Assembly: GCF_037201965.1 (NCBI RefSeq)
Contig: NZ_CP147518.1
Location: forward strand, 6,193,001-6,257,000
Reading direction: 5' to 3'
Length of the DNA: 64,000 nucleotides
Source of the DNA: Spirosoma sp. SC4-14
Lineage (GTDB): Bacteria > Bacteroidota > Bacteroidia > Cytophagales > Spirosomataceae
The notes under the pieces were generated by a model. The model made no database searches and was not told the DNA's origin. It worked only from the letters and a program-made list of their open reading frames with translations. The translations under genes were made by a program, and so were the position numbers. Positions 1 to 64,000 of the stretch are shown in pieces (the stretch's first letter is position 1; every line of letters begins with the position of its first letter).

Positions 1-146
1 ATAGATCTCTTATGGCTGTCAACGCTGTCGTGTAGCAGCTACGCTCCCGGCGCATTTTCACCGGAATGGCGTTCAATAAATTGTAGCTATTTCGCCGGGC
101 ACAGCCCGCATCTGAGATGTATGTGAGCCGTATTCTTTACAACCAA
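1..146. other. Left edge, no supported gene
   Basis: The window begins here. One plus-strand frame is open for about 40 codons up to a TGA near position 124, but it has no recognisable motif and could equally be chance. I see no RNA gene, terminator or promoter that I can support in this stretch. Confidence 0.4.
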
Positions 147-626
147 TTATATAATTACCCCTCTCTTTTCACAATTTTCATCAAGGCACTCGCCATAAAA
201 AACCAGCGAGTGCGATTCTACATGAAACTGGAGCGAATTACCCACATTGGTTTTAATCAACTGTAAGCGCGGATCACAAAATTCTTTTACGCTATGGCAG
301 TTCAGACAGACCAGGTGGGCATGTTGTTGTCGACCAAGGGCTTTTTCATAACGGCTTTTGCTGTTATCATCTTCGCCAAAATGGTGTTTGATCACTAGCC
401 CACAATCGACCAGTACTTCCAGTGTATTATAGACTGTAGCCCGACTTACCGGATACCCCTTCTGGTACATGGCCTGATAGAGATGATCGGCATCGAAATG
501 GTCATTTCGCGAATAAACTTCATCCAGAATTGCGAATCGCTCGCCCGACCGGCGTAAACCTTTGGCCAGAAGCGACTCTTCGAGTTTGGCTCGAGCCGTG
601 GCTAACTGTGAAACATGTTCCTGCAT
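147..626 (-). CDS. Fur/PerR-family metal-dependent transcriptional repressor
   Basis: A 159-residue protein of the usual length for the Fur superfamily (Fur, PerR, Zur). An N-terminal winged helix spans about residues 10-85, with the recognition helix at SRATVYNTLEVL (61-72). The dimerisation and metal domain follows, with the HAHLVCLNC segment giving H102, H104, C107 and C110, and a second cysteine pair at C147 and C152. That CxxC plus CxxxxC arrangement is the structural zinc site of the family. Members sense iron, zinc or peroxide through a regulatory metal site and repress uptake or stress genes. The sequence does not say which metal this one senses. The gene is monocistronic, with a strong promoter about 130 nt upstream and a palindrome in the leader just before the start codon, which suggests autoregulation. 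Family assignment is secure; subtype is open. Confidence 0.93.
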   Translation of the reverse strand: MQEHVSQLATARAKLEESLLAKGLRRSGERFAILDEVYSRNDHFDADHLYQAMYQKGYPVSRATVYNTLEVLVDCGLVIKHHFGEDDNSKSRYEKALGRQQHAHLVCLNCHSVKEFCDPRLQLIKTNVGNSLQFHVESHSLVFYGECLDENCEKRGVII

Positions 627-644
627 CAGTCATCATTTTTTCAG

Positions 645-673
645 AAAGGAATTGATCATCGATCAATTCCTTT
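645..673. promoter_or_regulatory. 13-bp palindrome in the Fur-family gene leader
   Basis: AAAGGAATTGATC (645-657) and its exact reverse complement (661-673) are separated by three bases. The palindrome lies 19 nt upstream of the start codon of the Fur-family gene and downstream of its predicted promoter. It could be an operator for autoregulation or an mRNA hairpin. It does not match the textbook Fur or PerR box, so its role is inferred from position only. Confidence 0.5.
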
Positions 674-762
674 TCTCTTAACCTAAACTATGAGTTGTCT
701 TTCTTTCAGCGATTCTTACCTGACTCATTTTAGCCTAATCATTAATTTAGACTAAGTTTAAA

Positions 763-793
763 CAAATTTAAATACGGATTAAATACGATCCAA
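763..793 (-). promoter_or_regulatory. Bacteroidota-type promoter for the Fur-family gene
   Basis: Read on the minus strand, TTG (791-793) and TAAATTTG (763-770) are separated by 20 nt, which matches the Bacteroidota -33 TTG / -7 TAnnTTTG consensus. Transcription would start near 756 and leave a leader of about 130 nt containing the palindrome at 645-673. Confidence 0.6.
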
Positions 794-904
794 GTTTCGG
801 ATCTGGAAGTTTAAAAATCTACGAAAAAGGCTTAAAGAACTATCGTTTTGTTTTCAACGCAGAGAGCGCGGAGTCGATCCGCGGTAAATAAAACCCTTCA
901 ATAC

Positions 905-1534
905 TTACTTGGGTAAGCGCTTAGCATACCAGGTCATTTGTCCACGATGGTTAGCATAATGCTCCGTCACATGAAACCATTTACAGTAATTATTCCAGTT
1001 CCAATCCTTAGTTTCGCCTGAAAGCAGCCACGCATCATCGCGTTTCTTCATTTCCTGCTTTGTAACGGCTCTCACTTCATCAATGGCATCTTTGTAATAG
1101 CTTAGCGGATTGCCCTTGATTTCTTTTCTGGCCTCTTCCCCCAGTTCCATTGCTACGTTCCAGCGGCTTTTGTTAGCTGGCGAAAAATCCTCTAAACCAT
1201 GAAATGTCATGTCCTGATAAATAACTTCGGTTGCGGCCACATGCAGCATCAAAGAGCCAATCGTATTTGAGTCAGGATCATGCAGGTAATCCAGTTGTTC
1301 AACTGTCAGTTTTTTGTTATATCGAATTACCGTATCGCTAACCCAATCTAGCATGGAGATAAGGGTTCCAATCTGCGGTGTAAATCCCGTCAGAGGACCA
1401 ATATGATTGATATTTTCCTCAGAGGTTACAGGGTTAGCTATTCCAGCATGGGGCATTGTCATAGCGCCCATGCCCATAATTCCTATACCTAAACTACAGG
1501 CAAATTCCCGACGGTTAACTTTTTTAGCATCCAT
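905..1534 (-). CDS. DinB-like protein with a Tat-type signal
   Basis: A 209-residue protein starting with a twin-arginine motif (NRREFACSLG, arginines 8 and 9) followed by a small hydrophobic stretch to about residue 32, so export by the Tat route is likely. The mature part looks like a DinB/YfiT four-helix metalloprotein: H98 in SLMLHVAATE and the late HVTEHYANHRGQ segment (H188, H192, H196) supply the usual histidine triad. DinB-fold proteins bind a divalent metal, and many act as thiol-dependent transferases or have unknown roles, so no substrate is proposed. Tat export would fit a protein that folds around its metal before translocation. The gene stands alone and points toward the Fur-family gene. 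Confidence 0.78.
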   Translation of the reverse strand: MDAKKVNRREFACSLGIGIMGMGAMTMPHAGIANPVTSEENINHIGPLTGFTPQIGTLISMLDWVSDTVIRYNKKLTVEQLDYLHDPDSNTIGSLMLHVAATEVIYQDMTFHGLEDFSPANKSRWNVAMELGEEARKEIKGNPLSYYKDAIDEVRAVTKQEMKKRDDAWLLSGETKDWNWNNYCKWFHVTEHYANHRGQMTWYAKRLPK

Positions 1535-1719
1535 GATTTTCTGTTTCCCCTGCTTTAAACCAGCTTCCAGTTTTTTCTCGCCTACACGGGCCTGACATAT
1601 ACGAACTCCTTAGGCTATTTACGAATGTAATGGCGTTTAGACGTTGACCTGAATAGCCAAGTCATTAATGGTGAAGCAGCGGGTAAGCTACGTAGACCAA
1701 AATCAACATCAATAACTGA

Positions 1720-4700
1720 TTAAAAAGCTGATCGGCCACTACCTACCGATAGCGTTGGCAAAACAGGTTCAGGTTCGCTAACGGGTTTGTCGGGAACCAG
1801 GCCGGGCGTTGTGCGTTTGCCGCCAAAGAGCCGGTTAAAGGAGCGTGTATAAAGGAAACTCAGCCCGCCCCCCGTTGTGATGGTGCTATTGACGCCATAC
1901 TGCCCAAGAATACTCGTCTGATTCCGGTTATATACCTTCGCCCGAAACTTACCATCGGGTGTAATGAAATACTCCAGTGTCCATTCGCCGAGTAAACTAG
2001 CCGCATTGTACTGGCTCTGACCGTACGTAAATCCGCCATCGCGACTAATCCGCAACCGGTCATTAAGCAGCCGATACGAAAACCGCAGTTGCAGGTTGTT
2101 TAGCAGGTTTTCGTTTTGGGTATTGCTCGTAAATCCACCAATCGACACGCCAATATCGAGGTTTTCATTCAGGTTCGATGCCAGTCGGCTAATCTGATTC
2201 GAGATTAATTCACTAACGCTATTAGCTACCCCGGAGTTAACCTGCCCCTGGTCGAAAAGGTTGGTTCCTTCGGGCAGGAGCTGATTAAAAAGTAATACAC
2301 TGCTCACTTGCCGGGTCAGTTCCTGATCGTTGCTCTGAATCCGTGATTTGAAGGCCGTAACGGCCTGTCGGAAGTCGGAAGACGCCGGATATTCTTTGAT
2401 GTCCAGATCATAGCTGATTGTTGGCGAACCCAGATCGCCGTTTAGCTTAATTACCAGATCGACTGGATATCGGCGAGTCTGATCAGTGCTGGTACTCGAT
2501 GTAGCCAGCAAGGGCGAAAGTGACGTGTATTGCGTATAGGCAGCCGTTACATCCAGCAACGCACCGTAGGGATCACCTGTCCAGGTAATGCGGCTATTGG
2601 GTCGAATCTGGAAACGTTTGTTAATAATATTCTGAAACGTGAAGGTGTATTCACCCTGCTGGATTTCATAGTTGCCCGTCATGGTAAAATCGCCTTTGGT
2701 ATCGACTTTCATGGCCAGACGCCCCTGTCCATAGGCTTTGATAATATCGCCAGTCTGACGGTCGAACTGAATTTCGCAATAAGCATCGGGGGTAATGTCG
2801 AAGTTAAAGTCCATCTGAATCCGCGACAGATCGATGGCTGGTGCAGCGTCCGACTTGGCAACGGCTGTGGCCGTCTGGCTGGTCGGCATAGCGCCCCGGT
2901 TCACAAACCGTATCTGGTCGTCGGACGAAACCGTTGCGGCCCCATCCAGCGGAATATAGATCCGAGTGCCTTTATTACTGGCAACGTTAGCCCGAATAGT
3001 GAGATTATCGAGTGGGCCATAAAGTTCGGCCTTTCCCGTAACAACCGCCTGCCCGTAGAACAGGTCGTTGTCTTTAACGGTTGTATTTAGAATTTTAAAA
3101 TTTTTCAGATCGGCATCGAACCCCAATGTAAAGTAGCGAAATCCGTCGTGATAAACACCCCCCCGAACCTGAGCCGTATTACCGTCGGGGTCACGCAGGG
3201 TTAGTTTTCGGGCAATGATTTCGTTTTCGCCAAAATAAATTTTGTCATCAAATGTAAAGTCGACCTTGAGGTAATCAAATCGGCCACGGCCACCCGTTAT
3301 GGTTACGTCGCCATTTAGTATGGGCGCACCGGGTGTACCCGAAATAGCCACAACACCGGCTGCCGTTCCACCCAAATTCGAGAACAAATCCGTTGTGAAG
3401 GCTTCCAGTATATGCAGATCGGCATTATTGACATTTGCCTTCAACGCCAGGGGGTCGGTTTTCAATTCGGGTTTGTAAGTACCCGTAAGCGTCAGCACAT
3501 CGGTTCCATTCCGGTTCAGATTAGCATTCACATTGAGTCGTTGCGTTGCCTGATCCCAGGCTGCCCGGCCGTGCAGATTTCCTACCAGCGCTTTTTCGTA
3601 GGAGAGTGTATCAACCGTAAATTCGCTTTCGATAATGGGGGTTGCATATACGTCGCGTATGGTTGCGGTCCCATTGAGCGTTCCGCCCAACTTTGTGCGT
3701 AACAAAGGATTCAACGACCGGAGCAGAAAATTCTGCGCTTGCAGATTCATCCGCTGAACTGAATCGGCCGATAATTTACCCGACACCCGAATCAATTGAT
3801 CCAGGTTTTCGACCGACAGATTCTGAACAGTATACTCATCACCCACTTTCCGAATCAGGCTGGCCGGGTTAAGCGTCCAGTCACCATCCAGCACCCGCAC
3901 CTTCGATCGGTTAAACGTCAGATCGACGGCATCGCCCTTGAACCGCATCGTACCGTTCAACTCGGCCCGATTTGTGCTGCCTACCTGTTCAATACTGCTG
4001 GTAAAGTTGATGTGATCGACATCCCACGATGCTTCGGCCTGCCAATTACGGGTTGGCAATAACGAACTTAACGTCTGCCGCTGTGAGGTCAGAATGGCCG
4101 ACGCCAAAACGTCGCCGTCGTAGGTAAATTTCGATGTTGTCAGGTCCAGATCGCTGGGGCCAAAACCCAGCTTCCCGAATCGCAAGGAGTCGGTTTTAAC
4201 GGTGGCAGTCAGGAAGGCAGTATTATCTTCCGTAAATCGGCCTTCCAGCCGCGAAGCCGGAGCTATATAAATCCTGGGATTCAGGAAAGCGATTAATGGA
4301 TCAATATCTTTGGCAATAAACTGATAATCGATAGTATATCGCTCAAAAAGAACATTTTTTCGCTTACTGAGCTGTTGTTTTCTCTGCTCATAATAGGCTT
4401 TCATACCAGCCGCATCACCCGCAAAATGCATCTGGTATTCGCGCACCAGCCGGGTCAGGTCATCAATCGTTTGCTGAGGCTGAAAGTTACCCTGAAGGCG
4501 TGTCGTCAGAAAATCCGAATTAAGGTCAAAATAACGTTGCGTGCCAATTGAGTCGCGCCGTTCAATAGACGACAGCAGGGTCAGCGTACCGATGTTCAGG
4601 TTACGTTTATTCAGGCTAACCTCACTATTATAAAAACTGGCATTACCCACAATATCATCGAGCGTATTACCCTCCAGCTTCAGATCCAGATCGGTTTTAA

Positions 4701-6354
4701 CAACCAGCGAATCAGACAAATAGCCCATGGCCCGCAAATCGGCGTGTCGAACAACTCCTTGTATGTCGTATCGGTTTCGTGGCTTCCGCAAATTAAACTC
4801 ACCCGACAGCGAAAAATTCAGGTTAGGGTCGCTCAGATCCAACTGCCCCTGAAAAAATGCCTTCTGTAAATTTCCACGGGCCGCTACGTTCCGATAATCG
4901 TAGCCCTGCCAGCCAAAACGGCTCAACCGGCTATCGATGTCAATACTGGCTCGTTCGATATCAGTGCCATGACCAACTATTTTTCCTTCGCCATCCAGCT
5001 TACCAAATTGGGCTGGCTGGTCAATTAGTTGCCCGATCTCCAGATTTTCACTCCGCAGGTTAGCCGTATAGGTTGTCTGGTCGGAGTTATCGGCCAGCTT
5101 CAAGGCCAAATCACCTATTACGGTGCCGATGCTGGTCCGAAATTCGCCCTTTGCCTTAAAATTATCGAATGCGCCTACAAATGTGGTTTTGAAGGCCACC
5201 GTACCCAATTTTTGAATCGTATGATTAAATGCGGTATCGGGATAATACTGCCGAATATCGGCCATATTCACCTCCGACGGTGTAAAGTCGAAATCAACAG
5301 TTGTACGGTCAATATCGGGCAATCCTTTCCAGGCTATTGTTCCCGCCAACCGGCTACGGGCTCCAGCCCCAAATCGAAGATCCGTACGACTCAATCGAAA
5401 GTCATTGACTGTACCCGTAAATACACCCGTCAGAAACCAGGTTTCGTTCAGTTCGCGCAGGTATTCGGAAAAGTAGCCTAAATCGTTCGACTTCACTTCA
5501 CTATCGCGGAAGTTTGCATGCATCAGCACACGGCTGTTGAAATCACCAAATGCCGATGGTTTGTCGTATAGAAATGTGATATTGTTCCTAATAATCGAGT
5601 TGCCGATATGCGCATCGAGCTTCGCCAGCTCCATTTTTGTATTACAGTACAAAAACTGTGTATCGAGCTTTCGTATTTTAATTTTCGAGTCCCGATCAAA
5701 GCCCGATAAGCCCTTAAGGTCAAGGGCAATGGTATCGCCAAGCACCAGAAAATTGCTAACTTCGGCGGTCAGGTTTTTCAGGGTAAAATGGTTGTAATCG
5801 AAGCGGTTACGATCGTGCATGAAGGGCTCACGCGGGTCTTCGAGCGTGTAAGCTCCTTCAACCAGGTGGATGTGGCTAACCGTAAACGGAACGTTCTGAT
5901 CAGGAATACTGGGCTTTGTTGGATCGGATGTCAGTTCTTCGATACGGGCAATAAATTCATCGAGATTCGTATCGCCCGTTTTCGGATTTTTGATCATCCG
6001 TACATCTGGGCGATATAGCACTATTTCGTCCAGATGAATAGTATGTGCTGATGAATCGATAAGATTTTGCAGATCGTAATCGGCATCGAGCCGTCCAACC
6101 TGAATCATTGGACGCCCTTCGCGATCGCGAATACGAATTCCGGTCAACGTAACCGAATCGAACCATTTAATTGAAACACCCTGAATATCAACCGGAAACT
6201 GGAGTTTATCGGATAAGCGCGTGGCCAATTCGCTCACCACCCGAGTCTGTACAGCCGGTATTTGCAGCCCCAGCACAATGCCTAGCAGCAAGCCCGTTAC
6301 CGTTAGTAGCAGGTAGAGCAGTGTTTTAAGGAATATGGCGAAGAATTGACGCAT
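1720..6354 (-). CDS. tamB: TamB-like inner-membrane anchored translocation/assembly protein
   Basis: A very large protein (1544 residues). An N-terminal membrane anchor (about 6-30) is followed by an AsmA-like opening segment (LQFPVDIQGVSIKWFDSVTL region) and then more than a thousand residues of repetitive beta-strand sequence. The C-terminal quarter carries the TamB domain (formerly DUF490) with the typical basal motif around RLLNDRLRISRDGG and YFITPDGKFRAKVYNR. TamB-family proteins form a long hydrophobic groove bridging the inner and outer membranes. They take part in outer-membrane protein insertion or phospholipid transport together with a BamA-type partner (TamA, or TamL in Bacteroidota). 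No partner gene is adjacent. It is transcribed divergently from tsaD across a 218-bp gap. The start at 6354 gives a short basic N-terminus before the anchor, as expected. Confidence 0.93.
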   Translation of the reverse strand: MRQFFAIFLKTLLYLLLTVTGLLLGIVLGLQIPAVQTRVVSELATRLSDKLQFPVDIQGVSIKWFDSVTLTGIRIRDREGRPMIQVGRLDADYDLQNLIDSSAHTIHLDEIVLYRPDVRMIKNPKTGDTNLDEFIARIEELTSDPTKPSIPDQNVPFTVSHIHLVEGAYTLEDPREPFMHDRNRFDYNHFTLKNLTAEVSNFLVLGDTIALDLKGLSGFDRDSKIKIRKLDTQFLYCNTKMELAKLDAHIGNSIIRNNITFLYDKPSAFGDFNSRVLMHANFRDSEVKSNDLGYFSEYLRELNETWFLTGVFTGTVNDFRLSRTDLRFGAGARSRLAGTIAWKGLPDIDRTTVDFDFTPSEVNMADIRQYYPDTAFNHTIQKLGTVAFKTTFVGAFDNFKAKGEFRTSIGTVIGDLALKLADNSDQTTYTANLRSENLEIGQLIDQPAQFGKLDGEGKIVGHGTDIERASIDIDSRLSRFGWQGYDYRNVAARGNLQKAFFQGQLDLSDPNLNFSLSGEFNLRKPRNRYDIQGVVRHADLRAMGYLSDSLVVKTDLDLKLEGNTLDDIVGNASFYNSEVSLNKRNLNIGTLTLLSSIERRDSIGTQRYFDLNSDFLTTRLQGNFQPQQTIDDLTRLVREYQMHFAGDAAGMKAYYEQRKQQLSKRKNVLFERYTIDYQFIAKDIDPLIAFLNPRIYIAPASRLEGRFTEDNTAFLTATVKTDSLRFGKLGFGPSDLDLTTSKFTYDGDVLASAILTSQRQTLSSLLPTRNWQAEASWDVDHINFTSSIEQVGSTNRAELNGTMRFKGDAVDLTFNRSKVRVLDGDWTLNPASLIRKVGDEYTVQNLSVENLDQLIRVSGKLSADSVQRMNLQAQNFLLRSLNPLLRTKLGGTLNGTATIRDVYATPIIESEFTVDTLSYEKALVGNLHGRAAWDQATQRLNVNANLNRNGTDVLTLTGTYKPELKTDPLALKANVNNADLHILEAFTTDLFSNLGGTAAGVVAISGTPGAPILNGDVTITGGRGRFDYLKVDFTFDDKIYFGENEIIARKLTLRDPDGNTAQVRGGVYHDGFRYFTLGFDADLKNFKILNTTVKDNDLFYGQAVVTGKAELYGPLDNLTIRANVASNKGTRIYIPLDGAATVSSDDQIRFVNRGAMPTSQTATAVAKSDAAPAIDLSRIQMDFNFDITPDAYCEIQFDRQTGDIIKAYGQGRLAMKVDTKGDFTMTGNYEIQQGEYTFTFQNIINKRFQIRPNSRITWTGDPYGALLDVTAAYTQYTSLSPLLATSSTSTDQTRRYPVDLVIKLNGDLGSPTISYDLDIKEYPASSDFRQAVTAFKSRIQSNDQELTRQVSSVLLFNQLLPEGTNLFDQGQVNSGVANSVSELISNQISRLASNLNENLDIGVSIGGFTSNTQNENLLNNLQLRFSYRLLNDRLRISRDGGFTYGQSQYNAASLLGEWTLEYFITPDGKFRAKVYNRNQTSILGQYGVNSTITTGGGLSFLYTRSFNRLFGGKRTTPGLVPDKPVSEPEPVLPTLSVGSGRSAF

Positions 6355-6423
6355 TCGGGCCAGAAATGCCTAATATACAATGATTAACAGAAAAACCGTT
6401 ACCGTTTAGACTTGTTATTAAAG

Positions 6424-6456
6424 ATTCGTCATTTATTATTTCCAGTAATGACGAAT
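6424..6456. repeat. Intergenic inverted repeat, GTCATTCGTCATT type
   Basis: ATTCGTCATT (6424-6433) and AATGACGAAT (6447-6456) form perfect 10-bp arms around 13 nt, in the gap between the divergent tamB and tsaD. The complementary strand reads GTCATTCGTCATT at 6459-6447; the same word GTCATTCGTCAT occurs at 22732-22743 in the susC-susD gap, so this is a shared intergenic word. Confidence 0.6.
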
Positions 6457-6572
6457 GACTTATGCACCAATGACATTCATACTATGTTCATCAGACAACT
6501 ACCAGAGGGAACGGTTTAGTATCAACTTCCATTATATATTCTACAACAATCATTATCTATTAGTTTTGTACG

Positions 6573-7592
6573 GTGAATATTTTAGCCATTGAATCTTCCT
6601 GCGACGAGACATCGGCTGCCGTTTTAGCTGACGGTCAGCTCAAATCCAATATCATTGCTACGCAGTTGGTTCATGAACAGTATGGCGGAGTAGTGCCTGA
6701 GCTGGCCTCCCGCGCCCATCAACAGCATATTTTACCGGTTGTGGCCCGAGCGTTAGCCGACGCAAATATAGCCAAAACCGACCTGTCGGCCATTGCTTTT
6801 ACGCGTGGTCCGGGTTTACTGGGTTCATTGCTGGTTGGCGCTTCGTTTGCTAAAGCACTGGCGCTGGGCCTGAACATCCCGCTAATTGAGGTCAATCATA
6901 TGCAGGCTCACATTCTGGCTCACTTCATCGATGACCAGGAGGGTGCATCTCCGAAACCCAAACCCAGCTTTCCGTTTCTGTGTCTGACCGTGAGCGGAGG
7001 GCATACGCAACTGGTTCAGATCAACAGTCCACTCGACATGGAGGTTATCGGCCAAACTCAGGACGACGCGGTTGGCGAAGCGTTCGATAAATCGGCAAAG
7101 TTGCTCAATCTGCCATATCCGGGCGGACCACTGATCGACAACTATGCCAGAACGGGCAATCCGCTGGCCTATAAATTCCCTATGGGCGAAATGCCGGGTC
7201 TGGATTTTTCATTTAGTGGTATTAAAACAGCCATTTTATATTTTCTCCGCGACAATGTTCGAGCGAATCCCGACTTTATTACGCAAAATCTACCCGATAT
7301 TTGCGCCAGCATCCAGCATACGCTGGTGCAAATGCTGCTCACAAAACTAAAGCGGGCTGCTCGCGAAACTGGTATTCGCGATATTGCTATTGCGGGTGGC
7401 GTATCGGCAAACAGTGGGCTTCGATCAGCATTGACCCAACTGGGCACCGAGCAAAACTGGACTATCTATATTCCTCGTTTTGAGTACTGTACCGACAACG
7501 CAGCCATGATTGCGATGGCTGCTCATTTTAAATACATACAGGGTGATTTTACTGATCAAACTGTTAGCCCATTGCCCAGAATGAGTTTTTAA
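6573..7592 (+). CDS. tsaD: tRNA N6-threonylcarbamoyladenosine synthase subunit TsaD
   Basis: A 339-residue protein of standard TsaD length, an ASKHA-fold enzyme. With TsaB and TsaE it transfers the threonylcarbamoyl group from threonylcarbamoyl-AMP to A37 of ANN-decoding tRNAs. The N-terminus MNILAIESSCDETSAA is the family signature. The metal-binding pair H109 and H113 lies in HMQAH, SGGHTQL is at 141-147, and the C-terminal metal aspartate D308 lies in YCTDNAAMI. The start is GTG; no other start fits, because the signature begins there. TAGTTTTG (6561-6568) ends four bases before the GTG, so the message may be leaderless. The MOSC gene follows after a stem-loop repeat. Confidence 0.97.
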   Translation: MNILAIESSCDETSAAVLADGQLKSNIIATQLVHEQYGGVVPELASRAHQQHILPVVARALADANIAKTDLSAIAFTRGPGLLGSLLVGASFAKALALGLNIPLIEVNHMQAHILAHFIDDQEGASPKPKPSFPFLCLTVSGGHTQLVQINSPLDMEVIGQTQDDAVGEAFDKSAKLLNLPYPGGPLIDNYARTGNPLAYKFPMGEMPGLDFSFSGIKTAILYFLRDNVRANPDFITQNLPDICASIQHTLVQMLLTKLKRAARETGIRDIAIAGGVSANSGLRSALTQLGTEQNWTIYIPRFEYCTDNAAMIAMAAHFKYIQGDFTDQTVSPLPRMSF

Positions 7593-7608
7593 CCATTTAT
7601 GATTTACG

Positions 7609-7679
7609 GTATTCGGTTTACGGTTGCGTTGCGCGAGAAGGATGTTTGCTCTTATGCGAAGCAACCGTAAACCGAATAC
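7609..7679. repeat. Family A intergenic inverted repeat, copy 1
   Basis: GTATTCGGTTTACGGTTGC (7609-7627) is exactly complementary to 7661-7679: 19-bp perfect arms around a 33-nt loop. The loop core at 7631-7649 (GC, then GAGAAGGATGTTTGC) resembles the loop cores of copies 2 and 3 (30820-30837; 28407-28425, inverted). It fills the gap between tsaD and the MOSC gene. The shared loops argue for a dispersed element rather than simple terminators; function unknown. Confidence 0.8.
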
Positions 7680-7694
7680 TATTCCCCACCAGCC

Positions 7695-8585
7695 ATGATA
7701 ACCATATCGGAACTCCATATTTATCCCATCAAATCGCTCGGTGGTATTTCGGTAACAGAAGCGGTTGTTGAAGCCAAAGGATTGCGTTTCGACCGCCGTT
7801 TTATGCTTGTTTCGCCCGATGGTCAGTTTATTACCCAGCGGGCAAATCAACAGATGGCGCTGATTGATGTGGCCATTGAGGGTACTCAACTACGGGTATG
7901 GCACCGCAACCAGCCCGATAATGTACTGGAACTGCCGTTACTCCCAGCCGATCGACCCCACGATCAGGAAACAATGCAGGTTAGCATCTGGGATAGTCAT
8001 AACGTTCCGGCCGTTACCGTTGGCGAACATGCCGACCAATGGTTTTCCAATGCGCTTGGCCAATTGTGCCGGTTGGTGTTCATGCCCGAAAGCACGCACC
8101 GCACTGTCGATCCCAGGTATGCCCGCCAGCACGATGCGGTTAGCTTTGCCGATGGCTATCCCTATCTGCTGATTGGCGAATCGTCGCTCGACGAACTGAA
8201 TCGCCGGTTGCCGTCCAGTCACGAGCATCCGGCTCAACCGCTCAGTATGATTCGGTTTCGCCCCAATATCGTCGTTAAGGGCAGCGATCCGTATGATGAA
8301 GATACCTGGGCGCATTTTCGCATCAACGATATTGATTTTTATGGTGTTAAACCCTGTGCTCGTTGTGTATTAACAACAATTGATCCGGCAACGGGCCACA
8401 AAGGCAAAGAGCCCCTCCGAACACTGGCCACCTATCGGCACTGGAACAATAAAATTTTATTTGGCCAGAATGTACTGGCCGAAGCAATGACGGCGGGCAC
8501 GCTGGGAGCTCTACGGATTGGGCAAACGGTTGAGATACTGCACCGTCAGGAGCCGTGGCTGGCACCGCCCGTATCCGTTTTCTGA
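7695..8585 (+). CDS. MOSC-domain molybdenum-cofactor protein (mARC/YcbX-like)
   Basis: A 296-residue protein with an N-terminal MOSC_N beta-barrel (about 1-125, opening ITISELHIYPIKSLGG) and a C-terminal MOSC domain (about 135-290). MOSC proteins bind molybdenum cofactor. In the mARC and YcbX branch a conserved cysteine coordinates the metal, and the enzymes reduce N-hydroxylated compounds. Here KPCARCVLTTIDPATG (C221 and C224) is the corresponding segment, so binding of the cofactor is likely. No iron-sulfur or flavin domain is fused to it, so electrons would come from a separate reductase not seen nearby. It lies 102 bp behind tsaD on the same strand, separated by a stem-loop repeat, and may be co-transcribed. 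The natural substrate is not predictable from sequence. Confidence 0.88.
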   Translation: MITISELHIYPIKSLGGISVTEAVVEAKGLRFDRRFMLVSPDGQFITQRANQQMALIDVAIEGTQLRVWHRNQPDNVLELPLLPADRPHDQETMQVSIWDSHNVPAVTVGEHADQWFSNALGQLCRLVFMPESTHRTVDPRYARQHDAVSFADGYPYLLIGESSLDELNRRLPSSHEHPAQPLSMIRFRPNIVVKGSDPYDEDTWAHFRINDIDFYGVKPCARCVLTTIDPATGHKGKEPLRTLATYRHWNNKILFGQNVLAEAMTAGTLGALRIGQTVEILHRQEPWLAPPVSVF

Positions 8586-8658
8586 AATCGTATTGACTCC
8601 TGAAACCTACAAAGACTTTCGGAGTTTATGGCTATTAGTTACCTGTAAATAGAGTCCT

Positions 8659-9486
8659 TTGCTTACACCTTTACGCAACGCTTATTACCTGAGCCTACCA
8701 GTCGTATTCGGAGCCGTGTTGTCGAATCGTATGGCCGCCCGCTTATCCGACGTATCGCCAGTCCATTGGGCCACACCTATTGTACTGGCGTTGGTTGTAT
8801 TTATTATTTATACGGTCGATCGACTGCTCGACATTCGTAAATCGGGCTTTTCGGCAACAGCCCGGCACAACTTTCACCATCGGTATGCTCCCCTGCTCTG
8901 GCGTGCAGTAGTGGGCGCTTCCCTTTTAGCCCTCGTCCTGACGTTCTTTCTGCCGGGTAGCGTTATCAGATTTGGCATCGTTCTGGGAGGTTTTTGTGCG
9001 GCCTATATAGGTGCCGTATTTCGGCTTCCGGCCCGGCACCCGGCATTGCTCCTGAAAGAACCGTTGGTAGCTGTTCTTTATTCGGTTGGTGTGTGGGGCA
9101 GTGTGTGGGTTCAGCGGCCAAAGCTTAGTGGGGTTGAATTTGTCGAGTTCCTGATGTTTTTGGGTATTGCATTTCAGAACCTACTGCTATTTGCCGTTAT
9201 GGAAGATCAGGAATTTCCGAATCAGCCCGACTTTTCGCTGGCGACCGTCTGGGGAGCCGATCGAAGCGATACACTATTGCGCTGGCTGACCTTTCTGATT
9301 ATTGCGACAGGGTTAGGGCTTTGCTTTTTTACTGTCGATCGTTTTGCACAACGATCGGCCATCATGCTGGCCATTATGAGCTTAACCTTATACGGCATCC
9401 AGCGCTATCCGGCTTATTTTCTTAACCATGAACGCTACCGTTGGCTGGGCGATGCCGTATTCTGGTTTCCAGCGCTGGTGCTCTAA
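8659..9486 (+). CDS. Multi-pass membrane protein, possibly UbiA prenyltransferase-like
   Basis: A 275-residue, strongly hydrophobic protein with about seven or eight predicted membrane helices. YTVDRLLDIRKS (D54 and D58) after the second helix resembles the first aspartate-rich motif of UbiA-superfamily prenyltransferases, though it is shorter than the classical NDxxDxxxD. The second Asp motif is not clear: MEDQEFPNQPDFS in a loop around residue 183 is the best candidate. So membrane location is seen, and UbiA-like chemistry is only a possibility. The start is taken as TTG at 8659 because the first helix begins immediately after it; the next methionine (residue 25) would delete that helix. 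It is co-directional with the MOSC gene, with a 73-bp gap. Confidence 0.6.
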   Translation: MLTPLRNAYYLSLPVVFGAVLSNRMAARLSDVSPVHWATPIVLALVVFIIYTVDRLLDIRKSGFSATARHNFHHRYAPLLWRAVVGASLLALVLTFFLPGSVIRFGIVLGGFCAAYIGAVFRLPARHPALLLKEPLVAVLYSVGVWGSVWVQRPKLSGVEFVEFLMFLGIAFQNLLLFAVMEDQEFPNQPDFSLATVWGADRSDTLLRWLTFLIIATGLGLCFFTVDRFAQRSAIMLAIMSLTLYGIQRYPAYFLNHERYRWLGDAVFWFPALVL

Positions 9487-9569
9487 GCAGCTATAGTAGG
9501 GTTATGCAGTATTGATTCGAGTCAATCTGGCTGAAGCAACTCCTCCGAATTCTGCCCGATATTTGTCTT

Positions 9570-9962
9570 ATGAAAATCGATCATATAGCCCTTTGGGTTC
9601 GCGACCTGGAACAGCTACGGCAGTTTTACGAAACCTATTTCAATGCCGTTGCCAATGCTAAATACATCAATGACAAAACGGGCTTTTCGTCCTATTTTCT
9701 AACGTTTCCAGACGGAGGTTCCCGGCTCGAACTAATGCAGATGACCGGTATCCCAGACTCCCAAAACGATCCCTTTGCTCAGTTTTCGGGGCTAATCCAT
9801 TTTGCCATTTCGGTTGGCAGCGAAACCACAGTCGATCATCTGACCCAACAACTGCGTGCCGATGGCTATACCATCGTGGGCGAACCACGGAGAACGGGTG
9901 ATGGCTATTACGAAAGTGTAGTGCTCGACCCAGAGCTAAACAGAATCGAAATAACCAGCTAG
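9570..9962 (+). CDS. VOC (glyoxalase/bleomycin-resistance) family protein
   Basis: A 130-residue protein, the size of a single VOC unit with two beta-alpha-beta-beta-beta modules. The four metal-ligand positions of the fold are all present: H5 (KIDHIALWV), E54 (SRLELMQM), H77 (GLIHFAISV) and E127 (NRIEITS). That makes a metal-dependent lyase, dioxygenase or isomerase more likely than a simple binding protein. The family covers glyoxalase I, dioxygenases and resistance proteins, and the sequence does not choose among them. Its TAG stop overlaps the stop codon of the convergent hydrolase gene through a shared CTAG. Confidence 0.85.
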   Translation: MKIDHIALWVRDLEQLRQFYETYFNAVANAKYINDKTGFSSYFLTFPDGGSRLELMQMTGIPDSQNDPFAQFSGLIHFAISVGSETTVDHLTQQLRADGYTIVGEPRRTGDGYYESVVLDPELNRIEITS

Positions 9963-10942
9963 GGAATCAGAACCGACGAATAGAATCCTTTAGCTATTTT
10001 TTTGTCTTTCAGAACCATTTCGTCGGGCTTCCCTTCTCTGGTTTTCACCCGATGCATCAGAATTTCCAGCAGAATATCGGTCATGTATTCGCGTTTATTG
10101 AATACAATGTCATGGCGGTTTTCGGGCAAAAGAAATTGTTTTACACGAGCATTGATCAAATGGTGCTGAGCAAATGACACATTGGTTGGATAGACCAGTT
10201 CGTCGCGCTGACCGTGCAACATAGTAATGTTAGCCTTGATTTTGGGCCAATCAGGCAAAATAGCTTCCAAAGCTTTACGGTGTGCCAGTTTTTCGTCGTT
10301 TGCCAGGCGAAGCAGTGGCGGTATTCCCCACCGCAACAGGGGCGTATCGACCCAGTGACTAATGGGATATGTTCGTTCCAGACCAGGCCCTAATGCCGAC
10401 GACACAAACACGACATGATTGACGGCATCTGGATTGTTCATAGCCAACCGAGCCGATACAGAGCCGCCATATGAGGAGCCAACAACCATCAGATAGGGGG
10501 CATCTTTATAGCGGTCGATCAAAGGTTGCAAGAGCTTAGCTTGTTTTACAATAGATGTTTCAACCCGCCCAAAATCGGAATAACCATAGCCCGGTCGGTC
10601 TACAGCCACCAATTGGGCCCGGTTCAGCAGGCTGGTATCTTTAAAGAATTCATTAAAAAACGAAAGTGAACTAGGTGCTCCGTGCACAAACAACACAACA
10701 GGCAATGCCGAATCGCCGGGCAGAGCCGGTGTTTCCATAAAGCGGATTGTACGCATGGACTCATGCCCCAGCTTTACCTGGTAATAGTGTACTTTAGGCT
10801 GTATTCGTTGGCCGCGAAACTCTGCGATCAATTCCTCATCCGTCTGTCTAAAATCAATAAACCAGGCAACAACTAATGTACCAGAAGCCAAAACCAGAAT
10901 TGTAAGCAAACTCCAGCGAAGAACAAGCAAAAACCGTTTCAT
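9959..10942 (-). CDS. Membrane-anchored alpha/beta hydrolase
   Basis: A 327-residue protein when started at the methionine opening MKRFLLVLRWSLL; an in-frame start at 10984 would add 14 residues. The first 30 residues form a signal anchor. The hydrolase fold is clear: the oxyanion HG motif in VVLFVHGAPSS, VDRPGYGYSD, the nucleophile elbow GSSYGG, a C-terminal acid in LHGQRDELV and a histidine in ENRHDIVF. This is a complete Ser-Asp-His triad, so an esterase, lipase or related activity in the periplasm or at the membrane is likely. No substrate is indicated. It converges on the VOC gene with overlapping stops. Confidence 0.85.
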   Translation of the reverse strand: MKRFLLVLRWSLLTILVLASGTLVVAWFIDFRQTDEELIAEFRGQRIQPKVHYYQVKLGHESMRTIRFMETPALPGDSALPVVLFVHGAPSSLSFFNEFFKDTSLLNRAQLVAVDRPGYGYSDFGRVETSIVKQAKLLQPLIDRYKDAPYLMVVGSSYGGSVSARLAMNNPDAVNHVVFVSSALGPGLERTYPISHWVDTPLLRWGIPPLLRLANDEKLAHRKALEAILPDWPKIKANITMLHGQRDELVYPTNVSFAQHHLINARVKQFLLPENRHDIVFNKREYMTDILLEILMHRVKTREGKPDEMVLKDKKIAKGFYSSVLIP

Positions 10943-11072
10943 ATGCAGTGTCGTGTGATTGTATAACTGCAAATCGGCGGCCAAAGGTTTACGAAGCGCC
11001 CGAAAGCTTTCTAAACGGCAAACATTATTAAGATTGAACTGCCTTGTTTGGCAGAAAAAACAGCAAAACGTT

Positions 11073-11240
11073 ATGAAAGAGAAAGCCGACGTTCCTGCTC
11101 AACTTAGCGAAATTGATCTGGATCAACCTGCTTCGGATACCCCTGGCGATTCGGCAACACTTCAGGAAACCCGTATTGCTCTTGGTGAGAAAGGCGCGCC
11201 AAAAAAGACAACAGAAGAAACGAATACGGCCCAAAAATAG
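11073..11240 (+). CDS. Small acidic hypothetical protein
   Basis: A 55-residue open frame beginning MKEKADVPAQLSEIDLDQP. It is polar and rich in Asp, Glu, Lys, Thr and Ala, with no signal or membrane segment, and is probably disordered. I do not recognise it. It lies between the divergently placed hydrolase and the convergent PAS gene. The frame is also open upstream (to 10959), but the downstream ATG gives a cleaner start. It could be a chance frame; composition and Bacteroidota-like codon use favour a real gene only moderately. Confidence 0.4.
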   Translation: MKEKADVPAQLSEIDLDQPASDTPGDSATLQETRIALGEKGAPKKTTEETNTAQK

Positions 11241-11268
11241 GGAGCCGTGTCATGCGCCTGCGGGACAT

Positions 11269-11808
11269 TTATTTCACTTCATTTTCTACCGCCAGAAAAT
11301 GGGTTAACTCACCATTATTATCGTAGAGGGGGTCGATTTGTAGCCGACACAGATAAGATTCTCCGCCCTTGCGGTAATTTAATAGATCGGCTTTTACCGG
11401 ATTAGCCCGCCGAAGCGACTCCCGAACGCGTAATAATGTTGCGGGATCGGTATCTGGTCCCTGTAGCATCCGTGGCGTTTGTCCGATGGCTTCTTTATGC
11501 GAATAGCCCGTCATAGTCAGAAAATTCCGACTGGTCCATAAAATAGTTTTCGACAGATCGGTCAGTATCAGCGTTGAGCCAGCCAGCAATTTCTTCACAT
11601 AGGCATTACGCTGCCGCCGGGACATATTCCAGTCAAAAATCTCGCCTAGTTGTCGAAACAGGTCTGCCTCTTTACGGCTGGCTCGTTGCTGCGCCTGAGC
11701 CAACATAAAGATCTCAAAACAGGCAACAGGATATGATCGATTTCCTTCCTGCCGAGACCGACTATAGACCTTGTTCACGAGTTCTGCATAGGATTCGGAT
11801 GTAAGCAT
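11269..11808 (-). CDS. LOV-like PAS-domain protein lacking the photoactive cysteine
   Basis: A 179-residue protein with a helical N-terminal region (1-72) and one PAS domain (about 76-177). The PAS is clearly of the LOV branch: FLTMTGYSHKEAIGQ, then TPRMLQGPDTDP, then NYRKGGESYLCRLQIDPLYD. In LOV photoreceptors the core motif is GxNCRFLQ, whose cysteine forms the flavin adduct. Here the aligned segment is GQTPRMLQ (109-116) with proline 112 in place of cysteine, and the late glutamine is replaced by glutamate (E175). Adduct photochemistry is therefore not expected; flavin redox sensing or a purely structural role remains possible. There is no output domain, so it probably acts by protein-protein contact. 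Confidence 0.8.
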   Translation of the reverse strand: MLTSESYAELVNKVYSRSRQEGNRSYPVACFEIFMLAQAQQRASRKEADLFRQLGEIFDWNMSRRQRNAYVKKLLAGSTLILTDLSKTILWTSRNFLTMTGYSHKEAIGQTPRMLQGPDTDPATLLRVRESLRRANPVKADLLNYRKGGESYLCRLQIDPLYDNNGELTHFLAVENEVK

Positions 11809-11993
11809 AACATCGGAGAGGAAAGGGTTTTCATAGGAAAGATAGCAGGTAGCACTAGCAAAACCTAATTAAAGTAGCGTCAATAGGGCAGAGGTAAAGT
11901 CCATCGAAAAAAAAATTTCAATAGGAATAGGCTGATAGCCAATGGCTCTACCCTCTAACCAGTCAAAAGACATTATTTTTTTTACATCTCCTC

Positions 11994-12024
11994 TTGCGTG
12001 TAACACAGAAAGCGCCTACTTTTG
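11994..12024 (+). promoter_or_regulatory. Bacteroidota-type promoter for tRNA-Asp
   Basis: TTG at 11994-11996, a 20-nt spacer, and TACTTTTG at 12017-12024 give a full match to the -33/-7 consensus of Bacteroidota. The tRNA begins 49 nt further on, so a short 5' leader must be removed by RNase P. Confidence 0.7.
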
Positions 12025-12072
12025 TGCCACGATTTAGGAAAACGACTGGCAACAGTCTCCAAGATCAGAAAT

Positions 12073-12149
12073 GGTTCGGTAGTTCAGTTGGTTAGAATAC
12101 CTGCCTGTCACGCAGGGGGTCGCGGGTTCGAGCCCCGTCCGGACCGCCA
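12073..12149 (+). tRNA. tRNA-Asp (GTC)
   Basis: A 77-nt cloverleaf. The acceptor stem GGTTCGG (12073-12079) pairs with CCGGACC (12139-12145), with one G-T pair. The anticodon stem CCTGC/GCAGG encloses CTGTCAC with anticodon GTC at 12107-12109. The T-arm holds GGGTTCGAGCCCC. Discriminator G and an encoded CCA (12147-12149) end the gene, and a terminator follows after two bases. Confidence 0.97.
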
Positions 12150-12151
12150 AC

Positions 12152-12190
12152 AAAAAAAGCACTTATCAGTAATGGTAAGTGCTTTTTTTT
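12152..12190 (+). terminator. Rho-independent terminator after tRNA-Asp
   Basis: GCACTTA pairs with TAAGTGC around a 10-nt loop; the stem extends into flanking A and T runs and ends in eight T residues (12183-12190). Confidence 0.85.
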
Positions 12191-12406
12191 GTTATTAGGT
12201 ACACCATTGTAAGGGGGATCAAGGACAAATTTTACGCGTTCCCCAATCCTATTAATGGTAGTATCTATCTCCACAACAGGGTCCAGTATAGGCAACATTA
12301 TTATATCGGCTTAACCGTTTTACCGATGAGCCATGCCAGCGTAGCGAAAAGCCTATTATTATTGCATAGTCCGACCGACATTGCACAAACAATTCATCTA
12401 TAAAAA

Positions 12407-13612
12407 ATGAACAGTCCAATTCTCATCTTTCTTACGGGCGTTTCACTAACGCTCACCGCCTGTGGTCAGAGTACATCCAGTAACTCGGCCTCCGTGGAAA
12501 CAAAAGACCCTAATTCGAACTACAAACCAGCCTTTGCAGGACAAACCAGAGTAGCCGCTGTCAAAACATCGACCAACTACGAAGGCAAGGTTCTGACAGA
12601 AACGCTGAAAAGTCCGTGGGGTATTACGAGCCTGCCCGACGGTCGGTTACTTATTACCGAAAAAGAAGGAACCATGCGTATTGCAACCCCAGCCGGAAAG
12701 GTTAGCGATCCCATTACCGGAATTCCTAAAGTAAATCCGTCGGGGCAGGGAGGGCTGTTAGGTATTCGCGTCGATCCGGCGTTCGAAACAAACCGGATGG
12801 TATACTGGGTGTTTTCGGAGCCAGGTTCGACGGGTAATGTTACCGCTGTTGCGAAAGGGAAGTTATCGGCCGACGAAAAAAAGATTGAAGGCGCTACGGT
12901 CATTTACCGGGCAACACCAGCCTATAATGGCAATCTGCATTATGGCGGCCGTATTCTGATTGATAAAGGTGGAAATCTGATCATCAGCACCGGCGAACGG
13001 TCAGACAAAGTGACCCGCCCGCAAGCGCAATCGCTCAATTCTGGACTTGGAAAGGTGATTCGGATCACTAAAGATGGGCAACCTGCTCCGGGCAATCCGT
13101 TTGCCAGCCAGGCAGGCACTCGCCCCGAGTTGTATTCATACGGACATCGGAATGTGCAGAGCCTGGCCTTCGATCCGGTATCGGGCGATTTGTGGGAAGG
13201 TGAGTTTGGGCCCAGAGGTGGCGACGAGATCAACCACATCGAACCCGGTAAAAATTATGGCTGGCCAACCATTACGTATGGCATTGAATACAGTGGCGAA
13301 AAAGTGGGGGAAGGCATTCAGCAAAAAGCCGGTCTTGAACAACCGGTTTATTATTGGGACCCATCGGTTTCGCCCAGCGGTATGACCTTCTATAGCAGCA
13401 ATCGAATTCCTGAATGGAAGAACAATCTCTTTGTTGGCACGCTGAGTGGAATGCACATTGCTCGGCTTGTGATCAAAGACAACAAAGTGGTGGGCGAAGA
13501 GCGCCTGTTAGGCAACGAATACCAACGCTTTCGGGATATAACTCAGGGCAACGACGGTGCCTTGTATGCCATTACCGATCAGGGTAGACTTTATCGAATC
13601 GATAAGAAATAA
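12407..13612 (+). CDS. PQQ-dependent aldose-sugar dehydrogenase-type lipoprotein
   Basis: A 401-residue protein of the glucose/sorbosone dehydrogenase (GSDH) family, a six-bladed beta-propeller related to E. coli YliI, which uses pyrroloquinoline quinone to oxidise aldoses. The N-terminus is a lipoprotein signal (lipobox LTAC with C19). Family landmarks include SPWGITSLPDGRLLITEKEG (about 65-85), HYGGRILID, YSYGHRNVQSLAFDP and GEFGPRGGDEINHIEPGKNYGWP. It would sit on a membrane facing the periplasm and pass electrons to the respiratory chain. PQQ synthesis genes are not in the window. It stands alone between the tRNA unit and a strong terminator. Activity on sugars is inferred from the family, not shown. 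Confidence 0.87.
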   Translation: MNSPILIFLTGVSLTLTACGQSTSSNSASVETKDPNSNYKPAFAGQTRVAAVKTSTNYEGKVLTETLKSPWGITSLPDGRLLITEKEGTMRIATPAGKVSDPITGIPKVNPSGQGGLLGIRVDPAFETNRMVYWVFSEPGSTGNVTAVAKGKLSADEKKIEGATVIYRATPAYNGNLHYGGRILIDKGGNLIISTGERSDKVTRPQAQSLNSGLGKVIRITKDGQPAPGNPFASQAGTRPELYSYGHRNVQSLAFDPVSGDLWEGEFGPRGGDEINHIEPGKNYGWPTITYGIEYSGEKVGEGIQQKAGLEQPVYYWDPSVSPSGMTFYSSNRIPEWKNNLFVGTLSGMHIARLVIKDNKVVGEERLLGNEYQRFRDITQGNDGALYAITDQGRLYRIDKK

Positions 13613-13620
13613 TACTTCAG

Positions 13621-13655
13621 CCAGAGCCTGCTAACGAGCAGGCTCTGGCATTTTT
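13621..13655 (+). terminator. Rho-independent terminator after the sugar dehydrogenase gene
   Basis: CCAGAGCCTGCT and AGCAGGCTCTGG form a perfect 12-bp stem with an AACG loop (13621-13648), followed by CA and a run of five T. Confidence 0.85.
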
Positions 13656-13756
13656 ATGGAATAGGTGCTAAACTCTGGCTTATTTTTTCAGGGTATTATA
13701 GCCTACAGAACCCTTTAGGCTTGTCTCCAGTAGTTTGTTTTGCAGGTAGCTTACTC

Positions 13757-14161
13757 TTAACCATTATCGGCCCTGTGGCTCTTCATTAGCTGTAGCATCA
13801 ACGCTGCCCCTAAGCCAACAAAAGCTCCCAGTGCGCCCCAGCCAATATCGGCCCACGTAAAATGGCGTTTCGGCAGCAAAAGCTGACCAATTTCCGCAAT
13901 AAATACAACGCCAATCAGAATCAGCCACCAGATAATCCACCAATAGGGCGACTGTTGGCGACTTGCTATAATGGACCCGGCAAAAGCTCCTAAAAACAAA
14001 AACGGCACCGCTGTTCGCAAATCATCATTGGCATGACTGTCGGTCCAGCGGGCAACCCAGTGTGGCACAAACCATACTAAATTCAGTCGCGGGTCGGGTA
14101 CCCAGCTCAAATAAAACACCAAAGCAATACCAAGCAAAAGTAGTATATACGTCAGACGCAT
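13757..14161 (-). CDS. VanZ-like family membrane protein
   Basis: A 134-residue protein from the start MRLTYILLLLGIAL; an in-frame start at 14203 would add 14 residues without a signal feature. It has four hydrophobic helices, with the VanZ-like pattern of a first helix followed by YLSWVPDPRLN, a middle pair of helices, and a late DIGWGALGAFVG segment. VanZ was named from a teicoplanin-resistance cluster, but most members are of unknown function, and no resistance genes occur here. Family call is moderately sure, function unknown. Confidence 0.75.
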   Translation of the reverse strand: MRLTYILLLLGIALVFYLSWVPDPRLNLVWFVPHWVARWTDSHANDDLRTAVPFLFLGAFAGSIIASRQQSPYWWIIWWLILIGVVFIAEIGQLLLPKRHFTWADIGWGALGAFVGLGAALMLQLMKSHRADNG

Positions 14162-14495
14162 TCGGACAGAGGTAGGATTGTATTGCAAACAAAACCAGAT
14201 CAACTCCGCTAACGGCGGTCGGCCTAATCGGAGTTAAACCAAACAGTGCTTATCGCTTCAATCATGAATCGACTACTGATGCCTGGCAAAGATAGCAACT
14301 TGTGATGTTACCTTTCTTACACAGTGCATTATCTATGATTAATCAAATGCCCCTAAAAAAAACTCATAAAACTGTTACTCCTTCAGGAACGTTTATAAGA
14401 AACTGGTTGCACTATGTAAAAGGATACTTTGTCCAATCTATTTTCACTACACTAGCTTGAAGAGTATATTTAGGCTATCAATCAATGACTAGCCA

Positions 14496-16886
14496 ATGAC
14501 TGGCAAAACAGCATCCTCTACTGATGAAAGTAAAGCGCTCAGCGAGCGTTTAGATGTAAATTTTGCGCTGAAAGCGGCCCGCCTGGGCGTATGGGAACTT
14601 GATCCGATTACACGCCAGTTTACCTTCGACGACCGGTGCCGGGAACTCTTTGGACTCACAACCGGCGATCTGCTATCCTATGAGCAGGTACTGCGTTATA
14701 TTCATCCAGACGATGTTGCTCGGGTCGATGACGCCATCGGCTGGGCAATGAACCGCGGCTCTACTGGCACTTATGATGTTACCCATCGCACCATTGGGGC
14801 TCACGATGGGCTATTCCGCTGGGTTCGATTTATTGGCCGCAGCTACTTCAACGACCAGGGAGACGTTTACCGTTTTGCGGGTGTGGCTCAGGATGTTACC
14901 AAAGATATACAGAATCAGAAACTGGAAGCCAGTGAGCAACGCTTTAGAAGTCTGATTGAAGAAGCTCCTGTAGCCACCTGTTTATTTGTTGGCCGCAATA
15001 TGGTTATTGAAGTAGCCAATGAAGCCATGATGAAATTTTGGGGGAAAGGCGACAGCGTACTGAACAGGCCCCTGACCGAAGCCATTCCGGAGCTGGTTGG
15101 GCAACCTTTTCTGGATATTCTGGATAACGTTTTCACGACCGGACAGACTTACCATGCTTCGGCGTCTAAAGCCAATCTCGTTGTCGACGGCAAACCCGGA
15201 ACCTATTATTTCGATTTCACCTATAAACCGCTGCTCAATGCCGCCGGTGATGTTTATGCCATTATGGATATGGCCGTCGATGTTACGGAACAGGTTATTG
15301 CCCGCCAGAAACTGGAAGAAAGCGAATTGTTTTCCCGTAGCATCATCGATAATTCACCCGTTGCCAAAATTGTCTTCGTTGGCGACGATATGGTGATCGA
15401 ACGAGTTAATCAGAATATGCTTAAAATGCTGGGGCGAGATACGTCGATAGCCGGTATGCGGTTTGTTGAAGCCTTACCCGAACTAACACAGACTCCGCTT
15501 TTGGAACGGATGAAACACGTATTGGCCACGGGCGAAATGTATGTCCAGTCCGAAGAAAAAATTGAGCTGATCAAATATGGCCAACTGTATACGGGCTACT
15601 ACAACTATGTATACAATGCTTTGCGCAACACATCGGGCGAAATTTATGGCATGATGGTTACGGCTACTGAAATAACGGAACAGGTGCTGGCCCGGCAAAA
15701 GGTAGAAGAAGCCGAAGAGTCGCTGCGGAGAGCCGTTGAGCTGGCAGAACTGGCTCCCTGGGAAATTGATCTGACCAGCAATCGGGTTACGTATAGCGAT
15801 CGGATGAAGGAATGGATTGGCCTGTCAGACAATGAACAGCCTTTACAGCAAATTACTGACCATATTCCAGAAAATGATCGGGAACGTATCCGGTTAGCGC
15901 TCGAAAAAGCGATGCGCCCCGAAACCGATGGGCTCTACAATGAAGTACATACTATTGAAAATGCGCGAACAGGCCAATGCCGAATCATTCATGCACAGGC
16001 TAAAACCTACTTCGACAAGTTGGGAAAAGCCTATAAAATGATTGGTACGGCACAGGATATCACCGTTCAGAAAAGTTTGCAGTTAGCGCTGGAGCAGCAG
16101 GTTCAGGAACGAACCGAAGCCCTCGAAGCCTCTAATCAGGAGTTGGCCGAATTTAATAAACTACTTACCCGCTCGAACCAGAATCTCGAACAGTTTGCCT
16201 ACATCGCCAGCCACGATTTGCAGGAACCATTGCGTAAGGTTCAGCAATTTGGCGATTTACTCCAGGCGCATTATATGGCCCAATTGGGCGAAGGAGCCGA
16301 TTATATCCTGCGTATGCAGCAGGCCGCCTACCGGATGTCGACATTGATAAAAGACCTGCTGGCGTTTTCCCGGATTTCAACCCGAAAAGAAACCATTACG
16401 CTGGTATCGCTGACAGACATTGTCAGTACGGTGTTGCTCGATCTGGATCTGCGGATTCAGGAAACCAATGCCACCATTCGTGTCGATTCTTTACCGACTG
16501 TGCAGGGCGACCGATCGCAGTTGGGGCAGTTGTTTCAGAATCTGCTGAGCAATGCCCTGAAATTTCGTCGGCCCGACGTTGAACCCGTCATTCGAATTAG
16601 GGCTCAACAAGTTGCGGCTGCTGATTTACCTCCATCGGTAACTCCAACCCGAATGGCTGCCTCCTACTACCGGATCGATGTTATCGACAATGGCATCGGA
16701 TTCGACGAAAAATACCTTGACCGTATTTTCCAGGTTTTTCAGCGACTACACGGCAAAAACCAATATGCAGGAACCGGCATAGGGTTGGCCATTTGCGAAA
16801 AAGTTGTCGATAATCATGGGGGAGCCATCACAGCAACCAGCCACCCCAACAAAGGGGCAACGTTCAGTGTTTTCCTGCCAATCTGA
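14496..16886 (+). CDS. Multi-PAS sensor histidine kinase
   Basis: A 796-residue soluble kinase without membrane segments. Four PAS units precede the kinase: a PAS_3-type domain (about 25-140), two PAS domains of similar sequence (about 145-260 and 275-395), and another PAS_3-like one (405-525). A coiled coil (535-575) leads into the HisKA helix with the phosphoacceptor H573 in SHDLQEPLRKV. The ATP-binding domain shows an N box around NLLSNALKF, the DNGIGFD G1 motif and the GTGIGLAIC G2 motif near the end. It has no receiver domain and no adjacent response regulator, so it is an orphan. Its kinase core closely resembles that of the kinase at 42676-44697, suggesting paralogy. The signal sensed is unknown. 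Confidence 0.92.
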   Translation: MTGKTASSTDESKALSERLDVNFALKAARLGVWELDPITRQFTFDDRCRELFGLTTGDLLSYEQVLRYIHPDDVARVDDAIGWAMNRGSTGTYDVTHRTIGAHDGLFRWVRFIGRSYFNDQGDVYRFAGVAQDVTKDIQNQKLEASEQRFRSLIEEAPVATCLFVGRNMVIEVANEAMMKFWGKGDSVLNRPLTEAIPELVGQPFLDILDNVFTTGQTYHASASKANLVVDGKPGTYYFDFTYKPLLNAAGDVYAIMDMAVDVTEQVIARQKLEESELFSRSIIDNSPVAKIVFVGDDMVIERVNQNMLKMLGRDTSIAGMRFVEALPELTQTPLLERMKHVLATGEMYVQSEEKIELIKYGQLYTGYYNYVYNALRNTSGEIYGMMVTATEITEQVLARQKVEEAEESLRRAVELAELAPWEIDLTSNRVTYSDRMKEWIGLSDNEQPLQQITDHIPENDRERIRLALEKAMRPETDGLYNEVHTIENARTGQCRIIHAQAKTYFDKLGKAYKMIGTAQDITVQKSLQLALEQQVQERTEALEASNQELAEFNKLLTRSNQNLEQFAYIASHDLQEPLRKVQQFGDLLQAHYMAQLGEGADYILRMQQAAYRMSTLIKDLLAFSRISTRKETITLVSLTDIVSTVLLDLDLRIQETNATIRVDSLPTVQGDRSQLGQLFQNLLSNALKFRRPDVEPVIRIRAQQVAAADLPPSVTPTRMAASYYRIDVIDNGIGFDEKYLDRIFQVFQRLHGKNQYAGTGIGLAICEKVVDNHGGAITATSHPNKGATFSVFLPI

Positions 16887-16958
16887 TACCGCTATATTCT
16901 GGCATCCAATCTGTTTATCTAGTAGTTTTATACACTATCTTACTCACTACATACCGTT

Positions 16959-17873
16959 ATGTTGGATCTGGTTATCGATGCACGCCCTGCTTCGCTGGGA
17001 AATGGGTTTTCTGTTCGGCGGATTTTGCCTTATCGGCTCCGCCGTATGCTTGGCCCGTTCATATTTATGGATCATGGTGGGCCGGTTACGCTCGAACCGT
17101 CGCAGATACCGAGTATGGATGTATTGCCACACCCGCATATTGGTCTGTCGACAGTAAGTTACCTCTTCGATGGCCTTGTTACTCACCGCGACAGCCTGGG
17201 CGTTGAGCAGGTGATCCGCCCCGGCGAAGTAAACTGGATGACCGCAGGCAGCGGTATTGCACACTCCGAACGCTTTGAAGATCCGGCTATGCTGGCAGGT
17301 GGCAAACTCGAAATGATACAAACCTGGGTGGCCTTGCCCGAAGCTATTGAAGAAAACGCACCAACTTTCGAGAACTATCAGGCTCATGAACTGCCCATTT
17401 TCACAGATAAAGGTGTTTGGATGCGGTTAATTGCAGGAGACGCGTTTGGGCTACATAACAATGTAAAAACGCATTCACCGCTGTTCTATGCCCATGTTGT
17501 TTTACAGCCAGGGACTCATTTTGGGCTACCCACTGGCTATCCCGAACGGGGGGCTTATGTGGCCAAAGGGAGTGTAGCCGTACATGGACACACCTATGGC
17601 GCCGGGCAATTGCTGGTATTTACACCCGGTATCGATCCGGTACTGGTTGCGTCGGAAACCTGCACCCTCATGCTGCTGGGTGGCGAACCACTGGGCGAGC
17701 GATTTATCTGGTGGAATTTTGTTTCTTCCCGACGCGATCGTATCGACCAGGCGAAAGCCGACTGGCTCGCGGGCCGCATTGCCCTCCCCCCCAACGACAA
17801 CACTGAATTTGTGCCGCTCCCACAGGATAAATCGAAACCCGCCGGAACACCACCCCCACCCTTGCTGTCGTAA
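16959..17873 (+). CDS. Pirin family bicupin
   Basis: A 304-residue protein with the two-cupin architecture of pirin. The N-terminal cupin keeps the iron ligands H58 and H60 (LPHPHIGLSTVSYLF) and H102 with E104 (GSGIAHSERF), within the pirin signature beginning DARPASLGNGFSVRR and FMDHGGP. The C-terminal cupin (about 190-270) is metal-free in the family. Bacterial pirins have been described as quercetin 2,3-dioxygenases (YhhW) or as regulators of metabolic enzymes, so the role here is not fixed. It follows the histidine kinase by 72 bp and ends 6 bp before the convergent GntR gene. Confidence 0.9.
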   Translation: MLDLVIDARPASLGNGFSVRRILPYRLRRMLGPFIFMDHGGPVTLEPSQIPSMDVLPHPHIGLSTVSYLFDGLVTHRDSLGVEQVIRPGEVNWMTAGSGIAHSERFEDPAMLAGGKLEMIQTWVALPEAIEENAPTFENYQAHELPIFTDKGVWMRLIAGDAFGLHNNVKTHSPLFYAHVVLQPGTHFGLPTGYPERGAYVAKGSVAVHGHTYGAGQLLVFTPGIDPVLVASETCTLMLLGGEPLGERFIWWNFVSSRRDRIDQAKADWLAGRIALPPNDNTEFVPLPQDKSKPAGTPPPPLLS

Positions 17874-17879
17874 CCTTAC

Positions 17880-18896
17880 TCAGAGCGACTTTCGCACAAT
17901 AAGCTGAAACGGATTTTCGATGTGTTCAACGCTGGTATTCAGAATCAGTTGGGCTGCCGTCCGACCCATCTGGGCAAAATCGGTCGACATAACCGTAATG
18001 CCTTCCAGCAAAAACTCCTTCAAAGGCGTATCGTTATACGACAAAATACCAACTTCCTGCCCCAGCACGTAGGGAGTTTCCTTAATTTTCTTGATCAACT
18101 CTACCAGGTCTTCCTCCATCAGATTGATATAGGCCTGTTCGGGATAAATAACTTCCTGCTGAATGTTGTTGATAACCCGTGTATTAAAATCATGCTCGTA
18201 GCAGAACTTATAATACCCGTTCAGGATGGCCTTGGGATGATAGGTATAAGACGGAAAAAGAATGCTGAGGGTTTTGTATTTTCTCAGGAGTGGCAGCGCT
18301 TCGGTCAACGCCTGATACATGTCTTTTTCGAAGTTCTGAAACACCGCTGCATACTTCCCCGATACACCTTCCAGAAGCTTATCCAGAATGACCAGTTTAT
18401 GTTTAGGCAGGCTGTTGATTAACTCATTGGCTTTTTCACCCCCTTCATAAAAATGCCCAATAATCACATAATGCGTATGATTGCGAGCCTGCCGCTGGAT
18501 TAAATCACGAAATAGTCTGAAATCGTTGTTGTAGATAAAAAAGTCAATCGCTACACTCGGCCCCAGCAGTTCGACAAACGAATCATAGATGATTTTTTTG
18601 TGAGCACTAAGCTTATTGAACAATAAAAATATTTTAAGATTATGACCAGTCTTCGTGTAGTTGATGTAGTATCCTTTTCCCCGAACTGCTTCTATAATCT
18701 CCTTTTCTTTCAGGAGTTCGTAGGCCCGCTCAATGGTGCCTTTGGCAATATCGAATTCAGCGCATAGCTCATGAATCGACGGTAGCTTATCCCCTGGCAA
18801 TATATCCCGGTTTTCAATCCCCTCAATAATTGAATTGTAAATCTGTTGGTATTTGGGGGTATTCGAATAATCATTGATTTTAATATGCCGTAACAT
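17880..18896 (-). CDS. GntR-type transcriptional regulator with a sugar-binding-like domain
   Basis: A 338-residue regulator from the start MLRHIKINDYSNTPKYQQ; an upstream in-frame start at 18914 is also possible. Residues 1-75 are a GntR winged helix (GDKLPSIHELCAEFDIAKGTIERAYELLKEK). The remainder resembles a LacI/periplasmic-binding fold that would bind a sugar effector. This GntR-plus-LacI arrangement is common beside Bacteroidota sugar loci. It is divergent from susC across a 577-596 bp control region, so it most likely regulates the SusC/SusD pair and perhaps the downstream catabolic block. Operators were not identified with certainty, but direct repeats lie at 19330-19403. The effector is unknown. 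Confidence 0.85.
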   Translation of the reverse strand: MLRHIKINDYSNTPKYQQIYNSIIEGIENRDILPGDKLPSIHELCAEFDIAKGTIERAYELLKEKEIIEAVRGKGYYINYTKTGHNLKIFLLFNKLSAHKKIIYDSFVELLGPSVAIDFFIYNNDFRLFRDLIQRQARNHTHYVIIGHFYEGGEKANELINSLPKHKLVILDKLLEGVSGKYAAVFQNFEKDMYQALTEALPLLRKYKTLSILFPSYTYHPKAILNGYYKFCYEHDFNTRVINNIQQEVIYPEQAYINLMEEDLVELIKKIKETPYVLGQEVGILSYNDTPLKEFLLEGITVMSTDFAQMGRTAAQLILNTSVEHIENPFQLIVRKSL

Positions 18897-18914
18897 ACAA
18901 GTTCGTTTAGACAC

Positions 18915-19492
18915 AAATGCTTATCGAAAGCATAAACCAAGCTGAATCAATTTTTGCTTTACAGCTAAGACAAGGAGTAGTTTTAAGTCAGTTCGCGCTA
19001 TACTCTTTCTTCTATATAAAGTAGCAGCCAGCGAATCCTACTAACATTTTGCTCATTCGTTATTCGATTAAGCGGCTAATGTCTTTTCGGCCGTTGCTAA
19101 CTCACCAATTTCTCTGTTTATGCTACGTTGTTCTGCCCCGCAGCAATTATTCGACAATAAGGGCAAGGGGTTATCTATGTATACTGGAAAATAAATAAAA
19201 CATACTATCTCTTTAATTACACCTCAACTATATTCTTCCGGGAAACAGTAAAAAACGAGTCAAAGGCTTAATCGTGATACGTATAGCTTTTCCTCATTTT
19301 GGGTCGGAAAGAGCTATTTTATAGTAACCTTCTAAGCGTTCTAAGTAAAAAATTTCAAATAAGAAATTCAAATAATTATAAAAGTAGGAAAGTATAGGAA
19401 AGTCTGAGCAAGCACGATTGTAATATTTGGCCATTGTATTGAGCAAAGGAAAGTTGTCCTAATCCTGAGAATCCTATTCTTACATTATTATT
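18915..19492. promoter_or_regulatory. Long control region between the GntR regulator and susC
   Basis: A 578-bp AT-rich gap without a gene. It holds three sets of direct repeats: TTCTAAG at 19330 and 19339 (9-bp step), TTCAAATAA at 19354 and 19367 (13-bp step), and TAGGAAAGT at 19385 and 19395 (10-bp step) with a further AGGAAAGT at 19447. AATATTTG at 19422-19429 is one mismatch from a -7 box for susC. The repeats suggest regulator binding on one face of the helix. Confidence 0.5.
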
Positions 19493-22400
19493 ATGAAAAT
19501 ACTCTATCAGTTGGTCGTGCTAGGTATAGCAACGAGTAGTTACGCGAGCTATGCACAGGAACAAAAGGTAACGAGTCCAAACAGGACCGAGCGCTTCGGC
19601 AAGCAACTTTTTGCCATGAATACCGCTGTGCATCCTAAGCCAGAATTCTCTGCTACGGCAGACATAACCGTGTCTGGTAAAGTTACCGACGACAAAGGAG
19701 AAGGTCTGCCAGGGGTAAGTGTCGTTGTCAAAGGAACCACAAAAGGAACCACAACCAATGAAAATGGGAATTTCCAGTTAGCCGTACCCGATTCGAAAGC
19801 CGTTCTGGTATTTAGTTTTGTAGGCTATCAACGCAAAGAAGTTCCTGTTGGTGGCCAAACGACCGTAAATGTAACCCTGACAGCCGATGATCAGACACTG
19901 AACGAAGTAGTTGTAGTAGGGTATGGTAGCCAGCTCAAAAAAGAAGTTACGGGCGCTGTACAGACGGTTAGCTCACAAGAGATTAAAGACCTGCCTGTTT
20001 CGCAGATCGGTCAGAAACTACAGGGTCGTCTGGCAGGTGTTCAAATCAACCAAACTACCGGTAAACCGGGTCAGGGAATATCGATTCGTATCCGTGGCCA
20101 GGTTTCGGTATCGGCCGGTAGCGACCCGCTTTATGTAATCGATGGGTTCCCCATTACTGGGAATATTGCCCAGCTTAACCCCGACGAAATCGATGATATT
20201 TCGATTCTGAAAGATGCCGCATCGACCTCTCTGTATGGTTCTCGGGCTGCCAACGGGGTTGTGCTGATTACGACCAAAAAAGGAAAACCAGGTCAGACCA
20301 ATGTTAGCTTCACGGCTTACACGGGGCTCCAGAAAGTTCCTATGAGAGGACGGGTGAAAATGCTGGATGCCGTTCAGTTCGCGCAGTTCAAGAAAGAATA
20401 CTATGAAGACATGCTTCAGCCCGTACCGGACATCTTTCAGAACCCCTCGCAGTATGAAGGAAAAAATAATGACTGGTACGATGCCCTGCTCCGCGTAGCC
20501 CCGCTCCAGAGTTATAACCTGACGGTTTCGAACAACACCGAAAAGTCGAACACATCGCTGGTAGCGGGTATCTTCAATCAGGAAGGGGTTGTTATCAACA
20601 ACAAGTACAAACGCTATTCACTGCGGATGAACTCGAACTATAACCTGTCGAAACAAGTAACGGTAGGGTTCAATATTGCGCCATCGTATGTATTCGACAA
20701 CACCCCTCGTACGGATGGTGACCGGGGTACAGGTATTTTGTTCAATGCCCTGCATACCTGGCCAATCATGCCAATTTACGATGCCAATGGCGACCTGACC
20801 AAATACAATCAGCTCCCCGCCAGCACAGGCAACATTTTTGCCTATCCGAACTGGGTACGGGCAGCCAGCGAACTAACCAACGAAACCAAAAACACCAACC
20901 TGCTGGGTAATGCTTACGTTATGTTCCGGCCTATTCAGGGACTGACACTGAAGTCGACGATGAACATCGAGTATATGAACTCGAAGTTCTTCTTCTTCAA
21001 CCCATCAACGGCCACCAGTGCCATCAATGTTCCGATTCCAACAACGGCGGTATCGATCCGGCAAAGCATTGAAAACATATCGTGGCTGAACGAAAACCTG
21101 GCTACATATGCCCGGAGTTTTAACGATCATAACTTTGAGTTGTTAGCCGGTTTTACCAACCAGCAATTCCGTCAGGAGTCTACGCGGATTCAGGCCAATA
21201 CCTACGCCGACGACCGGCTTCCAACCATTCAGGGAGCATTGAATATAGATCGGAGCGGCACTAACACATCGAATGATATAAATCAGTGGGCCTTAACGTC
21301 TTACCTATCCCGGTTGACCTATAATTATAAAGGAAAATACCTGTTCACGGCGGCTGTTCGTGCGGATGGATCGTCGCGTTTCGGCTCCAACAATCGCTGG
21401 GGTACGTTCCCATCGGCTTCGTTAGGCTGGGTGGTGTCAGACGAAAATTTCATGAAAACGCTGCCGCAGGTTTCGTTTGCCAAACTACGTACCAGCTACG
21501 GGGTAATCGGGAACAACAACATTGGTAACTATACGCAGTATGCGCTGGTGAATAATACGACCAATGCTGTGTTTGGGAGCAATGTTGCAACGGGTGCTGT
21601 TGTAACGTCGCTGGCCAACCCAAATCTGGGCTGGGAAACCACCAAGCAGTTCGATATTGGTCTTGATCTGGGTTTGTTCAATGATCGGATTCAGTTCATT
21701 TATGATTTCTATACCAAGCGTACTACTAACCTGTTGTATGCGGTGCAGGTGCCACAGGAGTCAGGCTTTACGAACTTCAACGACAACATTGGTGAGATTA
21801 AATTCTGGGGACACGAGTTCTCGCTAACCACCAAAAACACCGTTGGTAAACTGAAGTGGACCACCAATGCCAACATCTCGTTCAACCGCAACATGGTAAT
21901 GTCGCTGGCACCGGGCATCGACCGCGTGTATGGTTCGTTCCACATTACGCAGGTAGGGCATCCATTTGGTCAGTTCTATGGCTTAGTAAAGCAGGGGTAC
22001 TATACGAGTGCTGAAGACCTTAGATCATCGCCCATCATTCCAGGTCGTTCGGCCATCGGAACTATTAAAATGAAAGATGTGAATGGCGATGGTGTGATTA
22101 CCTACGGGGGCGATTCTGACGACCGGACCATTATTGGCAGCCCCTTCCCAAAATTCACCTACGGGATCACCAACGACCTGAAATACGGCAACTTCGATTT
22201 CTCGATCACGGGTTCGGGTTCATACGGCAACCAATTGTGGGTTCGCCACCTCTATAGCACCGCCAACCTCGACGGCGTGTTCAACATGGTTGCGGGCGTA
22301 AAAGATCGGTTCCGGGTTCAGAATGCGCTTGTTGTTAACAATGGGGTTACATCCAGCGTAGCAACGAATGTGATTACGCCGGGAGCTGGCATGTTTGGCG

Positions 22401-22723
22401 CGACCAACAATGGTGGTAACTATACCGGTATCGAACGCGACTGGAACAGTACTCAGTTTCTGGCCGATGCCTCCTTCTTTACAATCAAAAACATAACGCT
22501 GGGCTATAACATCGGAGCTGTCAATAAACTCTTCAAATCGGCTCGGGTCTATCTTTCGGCGCAGCAGGTATACATTTTCACCAAATACTGGGGTGGACCA
22601 AACCCGGAAACCAGCGCCCAGAGTAATGGTAACGGCGACGGCGGTAACCTGAGCCAGGGCGTTGATTTTTCGAGCTATCCTGTTCCACGCACCTACACCG
22701 TTGGTGTTAACCTGAACTTCTAA
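19493..22723 (+). CDS. SusC/RagA-family TonB-dependent outer-membrane transporter (1)
   Basis: A 1076-residue SusC-type transporter. A signal peptide ends near residue 21, a carboxypeptidase-regulatory-like domain covers about 58-132, and the TonB-box-like LNEVVVVGYG lies at 136-145. A plug domain (about 150-260, with DPLYVIDGFP and LYGSRAANGVVLITTKKG) and a 22-strand barrel ending in aromatic NLNF follow. With the SusD lipoprotein it would form the lidded pore that brings oligosaccharides or other bulky ligands across the outer membrane, driven by TonB. It lacks the secretin/TonB N-terminal domain of FecA-like members, so it should not signal to an anti-sigma factor. Regulation is probably through the divergent GntR protein. 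Confidence 0.96.
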   Translation: MKILYQLVVLGIATSSYASYAQEQKVTSPNRTERFGKQLFAMNTAVHPKPEFSATADITVSGKVTDDKGEGLPGVSVVVKGTTKGTTTNENGNFQLAVPDSKAVLVFSFVGYQRKEVPVGGQTTVNVTLTADDQTLNEVVVVGYGSQLKKEVTGAVQTVSSQEIKDLPVSQIGQKLQGRLAGVQINQTTGKPGQGISIRIRGQVSVSAGSDPLYVIDGFPITGNIAQLNPDEIDDISILKDAASTSLYGSRAANGVVLITTKKGKPGQTNVSFTAYTGLQKVPMRGRVKMLDAVQFAQFKKEYYEDMLQPVPDIFQNPSQYEGKNNDWYDALLRVAPLQSYNLTVSNNTEKSNTSLVAGIFNQEGVVINNKYKRYSLRMNSNYNLSKQVTVGFNIAPSYVFDNTPRTDGDRGTGILFNALHTWPIMPIYDANGDLTKYNQLPASTGNIFAYPNWVRAASELTNETKNTNLLGNAYVMFRPIQGLTLKSTMNIEYMNSKFFFFNPSTATSAINVPIPTTAVSIRQSIENISWLNENLATYARSFNDHNFELLAGFTNQQFRQESTRIQANTYADDRLPTIQGALNIDRSGTNTSNDINQWALTSYLSRLTYNYKGKYLFTAAVRADGSSRFGSNNRWGTFPSASLGWVVSDENFMKTLPQVSFAKLRTSYGVIGNNNIGNYTQYALVNNTTNAVFGSNVATGAVVTSLANPNLGWETTKQFDIGLDLGLFNDRIQFIYDFYTKRTTNLLYAVQVPQESGFTNFNDNIGEIKFWGHEFSLTTKNTVGKLKWTTNANISFNRNMVMSLAPGIDRVYGSFHITQVGHPFGQFYGLVKQGYYTSAEDLRSSPIIPGRSAIGTIKMKDVNGDGVITYGGDSDDRTIIGSPFPKFTYGITNDLKYGNFDFSITGSGSYGNQLWVRHLYSTANLDGVFNMVAGVKDRFRVQNALVVNNGVTSSVATNVITPGAGMFGATNNGGNYTGIERDWNSTQFLADASFFTIKNITLGYNIGAVNKLFKSARVYLSAQQVYIFTKYWGGPNPETSAQSNGNGDGGNLSQGVDFSSYPVPRTYTVGVNLNF

Positions 22724-22727
22724 CGAC

Positions 22728-22774
22728 ATTGGTCATTCGTCATCGGCAATTAGAAATAATCGCTGATCACCAAT
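22728..22774. repeat. Imperfect inverted repeat in the susC-susD gap
   Basis: ATTGGT (22728-22733) pairs with ACCAAT (22769-22774), with further broken pairing inside. It contains GTCATTCGTCAT (22732-22743), the same word as in the tamB-tsaD gap at 6447-6459. Such a stem could set the SusC:SusD ratio by protecting or terminating the message; that is inference. Confidence 0.4.
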
Positions 22775-22792
22775 CCTAAAACCTTGTTTCTG

Positions 22793-24310
22793 ATGAAAAC
22801 AAAACATATAGCAGCCGGCTTATTGGCCATTGTACTAACTGGCTGTACAAAAGATTTCCTGACTGTAGTGCCCGAAACTGCATTAAGTTCGGCTACATTC
22901 TTCAAAACGCAGGCCGATTTCCAGCAGGCTGTCAATGGAGCCTATGTGCAGCTCCGGGCACTTTATAACGAACGGGAATGGGTATTGGAGGAAATGCACT
23001 CCGACAATACTTATTATGCCCGGAATACCCTGTATGGTGCGGTTGATGCCACGGAAAACGTAGCTGATTTCGCCGTTCCAACCGCCAATGGCGTTACGGC
23101 AAATGATAACGTGCTGAATGCCTACCGCTATAATTACGTAACGATCGCACGGGCTAATCAGATATTAGCCTCAATCGACGCGCCCGGCATAACGTTCACT
23201 AGCGATGCGGTGAAAAATAACCTGAAAGGGCAGGCCCAGTTTCTTAGAGCGCTTTCCTATTTCGATCTGGTTCGGTTGTTTGGTAAAGTTCCGCTGCATT
23301 TAACGCCTACCACAAGTCGCGAAGATGCCGCATTGCCACTCTCTTCTACCGAGGAAATCTATGCGCAGATTGAAAAGGATGCTACCGCTGCCAGCACTAA
23401 CCTGCTCAATAAAGCCACTCAGGAAGCGGGCCGGGCAACATCGGGAGCGGCCAAAACACTGCTGGCCAATTTATATATCACCCAGAAAAAATGGGCGCAG
23501 GCCGAAGCACTCATGAAAGATGTGGTCACAAATGACACCTACAAACTGATGCCCGATTATAACGACGCGTTCTCCTATACATCGACCAATAAGAACAATG
23601 CAGAGTCGGTATTTGAGATTCAGTATATGGAAGGGTCGGCCGGTTACAACGGTAACCAGATTTACCGGTTCCTGCCCTCGCCTATTACGGCGGCCGAGAT
23701 TGCGCCAATTACGGGAACCACTAACCCACAGCCCACCTCACAGGAAAGCAACAACATCCCAACACCGGATATTATTGCGGCCTATGAACCCGGCGACAAG
23801 CGGAAAGACATTTCCATTGGCTACGTTACGTTGAGCACCAGCTTACGGGAAAACAAGGTGTATCCGTATATTAAAAAATACGCCCGCACACACACGCTAC
23901 ATAACAACACAGGACAGAACTGGCCGGTTTATCGTTACGCCGAAGTACTGCTGTTTCTGGCCGAAGCGCTGAACGAACAGGGCAAAACGGGCGAAGCCGC
24001 TACGTATATCAATCAGGTGCGGGCGCGCGCTGGGTTGGCAGCCACAACGGCCACATCGCAGGCCGATATGCGCGAAGCCATCTTCAAAGAACGTCGGGTT
24101 GAACTGGCTTTCGAGAACAAACGCTGGTTCGACCTGACCCGAACGGGCCGGGTGAAGGAAATTATCGGTGCCTATGGGGCCCGTGTGAAGGCTAATCCTG
24201 CCGCCTACTATTTCCCGGCTGGCGCTGTTCCGCCACCAAACGCATTTACGGTTCTGGACGACTACTATGGTTTGCCAGCCGTAGAATCGGCATTAACACC
24301 CAACTTCTAA
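22793..24310 (+). CDS. SusD/RagB-family outer-membrane substrate-binding lipoprotein (1)
   Basis: A 505-residue lipoprotein. The start is taken at the ATG giving MKTKHIAAGLL, because it places the lipobox LTGC (C18) correctly; the in-frame TTG at 22784 is less likely. SusD landmarks are present: TKDFLTVVPETALSSATFF after the lipid anchor, TPR-like helices (GQAQFLRALSYFDLVRLFGKVPL), and the C-terminal RAGLAATTATSQADMREAIFKERRVELAFENKRWFDLTR region, which is the RagB/SusD family signature. It caps the SusC pore and binds glycan. It follows susC by 69 bp and is closed by a terminator, so susCD may form its own transcript. Confidence 0.95.
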   Translation: MKTKHIAAGLLAIVLTGCTKDFLTVVPETALSSATFFKTQADFQQAVNGAYVQLRALYNEREWVLEEMHSDNTYYARNTLYGAVDATENVADFAVPTANGVTANDNVLNAYRYNYVTIARANQILASIDAPGITFTSDAVKNNLKGQAQFLRALSYFDLVRLFGKVPLHLTPTTSREDAALPLSSTEEIYAQIEKDATAASTNLLNKATQEAGRATSGAAKTLLANLYITQKKWAQAEALMKDVVTNDTYKLMPDYNDAFSYTSTNKNNAESVFEIQYMEGSAGYNGNQIYRFLPSPITAAEIAPITGTTNPQPTSQESNNIPTPDIIAAYEPGDKRKDISIGYVTLSTSLRENKVYPYIKKYARTHTLHNNTGQNWPVYRYAEVLLFLAEALNEQGKTGEAATYINQVRARAGLAATTATSQADMREAIFKERRVELAFENKRWFDLTRTGRVKEIIGAYGARVKANPAAYYFPAGAVPPPNAFTVLDDYYGLPAVESALTPNF

Positions 24311-24331
24311 TCCAAAAACCCTCTCAATCCT

Positions 24332-24379
24332 AGTGCCGGGTCTGGGCCATTAACCCGGTTTGGCCCGGCACTTTTTTTA
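24332..24379 (+). terminator. Rho-independent terminator after susD
   Basis: AGTGCCGGG (24332-24340) pairs with CCCGGCACT (24364-24372), and inner GGG/CCC pairs extend the stem. A run of seven T follows. It ends the susCD unit before the catabolic genes. Confidence 0.85.
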
Positions 24380-24818
24380 TTTCCTATTTATCCGCTGTTC
24401 ACATTACTTGTTAAAGCCTGTTCGTCAATGGAAAACCACACGATCCCGTTCTGCACTGCTGGCTTTATCGGAGTTGCCTTCCCATTAGCATCGACACCGC
24501 TATTGGTGCCGAACAAATGGGCTACCATTTTACAGATTGTACACCTGCCGAACACTCGTCAACATCAGGCATTTAGTCTATCCAACTATTTCTTTCTTCC
24601 CTTTATTAAACTAATAACGGTCCAATATAAGCCAGCGCCATCATCTGTTGCCAGACGGGTATCGAAGCGCACGAATTTCATGTACATAACCGCTTAATCA
24701 GTAGAATATGCCAGGTGTTCGTCTCTTAGTAACCGAATACAACCATAAACATGATACAGGTTGAGCAGAAACAGGTAACTGTCGAACTCATTCCTTAAAC
24801 TTTAGCTCATTAATAACC
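24380..24818. other. Non-coding gap between susCD and the catabolic block
   Basis: About 440 bp without a convincing gene. An 89-codon plus-strand frame (24428-24697) has no family resemblance and odd composition. A 31-codon minus-strand frame (24586-24681) beginning MKFVRFDTRLATDDG may be the relic of an enzyme start, but it is too short to name. The stretch should hold the promoter of the dehydrogenase gene at 24819; I found no consensus box that I trust. Confidence 0.4.
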
Positions 24819-27494
24819 ATGTCATCTCGATTCAACGTCGCTAAACTTGGGTTAGCAGTTTCTGCCCTCGTGCTGGTCGGAGCATCCTGGGTAACCTTAC
24901 GCTACCCGGAAAACGACAAACAGGGCGCCGAAAACCCTAAAGTAGAAAAGCTTAAACTTCAACCTGGGTTTAAAGCCGAACACCTCTACAGCCCTTCCGA
25001 AAACAAGCAGGGTTCGTGGGTGGCCATGACCTTCGACGATAAAGGCCGTATGATTGTGTCGGATCAGTACGGATCGCTATACCGGCTAAAAATTCCGGCC
25101 ATTGGCTCCGGTTCTACCAATCCTACCATCGAAAAACTCGTTATTGCCAAAGACACCAGCGTCGGTATGGGCTACGCTCATGGGTTGCTGTATGCTTTCA
25201 ATAGCCTGTATGTGATGGTGAACAACCGCCCCAATAAACAGTTTCCCAAGCCTAGCGGTCTGTACCGCTTACAGGATACCGACGGCGACGATCATTTCGA
25301 TAAAGTGACCATGCTGCGCGAACTGAAAGGAGAAGGCGAACACGGCCCGCATAGCATTGTACTCTCCCCTGACAAGAAATCGCTTTACGTATGCGCCGGT
25401 AACCATACCGACGTTCCAAAAATGGATGCCTACCGGCTTCCGTCAAACTGGCAGGAAGACAACCTGTTTCCGCTGATCAAAGATCCTCGTGGCCATGCTA
25501 ACGACCGAATGGCACCCGGTGGTTGGATTGCCAAGGTAGATCCGGAAGGAAAGCGCTGGGAGTTGATGGGAGCTGGTTTCCGAAATGAATTCGACATTGC
25601 CTTCAACGAAGCCGGAGATATTTTCACCTACGATTCGGACATGGAATGGGATTTTGGTCTGCCCTGGTACCGTCCAACCCGCATTTGTCATGTTCCGAGC
25701 GGGGCCGAATTTGGCTGGCGTACAGGCGACAGCAAGTGGTTGCCCGCCAATCCGGATAACCTTCCTCCGGTGCTGAACATCGGGCAAGGGTCGCCAACCA
25801 ATGTGCTCTACGGCCAGAACGCGAAATTCCCTCTCAAATACCGGCAGTCGCTTTATGCTTTCGACTGGAGCTTTGGGATCATTTATGCCATCCACATGAA
25901 ACCCAAAGGCGCCAGCTACGAAGGCACACGGGAAGAGTTTATTTCGGGAACGCCACTGGCTCTCACCGATGGGGCAATTGGTCCCGATGGTGCGCTGTAC
26001 TTCCTGACGGGTGGTCGTCGGCTTGAGTCGGATCTATACCGAGTCTATTATAACGGTTCTGAGTCAACAGCGCCGATCACACCGGTTATTACGGCTGAGC
26101 ACAAGCTGCGCACCGATCTCGAAAAATACCACGAAGGTGCAAACCCGGCCGCTATTGCAGCCGCCTGGCCGCACCTGAACCACCCCGACCGCTTTGTTCG
26201 CTATGCCGCTCGTATTGCAGTGGAACATCAGCCCGTAGCACAATGGCAGGAAAAAGCACTGGCCGAAACCGATCCGCAACGTGCTACCCAGGCCATCATT
26301 GCACTGGCTCGCCAGGGTAGTGCCGACCTCAAAAGCAAGGCACTCGCAACCCTGATGAAAATTAACTACGATCAGTTGCCCGAGTCGCAACAGTTTGATA
26401 TGACTCGGGCTTTCGAACTGATTTTCCTGCGTATGGGCGCTCCCGATGCGGCCGATAAAGCCAAAGTGGTTGCCTATCTGAACCCCCATTATCCGGCAAA
26501 AACTGCCCTGTTGAACCGTGGACTCAGCAAAGTGTTGATTTATCTGGAAGCTCCGGGTGTGGTTAACAAAACGCTGACGCTAATGGATATGAAAGATGAG
26601 CCCGGCAGCAAAAACCTGGGTCTGGAAACCAGCACAGCCTCGTCGGATCTGATTCTGCGGAACCCCCAGTATGGGATGGATATTGCCAAAATGCTGGCCA
26701 AAGTACCACCTCTCCAGCAAACCTATTATGCCGTTGCGCTGAGCCGCGCCGAATCGGGCTGGACTCCAGAACTCCGCACCAAATACTTCACTTGGTTTGG
26801 CAATGCCTTCAAATTTGAAGGTGGCCGCAGCTACGTCGGGTTCATCGACCGGGCTCGCAAACTGGCACTGGCCCATGTTCCGAAAGATCAGTTCGAGAAA
26901 TTCAACAAAATGTCGGGTGCCGATATTCTGACCAGTTCAGGTAACGACATCGTAACCAGCGATTATTCGCCCAAAGGACCAGGCCGTCGCTGGACGATCG
27001 ATAATGCGCTGGCCGTTGTTGATAGTGGGCTGACAAACCGCAACTTCGACACGGGCAAAAAAATCTACGCAGCCATTCTGTGTAGCCGCTGCCACTCGAT
27101 GCAAGGCTCCGGTGGCGACATTGGCCCCGACCTGACGCAGCTTGGCACGCGCTTCTCCAATAAAGACATTCTGGAAGCGATTATTGAGCCCAGCAAAACC
27201 GTTTCAGACCAGTATGCATCAACGGTCTATATTCTGAAAAATGGTCAGTCCGTTGTAGGTCGTCAAGTCAACGAAGACAAACTCAACTACGTGATTTCGC
27301 AGAACCCGTTTGCTCCTGATCAAGTCCGTAAGATTCCGAAGAAAGATGTGACGGCAAAACGGTATTCACCCGATTCGATCATGTACCCTGGCCTAATCAA
27401 TAGCCTGAATCCGAACGAATTGCGCGACCTTATGGCCTACCTGAAATCGGGTGGCAATCAGAATAACGACGTATATAAAGCGGGTGGTAAATAA
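24819..27494 (+). CDS. Membrane-bound sugar-type dehydrogenase fused to cytochrome c
   Basis: An 891-residue exported protein. An N-terminal hydrophobic anchor (about 8-26) is followed by a six-bladed propeller of the L-sorbosone/GSDH-like type (about 45-420; GMGYAHGLLYAFNSLYVMVN, GEHGPHSIVLSPDKKSLYVCAGNH, GFRNEFDIAFNEAGDIFTYDSDMEWD). A helical HEAT-like region (430-700) comes next, then a C-terminal heme domain with CSRCHS (C755, C758, H759). This is the architecture of the putative membrane-bound dehydrogenase plus CxxCH heme-binding family (TIGR02604 and TIGR02603). It probably oxidises a sugar or polyol in the periplasm and feeds electrons to the respiratory chain. As first gene of the catabolic block it suggests that oxidation is an early step. 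The true substrate is unknown. Confidence 0.85.
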   Translation: MSSRFNVAKLGLAVSALVLVGASWVTLRYPENDKQGAENPKVEKLKLQPGFKAEHLYSPSENKQGSWVAMTFDDKGRMIVSDQYGSLYRLKIPAIGSGSTNPTIEKLVIAKDTSVGMGYAHGLLYAFNSLYVMVNNRPNKQFPKPSGLYRLQDTDGDDHFDKVTMLRELKGEGEHGPHSIVLSPDKKSLYVCAGNHTDVPKMDAYRLPSNWQEDNLFPLIKDPRGHANDRMAPGGWIAKVDPEGKRWELMGAGFRNEFDIAFNEAGDIFTYDSDMEWDFGLPWYRPTRICHVPSGAEFGWRTGDSKWLPANPDNLPPVLNIGQGSPTNVLYGQNAKFPLKYRQSLYAFDWSFGIIYAIHMKPKGASYEGTREEFISGTPLALTDGAIGPDGALYFLTGGRRLESDLYRVYYNGSESTAPITPVITAEHKLRTDLEKYHEGANPAAIAAAWPHLNHPDRFVRYAARIAVEHQPVAQWQEKALAETDPQRATQAIIALARQGSADLKSKALATLMKINYDQLPESQQFDMTRAFELIFLRMGAPDAADKAKVVAYLNPHYPAKTALLNRGLSKVLIYLEAPGVVNKTLTLMDMKDEPGSKNLGLETSTASSDLILRNPQYGMDIAKMLAKVPPLQQTYYAVALSRAESGWTPELRTKYFTWFGNAFKFEGGRSYVGFIDRARKLALAHVPKDQFEKFNKMSGADILTSSGNDIVTSDYSPKGPGRRWTIDNALAVVDSGLTNRNFDTGKKIYAAILCSRCHSMQGSGGDIGPDLTQLGTRFSNKDILEAIIEPSKTVSDQYASTVYILKNGQSVVGRQVNEDKLNYVISQNPFAPDQVRKIPKKDVTAKRYSPDSIMYPGLINSLNPNELRDLMAYLKSGGNQNNDVYKAGGK

Positions 27495-27518
27495 TTAGTC
27501 ATTGGCTTCAGTATAAAC

Positions 27519-27551
27519 AGACCTAAAAGGTTTTAAAAACCTTTTAGGTCT
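27519..27551. repeat. Perfect 16-bp palindrome between two catabolic genes
   Basis: AGACCTAAAAGGTTTT (27519-27534), one A, and its exact complement AAAACCTTTTAGGTCT (27536-27551). It lies 24 bp past the dehydrogenase stop and 20 bp before the DUF1080 gene. The one-base spacer means an RNA hairpin would open at the tip, giving about 14 stacked pairs. It may be an attenuating terminator or an mRNA-stabilising stem. Confidence 0.75.
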
Positions 27552-27571
27552 TACGTCCAAACAGAACTAAG

Positions 27572-28363
27572 ATGCTAAGAAATATGCAGAGTAAATTCCT
27601 TCCGGTAGGGCTTATGCTGGCGATTGTACTAACCGCAGGCATTGGAACGGCTAGTCTGGGACAGAGTAAGAAAAGTAAAAAAGAAAAAGGGTACGTACAA
27701 ATCTTCGATGGCAAAACCCTCAAAGGCTGGGATGGCGATCCAACATACTGGAAAGTTGAAGACGGCTGCCTGACGGGTGAAATAACACCATCAACACTAC
27801 TCAAAACCAATAATTTCATTATCTGGCAAGGCGGTGAACCGGGCGATTTCGAGCTGAAAGGCGAGTTTAAAATTACAGAAACGGGTAACTCAGGCATCAA
27901 TTATCGGAGCGACCAACTGACCGATATACCCCATGCGCTGAGAGGGTATCAGGCCGACATCGACGGAAAAAATAACTACACAGGCCAGAACTACGAAGAA
28001 CGGAAACGGACAACCCTGGCCTACCGTGGTCAGAAAACGGTTATCGAACCCTATACCGGGGAAAATACACCAGAAGCCATACGGGCCAAAGTAAGCCGGA
28101 ATGCCTGGACGGGTATGAAAGTAGTAGGTTCGCTGGGTAGTTCCGATTCGTTGAAAACCCTCATCAAGCCCGGCGACTGGAATACGTTCCACCTCGTTAT
28201 CAAAGGCAATCATTTACAGCACTATATCAATGATGTACTGATGAGCGATGTGACGGACGACGATACCGTAAACGGAAAAGCAAAGGGTCTGCTTGGCGTA
28301 CAGGTACACGTTGGCCCGCCCATGAAAGTGCAATATCGGAATTTGATGTTAAAGCAAATGTAA
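27572..28363 (+). CDS. DUF1080 (3-keto-disaccharide hydrolase-type) exported protein
   Basis: A 263-residue protein with a signal peptide (hydrophobic to about residue 30; a later ATG at 27584 is also usable) and one LamG-like beta-sandwich domain of PF06439. The opening GYVQIFDGKTLKGWDGDPTYWKVEDGCLTGE is the family signature, and later DFELKGEFKI, GNSGINYRS and GDWNTFHLVIKGN strands follow. Pfam now calls this family 3-keto-disaccharide hydrolase, after enzymes that cleave glycosides whose sugar carries a 3-keto group, without a classical glycoside hydrolase mechanism. Its position right after a dehydrogenase and upstream of a Gfo/Idh oxidoreductase and a TIM-barrel isomerase supports such a pathway here. 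The exact substrate is inference. Confidence 0.85.
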   Translation: MLRNMQSKFLPVGLMLAIVLTAGIGTASLGQSKKSKKEKGYVQIFDGKTLKGWDGDPTYWKVEDGCLTGEITPSTLLKTNNFIIWQGGEPGDFELKGEFKITETGNSGINYRSDQLTDIPHALRGYQADIDGKNNYTGQNYEERKRTTLAYRGQKTVIEPYTGENTPEAIRAKVSRNAWTGMKVVGSLGSSDSLKTLIKPGDWNTFHLVIKGNHLQHYINDVLMSDVTDDDTVNGKAKGLLGVQVHVGPPMKVQYRNLMLKQM

Positions 28364-28365
28364 TC

Positions 28366-28467
28366 TTCGGTTTACGGTATTCAGTTTATGGTGGCTCCGC
28401 CTATCAGCATACATCCTACTAAAGCAGCGATACCGTAAACCGAAACCGTAAACCACAAACCGAATTC
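28366..28467. repeat. Family A intergenic inverted repeat, copy 3 (reversed)
   Basis: The left side holds TTCGGTTTACGGTATTCAG and the right side ATACCGTAAACCGAAACCG, so the arms are the family A words with some mismatches and an extra repeat unit on the right. The loop core GCATACATCCTACTAAAGC (28407-28425), read on the minus strand, matches the loop cores of copies 1 and 2, so this copy is inserted in the opposite orientation. It separates the DUF1080 and DUF4432 genes. Confidence 0.7.
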
Positions 28468-28471
28468 CCCC

Positions 28472-29533
28472 TTGACATTACCTCCCTGGCATAATAAAGT
28501 ATCGAATACCGCTCAGATCGGTGGCATCGAAACCTCTGTTCTGGACAATGGTTCCGGTCGGGGAACCCGCATTGCCTGGATCAACACAGGCACCGGACTC
28601 CGCTATAAAGTTGTTCTTGATCGGGCTATGGATATTGCCGACGCTTTTTATAATCAGCACAGCCTGGCCTGGCTGAGTCATGTTGGCATCACTCCTCCCG
28701 AGCCCTTTTCAGATCAGGGAATCGATTGGTTACGAACCTTTACGGGTGGTTTACTCACCACCTGCGGACTCACTCATGTAGGCGGTCCCGAGCAGGATGC
28801 CTATGGAAGCCGTGGCCTGCATGGGCACATCAGCCACACCCCCGCCGAAATTGAGTCCATTGTTCAGCCTGACCCAGCCAGGGGTTTGCTGGACATGAGT
28901 ATTACGGGGCGCATGAAAGAAACACGTGTATTTGGGCCAAGTCTGGAGTTAAGGCGTACCATTTCCGGAACACTCGGCCAGGCAACGATCCGAATCCACG
29001 ACGAAGTGATTAACCGGGCTAATACGCCTGCCCCGCATATGCTGCTCTATCATTTCAACTTCGGCTGGCCACTAGTCGACGAAGGCACCGATATACTCTG
29101 GCAGGGCAGTTGGCAAACCCGCGAAGGCGGACTGAATGGGGAGACGTTTCGGGAGGGTAACCACTTCCGCAAATGCCCAGCCCCGCAGGAAAGCCACAAC
29201 GGAACGGGCGAAGCCGTTGCCTTTATCGACATCCGGCCCGACGAATCGGGCTTATGTAGCACTGGCTTATACAATGACAATCTGAAATTGGCATTGGCAT
29301 TACGCTTTCCCAAAAATCAATTACCCTGGCTAACCAACTGGCAGCATTGGGGCAAAGGCGAGTATGTTACCGGTATCGAACCCGGAACGCATCCACCTAT
29401 CGGACAAGCCCAGGCTCGCGAACAGGGAAGCCTGTTGCGTATCGAACCAGGACAAAGCCGGACCTATGATCTCGAACTTGAAGTCCTGACCGACAGCACC
29501 CTCATTCATGAATTTGTAAGCAAGTACATATAA
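28472..29533 (+). CDS. DUF4432 aldose-1-epimerase-like protein
   Basis: A 353-residue cytosolic protein without a signal. It matches the DUF4432 family, a branch of the galactose-mutarotase beta-supersandwich: NGSGRGTRIAWINTGTGLRYKVVLDRAMDIAD, GGLLTTCGLTHVGGPE, YGSRGLHGHISHTPAEI and PHMLLYHFNFGWPLVDEG are the conserved blocks. The family has no firmly known reaction; the fold points to sugar epimerisation or lactone handling. The start is TTG at 28472, chosen because the conserved region begins about 12 residues later and no ATG lies between. It lies 20 bp before the cupin gene, so the two are tightly coupled. It probably acts on the sugar imported by the ABC system. Confidence 0.8.
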   Translation: MTLPPWHNKVSNTAQIGGIETSVLDNGSGRGTRIAWINTGTGLRYKVVLDRAMDIADAFYNQHSLAWLSHVGITPPEPFSDQGIDWLRTFTGGLLTTCGLTHVGGPEQDAYGSRGLHGHISHTPAEIESIVQPDPARGLLDMSITGRMKETRVFGPSLELRRTISGTLGQATIRIHDEVINRANTPAPHMLLYHFNFGWPLVDEGTDILWQGSWQTREGGLNGETFREGNHFRKCPAPQESHNGTGEAVAFIDIRPDESGLCSTGLYNDNLKLALALRFPKNQLPWLTNWQHWGKGEYVTGIEPGTHPPIGQAQAREQGSLLRIEPGQSRTYDLELEVLTDSTLIHEFVSKYI

Positions 29534-29553
29534 GTCGAGTAACAATACCCCTT

Positions 29554-30789
29554 ATGGAAACAACCGAAAAAGTAAGCGTAGCAGCAAAAGCATTAGAGCA
29601 GGGGCAAGGAATTTTACGGCTTACGCCAACCTGGGTTCCCCGGTCATTTTGTGTACCCGGCCGCCGGATCAAACTTCACCCCGATGATTACTACGTACTG
29701 GGTGGCGAACGTGGCGGAATCGACGAGCGTTGGTTTTCATCGACAACTCCGGCAAAAAACGGGCCGCTAACGGGCGAAAATGAAGGGTTAAGCCATATTG
29801 TTTTTCAGGATGAAGATGGTCAGGAAGTTCAGTTTCTGCTAAAAGATGCAGTCGATGAACTAAAAGGCGAACTGATTGGCGACCGGTTATGGAACGAATA
29901 TGGTGCCTGGCCGATGTATTCCAAGTTTTTCGACAATATGGGGCCCCTACCCCACCACCTGCACCACAACGACGAACAGGCTGCGTTGATTGGTCAGTTG
30001 GGCAAACCCGAAGCCTATTATTTCCCGCCACAGGTCAATAACCATGGTGGCGATTTCCCCTATACGTTCTTCGGTATTGCTCCCGGCACCAGCAAAGAGC
30101 AAATTAAAGAATGCCTCAAAAACTTCACGAAAGGCGATAACAAAATCACAAATTACTCGTCGGCCTACCGGCTTGAGCCGGGCACCGGCTGGGACGTTCC
30201 GCCCGGACTTCTGCACGCGCCGGGTAGCATGTGTACCTACGAACCGCAGAAAGCATCGGACGTGTTTGCCATGTATCAATCGCTGGTGAACGAAGCCATT
30301 ATTCCAGAAGAATTGCTCTGGAATGGTACGCCCAAAGATCGCATCGGCGATTATGATCAGTTGATGGAAGCCATCGACTGGGACCTGAACGTCGATCCGC
30401 AAATGATGGCCAACCGGTTCATGCGTCCCAAACCCGTTCGGGACGAAGCAGAAATGAAAGCCGAAGGCTACAGCGAAGTATGGGTTTGCTACAAATCGGA
30501 GGCTTTTAGCGCCAAAGAGTTAACGGTATTCCCCGGCCAGACGGTTACCATCAAAGACAATGCTGCCTATGGACTGATCATGATGCAGGGACACGGCAAA
30601 ATGGGCGTTTGGGACATCGAAACACCAACCATGATCCGCTACGGTCAATTAACGAACGATGAGTTTTTCGTAAGTGAAAAAGCGGCTATGGAAGGCGTCA
30701 CGATTGTTAACCACTCGACCACCGACCCTATTGTCATGCTCAAACACTTCGGTCCAAACAACCCTGATCTGGATCTGACTAGTTTGTAA
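29554..30789 (+). CDS. Cupin, phosphomannose-isomerase-like protein
   Basis: A 411-residue soluble protein with two cupin-like halves. The first half holds PHHLHHNDEQA (133-143) followed by GKPEAYYF, which parallels the zinc-binding histidine and glutamate segment of type I phosphomannose isomerases. Further on, GWDVPPGLLHAPGS supplies another histidine of the same site. The second half (about 310-400) is a plain cupin barrel. I therefore infer a metal-dependent aldose-ketose isomerase or a related sugar-binding enzyme, but overall similarity to known isomerases is limited, so the substrate is not assigned. It sits 20 bp after the DUF4432 gene and before a family A repeat. No signal peptide is seen, so it acts in the cytosol. 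Confidence 0.65.
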   Translation: METTEKVSVAAKALEQGQGILRLTPTWVPRSFCVPGRRIKLHPDDYYVLGGERGGIDERWFSSTTPAKNGPLTGENEGLSHIVFQDEDGQEVQFLLKDAVDELKGELIGDRLWNEYGAWPMYSKFFDNMGPLPHHLHHNDEQAALIGQLGKPEAYYFPPQVNNHGGDFPYTFFGIAPGTSKEQIKECLKNFTKGDNKITNYSSAYRLEPGTGWDVPPGLLHAPGSMCTYEPQKASDVFAMYQSLVNEAIIPEELLWNGTPKDRIGDYDQLMEAIDWDLNVDPQMMANRFMRPKPVRDEAEMKAEGYSEVWVCYKSEAFSAKELTVFPGQTVTIKDNAAYGLIMMQGHGKMGVWDIETPTMIRYGQLTNDEFFVSEKAAMEGVTIVNHSTTDPIVMLKHFGPNNPDLDLTSL

Positions 30790-30790
30790 A

Positions 30791-30875
30791 GTTTACGGTA
30801 TTCGGTTTACGGTTGCCCTGCTTTAGAAGGACATAGCCCAATAAGCAGCGCAACCATAAACCGAATACCGTAAAC
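30791..30875. repeat. Family A intergenic inverted repeat, copy 2
   Basis: The 26-bp arms at 30791-30816 and 30850-30875 are complementary with a single mismatch. The 33-nt loop has the same length as in copy 1, holds an inner CTGCTT/AAGCAG stem, and its core GCTTTAGAAGGACATAGC (30820-30837) matches the other copies. It lies between the cupin and TIM-barrel genes. It is the most intact copy in the window. Confidence 0.8.
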
Positions 30876-30902
30876 ACTCAACCTTTAAACCATAACCTGT
30901 CC

Positions 30903-31937
30903 ATGAACGAAAATAATTATCCTAAGCTCCACAACGCAATGTGGCCTGGCGTTGTCGGAAAAGGCCCCGATTCTGAGCCTGTAATTGGTTTCGACACCAT
31001 GCTCGAACTAACGGCTGCTGCCGAAGTAGACGGTGTCAAATTTGATGGTGTCGATCTGGCCCTATTCGAACACCTCGACATCAATATGTCGGACGACGAT
31101 ATCAAAAGGCTGGCCGATAAAGTAAGCAGCTACGACCTCAAAATCGGCTCACTGGTTGCGCCAATCTGGGGTGGCCCCGCAATGGGCACCCGTGAGCAGC
31201 GTACGCAGTTTGTTGAAATGGTGCGCAAATCCTGCTCCATCGGTCAGAAACTAAAAGAAATCGGGATTCGGCCAAGTGGTGTTGTTCGAATCGACTCAGC
31301 CTCCTCTCCACACGATTGGGCCGTTGATCCGGTGGGCAACTCCAAACTAATTGTTCAGACTTTTCAGGAGGCCTGCGACGTTGCTGCCGACTATGGGGAA
31401 AAGCTGGCCGCTGAAGGCGAAATCTGCTGGGGAGGTATGCATAGCTGGAAAACAATGGTCGATACGCTGGTTGCCGTAGACCGGCCCAATATGGGTTTCC
31501 AGGCCGATATGGCACATACGCTGCTCTATCTGTTGGGCTACAATAGCCCGGAAGACCGGATTCTCCCCCCCGATTTTGACTGGAGCGATCGCAAAACGCT
31601 GAACGAAGCCCTGAAAGCCGTTACCAAAGCGCTTCGCCCCTGGACTATCGACTTCCATGTTGCGCAAAACGATGGAACCGTATTTGGATCAGGCTCACAC
31701 GACAAAACCGGTCGCCACTGTCAGGCACTAGACCCTAATGGAAAGCTCGACGTTGCTCATGATGCAGGCTACTGGCTGCGCGACGAAAACGGTCAGCTCA
31801 CCAAAGCCTTCCGACATATCTGCTGGGATGGCTGTATGTTCCCTAACGAAGTGATGACTCGCCCCCAAACCTGGAACGACATTCTGGCCACAATGATCAA
31901 AGTCCGCCAACTGCACGGCTGGTACGAAGCAGAATAA
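30903..31937 (+). CDS. TIM-barrel sugar isomerase/epimerase (xylose isomerase-like)
   Basis: A 344-residue cytosolic protein of the AP endonuclease 2/xylose-isomerase-like TIM-barrel family (as in IolE, IolI, hydroxypyruvate isomerase). Barrel strands end in [37 protein letters not shown] (acid candidates E171 and E173), [13 protein letters not shown] (D202, H205), [11 protein letters not shown] (D250, H252) and [13 protein letters not shown] (H305, D309), which would form the divalent metal site. Members isomerise or epimerise sugars, inosose or keto-sugars. Together with DUF1080 and the Gfo/Idh gene it recalls 3-keto-glycoside processing loci. The precise reaction is not known. A GC-rich stem-loop follows before the next gene. 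Confidence 0.85.
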
Positions 31938-31942
31938 AAAAA

Positions 31943-31966
31943 GCCCCCTAGCCCCCAAAGGGGGCC
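31943..31966 (+). repeat. CCCCCTAGCCCCC/GGGGG intergenic stem-loop
   Basis: Just after the TIM-barrel stop, GCCCCCTAGCCCCCAAAGG begins a stem in which CCCCC (31952-31956) pairs with GGGGG (31960-31964) around AAA, with outer CCCCC (31944-31948) as an alternative partner. An A run precedes it and AATCTTTT follows. Motifs of this kind recur between genes in many Bacteroidota; it may be a weak bidirectional terminator. Confidence 0.6.
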
Positions 31967-31980
31967 AATCTTTTAAAGAA

Positions 31981-33138
31981 ATGGCAAACAAAAAAGAAAT
32001 ACGAATTGGCTTAATTGGTACCGGTTTTATGGGCCGGACACATTCGAACGGGTATAACCGTGTACCCAACTTTTTTCCTGACTTAGCCTATACCCCCGTT
32101 TTAAAGGCCGTTTGCTCACGAAACCCCGATAAAGTAAAGGCCTTCGCTGAACAGTGGGGTTACGAATCGACCGAAACAGACTGGAAAGCCATAATTGCCC
32201 GCGACGATATCGATGCTGTCGATATTTGCACCCCAAACGATTCGCATGCCGAAATAGCGATTGCAGCCGCTAAAGCCGGGAAAATGATTCTTTGCGAAAA
32301 ACCGCTTGCACGCACAGTTGCCGAAGGCCAGCAAATGCTCGATGCAGTTACGGAAGCCGGTGTGAATACAACAGTCTGGTACAACTATCGTCGGCTTCCG
32401 GCCGTTACGTTGGCCAAACAAATCGTCGATTCAGGTAAACTAGGCAAGATTTTTCACTACCGGGCCAACTTCCTGCAAGACTGGACCATTAGTGCCGATG
32501 TGCCGCAGGGCGGGGCTGGCACCTGGCGTATGGATGTCGAAGCGGCTGGTTCGGGCGTAACGGGCGATTTGCTGGCGCACTGCATCGATACCGCTATGTG
32601 GATCAATGGCGGCATAACCGACGTGTCGGCCGTTACTGAAACCTTCGTGAAAGAACGCTTTCACCAACTAAAAGGTAAAGTTGAACCCGTTGGCATCGAC
32701 GATGCCTGTATCTTCCATTGCCATTTCGACAATGGTTCGCTGGGATTGTTTGAATCGACCCGCTATGCCCGTGGGCACAAAGCATTATACACCTTCGAAA
32801 TTAATGGCGAACACGCATCCATTCGCTGGGATTTGCATGACCTGAACCGGCTCGAATATTTCGATCACCGCGACGAAGGCATTGTTCGGGGCTGGCGGTC
32901 GATTCACGTCACCGATGGCGATCAGCCTTATATGGACAAATGGTGGGTTCCGGGTCTGGGTATCGGCTATGAGCACAGTTTCGTTCATCAGGTTGCCGAT
33001 TTCCTTAAAAGTCTGGAAACCGGCGAACCCTGTGGCCCTACTTTCAAAGACGCCCTGGAAACCCAGAAAGTTTGTGAAGCCGTTCTTGAATCGGCAGCCG
33101 CCAAAGCCTGGAAAGACACTGGCGTGCAGTGGAGCTAA
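31981..33138 (+). CDS. Gfo/Idh/MocA-family NAD(P)-dependent sugar oxidoreductase
   Basis: A 385-residue cytosolic enzyme. The N-terminal Rossmann fold has the GTGFMG dinucleotide motif (13-18) and the family hallmark [11 protein letters not shown] near residue 105, whose lysine is catalytic in relatives. The C-terminal alpha/beta substrate domain includes [17 protein letters not shown], where D and H supply the usual acid-base pair. Gfo/Idh/MocA enzymes oxidise or reduce hydroxyls on sugars, inositols or glycosides, often at C3. In this block it could reduce an imported 3-keto sugar or oxidise its substrate further. It comes directly before the ABC importer genes, after a long low-complexity stem-loop. 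Confidence 0.93.
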
Positions 33139-33143
33139 TTGTT

Positions 33144-33256
33144 AAAGAGCGAAAGAGTGAAAGAGCGAAAGAGTGAATTAGACGCAGATGCAGTCCGATT
33201 TCACTCTTTCATTCTTTCACTCTTTCATTCTTTCGCTCTTTCATTCATTTACTCGT
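33144..33256. repeat. Family B inverted repeat, copy 1 (tandem 8-mers)
   Basis: The left arm is four tandem 8-mers of the form AAAGAGYG (33144-33175). The right arm (from 33200) is about seven 8-mers of the form TTTCAYTC or TTTCGCTC, complementary to the left. The loop contains AGATGCAGT (33186-33194), also present in copy 3 at 49563-49571. It sits between the Gfo/Idh and ABC ATPase genes. The unequal number of units shows repeat expansion on one side. Confidence 0.8.
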
Positions 33257-33263
33257 TAATACA

Positions 33264-34754
33264 ATGCAGGATTACATTCTTCAGGTACGTGGTTTGACCA
33301 AAACCTTTGCGGGCGTAACGGCACTGAACAATGTGCAGCTATCGGTTCGGAAAGGCGAAGTCCATGCATTAATGGGTGAGAACGGGGCAGGCAAATCGAC
33401 GTTCATGAAGATTCTGATCGGTTTACTCAAACCTGATTCGGGAGAGATTCTGTTCGAAGGCCAGCCACTGCACGTCAAAGGGGTTAGTGAAGCCCTCCGC
33501 AAAGGCATTTCGATGATTCATCAGGAAATTCTGATGGTTCCGGAACTAACTGTTGCACAAAACATTTTTCTGGGCCGCGAGCTAACCCATCGGTTTCCGG
33601 GTTGGCTGAATGACCGGACAATTTGCCAGAAAGCTGAAGAAATTCTGGCCCTGATCGGTGTTCACATCGATGTTCGAACGCCGATGAAATACCTGAGTGT
33701 GGCCGAAATGCAGATGGTTGAAATTGCCAAAGCCATTTCGAACGACGCTCGGGTAATTATTATGGACGAGCCTACATCGGCCATCTCTGATAAAGAAGTA
33801 ACGACCCTATTTTCGATCATTAAAGACCTGACTCGCAAAGGCGTTGCCATTATTTATATCTCGCATAAAATGGATGAGATTTTCTCCATTGCCGATACCA
33901 TAACGGTTTTGCGGGACGGAAAATACATTGCTACCAATCCGGCATCGAGCATCAACACCAATCAGTTGATCGCCCTGATGGTAGGCCGACAAATCGACAA
34001 CCTCTTCCCAGACACCGATGCCCAGAAAGGCGACGAACTTTTGGCAGTTCGCCATCTTAGCCGTAGCGGGGCATTTACTGATATCAACTTTACGGTTCGG
34101 GCCGGCGAAGTGCTGGGGCTTGGGGGGCTGATGGGCGCTGGCCGTACCGAAGTAGCCCGCGCTATTTTTGGTCTGGACCCTATCGACAATGGTGAAATTT
34201 ACGTAAAAGGCAGGCCCATACGGATTAAATCACCACAGGATGCCATCGGGCATGGAATTGGCTACGTCAGCGAAGATCGTAAAGGACTGGGATTTATTCC
34301 GCAGCTATCGGTTAAAGAAAACATTACCCTGGCGAGTTTGACCAGCTATGCGAAAGGCCCTTTTATTCAGGATGGTCACGAAACCACCGCAGCCGTTCAG
34401 ATGGTTGAAACCCTGCAAATCAAAACAGCCGGTGTCGACCAGAAAATAGCTAACCTTAGCGGTGGTAATCAGCAGAAAGTAGTGATTGGCAAGGTACTGC
34501 TTTCATCACCGGATATTGTCATTCTCGACGAGCCTACCCGCGGCATCGACATTGGGGCCAAATTTGAAATCTATAAACTCATTCGCCAACTAACAGACAA
34601 CGGAATAGCTATTGTCCTGATTTCGTCGGAACTCCCGGAATTAGTAGGAATGAGCGATCGGGTGCTTGTTCTGTCGGAAGGCAAACAAACGGCTTTGCTA
34701 TCGAAAGAAGAAGCCAGTCAGGAAACCATTATGACCTATGCCATGCCGCAATAA
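33264..34754 (+). CDS. Sugar ABC importer ATP-binding protein (RbsA-like)
   Basis: A 496-residue ATPase with the tandem arrangement of the carbohydrate-uptake-2 (CUT2) family. Domain 1 has Walker A GENGAGKST (about 39-47), a signature LSVAEMQMVEIAKA and Walker B VIIMDEPTSAI. Domain 2 has a degenerate Walker A (GLMGAGRTEVARAIFG), an intact LSGGNQQKV signature and VILDEPTRGIDIGAK. It energises uptake of a monosaccharide, as RbsA does for ribose, XylG for xylose or IatA for inositol. It lies 18 bp before the permease gene, and the three ABC genes form a tight unit. The sugar class is not predicted from the ATPase. Confidence 0.95.
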   Translation: MQDYILQVRGLTKTFAGVTALNNVQLSVRKGEVHALMGENGAGKSTFMKILIGLLKPDSGEILFEGQPLHVKGVSEALRKGISMIHQEILMVPELTVAQNIFLGRELTHRFPGWLNDRTICQKAEEILALIGVHIDVRTPMKYLSVAEMQMVEIAKAISNDARVIIMDEPTSAISDKEVTTLFSIIKDLTRKGVAIIYISHKMDEIFSIADTITVLRDGKYIATNPASSINTNQLIALMVGRQIDNLFPDTDAQKGDELLAVRHLSRSGAFTDINFTVRAGEVLGLGGLMGAGRTEVARAIFGLDPIDNGEIYVKGRPIRIKSPQDAIGHGIGYVSEDRKGLGFIPQLSVKENITLASLTSYAKGPFIQDGHETTAAVQMVETLQIKTAGVDQKIANLSGGNQQKVVIGKVLLSSPDIVILDEPTRGIDIGAKFEIYKLIRQLTDNGIAIVLISSELPELVGMSDRVLVLSEGKQTALLSKEEASQETIMTYAMPQ

Positions 34755-34772
34755 CTTGTCTTAACAGCCTGC

Positions 34773-35759
34773 ATGAAAAACGTACTTACCAGCTATTTCA
34801 ATCAGAGCAAAGGTACCGTCCGGGTTCCGAAGCGGGGCATTGGCCAATATGGAATTTTTATTGCATTCATTGTCCTGTGCGTTCTATTAGCTATTGTAAC
34901 ACCAAAATTTCTGACCGTTTCGAATCTGACCAACATCGTAACGCAGGTATCTATCAATGCCCTGCTGGCGTTTGGCGTTACGTTTGTCATTATCACGGGC
35001 GGTATTGATCTATCCATTGGCTCAATGGTTGCCGTTACGGGTGTTGTTGCGGCCTTGTTTGCTCATCCCGATAGCTATCCGGTTATTGTACCGGTGCTGG
35101 CGGGTTTACTGGCAGGGCTGGCGCTGGGTGCTCTCAATGGATTTGTGATTACGCGAACTAAAGTACCTCCCTTCATTGTCACCCTCGGAACCATGACCAT
35201 CGGTCGGGGTCTGGCGCTAATCCTCAGCAAAGGCCGTCCTATTTCGAACCTGTCCGACTCATTCAATTTTATTGGTGGCGGCCAGGTTCTGGGTATTCCT
35301 TCTCCAATCATTATTCTCATTATTGCTTTTATAGGCTGCTCCGTTCTGTTGAAAAAGACCGTTATGGGACGATATATGTATGCTGTTGGTGGCAACGAAC
35401 AGGCTGCCGAAGCCTCGGGCATTCAACTGAACAAAGTAAAAATGATGGTTTATACGCTTTGCGGAGGGTTAGCTGCTCTGGCCGGTATTCTACTGACCTC
35501 CCGCATCACAACGGGGCAACCCAATGCAGGTATTGGTTTCGAACTCGACGCCATTGCTGCAGCCATCATCGGCGGCACCAGCACATCCGGTGGCACGGGC
35601 ACTATTACCGGCACACTCATCGGCGCTCTGTTGATTGGTGTAATTAGTAATGGCCTCGATCTGCTCAACGTAACGTCCTACTACCAGCAGGTTGTTATGG
35701 GCGTGATCATTATTGGTGCCGTGGTGCTTGACAGCCTGAGCCAAACAAACAAACGATAA
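34773..35759 (+). CDS. Sugar ABC importer permease (RbsC-like)
   Basis: A 328-residue membrane protein with about nine or ten helices, of the branched-chain/CUT2 permease family. Conserved features include the first long helix (YGIFIAFIVLCVLLAIVTPKF), GVTFVIITGGIDLSIGSMVA, and the late loop DAIAAAIIGGTSTSGGTGTI, which contacts the ATPase. It would form the homodimeric inner-membrane channel with the adjacent ATPase, fed by the lipoprotein encoded 22 bp downstream. Complete CUT2 importers are less common in Bacteroidota than SusC/SusD plus proton symporters, which makes this pairing notable. Confidence 0.95.
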   Translation: MKNVLTSYFNQSKGTVRVPKRGIGQYGIFIAFIVLCVLLAIVTPKFLTVSNLTNIVTQVSINALLAFGVTFVIITGGIDLSIGSMVAVTGVVAALFAHPDSYPVIVPVLAGLLAGLALGALNGFVITRTKVPPFIVTLGTMTIGRGLALILSKGRPISNLSDSFNFIGGGQVLGIPSPIIILIIAFIGCSVLLKKTVMGRYMYAVGGNEQAAEASGIQLNKVKMMVYTLCGGLAALAGILLTSRITTGQPNAGIGFELDAIAAAIIGGTSTSGGTGTITGTLIGALLIGVISNGLDLLNVTSYYQQVVMGVIIIGAVVLDSLSQTNKR

Positions 35760-35781
35760 CTAACCCACTCATTTTCTATAA

Positions 35782-36729
35782 ATGATACGCATACCATCAA
35801 CTATAGTATGTAATGTTCTAGGACTTACCTTATTACTCGCCGGATGCGGCCAATCTGGCAAAAGCGATCAAAACGGACAAGACAAGCCGCTTGTTATTGG
35901 CGCTACGATGCTCAGTATGCAGAATGAATTCATTGTCAACGTCAACGACGAGATGGCCAAAAAGGCTGAAGAAAGTGGTGTTGAATTTATTTCTGTCGAT
36001 GCCGAACGGTCGGCGCTGAAGCAAATTGAGCAGGTCGAAAGCTTTATTGCCCAGAAAGTCGATGCCATCATCATGAACCCCTGCGAAGTCGAAGCCAGTT
36101 CTCCGGCTGTAACGAAGGCCCTGGCGGCTCATATTCCAATCATCAATGTTAATTCGGCCACCAGCGCCAAACCAACCGCGTTTGTCGGCTCCGACGATGT
36201 CGAATCGGGTCGTATTGCCATGAACTATATTGCGAAACGGCTCAATGGCAAAGGCAATGTTGTTATGATGCACGGCTATATGGGTCAGGCAGCGCAGATC
36301 CAGCGCGAACAGGGTGCCCGCGAAGTATTGAAACAATTTCCGGGATTGAAGCTGATTGCTCACCAAACTGGCGAATGGGATCGGGCCAAATCGATGGCAT
36401 TGATGGAAAACTGGATTCAGTCGTACGGTTCCGACATCAATGCGGTTTTCGCGCAGAATGATGAAATGGGTATGGGAGCCGTAAAAGCGCTAACCAGTGC
36501 AGGATTAAAAAACAAGGTAATTGTGGTTAGTATTGATGCCATTCCTGATGCCCTACAGGCCGTAAAAAACGGCACGCTGGATGCAACTATTTTCCAAAAT
36601 GCCGAACAACAGGGAGCCAAAGCGATAGAAACGGCAATTAAAATTATTAAAGGACAGCCATACGATAAAGAAACGCTCGTTCCATTTGAGCTGGTTACTA
36701 AAGAAAACGTTGGGCAATACATTAAATGA
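35782..36729 (+). CDS. Sugar ABC importer substrate-binding lipoprotein (RbsB-like)
   Basis: A 315-residue type I periplasmic-binding protein. The signal ends in a lipobox (LLAGCGQ, C22), so unlike E. coli RbsB it is lipid-anchored. The two Rossmann-like lobes are seen from VIGATMLSMQNEFIVNVNDEM through VDAIIMNPCEVEASSPAVT, VGSDDVESGRIAMNYIA, NAVFAQNDEMGMGAVKAL and VIVVSIDAIPDALQAVKNGTLDATI. The N-R-D pattern expected for binding a pyranose or furanose is partly visible (E47-F48, N222-D223, D243). Binding of a monosaccharide or inositol is inferred. It closes the catabolic block; terminators follow from 36873. Confidence 0.93.
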   Translation: MIRIPSTIVCNVLGLTLLLAGCGQSGKSDQNGQDKPLVIGATMLSMQNEFIVNVNDEMAKKAEESGVEFISVDAERSALKQIEQVESFIAQKVDAIIMNPCEVEASSPAVTKALAAHIPIINVNSATSAKPTAFVGSDDVESGRIAMNYIAKRLNGKGNVVMMHGYMGQAAQIQREQGAREVLKQFPGLKLIAHQTGEWDRAKSMALMENWIQSYGSDINAVFAQNDEMGMGAVKALTSAGLKNKVIVVSIDAIPDALQAVKNGTLDATIFQNAEQQGAKAIETAIKIIKGQPYDKETLVPFELVTKENVGQYIK

Positions 36730-36872
36730 TTGTATGCTTCTACTTCATTTTCCTGTATTAACTCTACCCAATACGGCTTAAAAAGGTTAATTTTTACCTT
36801 CTCAGCAACGGGCAGCGCATCATTTGCGTATCAGAGAATGAATAGGTAATATGAACAAGATGAAGGAAAAAC

Positions 36873-36901
36873 GCCCGGACAATTGTCCGGGCTGTTTTTT
36901 T
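36873..36901 (+). terminator. Terminator 1 of a hairpin stack
   Basis: GCCCGGACAATTGTCCGGGC (36873-36892) is a fully symmetric palindrome followed by TG and seven T. It lies about 145 bp after the ABC lipoprotein gene and probably ends that transcript. Confidence 0.85.
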
Positions 36902-36994
36902 ACGTCTATAGTCTTAAGCTTCTTTTAACCTCTTGCCTTTTCTAACTTCTTAACTTTGTTAAGAAGGTTTTTGGAAAAGAGGATGGTTATAAAT

Positions 36995-37021
36995 GCCGGA
37001 CTTTATGAGTCCGGCGTTTTT
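36995..37021 (+). terminator. Terminator 2 of the hairpin stack
   Basis: GCCGGACT and GAGTCCGGC form a stem of about eight pairs with a TTAT loop, followed by GTTTTTAT. No gene lies between it and the previous terminator. Confidence 0.7.
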
Positions 37022-37109
37022 ATGTTAAGGTATTTTAACATACGATTTCACTAGAGTAGCCTTACCTTTGTGGCCTGTAAGAAATATCTCATAGGTTAAG
37101 AAAACGGCA

Positions 37110-37141
37110 AACGCCAATCCTGTTAGGGCTGGCGTTTTTTG
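37110..37141 (+). terminator. Terminator 3 of the hairpin stack
   Basis: AACGCCAATCC pairs imperfectly with GGGCTGGCGTT around TGTTA and is followed by a T run. It may end a short RNA started at the TACCTTTG box at 37063-37070, and it faces the convergent gene at 37159. Confidence 0.7.
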
Positions 37142-37158
37142 TTAAGCTGGAGATGTCT

Positions 37159-37677
37159 TTATTCGGCTGCCATAGCCAGCTCAGATTCTATATAGCCCCG
37201 GGTATCGATAAACAACCTGTCGAGGTAATTTAACAAGCCTAAGGCGTTGACCCGCGCTGGTGTTGCCACCCCATCCATATGCCGTTCGGACGTAACAACG
37301 CCCTGCGTCGTAATCAGGAGCCTGATAGGCCCCGAAACCAGTTCTACGTGTGTTTTTCCCCGAAGCAGACGAACCGATTCGCGTTGGTCCCAATATGGAT
37401 AGCCTAGCCGAAAGCATTGCTTGGCCTCTGCTTCCGTAAGGCCAACCAGCCGTCGTAGAATTGGTCGGACATGCTGGGGATTCATGGCCCGCGGAAACGA
37501 ATCGCCTTCGAGCAAAACACCAACGGTGGGCGTCATAGGGTTGCCCTCTATTTTATCCCGAACATATTGAAGAATACCAATTTCGCCATGTTTTGTGTAG
37601 TCGGGAAACCATATCTGCACCTTTCGCCCAAGATAGCGGGTCAACTCCTTTGCCGTGAGTGTTGCTAGTGCGTTCAT
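37159..37677 (-). CDS. Hypothetical protein, unrecognised
   Basis: A 172-residue protein when started at MNALATLTAKELTRYLG; the frame allows a start at 37716. It has no signal or membrane helix. The first half is a small beta-rich region that mentions conserved-looking LGRKVQIWFPDYTK and VGVLLEGDSFPRAMNPQHVRPILRRL. The second half contains LVGLTEAEAKQCFRLGYPYWDQRE and a helical tail. I do not recognise a family. The NPQHVRPILRRL-like phrase recalls small proteins that replace or bind phage and plasmid products, but this is weak. Its upstream region is AT-rich and carries repeated ATCTATAAA sites, so it may be a regulated accessory gene. Confidence 0.6.
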   Translation of the reverse strand: MNALATLTAKELTRYLGRKVQIWFPDYTKHGEIGILQYVRDKIEGNPMTPTVGVLLEGDSFPRAMNPQHVRPILRRLVGLTEAEAKQCFRLGYPYWDQRESVRLLRGKTHVELVSGPIRLLITTQGVVTSERHMDGVATPARVNALGLLNYLDRLFIDTRGYIESELAMAAE

Positions 37678-38181
37678 TATGACTGATGCCTGTTCTGTTT
37701 CGATAGAATTAAGCATGAATCTATAAATATCAGATGGTTATAGGCGATTGGCAAGAAAATACAATTTTTTGTATTCTACACCATAAATATGTATCTATAA
37801 AGCAATAATAATTAGCCAAATGCACAAAAAGCATAAATTATATACACAAAATCAAGAAAAGACACCTTTATAGATACACATTTACCGGAAATGGACTTAC
37901 GGAGTAGCAAGACAGATTCACTAATCCACTGATAATTAGACTTATACACAACTATTCAGATTAGGCTAAAGATTCGTCTATTCGAGCCATTTCTGGAGCC
38001 CGACATGCAGAACCCTGTACTTTGCAGGTGTAGCCTGAATCTAAGACAAACCCATAGCCGTATATAACCTGAAAAGAAGCTTACAGCGTATCGGATCAGG
38101 CCACTCTTATGGGGTAGCCTGATTTTCTTGTGTAGCCCTACAGAGCAAATTCTGGGCTTTGGGAGTTAGCTGAACACGAAC
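37678..38181. promoter_or_regulatory. AT-rich control region with ATCTATAAA repeats
   Basis: About 500 bp without a gene. GTATCTATAAAG (37791-37802) and its exact complement CTTTATAGATAC (37866-37877) lie 63 nt apart, and ATCTATAAA occurs once more next to the start of the hypothetical gene (37720-37728). AATACAA/TTGTATT forms a small hairpin near 37760. GTAGCCTGA occurs twice further on (38030, 38114). Operators for an unknown regulator are a reasonable guess. Confidence 0.45.
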
Positions 38182-39105
38182 TTATTCAACTCCTTTTGTT
38201 CGCATTTGTACCGTATAAACCGATTCGGTGGCAGTTATGAATAATGTTTTACGGTCTTTTCCACCAAAACATACATTCCCGACCCAGCGCGACGGAATAG
38301 GAATAGTACCGATCTTTTTACCGGTCGGATCATACACCGTAACCCCCCGCCCCGACAGATAAAGATTACCCTGATTGTCGAGCGTCATGCCATCGGAGCC
38401 CTGGGAGACATACAACTGGCGATTGGTTAAACGACCATCGGCATTGATCTGGTACCGGTATGTTTTGTTGGCCCGTATGTCGGCAACATACAGGTATTTC
38501 CCGTCGGGAGTACCAACAATACCGTTTGGCTGCATCAGATCGGCATCGACAACCTGTGCTTCTTTTTGGCCTTTTGGCAAATAATACACTTTCTGGCCGT
38601 CGATATCCGGCTTTTTACGCTCCCAATAATCGCGCTGATAATAAGGGTCGGTAAAATAAATACCCCCTTTCGAATCAATCCATAAATCGTTAGGACCGTT
38701 TAGCCGCTGGCCCTTAAAATCGGTCATTAACACCGTTACTTTCTTATCGGGTGTAATAGACCAAAGTTCGTCCTTCGCATCGGCGCAGGAAACCAGATTC
38801 CCTTTTTTGTCGAAGTACAATCCATTAGAACGTCCTGCCTTATCCATAAATAAACTTAGCTGGCCATCCGTACCATATTTCCAGATTTTGTCGTTAGGTT
38901 GATCCGTAAAATAGATTTCGCCTTTACGATTAACTGCCGGGCCTTCCGTAAAAGTAAACTGACTTGAAATCTGCTTCACAGTAGCGCCCGGAGCCACTAC
39001 ACGAACCGAATCGGCCAGTTGCGCATTCTGCTGTTGGCCAACTGTAATTGTGGGTAGGGCAACAAGCAATGCCAACACTAGCCCAGCTTTATAGAAAAAG
39101 GTCAT
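38182..39105 (-). CDS. SMP-30/gluconolactonase/LRE-like exported protein
   Basis: A 307-residue protein with a signal peptide (hydrophobic 6-22, cleavage near GQQ) and a six-bladed propeller of the SMP-30/gluconolactonase family. The metal ligands are in the expected places: E in FTEGPAVNRKGEIYFTDQPN, N in GQRLNGPNDLWIDSKGGIYFTDP, N in MQPNGIVGTPDGKYLYVADI and D in GSDGMTLDNQGNLYLSG. Such enzymes hydrolyse sugar lactones formed when aldoses are oxidised. Located in the periplasm, it could follow the sugar dehydrogenases at 12407 or 24819, but it is transcribed separately, so the link is inference. GAAACGTA with a CAA 19 nt further (39111-39140) gives a near-consensus promoter on the minus strand. 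Confidence 0.88.
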   Translation of the reverse strand: MTFFYKAGLVLALLVALPTITVGQQQNAQLADSVRVVAPGATVKQISSQFTFTEGPAVNRKGEIYFTDQPNDKIWKYGTDGQLSLFMDKAGRSNGLYFDKKGNLVSCADAKDELWSITPDKKVTVLMTDFKGQRLNGPNDLWIDSKGGIYFTDPYYQRDYWERKKPDIDGQKVYYLPKGQKEAQVVDADLMQPNGIVGTPDGKYLYVADIRANKTYRYQINADGRLTNRQLYVSQGSDGMTLDNQGNLYLSGRGVTVYDPTGKKIGTIPIPSRWVGNVCFGGKDRKTLFITATESVYTVQMRTKGVE

Positions 39106-39394
39106 GAGTCGAAACGTAAATACCTACCGAAGACGAACAATGCTTTAATTCTACTGTTTATGGGGTTACTATCGGAGAAAACGCCCGTAACTCGTCTTAC
39201 AAAACTAGCGCCATAAGTCGAATGGCAGTTAACCCGGATTGCAGAAACAATACTACCACTAATAAGTTTCTATAGAACAACTATACATTTCCATTTAACT
39301 TGCCTCTTCTTTACGTATATTGCAAATCGTTCCTTTACCGTTTTTTTCTATTTGAGATCGTCCGCTTTCTATACCAGGGAAGTACTGTTGCTTA

Positions 39395-41632
39395 ATGACT
39401 TTATCGAACGTTGACCTAACTAACTGCGAACGGGAGCCAATTCACATTCTCGGCGCTATTCAATCGTATGGCTATTTACTGGCCATTCTTCCCGAAACAT
39501 ATTCAATTGTTCATGCCAGCGATAATATTGCCGAGTTGCTGGGCCTGCCAGCCGAGCAGTTGCTGGGAAAAACAATTGAGTCCGCTTTAGCCGATACAGT
39601 GCTGCCAATTGGCTCATTGGTTGAGTTTCTCAATGTTGGCCGCCGAAACGGATCGTGGGATGGTCTGAATCCCTACCAGCTTGTTCTAAACGAAAAAACC
39701 TGGAATCTCATCGTTCATCAGCACGAAGGTCTTGTGCTGCTCGAATGGGAGCCCGTCGGCGACCACAACTCGTTTACGAATCAGCAACTGATTTCTCAGG
39801 CCCTGACCGAAGTCCAGGCTAGCCGAACGCTAGCCGAACTGCTGCAAAATACGGCACGACGAGTGAAAAAAATTATTGGTTACGACCGGGTGATGGTATA
39901 TCGCTTTGAGGCCGATTGGCACGGCCATGTTGTGGCCGAAGAAAAAGAACCTCATCTGGAGCCGTATCTGGGTCTGCATTATCCAGCATCTGACATTCCC
40001 CGCCAAGCGCGCGAACTTTATAAGGTAAACCTGGTTCGTCAAATTGCCGATGCAGCCAGTAAACCATCCCGCATCCTGTCGGAACCCGACTGGCCTGCTA
40101 ACCGCCCACTCGACCTGACGCATTCGGTTTTGCGAGCGGTGTCGCCAGTTCATATCGAATACCTTGGCAACATGGGTGTGCGAGCCTCGATGAGCATTTC
40201 GCTGCTCTACCAGGGTGAACTCTGGGGCTTAATCTCCTGCCATAATTATTCACCCCGATTTGTGGATTATCCGGCGCGGCAGTCGGCTAAATTTGTCAGT
40301 CAGTTATTATCGGCAGCACTCGAATTCCGAAAAGACGAAGAAGACCAATCCAACCTGCTCCATTTTCGTCAGCGAGGGCAATATATTCATGAGCAGTTGC
40401 TACTGGACGAAAATGTGGTTCAGGCGCTTACGAAGCGGTCGTTTACTATTCTGGATATAACAAAAGCCTCGGGAGCGGCTCTGCTGTTCAACAATAAAAT
40501 TTATAAATTAGGCAATACTCCCAGCGAGGCCGACATACTGGCATTAGCCAACTGGATCAAAGCCAGCGACACCGAAACCTTTCTGGAAACCAATCAGTTG
40601 CCCAATCTGTATCCACCCGCCGAAGCGTTTCGACAGGTGAGCGCCGGTTTATTAGCCATTGTACTCTCTAAAGAGCTTAATGAATACGTATTTTGGTTTA
40701 AGCCCGAGCGGATTCAGGAAGTAACCTGGGCAGGCAATCCTGATAAACCCGTAACCGTTGGCGACGATGGTCAGGCTCGGCTCAGCCCTCGCAAGAGTTT
40801 TGAAGCCTGGACGCAAATCGTACACAACACGTCTGATCTCTGGTCTGAAGCCGAGGTTTCGGCCGTTGTTAAACTCCGGGAAGATGTACTTCAGGTAGTA
40901 ACGAAGCAAGCCAATGAAATTCGGCTGTTGAATCAGCGGCTCCAACTCGCCTACGAAGAACTCGATGCCTTTAGCTACACCGTTTCGCACGATCTGCGCA
41001 CCCCCCTATCGTCGATCCGGTGTTATTCAGAAATATTACTGGAAGAATACGGCCAGGATTTTAACCCTGATGCGCGGGCACTTTTTCAGAAAGTTGTTGA
41101 CTCCACCGAACGAATGCGATCGCTGATCCGGCATATTCTGTATTACTCACGCATGGGCCGTACCGAATTAACCAAGCAGTTGATTGATATGCGTAAATTA
41201 CTGGAAGGTATTCGGGAAGAAATTCTGGTAACGGCTAAAGACCGATCGCTCACTATCGAGATTGGCGATGCTCCGCCTATTGTGGCCGATCCGACCATGG
41301 CCCTTCAGTTGTTTACGAACCTAATCAGCAACGCGGCAAAATACACAGGTCCTGTGCCGCAGGCACTTATCCAGATCAACGGAAAACAATCTGACGGCGA
41401 AGTTATTTATACTGTAGAAGACAACGGAATTGGTTTCGACATGAAACAGTCAAGCAAGATGTTTGATCTGTTCAAACGTCTGGAAAATGCCCGATCGTTT
41501 GAAGGCTCGGGAGTTGGGCTGGCTATTGTAAAACGAATTATCAACCGCCACGAAGGAAAAATCTGGTTTCATAGCGAACCTAATCGAGGCTCAACTTTTT
41601 CGGTTTCTTTCCCTTATGAGGTCACAACCTAA
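39395..41632 (+). CDS. bphP: Bacteriophytochrome histidine kinase
   Basis: A 745-residue red/far-red photoreceptor kinase. The PAS domain (1-115) has the biliverdin-attaching cysteine C11 just before EREPIHILGAIQSYG. The GAF domain (about 130-310) has PASDIPRQARELY with D200 of the DIP motif, and SPVHIEYLGNMGVRASMS, whose histidine contacts the chromophore. The PHY domain (315-510) keeps the tongue motif LSPRKSFEAW. The output is HisKA, with phosphoacceptor H532 in SHDLRTPLSSI, and HATPase_c with DNGIGFD and GSGVGLAIV. Biliverdin would be supplied by the heme oxygenase two genes downstream, and the phosphate goes to the receiver encoded next. The three genes overlap or nearly touch, so they form one operon. 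Confidence 0.97.
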   Translation: MTLSNVDLTNCEREPIHILGAIQSYGYLLAILPETYSIVHASDNIAELLGLPAEQLLGKTIESALADTVLPIGSLVEFLNVGRRNGSWDGLNPYQLVLNEKTWNLIVHQHEGLVLLEWEPVGDHNSFTNQQLISQALTEVQASRTLAELLQNTARRVKKIIGYDRVMVYRFEADWHGHVVAEEKEPHLEPYLGLHYPASDIPRQARELYKVNLVRQIADAASKPSRILSEPDWPANRPLDLTHSVLRAVSPVHIEYLGNMGVRASMSISLLYQGELWGLISCHNYSPRFVDYPARQSAKFVSQLLSAALEFRKDEEDQSNLLHFRQRGQYIHEQLLLDENVVQALTKRSFTILDITKASGAALLFNNKIYKLGNTPSEADILALANWIKASDTETFLETNQLPNLYPPAEAFRQVSAGLLAIVLSKELNEYVFWFKPERIQEVTWAGNPDKPVTVGDDGQARLSPRKSFEAWTQIVHNTSDLWSEAEVSAVVKLREDVLQVVTKQANEIRLLNQRLQLAYEELDAFSYTVSHDLRTPLSSIRCYSEILLEEYGQDFNPDARALFQKVVDSTERMRSLIRHILYYSRMGRTELTKQLIDMRKLLEGIREEILVTAKDRSLTIEIGDAPPIVADPTMALQLFTNLISNAAKYTGPVPQALIQINGKQSDGEVIYTVEDNGIGFDMKQSSKMFDLFKRLENARSFEGSGVGLAIVKRIINRHEGKIWFHSEPNRGSTFSVSFPYEVTT

Positions 41633-41634
41633 AC

Positions 41635-42066
41635 ATGGCAGACGTTCTCTATATTGAAGATAATGCAAATGATGCGGATATTTTCAGTCGCCTTATGCAC
41701 AAACTGAAACTTCCCATCAGCTATAAAGTCATAAACAGTGGCTCCGATGCCGTCGATTACTTAACGGGTCAGGGAAACTATCGGGAGCACCCCTCACCAC
41801 TTCCCAAACTACTTTTACTCGACCTAAATCTGGTAGGATTAAGCGGTTTCGACATAATACAGTATGCCCGATCGGTTGAACGCACTCGTTACTTACCAAT
41901 TGTTGCTTTTAGCACATCCGATAACCCAACCGACATTCGATCGGCCTACGAAGCGGGAATCAATGCCTATGTCGTAAAACCGGGAAGCTACCAGGCCACA
42001 GCAACCCTGCTGCGCCGAGTCTATGATTTCTGGCTGGAAAATAACACCCGAATCGATAACAAATGA
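41635..42066 (+). CDS. Single-domain response regulator, Rcp1-like
   Basis: A 143-residue receiver without output domain. Acidic pocket E8/D9, phosphoacceptor D63 in LLLDLNLVGLSG, S94 in AFSTSD and K115 in YVVKPGS are all present. The long insert between alpha-2 and beta-3 (GQGNYREHPSPLP) is typical of Rcp1-type regulators that partner phytochromes in cyanobacteria and other bacteria. It begins three bases after the bphP stop and ends with an ATGA overlap into the heme oxygenase gene, so it is very probably the direct target of the phytochrome kinase. The downstream effector is unknown; signalling would be by protein contact. Confidence 0.93.
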   Translation: MADVLYIEDNANDADIFSRLMHKLKLPISYKVINSGSDAVDYLTGQGNYREHPSPLPKLLLLDLNLVGLSGFDIIQYARSVERTRYLPIVAFSTSDNPTDIRSAYEAGINAYVVKPGSYQATATLLRRVYDFWLENNTRIDNK

Positions 42067-42653
42067 CCTCCCTACCCGAACGGCTACGCCAGGAAACCCG
42101 CTTACTTCACCAGCAAACCGAGCAACTTTTTTATACGGAAGCGCTCCAGAATGCTACGCTCACCGTTGCGCAATATGAGCATCTGTTGCGTACTCATCTG
42201 GTGTTTCATCAGGATCTGGAAACTGCTATCGACCAGCATTCTGACTTTTTTCGGGATTATGAGCCCCTCACTCGCAAAAAAACGCCCTGGCTCCTTGCCG
42301 ATCTGGATTATCTGAATAGCCCCAAACCCGCGCCAATGGCCAATCTGTTTATAGACTGGTCTCCAATTGCCCTGTTGGGCGCAGCGTATGTAGGCGAAGG
42401 TTCGATGCTCGGCGGCACAGTAATCTGGAAGCTTTTACAGAATAACAAAGCTATTGAGCCCCTACTTGCTCAGACCCGTTTTTACCAGGGTTATGGATCA
42501 GCAACAGGAAATTACTGGCGCAATTTTGGGAGTTTTCTGACCCGCAACGGATCAGCCACTCCTGATGTGGTTATTGAAGCTGCCAAACAGGCTTTTGTTA
42601 CTTACCAACAAATTTTCGAGCAAACGGAGCCAGTTCGTCTCCTAAACGAATAG
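42063..42653 (+). CDS. bphO: Biliverdin-producing heme oxygenase (BphO-like)
   Basis: A 196-residue all-helical protein of the bacterial heme oxygenase family. The proximal heme-ligand histidine is H16 in ETRLLHQQTE, and the distal helix glycine motif is EGSMLGG (112-118). It opens heme to biliverdin with release of iron and CO, giving the chromophore for the phytochrome made by the first gene of the operon. The ATGA overlap with the response regulator gene supports coupled translation. Iron recovery could be a second role, but the context makes chromophore supply the main one. It converges on the kinase gene at 42676 with a 22-bp gap and no clear terminator. Confidence 0.92.
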   Translation: MTSLPERLRQETRLLHQQTEQLFYTEALQNATLTVAQYEHLLRTHLVFHQDLETAIDQHSDFFRDYEPLTRKKTPWLLADLDYLNSPKPAPMANLFIDWSPIALLGAAYVGEGSMLGGTVIWKLLQNNKAIEPLLAQTRFYQGYGSATGNYWRNFGSFLTRNGSATPDVVIEAAKQAFVTYQQIFEQTEPVRLLNE

Positions 42654-42675
42654 GCTGGCCGCTCAACGCATACCA

Positions 42676-44697
42676 TTACGACAGAACAGGCAAAAACACC
42701 TTAAATATTGAGCCAGAACCGGGTTGACTTGTCGCATCGATAGCTCCACCATGACTTTCGGCAACACGTTGACAAATAGCAAGTCCTATTCCGGTTCCAC
42801 CATAGGTAGCAGTATCGTGCAAACGCTGGAAGGGCGTAAAAATCCGGTCTTTATAGCGTTCATCAAACCCAATTCCATTATCGACAACGGTGATCAGCCA
42901 GAACGACGATGCAGGCTGATCCTGTAGTTCAGGTGGTAACACATCGGCCAACGCGGACTGATACCGTATCTGAATAACGGGCTGTCGGCCCGGCAGCGTA
43001 AATTTGAGTGCATTGGCAATCAGGTTCTGAAACAATTGCCGCAAACGCGACGAACTCCCCCGAACGGCGGGCAATGGTACGGTATCGATTCGGGCTTTTT
43101 TTTCGGTAATACGTATCTCCAGATCGCTAAGCACGTCGGTTACAACATCGGTTAACGATACTTCCGCAAACGGTTCCCGCTGTGTAGTTAACTGCGAATA
43201 GGTGAGCAAATCTTTGATGAGCAGTTGCATTCGCCGGGCCGATTTCTGAATTCGCCGAATCATATCCCGTTCGCCATCCGACAAATTATCGGCAAACTGG
43301 CTATTCAGCATATCGCTAAAAGCCTGAATCCGGCGAAGCGGTTCCTGCAAATCGTGGGAGGCTATCTGCGCAAACTGTTGCAAGTTTTCGTTCGAACGCT
43401 TCAGTTCGGCGTTTGCTTCTCTTAGCTCGGAAGCCTGTTGCTGAGCGGCCAGCTCGGCCTTTTTACGGTCAGTAATGTTATTGTACGTTACCACAACGCC
43501 GTTGGTACCCTGTTTCACAGCCGACACCTCAAACCAGCCTTCCAGGCCAAAATCATCACGATAGTATTGAGTACTCCGCTCCGATTTTCCCGTTTCTACG
43601 ACCCGAATATACAGGTCAAAAAAGCCGTTTTCGCGATTGCCCGGAAATACAGTCAGCAAGGTTCGCCCAACAATTTGGTCGGGCGTCATAAAATTACTTT
43701 TTATAACCGCTTCGTTGGCCGTATCCATCATAAAATCGATGATAAGACCGGCTTCGTTGCGGATGGCGGTCATAGCAATAATGCTATTCAGCGATGCATC
43801 CAATACCGTTCGCAACTGATGCGTTTGCTGTTCGAGGTCCTGAGTTTGTTCAGCTACTCGTTGTTGCAGCAATTCTTCCGACCGTTTGCTATCGGTAATG
43901 TCGATAACCGTCCCGGTAAATCGGCTGGCTATGCCCTGCTCATTAAAAAAAGCCTGTCCATTGGCTCGTATCCAGCGCAGACTTCCATCTTCAATACCTA
44001 CTGTCCGATATTCGATATCGTAACGGCCAGCGCTTCCGGGTTGCAAAGCAGCCTGCACCACCCGGTCTGTACGCTCCCGATCATCGGGATGCAGTGCCTT
44101 CAGAAACACAGAATAATCGACAAAAGCGGTTGGCGATAAGCCAAACAATTCTTTTGTTCGCTCCGACCATATCAGTTCGCCCGTCAATGGATTCATATCC
44201 CAGGTTCCGAGTTGCGCCGACTGAATGGCCAGCCGTAATCGCTCTTCGGTTTCGCGGGTCTGCATCTCCGCTCGTTTACGATCGGTTACATCAACCAATA
44301 CGCCCGAAAACGTCACGGGTTCGCCACTGGCATTATACGTCAATTGACCACGGGCAAGCACCCATTTACTTTCTTCTTCCCGATTCACAATCCGGTACTC
44401 TGCCTCATAATTCTGACCCGACTGCATAGACCTCTGAATCAACTGAATGATTCGATCCCGATCGTCGCTATGAATATTGTTTGTAAATACATTCAGAGGT
44501 AGCCCTTCAGTTGCATCAGCGCTTTTCTGGTCGAACATCCGCAACAGATTGGAGTCGCCATATACTCTATCGCTATCGATATCCCAAAACCAGGTGGCAA
44601 TAAGACCAATGCTAAGGGCAGTCTGAAACTGGTTATAGGAACGCAGCAACAAGGCTTCTTCGGGGTGCGGAGAACGTTGATAGTTAAGTTGATTCAT
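42676..44697 (-). CDS. Multi-PAS sensor histidine kinase
   Basis: A 673-residue soluble kinase. Two PAS_3 domains (about 25-145 and 150-270), a coiled coil (275-300), a third PAS (300-415) and another coiled coil lead to HisKA with H448 in SHDLQEPLRRIQ. HATPase_c has NLIANALKF, DNGIGFDERY and GTGIGLAIC. The kinase core is strikingly like that of the kinase at 14496-16886, so these are probably paralogues. No membrane segment, receiver or adjacent regulator is present. It converges on the phytochrome operon, and a functional link with light signalling is possible but not shown. The ligand of its PAS domains is unknown. Confidence 0.92.
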   Translation of the reverse strand: MNQLNYQRSPHPEEALLLRSYNQFQTALSIGLIATWFWDIDSDRVYGDSNLLRMFDQKSADATEGLPLNVFTNNIHSDDRDRIIQLIQRSMQSGQNYEAEYRIVNREEESKWVLARGQLTYNASGEPVTFSGVLVDVTDRKRAEMQTRETEERLRLAIQSAQLGTWDMNPLTGELIWSERTKELFGLSPTAFVDYSVFLKALHPDDRERTDRVVQAALQPGSAGRYDIEYRTVGIEDGSLRWIRANGQAFFNEQGIASRFTGTVIDITDSKRSEELLQQRVAEQTQDLEQQTHQLRTVLDASLNSIIAMTAIRNEAGLIIDFMMDTANEAVIKSNFMTPDQIVGRTLLTVFPGNRENGFFDLYIRVVETGKSERSTQYYRDDFGLEGWFEVSAVKQGTNGVVVTYNNITDRKKAELAAQQQASELREANAELKRSNENLQQFAQIASHDLQEPLRRIQAFSDMLNSQFADNLSDGERDMIRRIQKSARRMQLLIKDLLTYSQLTTQREPFAEVSLTDVVTDVLSDLEIRITEKKARIDTVPLPAVRGSSSRLRQLFQNLIANALKFTLPGRQPVIQIRYQSALADVLPPELQDQPASSFWLITVVDNGIGFDERYKDRIFTPFQRLHDTATYGGTGIGLAICQRVAESHGGAIDATSQPGSGSIFKVFLPVLS

Positions 44698-44779
44698 AAC
44701 CGATGGCGAATACTCCCACTAAACTACAAACTAACCAGAAATTAAACAGATTACTTATTAAGCGACCTGCAATGCATAC

Positions 44780-44814
44780 AAAAAAGCCTCCTGACCAGTC
44801 AGGAGGCTTTCAGT
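44780..44814 (-). terminator. Terminator after the 71-residue exported protein gene
   Basis: GCCTCCTGAC (44786-44795) and GTCAGGAGGC (44798-44807) form a perfect 10-bp stem around CA. Read on the minus strand it is followed by a run of six T. It would end the small secreted-protein transcript. Confidence 0.85.
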
Positions 44815-44834
44815 ATTAGAGAAAACAATAAGAA

Positions 44835-45050
44835 CTATTGGCTAACCGATGCTTTTTTCATGCTCTTATGCATGTGTTTCATACTTTTAGCAGAATCGGC
44901 TTTTGCATCATCGCCCATCTTTTTCGCCCCGTGCTTCATTTGCCTGGCCTCTTTTTTGGCCATTTTAGCCTCTTTCTTCGTCTCATCCTGAGCAAATGCA
45001 GCGCCTGCCATCAACAGGATGGCTACAGCAGCAATCATTACCTTTTTCAT
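44835..45050 (-). CDS. Small exported Lys/Met-rich protein
   Basis: A 71-residue protein with a clear signal peptide (MKKVMIAAVAILLMAGAAFA, cleavage before QDE). The mature part is about 50 residues, very rich in Lys, Met, Ala and Ser, with repeated KMAKKEA, QMKHGAKKM and SMKHMHKSMKK phrases. The methionine and histidine content could suit binding of copper or another soft metal, but short helical charged proteins of this sort are common in Bacteroidota and their role is unknown. It has its own terminator. No family is recognised. Confidence 0.75.
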   Translation of the reverse strand: MKKVMIAAVAILLMAGAAFAQDETKKEAKMAKKEARQMKHGAKKMGDDAKADSAKSMKHMHKSMKKASVSQ

Positions 45051-45140
45051 AGAATTTATTGATAGATGATTAACATACTACCAACAGACCATAGACTAAA
45101 AGGTTATTAAACTTCTGTTAAAACAAACTTGTTCACCCAA

Positions 45141-45473
45141 TCAGGAATTGCCCGATTTGACCGACTTTTTCTTGACCTTTGTCGACGTTGTTCCCGTTCG
45201 AACGCTGCTGTGTGCATCCGTTTTTGTTGTCCCATTACCGCCTGCCCTGCCGGCCTGGTTTTGTTCCAGCGTAGTACCCGTTCCAGTTGAGACCCCCATT
45301 GTGCCATCGTGAGTATTGGCGGCCGATGGGTTTGACCGTACCTCATCAACAGGCGAGATCGTACCGGCCGTAGTAGAGGCAGCTTTTGTTGTAGGCCGGG
45401 TTTGTTTTTGCTGGGCCATAGCCGTTCCTGCCAGTAGCAGCAAACAGGCAACGGTTGTTGTTAGGTTAATCAT
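45141..45473 (-). CDS. Small exported Thr/Ser-rich hypothetical protein
   Basis: A 110-residue protein with a signal peptide (MINLTTTVACLLLLAGTAMA, cleavage before QQK). The mature part is low in hydrophobics and rich in Thr, Ser, Gly, Ala and Lys, ending in a basic TSTKVKKKSVKSGNS tail, so it is probably disordered in the periplasm. I recognise no family. It is transcribed in the same direction as, and 90 bp before, the 71-residue exported protein gene. Both could be stress-related envelope proteins, which is a guess. Confidence 0.65.
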   Translation of the reverse strand: MINLTTTVACLLLLAGTAMAQQKQTRPTTKAASTTAGTISPVDEVRSNPSAANTHDGTMGVSTGTGTTLEQNQAGRAGGNGTTKTDAHSSVRTGTTSTKVKKKSVKSGNS

Positions 45474-45561
45474 CAGTATCGTTTGTTTAGTTGATGATAA
45501 CCTAACTCACGCCATCAGTACAGGTTTACAAATGCTCCAGAATCCAAGCAAACGGACTTGC

Positions 45562-47157
45562 CTATACAGCTACTTTAAATTCTGATGTCAGATGGAACTG
45601 AATATCGGGGTTATTTTGCTGATTCATGCGTAACATCCACTCCGATTCGGCCAGAAACACCGGATTCCGATCTTTATCGTAGGCGATCTGATTCCCTTTC
45701 AAGCGGATAAATTCAGCTAGTTTGGCAGGGTTTTCGGCCGTAATCCAGCACGCTTTGGTATAGTTGAGTGGTACCCAACGGCATTTGGCTCCGTATTCGT
45801 TTTCCAGACGATATTGAATAACTTCGAACTGGAGCTCCCCAACGGTTCCAACAATTTTTCGATTGCCCAAATCGAGCGTAAACAACTGGGCAACTCCTTC
45901 GTCGGTCAGTTGCTGAATACCCTTGTCGAGCTGCTTCGATTTCATGGGGTCGAGATTGACCAACTCTTTAAAAATTTCGGGTGAAAAGCTCGGAATCCCC
46001 TGAAATTGTAACTCTTCGCCTTCGGTCAGCGTATCACCAATTTTGAAGGTTCCGGTATCGTATAAGCCAACAACATCGCCCGGAAACCCTTCCTCAACCA
46101 CACTTTTGCTATCGGCCATAAAACTAAAAGGCGACGCAAACCGAACGTTTTTGTCCAAACGGGTATGATGATAAAACTTACCCCGCTCAAACACGCCGGA
46201 ACAAATCCGCAGAAAGGCAATCCGATCGCGGTGGCGCGGGTCGAGGTTGGCGTGGATTTTAAAAATAAAACCACTAAAATTCTTTTCGTCGGGCAAAACC
46301 TCCCGCTTGTTAGTTGGGCGGGCAATGGGTTCGGGTGAAATCTGACAGAACCCTTCGAGCAATTCTTTTACACCAAAATTATTGACCGCCGATCCAAAAA
46401 ACACCGGAGCCAGCTTACCGTCCAGATAGGCCTGCCGGTCGAATGCATCATAGACGCCTTCAATCAGTTCGACGTCTTCGCGCAGTTGCTCGGCATCGCG
46501 CGGCCCTACTTTCTGGTCCAGCAATGAATCGGCCAGTTCAATGGGCAGCACATCGTCTTCGACTTTCGTTTTATTAACTTTAAAGAAATATAATTTTTTC
46601 TCGATCAGGCTATAAACGCCTTTAAAGTCGGAACCCATATTGACGGGCCAGGTCATGGGCCTAACCCGGATGTTGAGCTTCTCTTCAAGTTCATCGAGCA
46701 GGTCGAACGGGTTACGGCCTTCGCGGTCGAGCTTGTTAATGAAAATAATAACCGGTGTGTCGCGCATCCGGCAAACCTCCATCAGGCGCTCGGTTTGCTC
46801 CTCAACGCCTTTCACACAGTCGATCACCAGAATTACACTATCGACAGCCGTAAGTGTCCGATAAGTATCTTCGGCAAAATCTTTGTGACCAGGGGTATCC
46901 AGAATATTAATTTTCAGATTATCGTACTCGAACGTCATCACCGATGTAGCCACGGAAATACCCCGTTGCTTTTCGATTTCCATAAAATCGGACGTAGCCG
47001 TCTTCTTGATTTTATTGGATTTTACGGCACCTGCCGTTTGGATAGCACCACCAAATAGCAGCAGTTTTTCGGTCAATGTGGTTTTACCGGCATCGGGGTG
47101 ACTAATGATCGCAAAAGTTCGCCGGCGAGCCGTTTCAGCCTGTATATTCGTTTGCAT
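45562..47157 (-). CDS. prfC: Peptide chain release factor 3
   Basis: A 531-residue translational GTPase of standard RF3 length. The G domain shows SHPDAGKTT (19-27), DTPGH (87-91) and NKLD (141-144), with the RF3-type switch region [14 protein letters not shown]. Domain II follows (about 290-400), and a C-terminal domain includes LTSEFKV at the end. RF3 uses GTP to recycle RF1 and RF2 from the ribosome after peptide release. TATTTTTG on the minus strand (47177-47184) is a plausible -7 box close to the start. A family B inverted repeat lies directly upstream, between prfC and the DUF423 gene. Confidence 0.97.
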
Positions 47158-47189
47158 TATTCTCAGAATCAGAACACAAAAATACGAAG

Positions 47190-47278
47190 ATAAGTGAAGA
47201 ATGAAGAGTGAAAAATGAAGAATAGTTGCAGACTTAATCAGGTACTCTTCATTTTTCTATCTTCATTCTTCACTTATT
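47190..47278. repeat. Family B inverted repeat, copy 2
   Basis: Arms of about 32 bp, ATAAGTGAAGAATGAAGA then GAAAAATGAAGA on the left (from 47190), pair with 47246-47277 with two mismatches. The loop word is AGTTGCAGA (47224-47232), close to AGATGCAGT in copies 1 and 3. The right arm ends immediately at the stop codon of the DUF423 gene (47279), on the minus strand. Confidence 0.8.
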
Positions 47279-47656
47279 TTAAACAAACGCCCACAATAAA
47301 AGTGCCCATCCGGCAATCATGGCAACGCCACCCAGTGGAGTGATCGCACCAAGCCAGGTAATCCCCGTGAAACAGAGAATATAGAGCGAACCGGAGAAAA
47401 TCAGCGTACCGCCCAGCAAGGAATAGCCCGACCAGTTCAGGAGCTTTACGATTGACGGATTGCTGCTAAACACCTGCATTAACACGCCTACCAGTACAAG
47501 AGCCAGGGCATGGTAGAACTGATATTTAACGGCTGTTTCGAAGGTGGCTGTGCGCCCGGAGGCTTCCAGCATCCCCCGCAGAGCATGTGCCCCAAATGCA
47601 CCAAGCGCAACGCCCAGCAGCCCCAGGGCCGCTCCCGATTGAATAAAAAATTTCAT
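47279..47656 (-). CDS. DUF423 family membrane protein
   Basis: A 125-residue protein with four hydrophobic helices. The opening GAALGLLGVALGAFGAHALRGML is the DUF423 signature, followed by KYQFYHALALVLVGVL and a C-terminal GGVAMIAGWALLLWAFV. The family (E. coli YgdD is a member) is widespread and lacks an assigned function. It sits between two inverted repeats, with yggS-like upstream and prfC downstream on the same strand, so the three may be co-transcribed. Confidence 0.85.
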   Translation of the reverse strand: MKFFIQSGAALGLLGVALGAFGAHALRGMLEASGRTATFETAVKYQFYHALALVLVGVLMQVFSSNPSIVKLLNWSGYSLLGGTLIFSGSLYILCFTGITWLGAITPLGGVAMIAGWALLLWAFV

Positions 47657-47660
47657 AAAT

Positions 47661-47757
47661 CTGAACCAAGATTTTAACGAGATTATACGGATTAATGAGC
47701 CTAAAACTGCAATGTAAATCCTAGTAGTCTTTACAATCTTGTTAAAATCTTGGTTCA
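47661..47757. repeat. Inverted repeat overlapping the yggS-like stop codon
   Basis: CTGAACCAAGATTTTAAC (47661-47678) is exactly complementary to 47741-47758, with partial pairing continuing inward (GATTATAC against TTACAATC). The outer end of the right arm supplies the TGA stop codon of the yggS-like gene on the minus strand (47755-47757). A transcribed stem would therefore start at the stop codon itself. Confidence 0.75.
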
Positions 47758-48417
47758 GACACGATTTCCAAAAATAGCACTTCCAACCCGAACCAGCGTA
47801 CTCCCTTCTTCAACGGCAATCAGATAGTCGCCACTCATCCCCATTGAGAGTTCTGAAAACTGAACATTTTTCCGATTTATCGTTGCCAGTTTATCATATA
47901 ACTGCTTTAAACCACGAAATTCCTGCCGAATCTGTATCTCATTCTCGGTGTTGGTTGCCAGCCCCATTAACCCAACAATGCGGATGTTTGGCAAGCTTTC
48001 CAGCATTGGTTCATTCAGCAGGTCTTCGGCTTCGTCGGGCAAAAGGCCAAACTTCGTTTCTTCGTCGGCAATATAAATTTGAAGCAGGCAATTAATAATC
48101 CGGTTGTTTTTTGCGGCCTGTTTGTTGATTTCCTGTAGCAGTTTCAGGCTATCGACCGAATGGATCAATGCTACAAATGGGGCTACGTATTTAACCTTGT
48201 TTGTTTGTAGATGACCAATCAGGTGCCACTCAATGTCGCCTGGAAGCAGTGGATATTTTTCAACCATTTCCTGAACTTTGTTTTCTCCAAACTTGCGGCA
48301 ACCTGCTTCATAAGCCTCGCGCAGCATATCGACGGGCTTCGTTTTAGTAACAGCAATTAGTTGAGCGCGGCCATCCAGTTCTGTTTCAATTCGACGAATA
48401 TTATCAGCGATCTTCAT
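47755..48417 (-). CDS. YggS/PLPBP-family pyridoxal-phosphate homeostasis protein
   Basis: A 220-residue single-domain TIM barrel. The cofactor lysine is K25 in IAVTKTKPVD, and conserved KFGENKVQEM, WHLIGHLQTNKVK, LLQIYIADEETKFG and ELSMGMSGDYLIAVEEGSTLVRVGSAIFG blocks follow. The family binds pyridoxal 5'-phosphate and keeps its level and amino-acid balance; it has no known catalytic activity. It is the most upstream of the yggS-like, DUF423 and prfC genes on this strand. TATCTTTG on the minus strand (48461-48468) is a consensus -7 box 44 nt before the start. Confidence 0.93.
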   Translation of the reverse strand: MKIADNIRRIETELDGRAQLIAVTKTKPVDMLREAYEAGCRKFGENKVQEMVEKYPLLPGDIEWHLIGHLQTNKVKYVAPFVALIHSVDSLKLLQEINKQAAKNNRIINCLLQIYIADEETKFGLLPDEAEDLLNEPMLESLPNIRIVGLMGLATNTENEIQIRQEFRGLKQLYDKLATINRKNVQFSELSMGMSGDYLIAVEEGSTLVRVGSAIFGNRV

Positions 48418-48595
48418 AAGGCAAACCTCGGTTCAGTACCGACCGTTTATTAATATTGTGCAAAGATAGGTTTGAGAACTACGCGAAATCATGTAGTTTT
48501 TGCCCCTAAACAGTCTAAATGGTACAATAAACCAATGGATGATGTAGTTTTGGTAAGGATTTAACCACAACCCGTCAGCTTAATACTTAATACGA

Positions 48596-49537
48596 ATGGA
48601 ACCTAGACCACAATCACAAAATAATAGTCGTAGTTATCTGCTGGCTGCCCTGCTGGTGCTGGCGGCATTGAACCTACTACTACTCTATTTTTATTACCAG
48701 GAGCGCCAGGACAACAAAACGAAGGACGCCACCATTGCGGCCAAAACAGAAGAAGTCCTGTCGGCCAAAACCAAACTAGACTCTATTTCGGCCCAACTGG
48801 ATGCTAAAATTGCCGAGATTCAACAATTAGGGGGCAATGTTGATTCCCTGATGAAGGTAAAGGCCCAACTGGAAGTTGATAAGCGTGAACTACGGAATGT
48901 CAACACATTTGATAGTAAGAAGTACGAACAGAAAATCAGAAACTATCAGGCTATACTGGCTCAGAAAGATCAGGAAATTGCCCGCCTAAAAGAAGAAAAT
49001 GGGGTATTGACCCAGCAAAATGAATCGCTGGCGCAGGAAAACAATAGCCTGAAAGCCGAAAAGCAAACATTAAGTGATTCGGTTGTAGCTGTATCGTCGA
49101 AAAATCAGGAACTAGCCGAAAAAGTCACGATAGCAGCAGCACTCCGGGCCGAAAACATTACTGTCGATGCCATCAACAAACGAGGTAAAGAAAAAGATGG
49201 CGGCAGTTATAAAGCCCGGAAAATTGATAAAATTAAAGTGTCGGTTCGGCTGGCGCCCAACGGTCTGGCCAAGCAGGAAGAAAAAGATCTCTACATGCGC
49301 ATTCTGGACCCAAGCGGTGCTGTTGTTTCAGACATGGCAACGGGTTCGGGCGAGTTTACCTATAACGGCCAGGGTATGATTTATACAGCCATGCAACGGT
49401 TCATGTTCGACAACAGCCGTCAAACGGTCGATTTTATCTACGGCCGGGGCGGTCAACGCTTCAGTTCAGGAGCATACACCATCGAAATATACTGCGAAGG
49501 CTTCCGAATTGGCGAAGGCGGCTTTACGGTGAAGTAA
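48596..49537 (+). CDS. Membrane-anchored coiled-coil protein, unknown function
   Basis: A 313-residue protein with one membrane helix (about 14-34), a long coiled coil (35-190, with heptad-like QKDQEIARLKEEN and NNSLKAEKQTLSDS) and a C-terminal beta-rich domain (200-313: KIKVSVRLAPNGLA, DLYMRILDPSGAVV, QTVDFIYGRGG). The topology would put the coil and the beta domain in the periplasm. I do not recognise a named family, though Bacteroidota often encode such proteins near the ribosomal S6 genes. TAGTTTTG at 48545-48552 may be its -7 box. A family B repeat follows its stop. Confidence 0.8.
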   Translation: MEPRPQSQNNSRSYLLAALLVLAALNLLLLYFYYQERQDNKTKDATIAAKTEEVLSAKTKLDSISAQLDAKIAEIQQLGGNVDSLMKVKAQLEVDKRELRNVNTFDSKKYEQKIRNYQAILAQKDQEIARLKEENGVLTQQNESLAQENNSLKAEKQTLSDSVVAVSSKNQELAEKVTIAAALRAENITVDAINKRGKEKDGGSYKARKIDKIKVSVRLAPNGLAKQEEKDLYMRILDPSGAVVSDMATGSGEFTYNGQGMIYTAMQRFMFDNSRQTVDFIYGRGGQRFSSGAYTIEIYCEGFRIGEGGFTVK

Positions 49538-49612
49538 AAGAAGTGAAGAGTGAAACATAAGAAGATGCAGTTCCTATTTTTCATTCTTCACTTTGCACTC
49601 TTCACTTCTTTT
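49536..49612. repeat. Family B inverted repeat, copy 3
   Basis: AAAAGAAGTGAAGAGTG (49536-49552) is exactly complementary to 49596-49612, and a second GAAGAGTGAA-type unit inside the right arm offers alternative pairing. The loop carries AGATGCAGT (49563-49571) as in copy 1. The left arm overlaps the end of the upstream stop codon, and the right arm overlaps the -33 box of the rpsF promoter. Confidence 0.8.
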
Positions 49613-49623
49613 CTTTACCTTTG
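49592..49623 (+). promoter_or_regulatory. Promoter of the rpsF-rpsR-rplI operon
   Basis: TTTG at 49592-49595, a 20-nt spacer, and TACCTTTG at 49616-49623 match the Bacteroidota consensus exactly. The -33 element and most of the spacer lie in the right arm of the family B repeat. Transcription should start near 49630, giving a leader of about 24 nt. Confidence 0.75.
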
Positions 49624-49653
49624 CGGCCTCATATTCAAACCAATATACGTACA

Positions 49654-50028
49654 ATGTTTCTTAATAACTACGAAACGGTGTTCATTTTAACTCCCGTTTT
49701 ATCTGAAATTCAGATAAAGGACGCCGTTGACAAGTTTCGCAAAGTGCTAACCGACAACGGTGCGGAACTCGTTCATGAAGAAAGTATGGGCCTTCGCAAA
49801 CTGGCCTATCCGATCCAGCACAAGAACACGGGTTACTACCAACTCATTGAGTTTAAGGCTCCCGGCACTATTGTTGAAAAGCTTAACACCGAATATCTTC
49901 GGGATGAGCGCGTGATCCGTCATCTGACGGTTTCGCTTGACAAACATGCAGTTGCGTATAACGAACGGAAGCGTAACGGTCTAGTGGGTAAGAAAAAACA
50001 AACCGAAAACGCCGGGGAGGCCAAGTAA
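49654..50028 (+). CDS. rpsF: 30S ribosomal protein S6
   Basis: A 124-residue protein, a normal S6 with the ferredoxin-like fold ([55 protein letters not shown]). S6 pairs with S18 on the small-subunit platform. The ATG at 49654 is chosen because the in-frame TTG at 49621 falls inside the promoter -7 box and would precede the transcription start. It leads the S6-S18-L9 operon, with S18 starting two bases after the stop. Confidence 0.96.
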
Positions 50029-50030
50029 TC

Positions 50031-50282
50031 ATGAGTTTGCAAAACGAATCAGTCTCGAAAACCGAGAACCGCAAAAAATACGACCGTTTTAAGAAAGCGG
50101 GGATTAAATATATCGACTACAAAGACGGCAACTTCCTGCTGAAATTGCTGAACGAACAGGGCAAAATCCTTCCTCGTCGGCTAACCGGAACAAGCCTGAA
50201 AAACCAGCGTAAAGTGGCCCAGGCCGTCAAACGCGCTCGTCATCTGGCTATCCTGCCTTATGTAGGTGATTCTCTGAAATAA
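50031..50282 (+). CDS. rpsR: 30S ribosomal protein S18
   Basis: An 83-residue S18. The family core KYCRFKK is altered to [18 protein letters not shown] near the N-terminus, and [33 protein letters not shown] is the classical C-terminal block. Cysteine is absent, so no zinc-ribbon form. It binds S6 and 16S rRNA. It is separated from rpsF by two bases and from rplI by a gap holding a small inverted repeat. Confidence 0.95.
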
Positions 50283-50283
50283 A

Positions 50284-50324
50284 GTTTACAGTTCGCTTTT
50301 AACTGAAAACAGAAAACTGTAAAC
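50284..50324. repeat. Inverted repeat between rpsR and rplI
   Basis: GTTTACAGTT (50284-50293) pairs exactly with AACTGTAAAC (50315-50324), and inner CTTTT/AAAAC parts extend the stem. Its words resemble family A arms (GTTTACGGT) but no family A loop core is present. A leading stem here could lower L9 output relative to S6 and S18. Confidence 0.6.
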
Positions 50325-50359
50325 CGCACGGGCGGCCCCGTGAAAACTATTTTCAAAAA

Positions 50360-50803
50360 ATGGAAATCATTTTAAAAACAGATATTGCCGGCCTGGGCTA
50401 TAAAAACGATATCGTTATAGTTAAGCCAGGTTATGGCCGCAACTACCTGATTCCTCAGGGGTATGCGATCATGGCAACCGATTCTAATCGCAAAATCGTT
50501 GCCGAAAACATTCGTCAGGCTGCTCACAAAGCCGAGAAAATTAAGAACGACGCTCAGGCTTTGGCCGATGGCATTGGCGATATCACGCTGACCATCCCTG
50601 CAAAGGCGGGCGAAAGTGGTAAAATTTTTGGCCGGGTTACCAATACGCAGGTAGCCGATGCACTGCGCGAAAAAGGATTCGATATTGATCGGAAGAAAAT
50701 TACGGTCGACGATGTTAAAACGCTTGGTAGTTACGAAGCCTCGCTGGATCTTCACAAAGATGTGAAACATAAAGTAAAATTTGAGGTTGTAGCGGCTGAA
50801 TAA
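50360..50803 (+). CDS. rplI: 50S ribosomal protein L9
   Basis: A 147-residue L9 with the N-terminal rRNA-binding domain (MEIILKTDIAGLGYKNDIVIVKPGYGRNYLIPQGYA), the long connecting helix (about 40-75) and the C-terminal domain (80-147; KIFGRVTNTQVADALREKGFDIDRKKI). It spans from the L1 stalk base outward. It ends the ribosomal operon, followed by a terminator. Confidence 0.97.
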   Translation: MEIILKTDIAGLGYKNDIVIVKPGYGRNYLIPQGYAIMATDSNRKIVAENIRQAAHKAEKIKNDAQALADGIGDITLTIPAKAGESGKIFGRVTNTQVADALREKGFDIDRKKITVDDVKTLGSYEASLDLHKDVKHKVKFEVVAAE

Positions 50804-50821
50804 GCTACCCCAACTTCTCTT

Positions 50822-50863
50822 AAAACCGACCGGCCCGTACTAACGTGGCTGGTCGGTTTTTTT
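50822..50863 (+). terminator. Terminator after rplI
   Basis: AAACCGACC with GGCC inside pairs with GGCT and GGTCGGTTT around the intervening bases (50823-50860), followed by a run of seven T. Confidence 0.85.
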
Positions 50864-50893
50864 GTTATCTTTGAGTAAACGAAACAGGCTCAA

Positions 50894-51526
50894 ATGGTTA
50901 CGCTCGATTTAGATCAATTGATGGAAGCGCCCAATCTTAAACTGCTTATGCAGCAGGCAGAAGTCGCCCTGCGCAGCGAAGAACGGCAACGACAGGCGTA
51001 TTATGAGTGGATACATGAAGACCAGAAGGCCGAATTTATAAACAGTCGCCAGCCAAAGAGAAAGAGCAACACGGGGCTGCGGTTGGTAATTTGTATAGCT
51101 TACTAAAAGCCTATCTCATCAAACATCGCTTGGGCCGGGTAGCCTCCGAAAAAGCTATGATTTCGCTAACGCGCAACGACTACGAACCCGACATCTGTTT
51201 CTGGACGACTGCTCACGCTCAGGATTTCGATAGCGATAGTTGTTGAAGTCCTCTCAAAAAGCACTGAAAAAGTTAACCGGGGTATTAAGTTTGAGGATTA
51301 TGCAGCGCATGGCATTCAGGAATACTGGATTATAGATCCCACGAAGCAACTCATTGAACAGTACATACTGGATACTGATCTACAAGCCTTCGCACTAGAT
51401 ATTACAGCCCGTCTCCAGCATGATATTGCGTCTAAAGTTGTTGCGGGTTTTCTGACTCCCGTAAGCGCCGGATTCGATGAAGCCATCAGCAACGAGACGC
51501 TGACAGAACTGCTGCTCACGTGTTAA
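50894..51526 (+). pseudogene. Uma2-family (DUF820) nuclease-like gene, frameshifted
   Basis: Three frames together give one Uma2 protein. The first part (MVTLDLDQLMEAPNLKLL, to about 51040) ends at the conserved KAEFIN. The next frame continues SPAKEKEQHGAAVGNLY, LGRVASEKAMISLTRNDYEPDICFW to about 51245. A third frame carries VVEVLSKSTEKVNRGIKFEDYAAHGIQEYWIIDP and runs to a TAA at 51524. The residues normally between FIN and SPAK, and between the ICFW region and VVEVLS, are short, so small deletions caused the shifts. Uma2 proteins have a PD-(D/E)XK nuclease fold and occur in many copies in some bacteria. This copy cannot make the full protein. TATCTTTG (50866-50873) is a plausible surviving -7 box. 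Confidence 0.88.
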
Positions 51527-51581
51527 TCGCTAAAAGCACCATTTACGCAAAAGGTCGGCTTCCTGGCCGACCTTTGCATTA

Positions 51582-51953
51582 TCAGACTTTGGCTTCAATT
51601 TCGGTGTAATACCATTCAAGCGGAGCTTTGTAATTCTGAAATATGGTATGAATCTCGTCAAAAGCTTTTGCGTTTTTATACTTGATTTGCCGCCAATCGG
51701 TGGGTTCCAGCAATTTCAGTGTTTCACTTAGCGTTAACTTTTGGGCATCCTGCCAATATACGAGCTTTTTCTTTTCGGCAATTGTGCGATAAAGCAGATC
51801 GCGGGCACGGATTGAGAAAGCAATTTCCTGTAGTGTTAAAGGCGGGATTCCTTCTATGTATTTCTGCCGCCGGTTAATTTCGTCATGGGCCTGGTCGATT
51901 AGTTCATGTAGTGATTCAAAGCTGAGCGTTTTAATGCGTTTCTGGAGGGACAT
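51582..51953 (-). CDS. Small helical hypothetical protein
   Basis: A 123-residue, mostly helical protein with charged and aromatic residues (MSLQKRIKTLSFESLHELI, KKKLVYWQDAQKLTLSETLK, FQNYKAPLEWYYTEI). No signal, membrane helix or recognised domain is present. It is encoded alone, convergent with the Uma2 relic. CAAAGTAA at 51991-51998 with a CAA at 52022 gives a near-consensus promoter on the minus strand. Function unknown. Confidence 0.65.
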   Translation of the reverse strand: MSLQKRIKTLSFESLHELIDQAHDEINRRQKYIEGIPPLTLQEIAFSIRARDLLYRTIAEKKKLVYWQDAQKLTLSETLKLLEPTDWRQIKYKNAKAFDEIHTIFQNYKAPLEWYYTEIEAKV

Positions 51954-52227
51954 TGCAATTAGGTAAGTCGAAAAGAATAATTTCTCCGTGCAAAGTAAAA
52001 AAATAAACGAATATATCTCCTCAACTGCATATAGATGTAGTAATAAATAAATCCATATTACTTTATTTTTTATTTAACGCAACCTTTATATACATAATTT
52101 GTGGTCTTAATGGGCATTTGGTCCTTGCAAACAAACAATTAATTAACTCCCTAAAAATCAGCACTCTAAAGCTCAAAATATCTTTCTAAAAAAGGAGCTA
52201 ATCAGGTCTCTTTTGTGTTAATTTAGT

Positions 52228-53247
52228 ATGCAATACCATACCGAATTCTCGCCTGAATCACTGCCCTACCGCATCGGTCTCAATAGCCGTGTGATAACGG
52301 TTGGGTCTTGTTTTGCTGATGTTATGGGGCAACGGCTGCTGGATTATAAACTGGCCGTCTTAACTAACCCTTTCGGAACGATCTTCAATCCGGTTTCAAT
52401 TGCCAAACTACTAACCATGGCTCTCCAGGGCGCAACACCCGACGAAAACCGGTATGTTGAACGCGATGGTGTATGGTTTCACTACGACTTCCATTCGTCG
52501 CTTTGGGCCTATAGTCGGGACGAATTACGGGCCAAACTTATTCAGTGCCTGTCAGAAACGGCTGATGCTATACGAAAAGCAGATTTCCTGATTATAACGC
52601 TGGGGACCTCGGTCGTTTACCGACATATTGAAACAGGAAAAGTTGTAGCCAACTGCCACAAAATGCCGGGTCAATTGTTCGAAAAGTACCTCTATCAGAT
52701 CAACCACCTTCGCGACGATATGACCCGTCTTCTAAAAACAATACATAAGGCAAATTCCACACTTAAAGTCCTCTTAACAGTTAGTCCGGTTCGGCATACC
52801 CGCGATACGCTTCCGCTCAATCAGGTAAGCAAATCGATTCTGCGCGTCATAGCCCACGAACTAACGATCTGGAACGATTGGGTTATGTATTTTCCGGCCT
52901 ATGAACTGGTCGTCGATGATCTGCGCGATTATCGGTTCTACGAGGCCGATCTTATTCATCCCAATGCGCAGGCTCATGATTATGTTTTTGCCAAACTTGC
53001 CGAAAGCGCCTTTACAGCCGACTTACAGCGCTTTGTTACGGACTGGACACAAATTCGTAAATCACTCGCTCATCGCCCTCTGTATGGCCATAGAACGATT
53101 GCTCATCGACGCTTTTTAACCAGACTAGTAGCACAATTGGAAGCTTTATCGAACCGAGTCGACGTTTCGGCGGAACTGGCAGCGGTGCGAAGTCGTTTAG
53201 AACAAGGAGAAAAAGAGGAACCCGCCACCGAAACCGAATTGGTTTAA
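52228..53247 (+). CDS. GSCFA-domain protein
   Basis: A 339-residue protein of the GSCFA family, named for the motif that is intact here at residues 26-30 (VITVGSCFADVMGQRL). The middle has FLIITLGTSVVYRH and TVSPVRHTRDT, and DLIHPNAQAHDYVF near the C-terminus; with the serine of GSCFA these resemble the Ser/Asp-His arrangement of SGNH-type hydrolases. It is thought to be a hydrolase or transferase, with no established substrate. The gene is followed closely by mrp and nifU-like genes, an arrangement that may reflect conserved synteny. Confidence 0.88.
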   Translation: MQYHTEFSPESLPYRIGLNSRVITVGSCFADVMGQRLLDYKLAVLTNPFGTIFNPVSIAKLLTMALQGATPDENRYVERDGVWFHYDFHSSLWAYSRDELRAKLIQCLSETADAIRKADFLIITLGTSVVYRHIETGKVVANCHKMPGQLFEKYLYQINHLRDDMTRLLKTIHKANSTLKVLLTVSPVRHTRDTLPLNQVSKSILRVIAHELTIWNDWVMYFPAYELVVDDLRDYRFYEADLIHPNAQAHDYVFAKLAESAFTADLQRFVTDWTQIRKSLAHRPLYGHRTIAHRRFLTRLVAQLEALSNRVDVSAELAAVRSRLEQGEKEEPATETELV

Positions 53248-53295
53248 TCTAATTTGGTCTGACAGTTCATCTCTGCTCCTTTCCTTCTTTCATGT

Positions 53296-54399
53296 ATGTC
53301 TGATTATCGATTAGCTAAAGAATCTGTTCTACAAGCACTGAGCAACGTTGAAGAACCCGACCTCAAACGCGATATTGTTTCGCTAAATATGGTGAAAGAT
53401 ATCGTGCTCGGAATTGGTCAGGTTCAGTTTACGGTCGTTTTAACAACGCCAGCCTGCCCTTTAAAAGAAGTTATTCGGAAACGGTGCGAAGATGCTATTC
53501 ATACCTACATTGGTGCCGACATTGAGGTGAAAATAAATATGACCTCCGATGTTACCTCAACCCGTGCCAATGCGCCAACGCTTCCAGGTGTAAAAAATAT
53601 CATTGCGGTGTCATCGGGTAAGGGCGGAGTTGGCAAATCGACCGTAACGGCCAATCTGGCCATTGCACTCCACAAATCGGGGGCTAAAGTAGGGATTATC
53701 GATGCTGACATTTACGGTCCATCGATGCCTACCATGTTTGGTGCCGAAAACATTCAGCCACGCATTTTTCAGGTCGACGGTCAAACCAAAATGGAACCCA
53801 TCCAGCAATTTGGCATAAAAATGCTATCGATGGGATTTCTGGTAGCCCCCGGCCAGGCTATTATCTGGCGCGGCACAATGGCTGGCCGAGCTTTGCAACA
53901 GTTCTTTTCTGATGCCGACTGGGGCGATCTGGATTATTTACTGATCGATTTGCCTCCCGGAACAGGCGACATTCACTTAACACTGGTTCAGACGGTACCC
54001 GTTACGGGAGCAATTATTGTAACAACTCCTCAAAAAGTGGCGCTGGCCGATGCCACTAAAGGGTTGGCCATGTTTCGGCAACCGCAGATTAATGTACCGG
54101 TGCTGGGAGTCATTGAGAATATGTCTTATTTCACACCAGCCGAGCTACCTGACCATCAGTATTATATTTTTGGAAAAGGAGGAGGCAAACAACTGGCCGA
54201 CGAATTTGATGTTCCGCTGTTAGGTCAGATTCCGCTTGTGCAAAGCATCCGTGAAGCGGGCGACGAAGGTCGGCCAGCCATTAGCTCGGGCGAGCCAGTT
54301 GCCAGCGACGCCTTCCGGGCAACGGCCGAAGCCCTGGCGCAACAAGTGGCGATTCGGAATGCTACCATAGACCGCACCAGGCGCGTTGAAGTAGCCTAA
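53296..54399 (+). CDS. mrp: Mrp/NBP35-family iron-sulfur cluster carrier ATPase
   Basis: A 367-residue protein. The N-terminal DUF59/MIP18-type domain (about 1-90) is followed by the deviant Walker A SGKGGVGKS (107-115), DADIYGPSMPTMFG, DYLLIDLPPGTGDIH and the tail QIPLVQSIREAGDEGRP. ApbC/Mrp proteins bind and pass on iron-sulfur clusters in an ATP-dependent manner. The usual CxxC cluster ligands after NMSYF are replaced by TPAELPDHQYYIFG; cysteine is absent there, which is my recollection of the common Bacteroidota form. It precedes the NifU-domain gene by 90 bp, which supports a role in cluster delivery. Confidence 0.93.
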   Translation: MSDYRLAKESVLQALSNVEEPDLKRDIVSLNMVKDIVLGIGQVQFTVVLTTPACPLKEVIRKRCEDAIHTYIGADIEVKINMTSDVTSTRANAPTLPGVKNIIAVSSGKGGVGKSTVTANLAIALHKSGAKVGIIDADIYGPSMPTMFGAENIQPRIFQVDGQTKMEPIQQFGIKMLSMGFLVAPGQAIIWRGTMAGRALQQFFSDADWGDLDYLLIDLPPGTGDIHLTLVQTVPVTGAIIVTTPQKVALADATKGLAMFRQPQINVPVLGVIENMSYFTPAELPDHQYYIFGKGGGKQLADEFDVPLLGQIPLVQSIREAGDEGRPAISSGEPVASDAFRATAEALAQQVAIRNATIDRTRRVEVA

Positions 54400-54440
54400 T
54401 CAATACCTGGCAGGGCCATGTCTTAGACCGGCGCTGCCAG

Positions 54441-54471
54441 TTGCATAAAACCTCGACAACCTGTAACTTTA
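54441..54471 (+). promoter_or_regulatory. Promoter of the NifU-domain gene
   Basis: TTG (54441-54443), 20 nt, then TAACTTTA (54464-54471), one mismatch from TAnnTTTG. Transcription would start about a dozen nt before the ATG at 54490. Confidence 0.5.
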
Positions 54472-54489
54472 CCGTAAATACAAAACTTC

Positions 54490-54756
54490 ATGGAGACGGT
54501 AGTTAATAACGATCAACTGATTACAAAAATCGAACGTGCACTCGACAGTATGCGGCCTTATCTGGCTGCCGATGGGGGCAACGTGCGAGTGCTGGAAGTG
54601 ACCGACGACAAAACCGTCCGACTCGAACTGATTGGCTCTTGTGGTTCCTGCCCAATGTCGGCCATGACGTTCAAAGGTGGTCTGGAAGAAGCGATCTTAC
54701 GGGCGGTGCCAGAAATAGCTAAAGTCGAAGCGATTAACATCACGCCAGCGTTTTAG
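54490..54756 (+). CDS. NifU C-terminal-domain iron-sulfur scaffold protein
   Basis: An 88-residue protein consisting only of the NifU C-terminal (Nfu) domain. The ligand pair C51 and C54 lies in LIGSCGSCPMSAMTFKGGLE, and the N-terminal RPYLAADGGNVRVLEV is the family signature. Two monomers would share one [4Fe-4S] cluster and hand it to target enzymes. Next to mrp it likely forms part of the cell's cluster-transfer set. Confidence 0.95.
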   Translation: METVVNNDQLITKIERALDSMRPYLAADGGNVRVLEVTDDKTVRLELIGSCGSCPMSAMTFKGGLEEAILRAVPEIAKVEAINITPAF

Positions 54757-54768
54757 CCTCATTTAGCA

Positions 54769-54980
54769 ATGACGTCTAAATTAATATCGATCCTGAACTG
54801 ATTGGAGGCACGCCTGTGTTTAGAGGCACCCGTGTGCCAGTACAATCACTTATTGATCACCTGGAGGGAAACATTTCCATTGAAGAATTTCTGGATGATT
54901 TCCCTACTGTTTCAAGAGAACAGGCTATGGCTTTCCTGGAGCTAGGCATGGCTTCTTTAATTAAAGAAGCCTCTCTATGA
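54769..54980 (+). pseudogene. DUF433 antitoxin-like gene with one-base frameshift
   Basis: The ATG at 54769 opens MTSK and then needs a one-base shift before about 54782 to enter the frame that reads NIDPELIGGTPVFRGTRVPV, SLIDHLEGNISIEEFLDDFPTV and LELGMASLIKEASL. That is a normal DUF433 protein of about 70 residues; the two frames differ by one missing base. DUF433 proteins usually pair with a DUF5615 PIN-like partner, encoded here with an ATGA overlap. A sequencing error cannot be excluded, but the partner is also shifted. Confidence 0.82.
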
Positions 54981-55311
54981 GGCTATTGCTAGACGAAAAC
55001 TTACCCAAACGTTTACGATTTCGATTAGTTTCCAGAATAGGTATCTCCGATGTTAAAACTGTTCGCGAAATGAACTGGAATGGTCGGAAGAAGAAGAGCT
55101 ACTTGGGTTATTAACATTCAATGGATTTGAGGTATTGATTACTGCCGGCAAGAGCCTGTACAAACAACAAAATTTAGATAAGTTTGCGGTTACAGTACTT
55201 GTCTTAAACGTCAAGACAACTAAATATCAGGATATTCAACCAATCTTACCTAAGCTTTACGATTTATTAGATAAGCTACCGATTGGTAAAGTAGTTATCA
55301 TTGATCCGTAA
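54977..55311 (+). pseudogene. DUF5615 PIN-like toxin-type gene with frameshift
   Basis: It starts MRLLLDENLPKRLRF, DVKTVREMNWNGRKK and is then interrupted near 55090, where one base is missing in the GGAAGAAGAAGAGC run. The second frame continues EELLGLLTFNGFEVLITAGKS, FAVTVLVLNVKTT, and ends IGKVVIIDP at TAA 55309-55311. DUF5615 has a PIN-like nuclease fold (LLLDENLP carries the metal aspartate), and the pair behaves as a toxin-antitoxin-like module in genome surveys. The A/G-rich run is a natural slippage site, so the shift could be phase-variable rather than fixed. Confidence 0.82.
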
Positions 55312-55317
55312 GGATAG

Positions 55318-55347
55318 AGCCGCTTATTTAAAACAGGCGGCTTTTTT
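55318..55347 (+). terminator. Terminator after the DUF433/DUF5615 relic
   Basis: GCCGC (55319-55323) pairs with GCGGC (55337-55341) around a 13-nt loop, with flanking bases extending the stem, then six T. Confidence 0.75.
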
Positions 55348-55380
55348 GTTTCTTTGCACCCGTATCTTCTCCTCAATTCA

Positions 55381-57039
55381 GTGAAAGTAGGCATTTTCTT
55401 CGGTGGACCGGCGCGGGAGCGTGAGGTGTCGTATGCAGGTGGGCGTACAGCTCTGGCTAATTTAGACAAAGGCTTATTTGAGCCTGTTCTGGTATTTGTC
55501 GATGGCCGTGGGCACTTTCGGCTTGTCGAACCCGATTTTCTGGATGCACCCTCGCTCCGGGATGCACTTCCGCAGGATAATTCAGGCTTCTCGGTCTACG
55601 ACGAATCGCTCGATCCTGATGTGCTGGAGGCCACCTTGCCCGAAATTCGCCCAGAACACTTCCGGCATTACTTCGACTTTGCTTTTCTTGCCATGCACGG
55701 CCCCGATTGCGAAGACGGCGCCATTCAGGGTTTGCTCGAATGGTATAAAATGCCCTATACCGGCCCCGGCCTGGTTGGGTCGGCAGTAGGTATCAACAAA
55801 ATTCTGCAAAACGAACTGATTGCGCTCGCCAACGGACAGCAGAAGAAAACAGCTACCATCAGCCGCGATGCGTATGAACGAGCCGATAAAGCCCAGTTTT
55901 TTCAGTCGCTGATCGATCATCTGGGTTTGCCAATTGTGGTGAAAGCACCTCACCAGGGTTCTTCAATTGGCGTATCTATTGTTCGCGAAGCTAATCTTAC
56001 ACAATTCTGTCGCTCGGTGGAGCAATGTTTCTTCACAATGAGCATTCAACCCGACGGCTGGAGCAAACTAAGCGAATGGTCTGACTTATCGCCCGACGAA
56101 AAGCAGGAACTGGCCCAAACAATGGTTAGTCTCGATTCGGGAATAAGTTTCCCTGTCGTTATTGAGCAAACGGGCGAAATAATTCGACATCCTAAAGATT
56201 TTGTTGAAAAGCTCGATGCCCTTACAAGCTCCTCTACCGAATTTCCGATTACGCTGGCATCGCTCAATGCAGAAGATGAAGTACTGTTCGAAGAGTTTAT
56301 CAGCGGGCAGGAATTTTCGTGTGGAGTCATTCAGGACGACGATCAGATGGCCATTGCCCTGCCTCCAACTGAAATTTACAACGTAACCAGTTTCGATTTC
56401 GAGTCGAAATATAAACTCAATACAACAAAGAAACGAATTCCAGTTGATACAACACTGGAGAACAACCGAAAAATACAACTGGCAGTAGCCGATGTATTTA
56501 CCCGGCTTGGCATTAATGTTTATGCCCGAATCGACGGTTTCCTGACTGCCGACGGGCGCGTACTGCTGCACGATCCGAATACCATTCCGGGCATGTCGCC
56601 ATCGTCGCTAATTTTCAAACAAATGGCTGAAATTGGCTTAAATCTGGCTAATTCGCTAACCTACCTTATTCGCCAATCATTACGCGAGCGTATTCGTACC
56701 GGCAAAGATACCTTCTATCTTAAACAGCTGTTGGCTGGTCTGGACGCGCAGTTGGCCAACCGTAAGGCTAATCCGCTGCCCGAACACGTTATTTCGTTCG
56801 GCCCGAACGACGACGAGTTTGTGGCGGCCAAACAGCAGTATAATGAGCGGGCAGCTTCAGGAACAGTGAATCCGACGCTGATGTACATTAAAAGCAAGTC
56901 CGAATCATACGAAATTCCGGTACATTTTCTCTTTAAGGAAACCATTGTCGAACTGGAAACAGCTCTCCGTCAACCCCGGCATCCGCTACTGGTTGAAACC
57001 ACCGAGCGAACCGCTCATATAACTGCCCGATATCTGTAA
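55381..57039 (+). CDS. D-alanine--D-alanine ligase-family ATP-grasp protein (long form)
   Basis: A 552-residue protein from a GTG start that opens KVGIFFGGPAREREVSYAGG; the earlier in-frame TTG at 55354 overlaps a TTTCTTTG -7-like box and is unlikely. The N-terminal Ddl domain (about 1-130), the ATP-grasp core with LPIVVKAPHQGSSIGVSIV and the late GRVLLHDPNTIPGMSPSS (metal ligands D and N) mark the D-Ala-D-Ala ligase fold. Normal Ddl enzymes are 300-370 residues. This one has about 180 extra residues, partly inserted between the lobes and partly as a C-terminal tail. It may make the cell-wall dipeptide or act on another carboxylate and amine. It is monocistronic. Confidence 0.82.
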   Translation: MKVGIFFGGPAREREVSYAGGRTALANLDKGLFEPVLVFVDGRGHFRLVEPDFLDAPSLRDALPQDNSGFSVYDESLDPDVLEATLPEIRPEHFRHYFDFAFLAMHGPDCEDGAIQGLLEWYKMPYTGPGLVGSAVGINKILQNELIALANGQQKKTATISRDAYERADKAQFFQSLIDHLGLPIVVKAPHQGSSIGVSIVREANLTQFCRSVEQCFFTMSIQPDGWSKLSEWSDLSPDEKQELAQTMVSLDSGISFPVVIEQTGEIIRHPKDFVEKLDALTSSSTEFPITLASLNAEDEVLFEEFISGQEFSCGVIQDDDQMAIALPPTEIYNVTSFDFESKYKLNTTKKRIPVDTTLENNRKIQLAVADVFTRLGINVYARIDGFLTADGRVLLHDPNTIPGMSPSSLIFKQMAEIGLNLANSLTYLIRQSLRERIRTGKDTFYLKQLLAGLDAQLANRKANPLPEHVISFGPNDDEFVAAKQQYNERAASGTVNPTLMYIKSKSESYEIPVHFLFKETIVELETALRQPRHPLLVETTERTAHITARYL

Positions 57040-57068
57040 CAGATCTGTTTGGGAAACTACCGTAAGGA

Positions 57069-57099
57069 TTTGGTAGACCACCGTGGAATTGTAATTTTG
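57069..57099 (+). promoter_or_regulatory. Promoter of the phospho-sugar mutase gene
   Basis: TTTG (57069-57072), 19 nt, then TAATTTTG (57092-57099), a complete match to the Bacteroidota consensus, about 38 bp before the start codon. Confidence 0.75.
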
Positions 57100-57137
57100 G
57101 CCAATAATCGCTTATAGCTTAATCTGCCCCTTACACG

Positions 57138-58895
57138 ATGACAACGACCCTTGATGCTTCTACTCAGCAACGAATTGACCAATGGCTGGGTGGCAACTAC
57201 GATTCTGATACCAAAGAAACGATCCAGCATTTGATCGATTCGGGAAATATTACCGAATTAACCGACTCGTTCTACCGCGATCTCGAATTCGGAACTGGCG
57301 GCCTGCGCGGTGTGGTTGGCGTAGGCTCGAACCGAATGAACCGCTACACGGTTGGAGCAGCTACGCAGGGCCTGTGCAACTACCTCAATGCCGCTTTCCC
57401 CGATCAGGACATTAGCGTGGCCATCGCCCACGATAGCCGCCGGATGAGTCCCGAATTTGCCCGGCTGGTAGCCGATATCTTCTCGGCCAATGGTATAAAA
57501 GTTTTTCTTTTTAGTGCCTTACGGCCAACGCCTGAATTATCGTTCGCCATTCGCCAACTGGGTTGTCAGAGCGGTATTGTTGTAACGGCCTCTCATAATC
57601 CGCCCGAATACAACGGCTACAAAGTGTACTGGAACGATGGCGCCCAGGTAGTATCGCCACACGACAAAGCCATTATTGCCGAAGTCAATAAAATCAAGTC
57701 GGTCGATGAGATTAAATTCGATGGCGCGCCCGAGCGAATCCACATGATCGATGAGGAGATTGACGTGCCCTATATCGAACGGATTAAGTCCAACGCTGTT
57801 AATCCGGATGTTATCAAGCGTCAGGCCAATCTGAATATTGTTTATACACCAATTCATGGTACAGGCATCACGCTTGTGCCACGTGCGCTCGATGCGCTTG
57901 GTTTTAACAATGTGCATATTGTTGAACAGCAGGCAACCCCCGACGGCAATTTTCCGACCGTTAAATCACCCAACCCCGAAGAGCGAGCTGCCATGCAACT
58001 GGCGCTTGACCTGGCCCTATCGCTCAATGCCGATCTGGTAATGGCTACCGACCCCGACGCCGACCGTGTTGGCGCCGGAGCCCGCAACCATCATGGCGAA
58101 TTTGAATTGCTGAATGGCAATCAGATGGCTAGCCTTATTATTTACTACCTGCTCAACGCCTGGAAAGATGCTGGTAAACTGACCGGCAAGGAGTTTGTTG
58201 CCAAAACAATTGTTACAACCGATCTGATCGATCAGATGTGCGAGCGGTATGGTGTAAAGTGCTACAATACCCTGACAGGTTTCAAATATATTGCCGAAGT
58301 CATTCGGGAATTGGAAGGTCAGGAACAGTTTATTGGCGGTGGCGAAGAAAGCTATGGTTACCTGATTGGCGATTTTGTCCGCGACAAAGACGCCATTGCG
58401 TCCTGCGCCATGATTGCCGAGCTGACTGCCTATGCCAAAGATCGTGGCCAGAGCCTGTTCGATATGCTCATGGCCATGTATCAGGAAAACGGCTTCTATT
58501 ATGAAGCGCTTGTTTCGCTGACGAAGAAAGGCAAATCAGGAGCCGAAGAAATTCAGCAGATGATGGCCAACTTCCGGGCAAACCCACCGCAGTCAATTGC
58601 CGGATCGCCCGTTATTCGTGTTGACGACTACAAAGCCCTGACCCGACTGGATGCCCGGAGCGGCCAGACAAGCGCTATTGAAGCCGGTAAAATGGGCATT
58701 GAGTCGTCGAACGTACTTCAGTTCTTTACCGCCGATGGCACCAAAGTTTCGGCCCGGCCTTCAGGTACGGAGCCTAAGATTAAATTCTACGTCAGCGTTC
58801 GTGAGCCCCTCGAAAGCAAAGAAGCTTTCGACGACACGTATGCACAGCTAAAAGCAAAAGTGCAGAAAGTAATTGACGAGCTGCAACTAGTCTAA
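57138..58895 (+). CDS. Phosphoglucomutase/phosphomannomutase family phospho-sugar mutase
   Basis: A 585-residue alpha-D-phosphohexomutase. The phosphoserine S152 is in VVTASHNPPEYNGYKVYW, the magnesium loop DPDADRVG has D305, D307 and D309, the sugar loop is GGGEESYGYL and the phosphate loop RPSGTEPKIKFYVSV. The opening residues (QRIDQWLGGNYD, GTGGLRGVVGVGSNRMN) fit the PGM2-like branch, which converts glucose-1-phosphate and glucose-6-phosphate or pentose phosphates. This links glycolysis to cell-wall and glycogen precursors. It has its own promoter and terminator. Confidence 0.95.
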   Translation: MTTTLDASTQQRIDQWLGGNYDSDTKETIQHLIDSGNITELTDSFYRDLEFGTGGLRGVVGVGSNRMNRYTVGAATQGLCNYLNAAFPDQDISVAIAHDSRRMSPEFARLVADIFSANGIKVFLFSALRPTPELSFAIRQLGCQSGIVVTASHNPPEYNGYKVYWNDGAQVVSPHDKAIIAEVNKIKSVDEIKFDGAPERIHMIDEEIDVPYIERIKSNAVNPDVIKRQANLNIVYTPIHGTGITLVPRALDALGFNNVHIVEQQATPDGNFPTVKSPNPEERAAMQLALDLALSLNADLVMATDPDADRVGAGARNHHGEFELLNGNQMASLIIYYLLNAWKDAGKLTGKEFVAKTIVTTDLIDQMCERYGVKCYNTLTGFKYIAEVIRELEGQEQFIGGGEESYGYLIGDFVRDKDAIASCAMIAELTAYAKDRGQSLFDMLMAMYQENGFYYEALVSLTKKGKSGAEEIQQMMANFRANPPQSIAGSPVIRVDDYKALTRLDARSGQTSAIEAGKMGIESSNVLQFFTADGTKVSARPSGTEPKIKFYVSVREPLESKEAFDDTYAQLKAKVQKVIDELQLV

Positions 58896-58912
58896 ATTGC
58901 TATTTTTTCCCT

Positions 58913-58949
58913 AAAAAAGCCAGATTACGCAAGTAATCTGGCTTTTTTT
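58913..58949 (+). terminator. Terminator after the phospho-sugar mutase gene
   Basis: AGCCAGATTAC and GTAATCTGGCT form a perfect 11-bp stem around GCAA, extended by flanking A and T runs (58913-58948). Confidence 0.9.
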
Positions 58950-59075
58950 ATTGGTTACAATAAAAAATTAAAATTCTATTAATTAGAATTGCCAGAATAA
59001 TGCTTTAAGGATAAGTACTAAGTAATTATCCTGTATCTTTTTTCTTGGATCATTTTATCTATTCTAATTAACCTT

Positions 59076-62000
59076 ATGGTTTACAACTGTTTGAAACGGG
59101 TGTATTACACCTTACCAATCGTGCTGCTATGCTGGCTCGTGTGTACGGGAGCGTTTGCTCAGGAACGTAAAATTACTGGCCGGGTTACGGATGGAAACGA
59201 CAACAATGCCCTACCCGGTGCCAACGTTGTGGTTAAAGGCACACAAACGGGTATGGTTACCGATGCCACTGGGCAATTCTCACTCAATGTTCCTGCCGGG
59301 CGCGATGTGCTAACGATTTCGGCAATCGGTTATGTAGCGCAGGACGTTACGATTGGTAGCCGAACAACCATCAACATTACCCTTTCTCCCGACATTAAAA
59401 CACTCAACGAAGTTGTGGTAACGGGATACGGTGCCCAGGCTAAACGCGACATTACGGGGGCCGTAGCAACGGTAGATGCCAAACAACTGCTGTCTGTTCC
59501 GGCCACAAACGTAGGACAGGCACTTCAGGGTCGTGTAGCCGGTGTAACGGTGGGTAACGAAAATGCACCGGGTGGCGGAGTTATGGTCCGGATTCGGGGG
59601 TTTGGAACTATCAACGACAACTCCCCTCTCTACGTTATCGACGGGGTGCCTACCAAAGGCAACCTGAACACCCTGAACCTGAACGACATCGAGAGCATGC
59701 AGATTCTGAAAGATGCGTCGGCAGCATCGATCTACGGTTCGCGGGCGGGCAATGGTGTGGTGATCATTACCACTAAAAAAGGAAAAGCCGGAAAGCCTAA
59801 GTTTACGTACGATATGTACTATGGCTCACAGCGACATGGCAAGTTACTCGACATGCTTAACACGCAGGAGTATGCCAATCTGATCTGGGAATCTCGGAAA
59901 AATTCGGGAGTTGTAGCCGCAAACGGCAATCCGCTCCATTCGCAGTTCGGTAATGGCCCAACTCCCGTCATTCCCGATTATATTCTGCCTAGTGGCGCTT
60001 TTGAAGGCGATCCGCGTGTAGCCCGCAATCCAGACGGAACGTATGTAAATTACAACAACGACATCAACTCGTCGAAATTTCTGCTGATTACGAAAGCCAA
60101 TAAAGAAGGTACCAACTGGATGGAAGAAATTTTTCGGGTAGCCCCCATTCAAAATCATCAGATAGGTGTTTCGGGAGGTGGCGAAAATGGGCGTTATGCC
60201 ATGTCGCTCAACTATTTCAACCAGGATGGGATCATGAAGTATACCGGCTACAAGCGCTATTCGCTGCGGTCGAATACAGAATTCAACGTTACCAAACGGG
60301 TTCGGGTTGGTCAAAACTTTCAGGTTGCCTACGGTGAGCGAGTGGGACAACCCAGTGGAAACAATACCGAAAGTAATCCAATCTCGTTTGCTTACCGCAT
60401 TCAACCCATCATTCCGGTTTATGACGTAGCAGGTAACTTTGCAGGTACACGCGGTGGCGATCTGGACAATGCCTTCAACCCAATGGCCGATTTATACCGG
60501 AACAAGGACAACGTTCAGAAAGAAATTCGCCTTTTTGGTAATGCCTTTGCCGAAGTCGACATTCTGCCAAACCTGACGGCTCGAACCAGTTTCGGTATTG
60601 ACTACAATTTGTTCAACTACCGCAACTACTCGATTCGAAACATCGAAGCCTCCGAAGCCCGCGGTTCAAACAGTCTGACAACCAGCAATAACTACGAATG
60701 GACGTGGACATGGTATAACACCCTGACCTACAATATATCGTTGGGCGATCGGCATCGGTTTAATGTGATTGCCGGTACTGAATCGATCAAAAATTACTAT
60801 GAGTTTTTTGATGCCAGCCGGACCAACTTTGCCGTCGATGACATTGAGAACCGATACCTGAGTGCCGGTACGGGTGTTCAGACCAACAATGGTGGCGCTT
60901 CGAACTGGCGGCTGGCTTCGGAATTTGCTAAACTGAACTATGCCCTCGACGATAAATACCTGGTCGATCTGACCGTTCGTCGTGACCGCTCGTCGCGGTT
61001 TGCTCCCGAATTTCGGTCGGCTGTTTTCCCGGCAGCCAGCGTGGGTTGGCGGATATCAAAAGAAAATTTCTTCAAACCGCTGACCTTTGTTGACGACCTG
61101 AAATTCAGAGCTGGTTTAGGGCAAACGGGTAATCAGGAAATTGGTAACTACAACCCGTATACGCAGTTTAGTACGAACCCAATCACGTCGTTCTACGACA
61201 TCAACGGCACTCGTACGTCAGCCGTTCCAGGTTATGAACTAACGCAGTTTGGCAACGCCAAAGCCAAATGGGAAACCACTACCAGCCTCAACATTGGTTT
61301 CGATGCCAGTCTGTTAAAAAACAAACTCGGTATTAATTTCGACTGGTATACCCGCACTACCTCCGATATGCTATTCCCGGTACAGGCTCCGCTCACACAG
61401 GGCGTTGCTACGGTTCCCTTCCAGAACATTGGGTCGATGCGTAACCGGGGGATAGATCTGATGATTAACTACGGCGACAAAATTGGAGCCAGTGGCTTTA
61501 CCTACAACATCGGAGCCAACTTCAGCACCTATCGCAACGTAGTTACCAAAACCAACGGCGACCCAAGCACGCAGTATTTCGGTATCAACGACGAGCGTAT
61601 CCAGAACTTTGTTGTAACCCAGCAGAATTACCCCATCGCTTCATTCTTCGGGTATACAATCGATGGTATTTTCCAGACCAACGAAGAAGCGAAAGCCTGG
61701 CCTGTGCAGTTTGGCAATGCGGCTTCTGAAAACGTAGCCGGACGGTTCAAATTCCATGATGTTAACGGCGATGGCAAAATCGATTCGCAGGATCTGAGCA
61801 TCATTGGTAGCCCACACCCCAAATTCACCTACGGGCTGAACCTGAACCTGAACTACAAAAACTTTGGATTAACCATCTTCGGTCAGGGCGTTCAGGGCAA
61901 TCAGATCTTCAACTACACTAAATACTGGACCGACTTCCCAACGTTTGGTGGCAACCGCAGCACCCGTATGCTGTATCAGTCATGGAGGCCAGGGGCAACC

Positions 62001-62327
62001 GATGCTATTTTACCCCAGCTTCGCTCAAGCGACCAGGTTAGTATCCAACCATCGACCTATTACCTCGAAAGCGGCTCTTACTTCCGGATGAAGAACATCC
62101 AGTTGACTTACCAGTTGCCGCAGGCGCTCCTGTCGCGGTTAAAAATCGGCACAATGGCGGTATACGTTCAGGGGCAAAACCTGTTTACAGTCACGAAGTA
62201 TTCTGGCATGGACCCAGAAGTCAATCTGCGGAGCTACTCAGCTGGCAACGACCGCCAGATTGGTGTCGACGGTGGCTCGTATCCTGTTGCCAAAACTGTT
62301 TTGGTTGGTCTGAATCTATCATTTTAA
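59076..62327 (+). CDS. SusC/RagA-family TonB-dependent outer-membrane transporter (2)
   Basis: A 1083-residue SusC-type transporter. The signal peptide ends at about 28, a carboxypeptidase-regulatory-like domain covers 32-103 and the TonB-box-like LNEVVVTGYG lies at 110-119. The plug (about 125-235; NSPLYVIDGVPTKGN, SIYGSRAGNGVVIITTKKGK) and barrel follow, ending in LNLSF. It pairs with the SusD gene starting 78 bp downstream. There is no regulator or enzyme gene within the window near this pair, so the substrate is unknown; enzymes may lie past the right edge. It belongs to the same broad family as the copy at 19493 but differs in sequence. Confidence 0.96.
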   Translation: MVYNCLKRVYYTLPIVLLCWLVCTGAFAQERKITGRVTDGNDNNALPGANVVVKGTQTGMVTDATGQFSLNVPAGRDVLTISAIGYVAQDVTIGSRTTINITLSPDIKTLNEVVVTGYGAQAKRDITGAVATVDAKQLLSVPATNVGQALQGRVAGVTVGNENAPGGGVMVRIRGFGTINDNSPLYVIDGVPTKGNLNTLNLNDIESMQILKDASAASIYGSRAGNGVVIITTKKGKAGKPKFTYDMYYGSQRHGKLLDMLNTQEYANLIWESRKNSGVVAANGNPLHSQFGNGPTPVIPDYILPSGAFEGDPRVARNPDGTYVNYNNDINSSKFLLITKANKEGTNWMEEIFRVAPIQNHQIGVSGGGENGRYAMSLNYFNQDGIMKYTGYKRYSLRSNTEFNVTKRVRVGQNFQVAYGERVGQPSGNNTESNPISFAYRIQPIIPVYDVAGNFAGTRGGDLDNAFNPMADLYRNKDNVQKEIRLFGNAFAEVDILPNLTARTSFGIDYNLFNYRNYSIRNIEASEARGSNSLTTSNNYEWTWTWYNTLTYNISLGDRHRFNVIAGTESIKNYYEFFDASRTNFAVDDIENRYLSAGTGVQTNNGGASNWRLASEFAKLNYALDDKYLVDLTVRRDRSSRFAPEFRSAVFPAASVGWRISKENFFKPLTFVDDLKFRAGLGQTGNQEIGNYNPYTQFSTNPITSFYDINGTRTSAVPGYELTQFGNAKAKWETTTSLNIGFDASLLKNKLGINFDWYTRTTSDMLFPVQAPLTQGVATVPFQNIGSMRNRGIDLMINYGDKIGASGFTYNIGANFSTYRNVVTKTNGDPSTQYFGINDERIQNFVVTQQNYPIASFFGYTIDGIFQTNEEAKAWPVQFGNAASENVAGRFKFHDVNGDGKIDSQDLSIIGSPHPKFTYGLNLNLNYKNFGLTIFGQGVQGNQIFNYTKYWTDFPTFGGNRSTRMLYQSWRPGATDAILPQLRSSDQVSIQPSTYYLESGSYFRMKNIQLTYQLPQALLSRLKIGTMAVYVQGQNLFTVTKYSGMDPEVNLRSYSAGNDRQIGVDGGSYPVAKTVLVGLNLSF

Positions 62328-62405
62328 TGAATAAAGCCTAATGAGCAGTGATTGATGGAGCGCATAGTTCTGCTATGTCTCATTAGTCACGATCCATTTA
62401 TCGCC

Positions 62406-64000
62406 ATGAAAAAAACAACCCTAGTCATAATCTCACTTAGTCTGGCAGTAGCTACTTCCTGCTCCGACAAGTTTTTAGATGTACAACCCAAAGCTGCCCT
62501 GGCCGTTACAACGCTCCAAAACAAAGCAGGTGTCAATGCCCTGCTGATTGGTGCTTATTCGTTGCTCGATGGTTGGGCAACCCCCGAAGGCGCTTACCGG
62601 TCTTATCAGGTTGGTGCCGACAACTGGGTATATGGGAGCGTTGCCAGTGATGACGCCTATAAGGGCACTATTGCGGGCGACCAACCCCCAATTTCTCTGA
62701 TCGAGCAGGGCAATATACAGTCCGACAACATTTATTTTCGGGGTAAATGGCGCGGTATGTATGATGGTATAGCCCGCTCTAACGATGCCTTACAGGCTGT
62801 AGCCGTAGCTAAAGACATGACCGATGCCGAAAAACAGCAGGTTATTGCCGAAGCTCGTTTTCTGCGGGGCCATTATCATTTCGAGCTGAAGAAGATGTAT
62901 AACATGGTTCCTTACATCGACGAGAAAACCTACAACCCCAATGATCTGGAAAGCACAAAGCTGCCAAACAACACCGACATATGGCCCAATATCGTAGCCG
63001 ACATAAAAGCGGCTTATGATGCATTGCCAACCAAACAAACTCAGGTCGGTCGGCCAACCAAGTGGGCTGCCGCAGCCGAACTGGCCAAAGCCTATCTGTT
63101 CCAGAAAAAATATGCCGAAGCCAAAACGCTGCTGGAAGCAATAGTCGCTAGCGGACAATATAAACTGGTCGATAAGTATCACGACAATTTCAAAGCCGTA
63201 ACGAACAACAATGCGGAGTCGATCTTTGAAATCCAATATTCGGTTAACGACGGCGCATCGGGTGGCGAAAATGGCAATATCGGGTCAACGCTCAACTACC
63301 CCTACGGTGGTGGCGGTGTTACAACCTGCTGTGGCTTTTTCCAGCCCTCACAAAATCTGGTCAATGCCTTCAAAACCGATGCCACTGGCCTGCCTATGCT
63401 CGATACGTTCAATGCTTCTGATGTAACAAACGATCAGGGAATTGAGTCTACAGCCCCTTTTACACCCTATGCCGGTACGGTTGACCCACGACTCGACTGG
63501 ACAGTTGGGCGCCGGGGAATTCCTTTCCTGGACTGGGGTGTTCATCCGGGCAAAGCCTACGTTCGTGACCAATCGTATGGCGGCCCCTATTCGCCCAAAA
63601 AACACGTCATGTATAAATCAGATGTAGGTACCAATACGTTTGCCGGGAACCCACGCCTGAACGCCAACAACTACCGAATTATCCGATATAGCCATGTGTT
63701 GTTGTGGCTGGCCGAGATTGAAGTCGAAATTGGCGATCTGGAAAAAGCACGCGCCTACGTGAATCAGATCCGCAAACGGGCTGCGAACCCCGACGGTTTT
63801 GTAAAAAATACCGACGGAACGCCCTCTGCCAACTACCTGATCAAAGAATACAGCGCAACCTGGACCGACAAAGATCTGGCACGCAAGGCCGTACAGTTTG
63901 AACAGCGGCTGGAGTTTGCCATGGAAGGCCATCGTCGGTTCGACCTCGTTCGGTGGGGTATTGCAGATCAGGTACTGAACGCCTATTATCCGGTAGAAGC
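62406..64000 (+). CDS. SusD/RagB-family lipoprotein (2), truncated by the window end
   Basis: At least 531 residues, with the 3' end outside the window. The N-terminus is a lipoprotein signal (MKKTTLVIISLSLAVATSC, C19), then SDKFLDVQPKAALAVTTLQN, TPR-like helices (AEARFLRGHYHFELKKMYNMVPYI), a glycan-facing loop region and the RagB signature FEQRLEFAMEGHRRFDLVRWG near the cut. It would cap the adjacent SusC pore. No stop codon is seen before position 64000, and the truncation is only the window limit. Confidence 0.93.
   Translation, partial: MKKTTLVIISLSLAVATSCSDKFLDVQPKAALAVTTLQNKAGVNALLIGAYSLLDGWATPEGAYRSYQVGADNWVYGSVASDDAYKGTIAGDQPPISLIEQGNIQSDNIYFRGKWRGMYDGIARSNDALQAVAVAKDMTDAEKQQVIAEARFLRGHYHFELKKMYNMVPYIDEKTYNPNDLESTKLPNNTDIWPNIVADIKAAYDALPTKQTQVGRPTKWAAAAELAKAYLFQKKYAEAKTLLEAIVASGQYKLVDKYHDNFKAVTNNNAESIFEIQYSVNDGASGGENGNIGSTLNYPYGGGGVTTCCGFFQPSQNLVNAFKTDATGLPMLDTFNASDVTNDQGIESTAPFTPYAGTVDPRLDWTVGRRGIPFLDWGVHPGKAYVRDQSYGGPYSPKKHVMYKSDVGTNTFAGNPRLNANNYRIIRYSHVLLWLAEIEVEIGDLEKARAYVNQIRKRAANPDGFVKNTDGTPSANYLIKEYSATWTDKDLARKAVQFEQRLEFAMEGHRRFDLVRWGIADQVLNAYYPVE

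Follow-up and report, generated by a model that had tools for sequence, protein, structure and literature searches.

Splitting glycosides by oxidation has recently come to be recognised as an alternative to hydrolysing them, and a 2024 study in Nature on 3-keto glycan breakdown in gut bacteria reportedly found that Bacteroidota use oxidation at C3 instead of hydrolysis. The DUF1080 proteins BT2157 of Bacteroides and CCNA_01705 of Caulobacter, the latter working with LacABC, are PF06439 3-keto-sugar hydrolases in pathways with a 3-dehydrogenase; DUF1080 is paired with a periplasmic 3-dehydrogenase, and CCNA_01705 was proposed to be periplasmic itself, according to the available excerpt of the report (PMC9007349). 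Two further systems follow a logic of oxidation, elimination, hydration and reduction, as far as the accessible parts of their descriptions tell (PMC7676230, PMC10628242). The Agrobacterium glycoside pathway, with the beta-eliminase AtOGE, TIM-barrel enzymes and a Gfo oxidoreductase, begins with oxidation by GlycDH, and no DUF1080, DUF4432 or PMI-fold gene is named for its operon in the excerpt of that paper (PMC10628242). The levoglucosan (Lgd) pathway of Bacillus smithii and Paenarthrobacter, which works without a glycoside hydrolase, combines a Gfo/Idh oxidoreductase with a xylose-isomerase-like TIM barrel and an adjacent sugar ABC importer (PMC7676230, PMC10066097, both in excerpt), and an LgdB1-type beta-eliminase adjoins lgdA in 253 of 265 cases in the part of the survey available (PMC10066097). 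The locus described here would share this known chemistry; no described pathway in the literature examined matches its gene set.

The locus lies in Spirosoma sp. SC4-14, a soil bacterium, within a window that comprises the whole 64,000-nucleotide stretch of DNA analysed. All twelve genes listed by the initial annotation were found as open reading frames exactly where it had placed them, at 17880-36729, and Pfam or NCBIfam matches back every entry of the list except the cupin. The enzyme genes, all on the plus strand, encode a propeller-like protein with cytochrome c (24819..27494), a candidate periplasmic oxidoreductase; a DUF1080 (PF06439) protein (27572..28363), a candidate periplasmic 3-keto-glycoside hydrolase or lyase; a DUF4432 protein (28472..29533); a "cupin" of 411 aa with the phosphomannose isomerase (PMI) fold in its AlphaFold model (29554..30789); a xylose-isomerase-like TIM barrel of 344 aa (30903..31937; AP_endonuc_2, 42 bits), a candidate hydratase or epimerase; and a Gfo/Idh/MocA oxidoreductase (31981..33138; Pfam/NCBIfam). 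Pfam (E 0.001) finds no glycoside hydrolase, polysaccharide lyase, sulfatase or sugar kinase domain in the twelve genes, in agreement with the initial annotation. By the criteria for a polysaccharide utilisation locus, the SusC/SusD pair is present and the glycoside hydrolase or polysaccharide lyase is absent among these genes. Some Gfo/Idh proteins of other families do count as glycoside hydrolases themselves (GH109 and the like).

The DUF4432, cupin, TIM-barrel, Gfo/Idh and DUF1080 genes are a real unit. We compared loci from the best 80 of at least 588 relatives baited with the cupin, together with 8 from another search, and counted the 58 that had at least 9 kb on both sides of the cluster. 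All five genes are present at 40% identity or more in 53 of the 58 (at any identity, in 54), and the run DUF4432-cupin-TIM-Gfo/Idh is strictly consecutive in 43 when open reading frames shorter than 150 aa are ignored. Taken singly, DUF4432 occurs in 56/58, the TIM barrel and Gfo/Idh in 57/58 each, and DUF1080 at 40% identity in 54/58, with L044, L068, L078 and L086 lacking it at that level. These counts are cupin-baited; the unbaited test was a survey of 296 Bacteroidota genomes, where the cupin occurs in 10, the TIM barrel in 11 and both in 9 (Fisher P ~1e-14, a statistic that ignores relatedness). Nine of the 296 have all three of cupin, TIM barrel and DUF4432, and strong DUF4432 matches were confined to genomes that also hold the cupin. 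The core loci span Cytophagales, Chitinophagales, Flavobacteriia and Sphingobacteriia, judging from record titles and family assignments. The neighbourhood check proposed by the initial annotation thus shows the enzyme genes co-varying among relatives. A five-gene core found across several environmental Bacteroidota groups, including a PMI-fold family and DUF4432, offers concrete enzymes for assay.

The transporters behave differently. The SusC-type TonB-dependent outer-membrane transporter (19493..22723, plus strand; TonB plug and CarbopepD matches) and the SusD-type lipoprotein (22784..24310, plus; SusD match) are each found in at least 26 of the 58 relatives, and the Rbs-type sugar ABC importer, assigned by Pfam/NCBIfam and encoded on the plus strand (ATPase, 33264..34754; permease, 34773..35759; sugar-binding protein, 35782..36729), in at least 23, 23 and 21, respectively. 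The sequence examined ends 9-10 kb from the cupin for all per-gene counts, so those for SusC and the ABC ATPase are lower bounds. Within that sequence, 13 loci have both systems, 13 have SusC alone, 10 have the ABC importer alone and 22 have neither, which makes SusC/SusD and the ABC importer exchangeable parts. The joined locus of the initial annotation holds for its enzyme core, of which SusC/SusD and the ABC importer are not constant companions. This exchangeability is what would be expected if an ordinary polysaccharide-utilisation locus merely lay beside unrelated sugar genes. We regard such chance neighbourhood as exceedingly improbable, given that the core order is kept in 43/58 loci across several Bacteroidota groups and that the genes co-occur genome-wide; it is refuted for the enzyme core and survives for the transporters alone, or possibly also for the regulator. 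The latter is a divergently oriented GntR-family protein with a periplasmic-binding-like part (17880..18914, minus strand; Pfam/NCBIfam), whose Peripla_BP_3 match of 25.4 bits falls under the cut-off of 26.5. Two Spirosoma-type loci (L055, L149) conserve it at 86%, and it is present in one of three genomes checked further, the one of the same genus; in the arrangement of the window it would lie beyond the sequence examined.

We tentatively favor, at a little short of an even chance, a model in which these genes form a Bacteroidota module that breaks a glycoside by oxidation. The glycoside would enter via SusC/SusD or another porin and be oxidised at C3 in the periplasm; the probable oxidoreductase is either the heme-c propeller or a LacABC-type enzyme encoded elsewhere in the genome. 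The secreted DUF1080 protein, going by its family, would split the 3-keto-glycoside, and the freed keto sugar or 2-hydroxy-3-keto-glycal would be taken up, in this genome through the Rbs-type ABC importer. Once in the cytosol, the sugar may be hydrated, epimerised or isomerised by the TIM barrel, the PMI-fold isomerase and the DUF4432 epimerase, and Gfo/Idh would reduce the keto group with NADH to give a sugar that joins central metabolism. The order of oxidation, splitting and import had been suggested by the initial annotation, and the set of families (PF06439, a levoglucosan-dehydrogenase-like Gfo/Idh, a xylose-isomerase-like TIM barrel, a heme-c protein and, in relatives and at a second locus of this genome, ThuA) fits the oxidise-then-split part of it. 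The logic and the use of TIM-barrel and Gfo enzymes would be those of the Agrobacterium pathway, with propeller-cytochrome c in the place of GlycDH (PMC10628242, as excerpted). If true, this model adds a route by which such bacteria use glycosides although the locus encodes no glycoside hydrolase. Several points count against it: no enzyme of the locus closely resembles any that has been characterised; the TIM barrel has no counterpart by BLAST among those of levoglucosan-type clusters; the first oxidation has to fall to an enzyme unproven for it, because Gfo/Idh is single and cytosolic; and an isomerase would be superfluous if the product were simply glucose.

The splitting step is assigned to a protein that belongs to PF06439 (128.3 bits; gathering score, 26.8). 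It aligns weakly, and over part of its length, with members of solved structure, and the family is not specific to the locus, as the genome holds 21 PF06439 matches above cut-off. By eye, it has a signal-like hydrophobic stretch at the N terminus, as does the propeller, and DUF4432, the cupin, the TIM barrel and Gfo/Idh have none, which would place splitting outside and remodelling inside the cell. The propeller matches TIGR02603, scores 80.5 bits on TIGR02604 (under the cut-off of 122.2) and carries a cytochrome c CxxCH motif at residues 755-759; it is found in 42/58 loci and is missing within the examined sequence from 16. Its pairwise profile match to a GSDH quinoprotein is weak (E 0.0036, probability 9%) and aligns an RN motif; PF07995 is not matched. 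A genome search for PqqC gave no match, with its controls likewise silent. Seven Gluconate_2-dh3 genes in the genome could belong to a LacABC-type oxidase. Unlike the BT2156-BT2159 disaccharide 3-keto pathway and the LacABC system, the window has no BT_2159- or BT_2158-type 3-dehydrogenase (37.6 bits for a cut-off of 650 and 34.7 bits for one of 750, respectively), and Pfam finds no LacABC-type domain among the locus genes.

Gfo/Idh forms a separate clade beside levoglucosan dehydrogenase, its nearest relative in NCBIfam. It scores 339.9 bits on NF052479, missing the equivalog cut-off of 650, whereas two controls from levoglucosan-type plasmid clusters reach 749.4 and 746.8; it shares 38-40% identity with its counterparts in three such clusters, of which two were scored and both pass. 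Among solved structures it matches 6a3f with 279 bits and the uncharacterised 4h3v with 338. It carries the EKP lysine K107 and D196/H200, which fit the K-D-H triad in the available excerpt of PMC5969746 by motif and spacing, not alignment. This kinship raises the possibility, which we consider somewhat unlikely, of a cytosolic Lgd-like route: the ABC system would import a small glycoside or anhydro-sugar intact, Gfo/Idh would oxidise C3 with NAD, the TIM barrel would eliminate or hydrate, and the same or another Gfo/Idh would reduce the product, with DUF1080 and the propeller serving a step that runs in parallel. Levoglucosan-type clusters also contain ABC ATPase and permease genes, and two representatives of TIM3, a barrel present in 19/58 loci, are weakly similar (27-32%) to the TIM barrels of LgdB1 size. 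Those barrels, of 271-274 aa in three levoglucosan-type clusters and equated with LgdB1 from where they lie and how long they are, are not matched by the TIM barrel of the window in BLAST at E 1e-3, and the best match to one of them in the whole genome is 30% identical. The window also lacks an LgdC-type second Gfo/Idh (3-keto-glucose reductase); it adds DUF4432, the PMI-fold protein, DUF1080, the heme-c propeller and SusC/SusD to what the Lgd pathway has; and 35 of the 58 loci have no ABC ATPase within the examined sequence.

The cupin matches no Pfam or NCBIfam model, and the top 17 PDB matches of its AlphaFold model (mean pLDDT 89) are all mannose-6-phosphate isomerases, with E from 1e-18 to 8e-14. 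We aligned it with four ManA proteins that pass TIGR00218 (146-154 against 116). Its residues H135, H137, E153 and H221 are invariant in 36 alignment rows and coincide with the metal-binding positions of PMI (Q/H, H, E, H); the arginine of the PMI motif that follows this last histidine seems, by eye, to be substituted. The cupin thus resembles ManA, a class I mannose-6-phosphate isomerase, in fold and ligand positions but differs in its 411-aa length, its absence from family models and a neighborhood without a sugar kinase; it is a candidate sugar isomerase. The DUF4432 protein (PF14486, 335.7 bits; cut-off, 32.5) is related to PDB 3ty1, a hypothetical aldose 1-epimerase, and is a candidate sugar epimerase. 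Such enzymes could also act on a free rare sugar or cyclitol rather than a glycoside, with Gfo/Idh as dehydrogenase, the TIM barrel as dehydratase or epimerase and the PMI-fold isomerase serving an imported monosaccharide or inositol whose precursor DUF1080 and the propeller prepare outside. The Rbs-type importer would suit this pathway, as would the relation of Gfo/Idh to a scyllo-inositol/L-glucose dehydrogenase (158 bits), the resemblance of TIM2 and TIM3 representatives, below cut-off in every case, to inosose dehydratase, 5-keto-L-gluconate epimerase and ketose 3-epimerases, and an Arthrobacter plasmid on which a distant cupin homologue adjoins a kinase/RpiB/TpiA/DeoR cluster. We nevertheless think it unlikely, as DUF1080 in 54/58 loci points to a glycosidic bond and none of ten recurrent neighbors scanned has a kinase or aldolase domain. 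A bolder version of the oxidative module, which strikes us as quite doubtful, would set it apart as a branch of its own within redox glycan breakdown. Rather than being reduced straight to glucose, the keto sugar released outside the cell would become a non-phosphorylated rare sugar (e.g., allose/allulose-like) through reduction by Gfo/Idh, the PMI-fold enzyme would turn aldose into ketose, TIM-barrel 3-epimerases of the window and a second locus would yield a common ketose, and propeller-cytochrome c would be a new respiration-tied glycoside 3-oxidase.

That second locus, in the same genome, encodes ThuA, a GDSL-DUF7133-cytochrome c protein and a psicose-epimerase-like TIM barrel, genes that join the cluster in relatives; the wider gene set is thus split over two loci here. 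Clusters of relatives add ThuA, a psicose-3-epimerase-like TIM barrel and a second DUF7133-cytochrome c protein. Scanned representatives place a GDSL-DUF7133 fusion in 13/58 loci, a glucuronoyl-esterase-like gene in 4/58 and a PcaD-like alpha/beta hydrolase in 19/58, exactly the TIM3 loci, which would suit a substrate that is a sugar acid or ester-linked, for instance a plant fragment decorated with glucuronate, from which esterases first remove groups. This reading appears highly unlikely: the window has no GDSL fusion, esterase or PcaD-like hydrolase (the GDSL fusion being at the second locus), the genome has no close TIM3 match, and uronate isomerase and aldolase are absent among the ten recurrent neighbors scanned. 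A GH130-type gene lies upstream of the cluster in 8/58 relatives, on the scan of one representative. Past the last gene of the window locus, a terminator-like hairpin of 8 pairs (7 of them GC) with a T run stands at 36873..36892 on the plus strand and a second at 36991-37019, both by consensus match only.

The enzyme core of the cluster, DUF4432-cupin-TIM-Gfo/Idh-DUF1080, is a conserved unit. Relatives were gathered with the cupin (29554-30789) as bait, a 411-aa protein that has no Pfam or NCBIfam match. There were at least 588 cupin relatives in named genomes, and the closest 80, together with 8 others, make up 88 close loci; in 58 of these the flanks reach 9 kb or more on either side of the cupin, and the 30 with short flanks were set aside. 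Eight distant cupin loci (L047-L054) and the cupin of genome G200 (L018/L148), which lies on a 3.7-kb contig, stand outside these counts. At the identity limit used for the reported counts (at least 40%), TIM (30903-31937) and Gfo/Idh (31981-33138) are each present in 57 of the 58 loci, DUF4432 (28472-29533) in 56, the PF06439 protein DUF1080 (27572-28363) in 54 and the cytochrome c propeller (24819-27494) in 42; without the limit, DUF1080 rises to 55 and the propeller to 43. All five core genes occur together in 53/58 loci (54/58 without the limit), and DUF4432, cupin, TIM and Gfo/Idh occur together in 56/58, strictly consecutively in 43/58. The exceptions are L055 (Spirosoma panaciterrae), where the core is intact apart from a missing DUF4432 gene, and L086, which holds only the cupin and the propeller; a DUF1080 of at least 40% identity is missing at L044, L068 and L078. 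The window cupin itself is 91 to 94% identical to seven Spirosoma records and 83% identical to those of two Spirosoma fluviale MAGs.

The same association appears across whole genomes. Among 296 Bacteroidota genomes, cupin relatives of at least 53% identity were found in 10, relatives of 35 to 40% in 8 and weak matches alone in 16; the weak matches are of ManA-like length, and all four that were tested pass the ManA cut-off. The 24 genomes with matches below 41% were scored as lacking the cupin, and genome G097, whose DUF4432 match is weak (E 7e-4), was counted as negative for that gene. TIM was present in 11 genomes and DUF4432 in 11, in 10 of them at E <1e-50. The holders lie in several families. 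Cupin and TIM occur together in 9 genomes, with G200 having the cupin without TIM and G134 and G211 having TIM without the cupin (Fisher P ~1e-14 for cupin and TIM and ~1e-18 for cupin and DUF4432 over the 296 genomes, kinship ignored). A chance neighbourhood is ruled out for the enzyme core by its conservation in 58 loci and the co-occurrence of cupin, TIM and DUF4432 in the genome survey, and the joint variation in relatives on which the initial annotation had staked its pathway is what we find.

All 12 genes at 17880-36729 lie exactly where that annotation had placed them, with 11 on the + strand and the divergent GntR regulator (17880-18914, - strand) ahead of them. Its labels were borne out by domain searches, in the case of the propeller only weakly and in that of the cupin only by structure. 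A Pfam search of the 12 window genes also agreed with its claim that glycoside hydrolase, lyase, sulfatase and sugar kinase domains are absent. One caveat to this absence is that GH109 and similar glycoside hydrolase classes include some Gfo/Idh proteins. Two terminator-like hairpins (36873-36892 and 36991-37019) lie 3' of the last gene, a weak assignment because the whole hairpin scan only slightly exceeds shuffled sequence (29 versus 22.3 on average, with an sd of 5.2). The cluster is flanked by a GSDH gene (12407-13612) and a gluconolactonase-like gene (38182-39105); the latter is present in 0/58 loci and was rejected as a cluster part. Downstream of the operon, at 39395-42066, come a phytochrome histidine kinase gene and then a response regulator gene. 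A REP-like imperfect palindrome (30791-30875; 33-nt arms, 94% complementary) sits between cupin and TIM, with related copies between DUF1080 and DUF4432 (28370-28453) and far upstream (7603-7679), and it has 67 matches genome-wide, a figure in which many sites appear twice, once per strand. At 33141-33260, after Gfo/Idh and before the ABC ATPase gene, short direct repeats of 8-base period form a long inverted repeat of the GAAAGAGT/ACTCTTTC type.

The cupin is an isomerase-fold family undescribed in the libraries searched (Pfam and NCBIfam). Its AlphaFold model (mean pLDDT 89, pTM 0.90) matches mannose-6-phosphate isomerases throughout PDB ranks 1 to 17, and profile-profile comparison with four ManA proteins, all of which pass TIGR00218, gave a probability of 96%. 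The ManA metal-binding positions (Q/H, H, E and H) align with cupin H135, H137, E153 and H221, which are invariant in the 36 rows of the cupin alignment (the window protein and 35 of 95 relatives; the corresponding TIM alignment holds the window protein and 36 of 77). The ManA motif carries an arginine after its last histidine, and the PDB matches listed include an R274A mutant; by eye this arginine is absent from the cupin, which suggests, as a hint, that the substrate may be non-phosphorylated. DUF4432 matches PDB 3ty1, a hypothetical aldose 1-epimerase, over nearly its full length. On plasmids the cupin has three records, one of them full-length at 33% identity, and no closer annotated cluster was found there. 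The 33% homologue, on an Arthrobacter plasmid (L135, 11953-13158), adjoins a Rbs-type importer and dihydroxyacetone-kinase family, ribose-5-phosphate isomerase, triose-phosphate isomerase and DeoR genes, a neighbourhood that resembles a sugar-alcohol cluster. The distant cupin clade (35 to 40% identical; L048-L051, L053 and L054) has its own recurrent neighbourhood, which at L048 includes GH10, GH13, GH2, epimerase, aldo/keto reductase, FGGY kinase and nucleoside hydrolase genes.

The TIM model (pLDDT 83, with residues 257-279 poorly modelled) is nearest to D-tagatose/psicose 3-epimerase-like proteins and xylose isomerases; YcjR, a 3-keto-D-glucoside 4-epimerase, ranks 12th, and because many fold matches are near-equal, the fold names no reaction. 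A plasmid search with TIM gave no match. The best NCBIfam match of Gfo/Idh is levoglucosan dehydrogenase. Its score of 340 bits falls below the 650-bit cut-off, with controls from two levoglucosan-type plasmid clusters at 749 and 747 bits, and in a 25-row tree, built from the window gene, 9 plasmid genes for comparison and a single gene per locus for 15 loci, the cluster's Gfo/Idh group together (support 100/98), separately from the levoglucosan-type clade (96/100), with long-branch warnings. These results, together with the lack of LgdB1 and LgdC counterparts in the window, rule out levoglucosan pathway as a label. A myo-inositol IolG/IolE route was likewise rejected: NCBIfam gives no match for the window TIM, and Gfo/Idh reaches 125 bits where the cut-off is 355. 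Gfo/Idh residues K107, D196 and H200 show at least 97% conservation across 72 rows, as does the propeller CxxCH motif (755-759) across 58 rows. The propeller matches DUF7133 only at E 0.007 and bears a weak likeness to a GSDH-type quinoprotein; a PqqC search was silent, as were its controls. The DUF1080 protein is well above the PF06439 cut-off.

By eye, the N-termini mark DUF1080 and the propeller as secreted and Gfo/Idh, TIM, cupin and DUF4432 as cytosolic, suggesting that oxidation and splitting would take place outside the cell and remodelling inside. As far as the available text of the published accounts goes, LgdA-B1-B2-C convert levoglucosan to glucose via oxidation, elimination, hydration and reduction (PMC7676230), an Agrobacterium operon encodes AtOGE and a probable hydratase (PMC10628242) and DUF1080 is paired with LacABC (PMC9007349). 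Following this pattern, the last reduction would fall to Gfo/Idh and the hydration to TIM; those texts name no counterpart of the PMI-fold protein or of DUF4432. A survey of LgdA neighbourhoods, by its available text, was confined to >60% identity (PMC10066097), and the cluster's Gfo/Idh clade, 38 to 40% identical to levoglucosan-type enzymes, should therefore fall outside it. A literature search by title and abstract start, which covered few subscription papers and no preprints, returned no paper describing the gene set and nothing on such a set around DUF4432, which is weak evidence of absence. The gene set appears to be a new form of the oxidise-and-split strategy, which is itself already known. 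What the initial annotation observed is confirmed as a whole, and its proposal that a sugar is oxidised, split and then imported is partly supported: the gene set fits oxidation and splitting, with the substrate and all of the reactions remaining predicted candidates. The window's genome (8.1 Mb, 2 contigs) is rich in genes of the 3-keto-sugar type: it has 7 Gluconate_2-dh3 matches as well as 23 PF06439 matches, 21 of which exceed the cut-off for that family. Given these seven genes, a different enzyme may produce the 3-keto-glycoside.

Transport is clearly an exchangeable part of the cluster. SusC and SusD are each present in 26 of the 58 loci, the ABC ATPase and permease in 23 and the binding protein in 21 (without the identity limit, SusC 27 and ABC ATPase 25); 13 loci have both SusC and ABC, 13 SusC alone, 10 ABC alone and 22 neither. 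The transporter counts are lower bounds because the stretches end 9 to 10 kb from the cupin; with that proviso, both transporters were rejected as defining parts. The window GntR gene lies ~10.6 kb upstream of the cupin, past most stretches, and was found in 2/58 loci at 40% identity; among three extended loci it adjoins SusC in the same-genus genome G249 (86%) and was not found in G076 or G194. An IS200-like Y1 transposase gene family lies between the Gfo/Idh and ABC genes in L092, L104, L106 and L113 and nearby in L067 and L115, the domain (PF01797) having been tested in L092 only (13765-14217).

Several families without a window counterpart recur beside the core in relatives; the scan covered ten representatives and left out several rarer families. 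Gene clustering in the 58 loci gave TIM2 in 21, TIM3 in 19, an alpha/beta hydrolase in the same 19, ThuA in 17, GDSL-DUF7133 in 13, FG-GAP in 12, GH130 in 8 and a glucuronoyl-esterase-like family in 4. TIM2, TIM3, the hydrolase, ThuA and GDSL-DUF7133 join the cluster's gene runs, and Fibrella locus L063 has all five in one row with the propeller, DUF1080, DUF4432, cupin, TIM and Gfo/Idh. One TIM2 representative is nearest to D-psicose 3-epimerase (141 bits) and 5-keto-L-gluconate epimerase (140 bits; cut-offs 300), TIM3 weakly matches inosose dehydratase, the hydrolase is PcaD-like, both ThuA proteins scanned exceed the cut-off, and the GDSL-DUF7133 protein has a GDSL-DUF7133-HEAT-cytochrome c architecture. 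The window's own genome carries TIM2 (78%), GDSL-DUF7133 (85%) and ThuA (81%) together at a second locus, at ~0.98 Mb on the contig that carries the window at 6.2 Mb (G000:C1 ~980058-985114; L145 5559-10615), and holds no close match to TIM3 (best 24% identity). G211 has GDSL-DUF7133, ThuA, TIM, TIM2, TIM3 and the hydrolase and lacks the cupin, DUF4432 and, within the examined stretch, Gfo/Idh; G134 has TIM, Gfo/Idh, TIM2, ThuA and GDSL-DUF7133 without DUF4432, its cupin match being weak and ManA-like. These two genomes and the split arrangement in the window's own therefore suggest two modules, found together as a rule but not in every case. The second locus adjoins a large hybrid histidine kinase. 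In eight Dyadobacter loci (L101, L104, L106, L111, L114, L115, L122 and L127), a GH130-type gene, with L114 as the scanned representative, lies ~7.5 kb upstream of the cupin.
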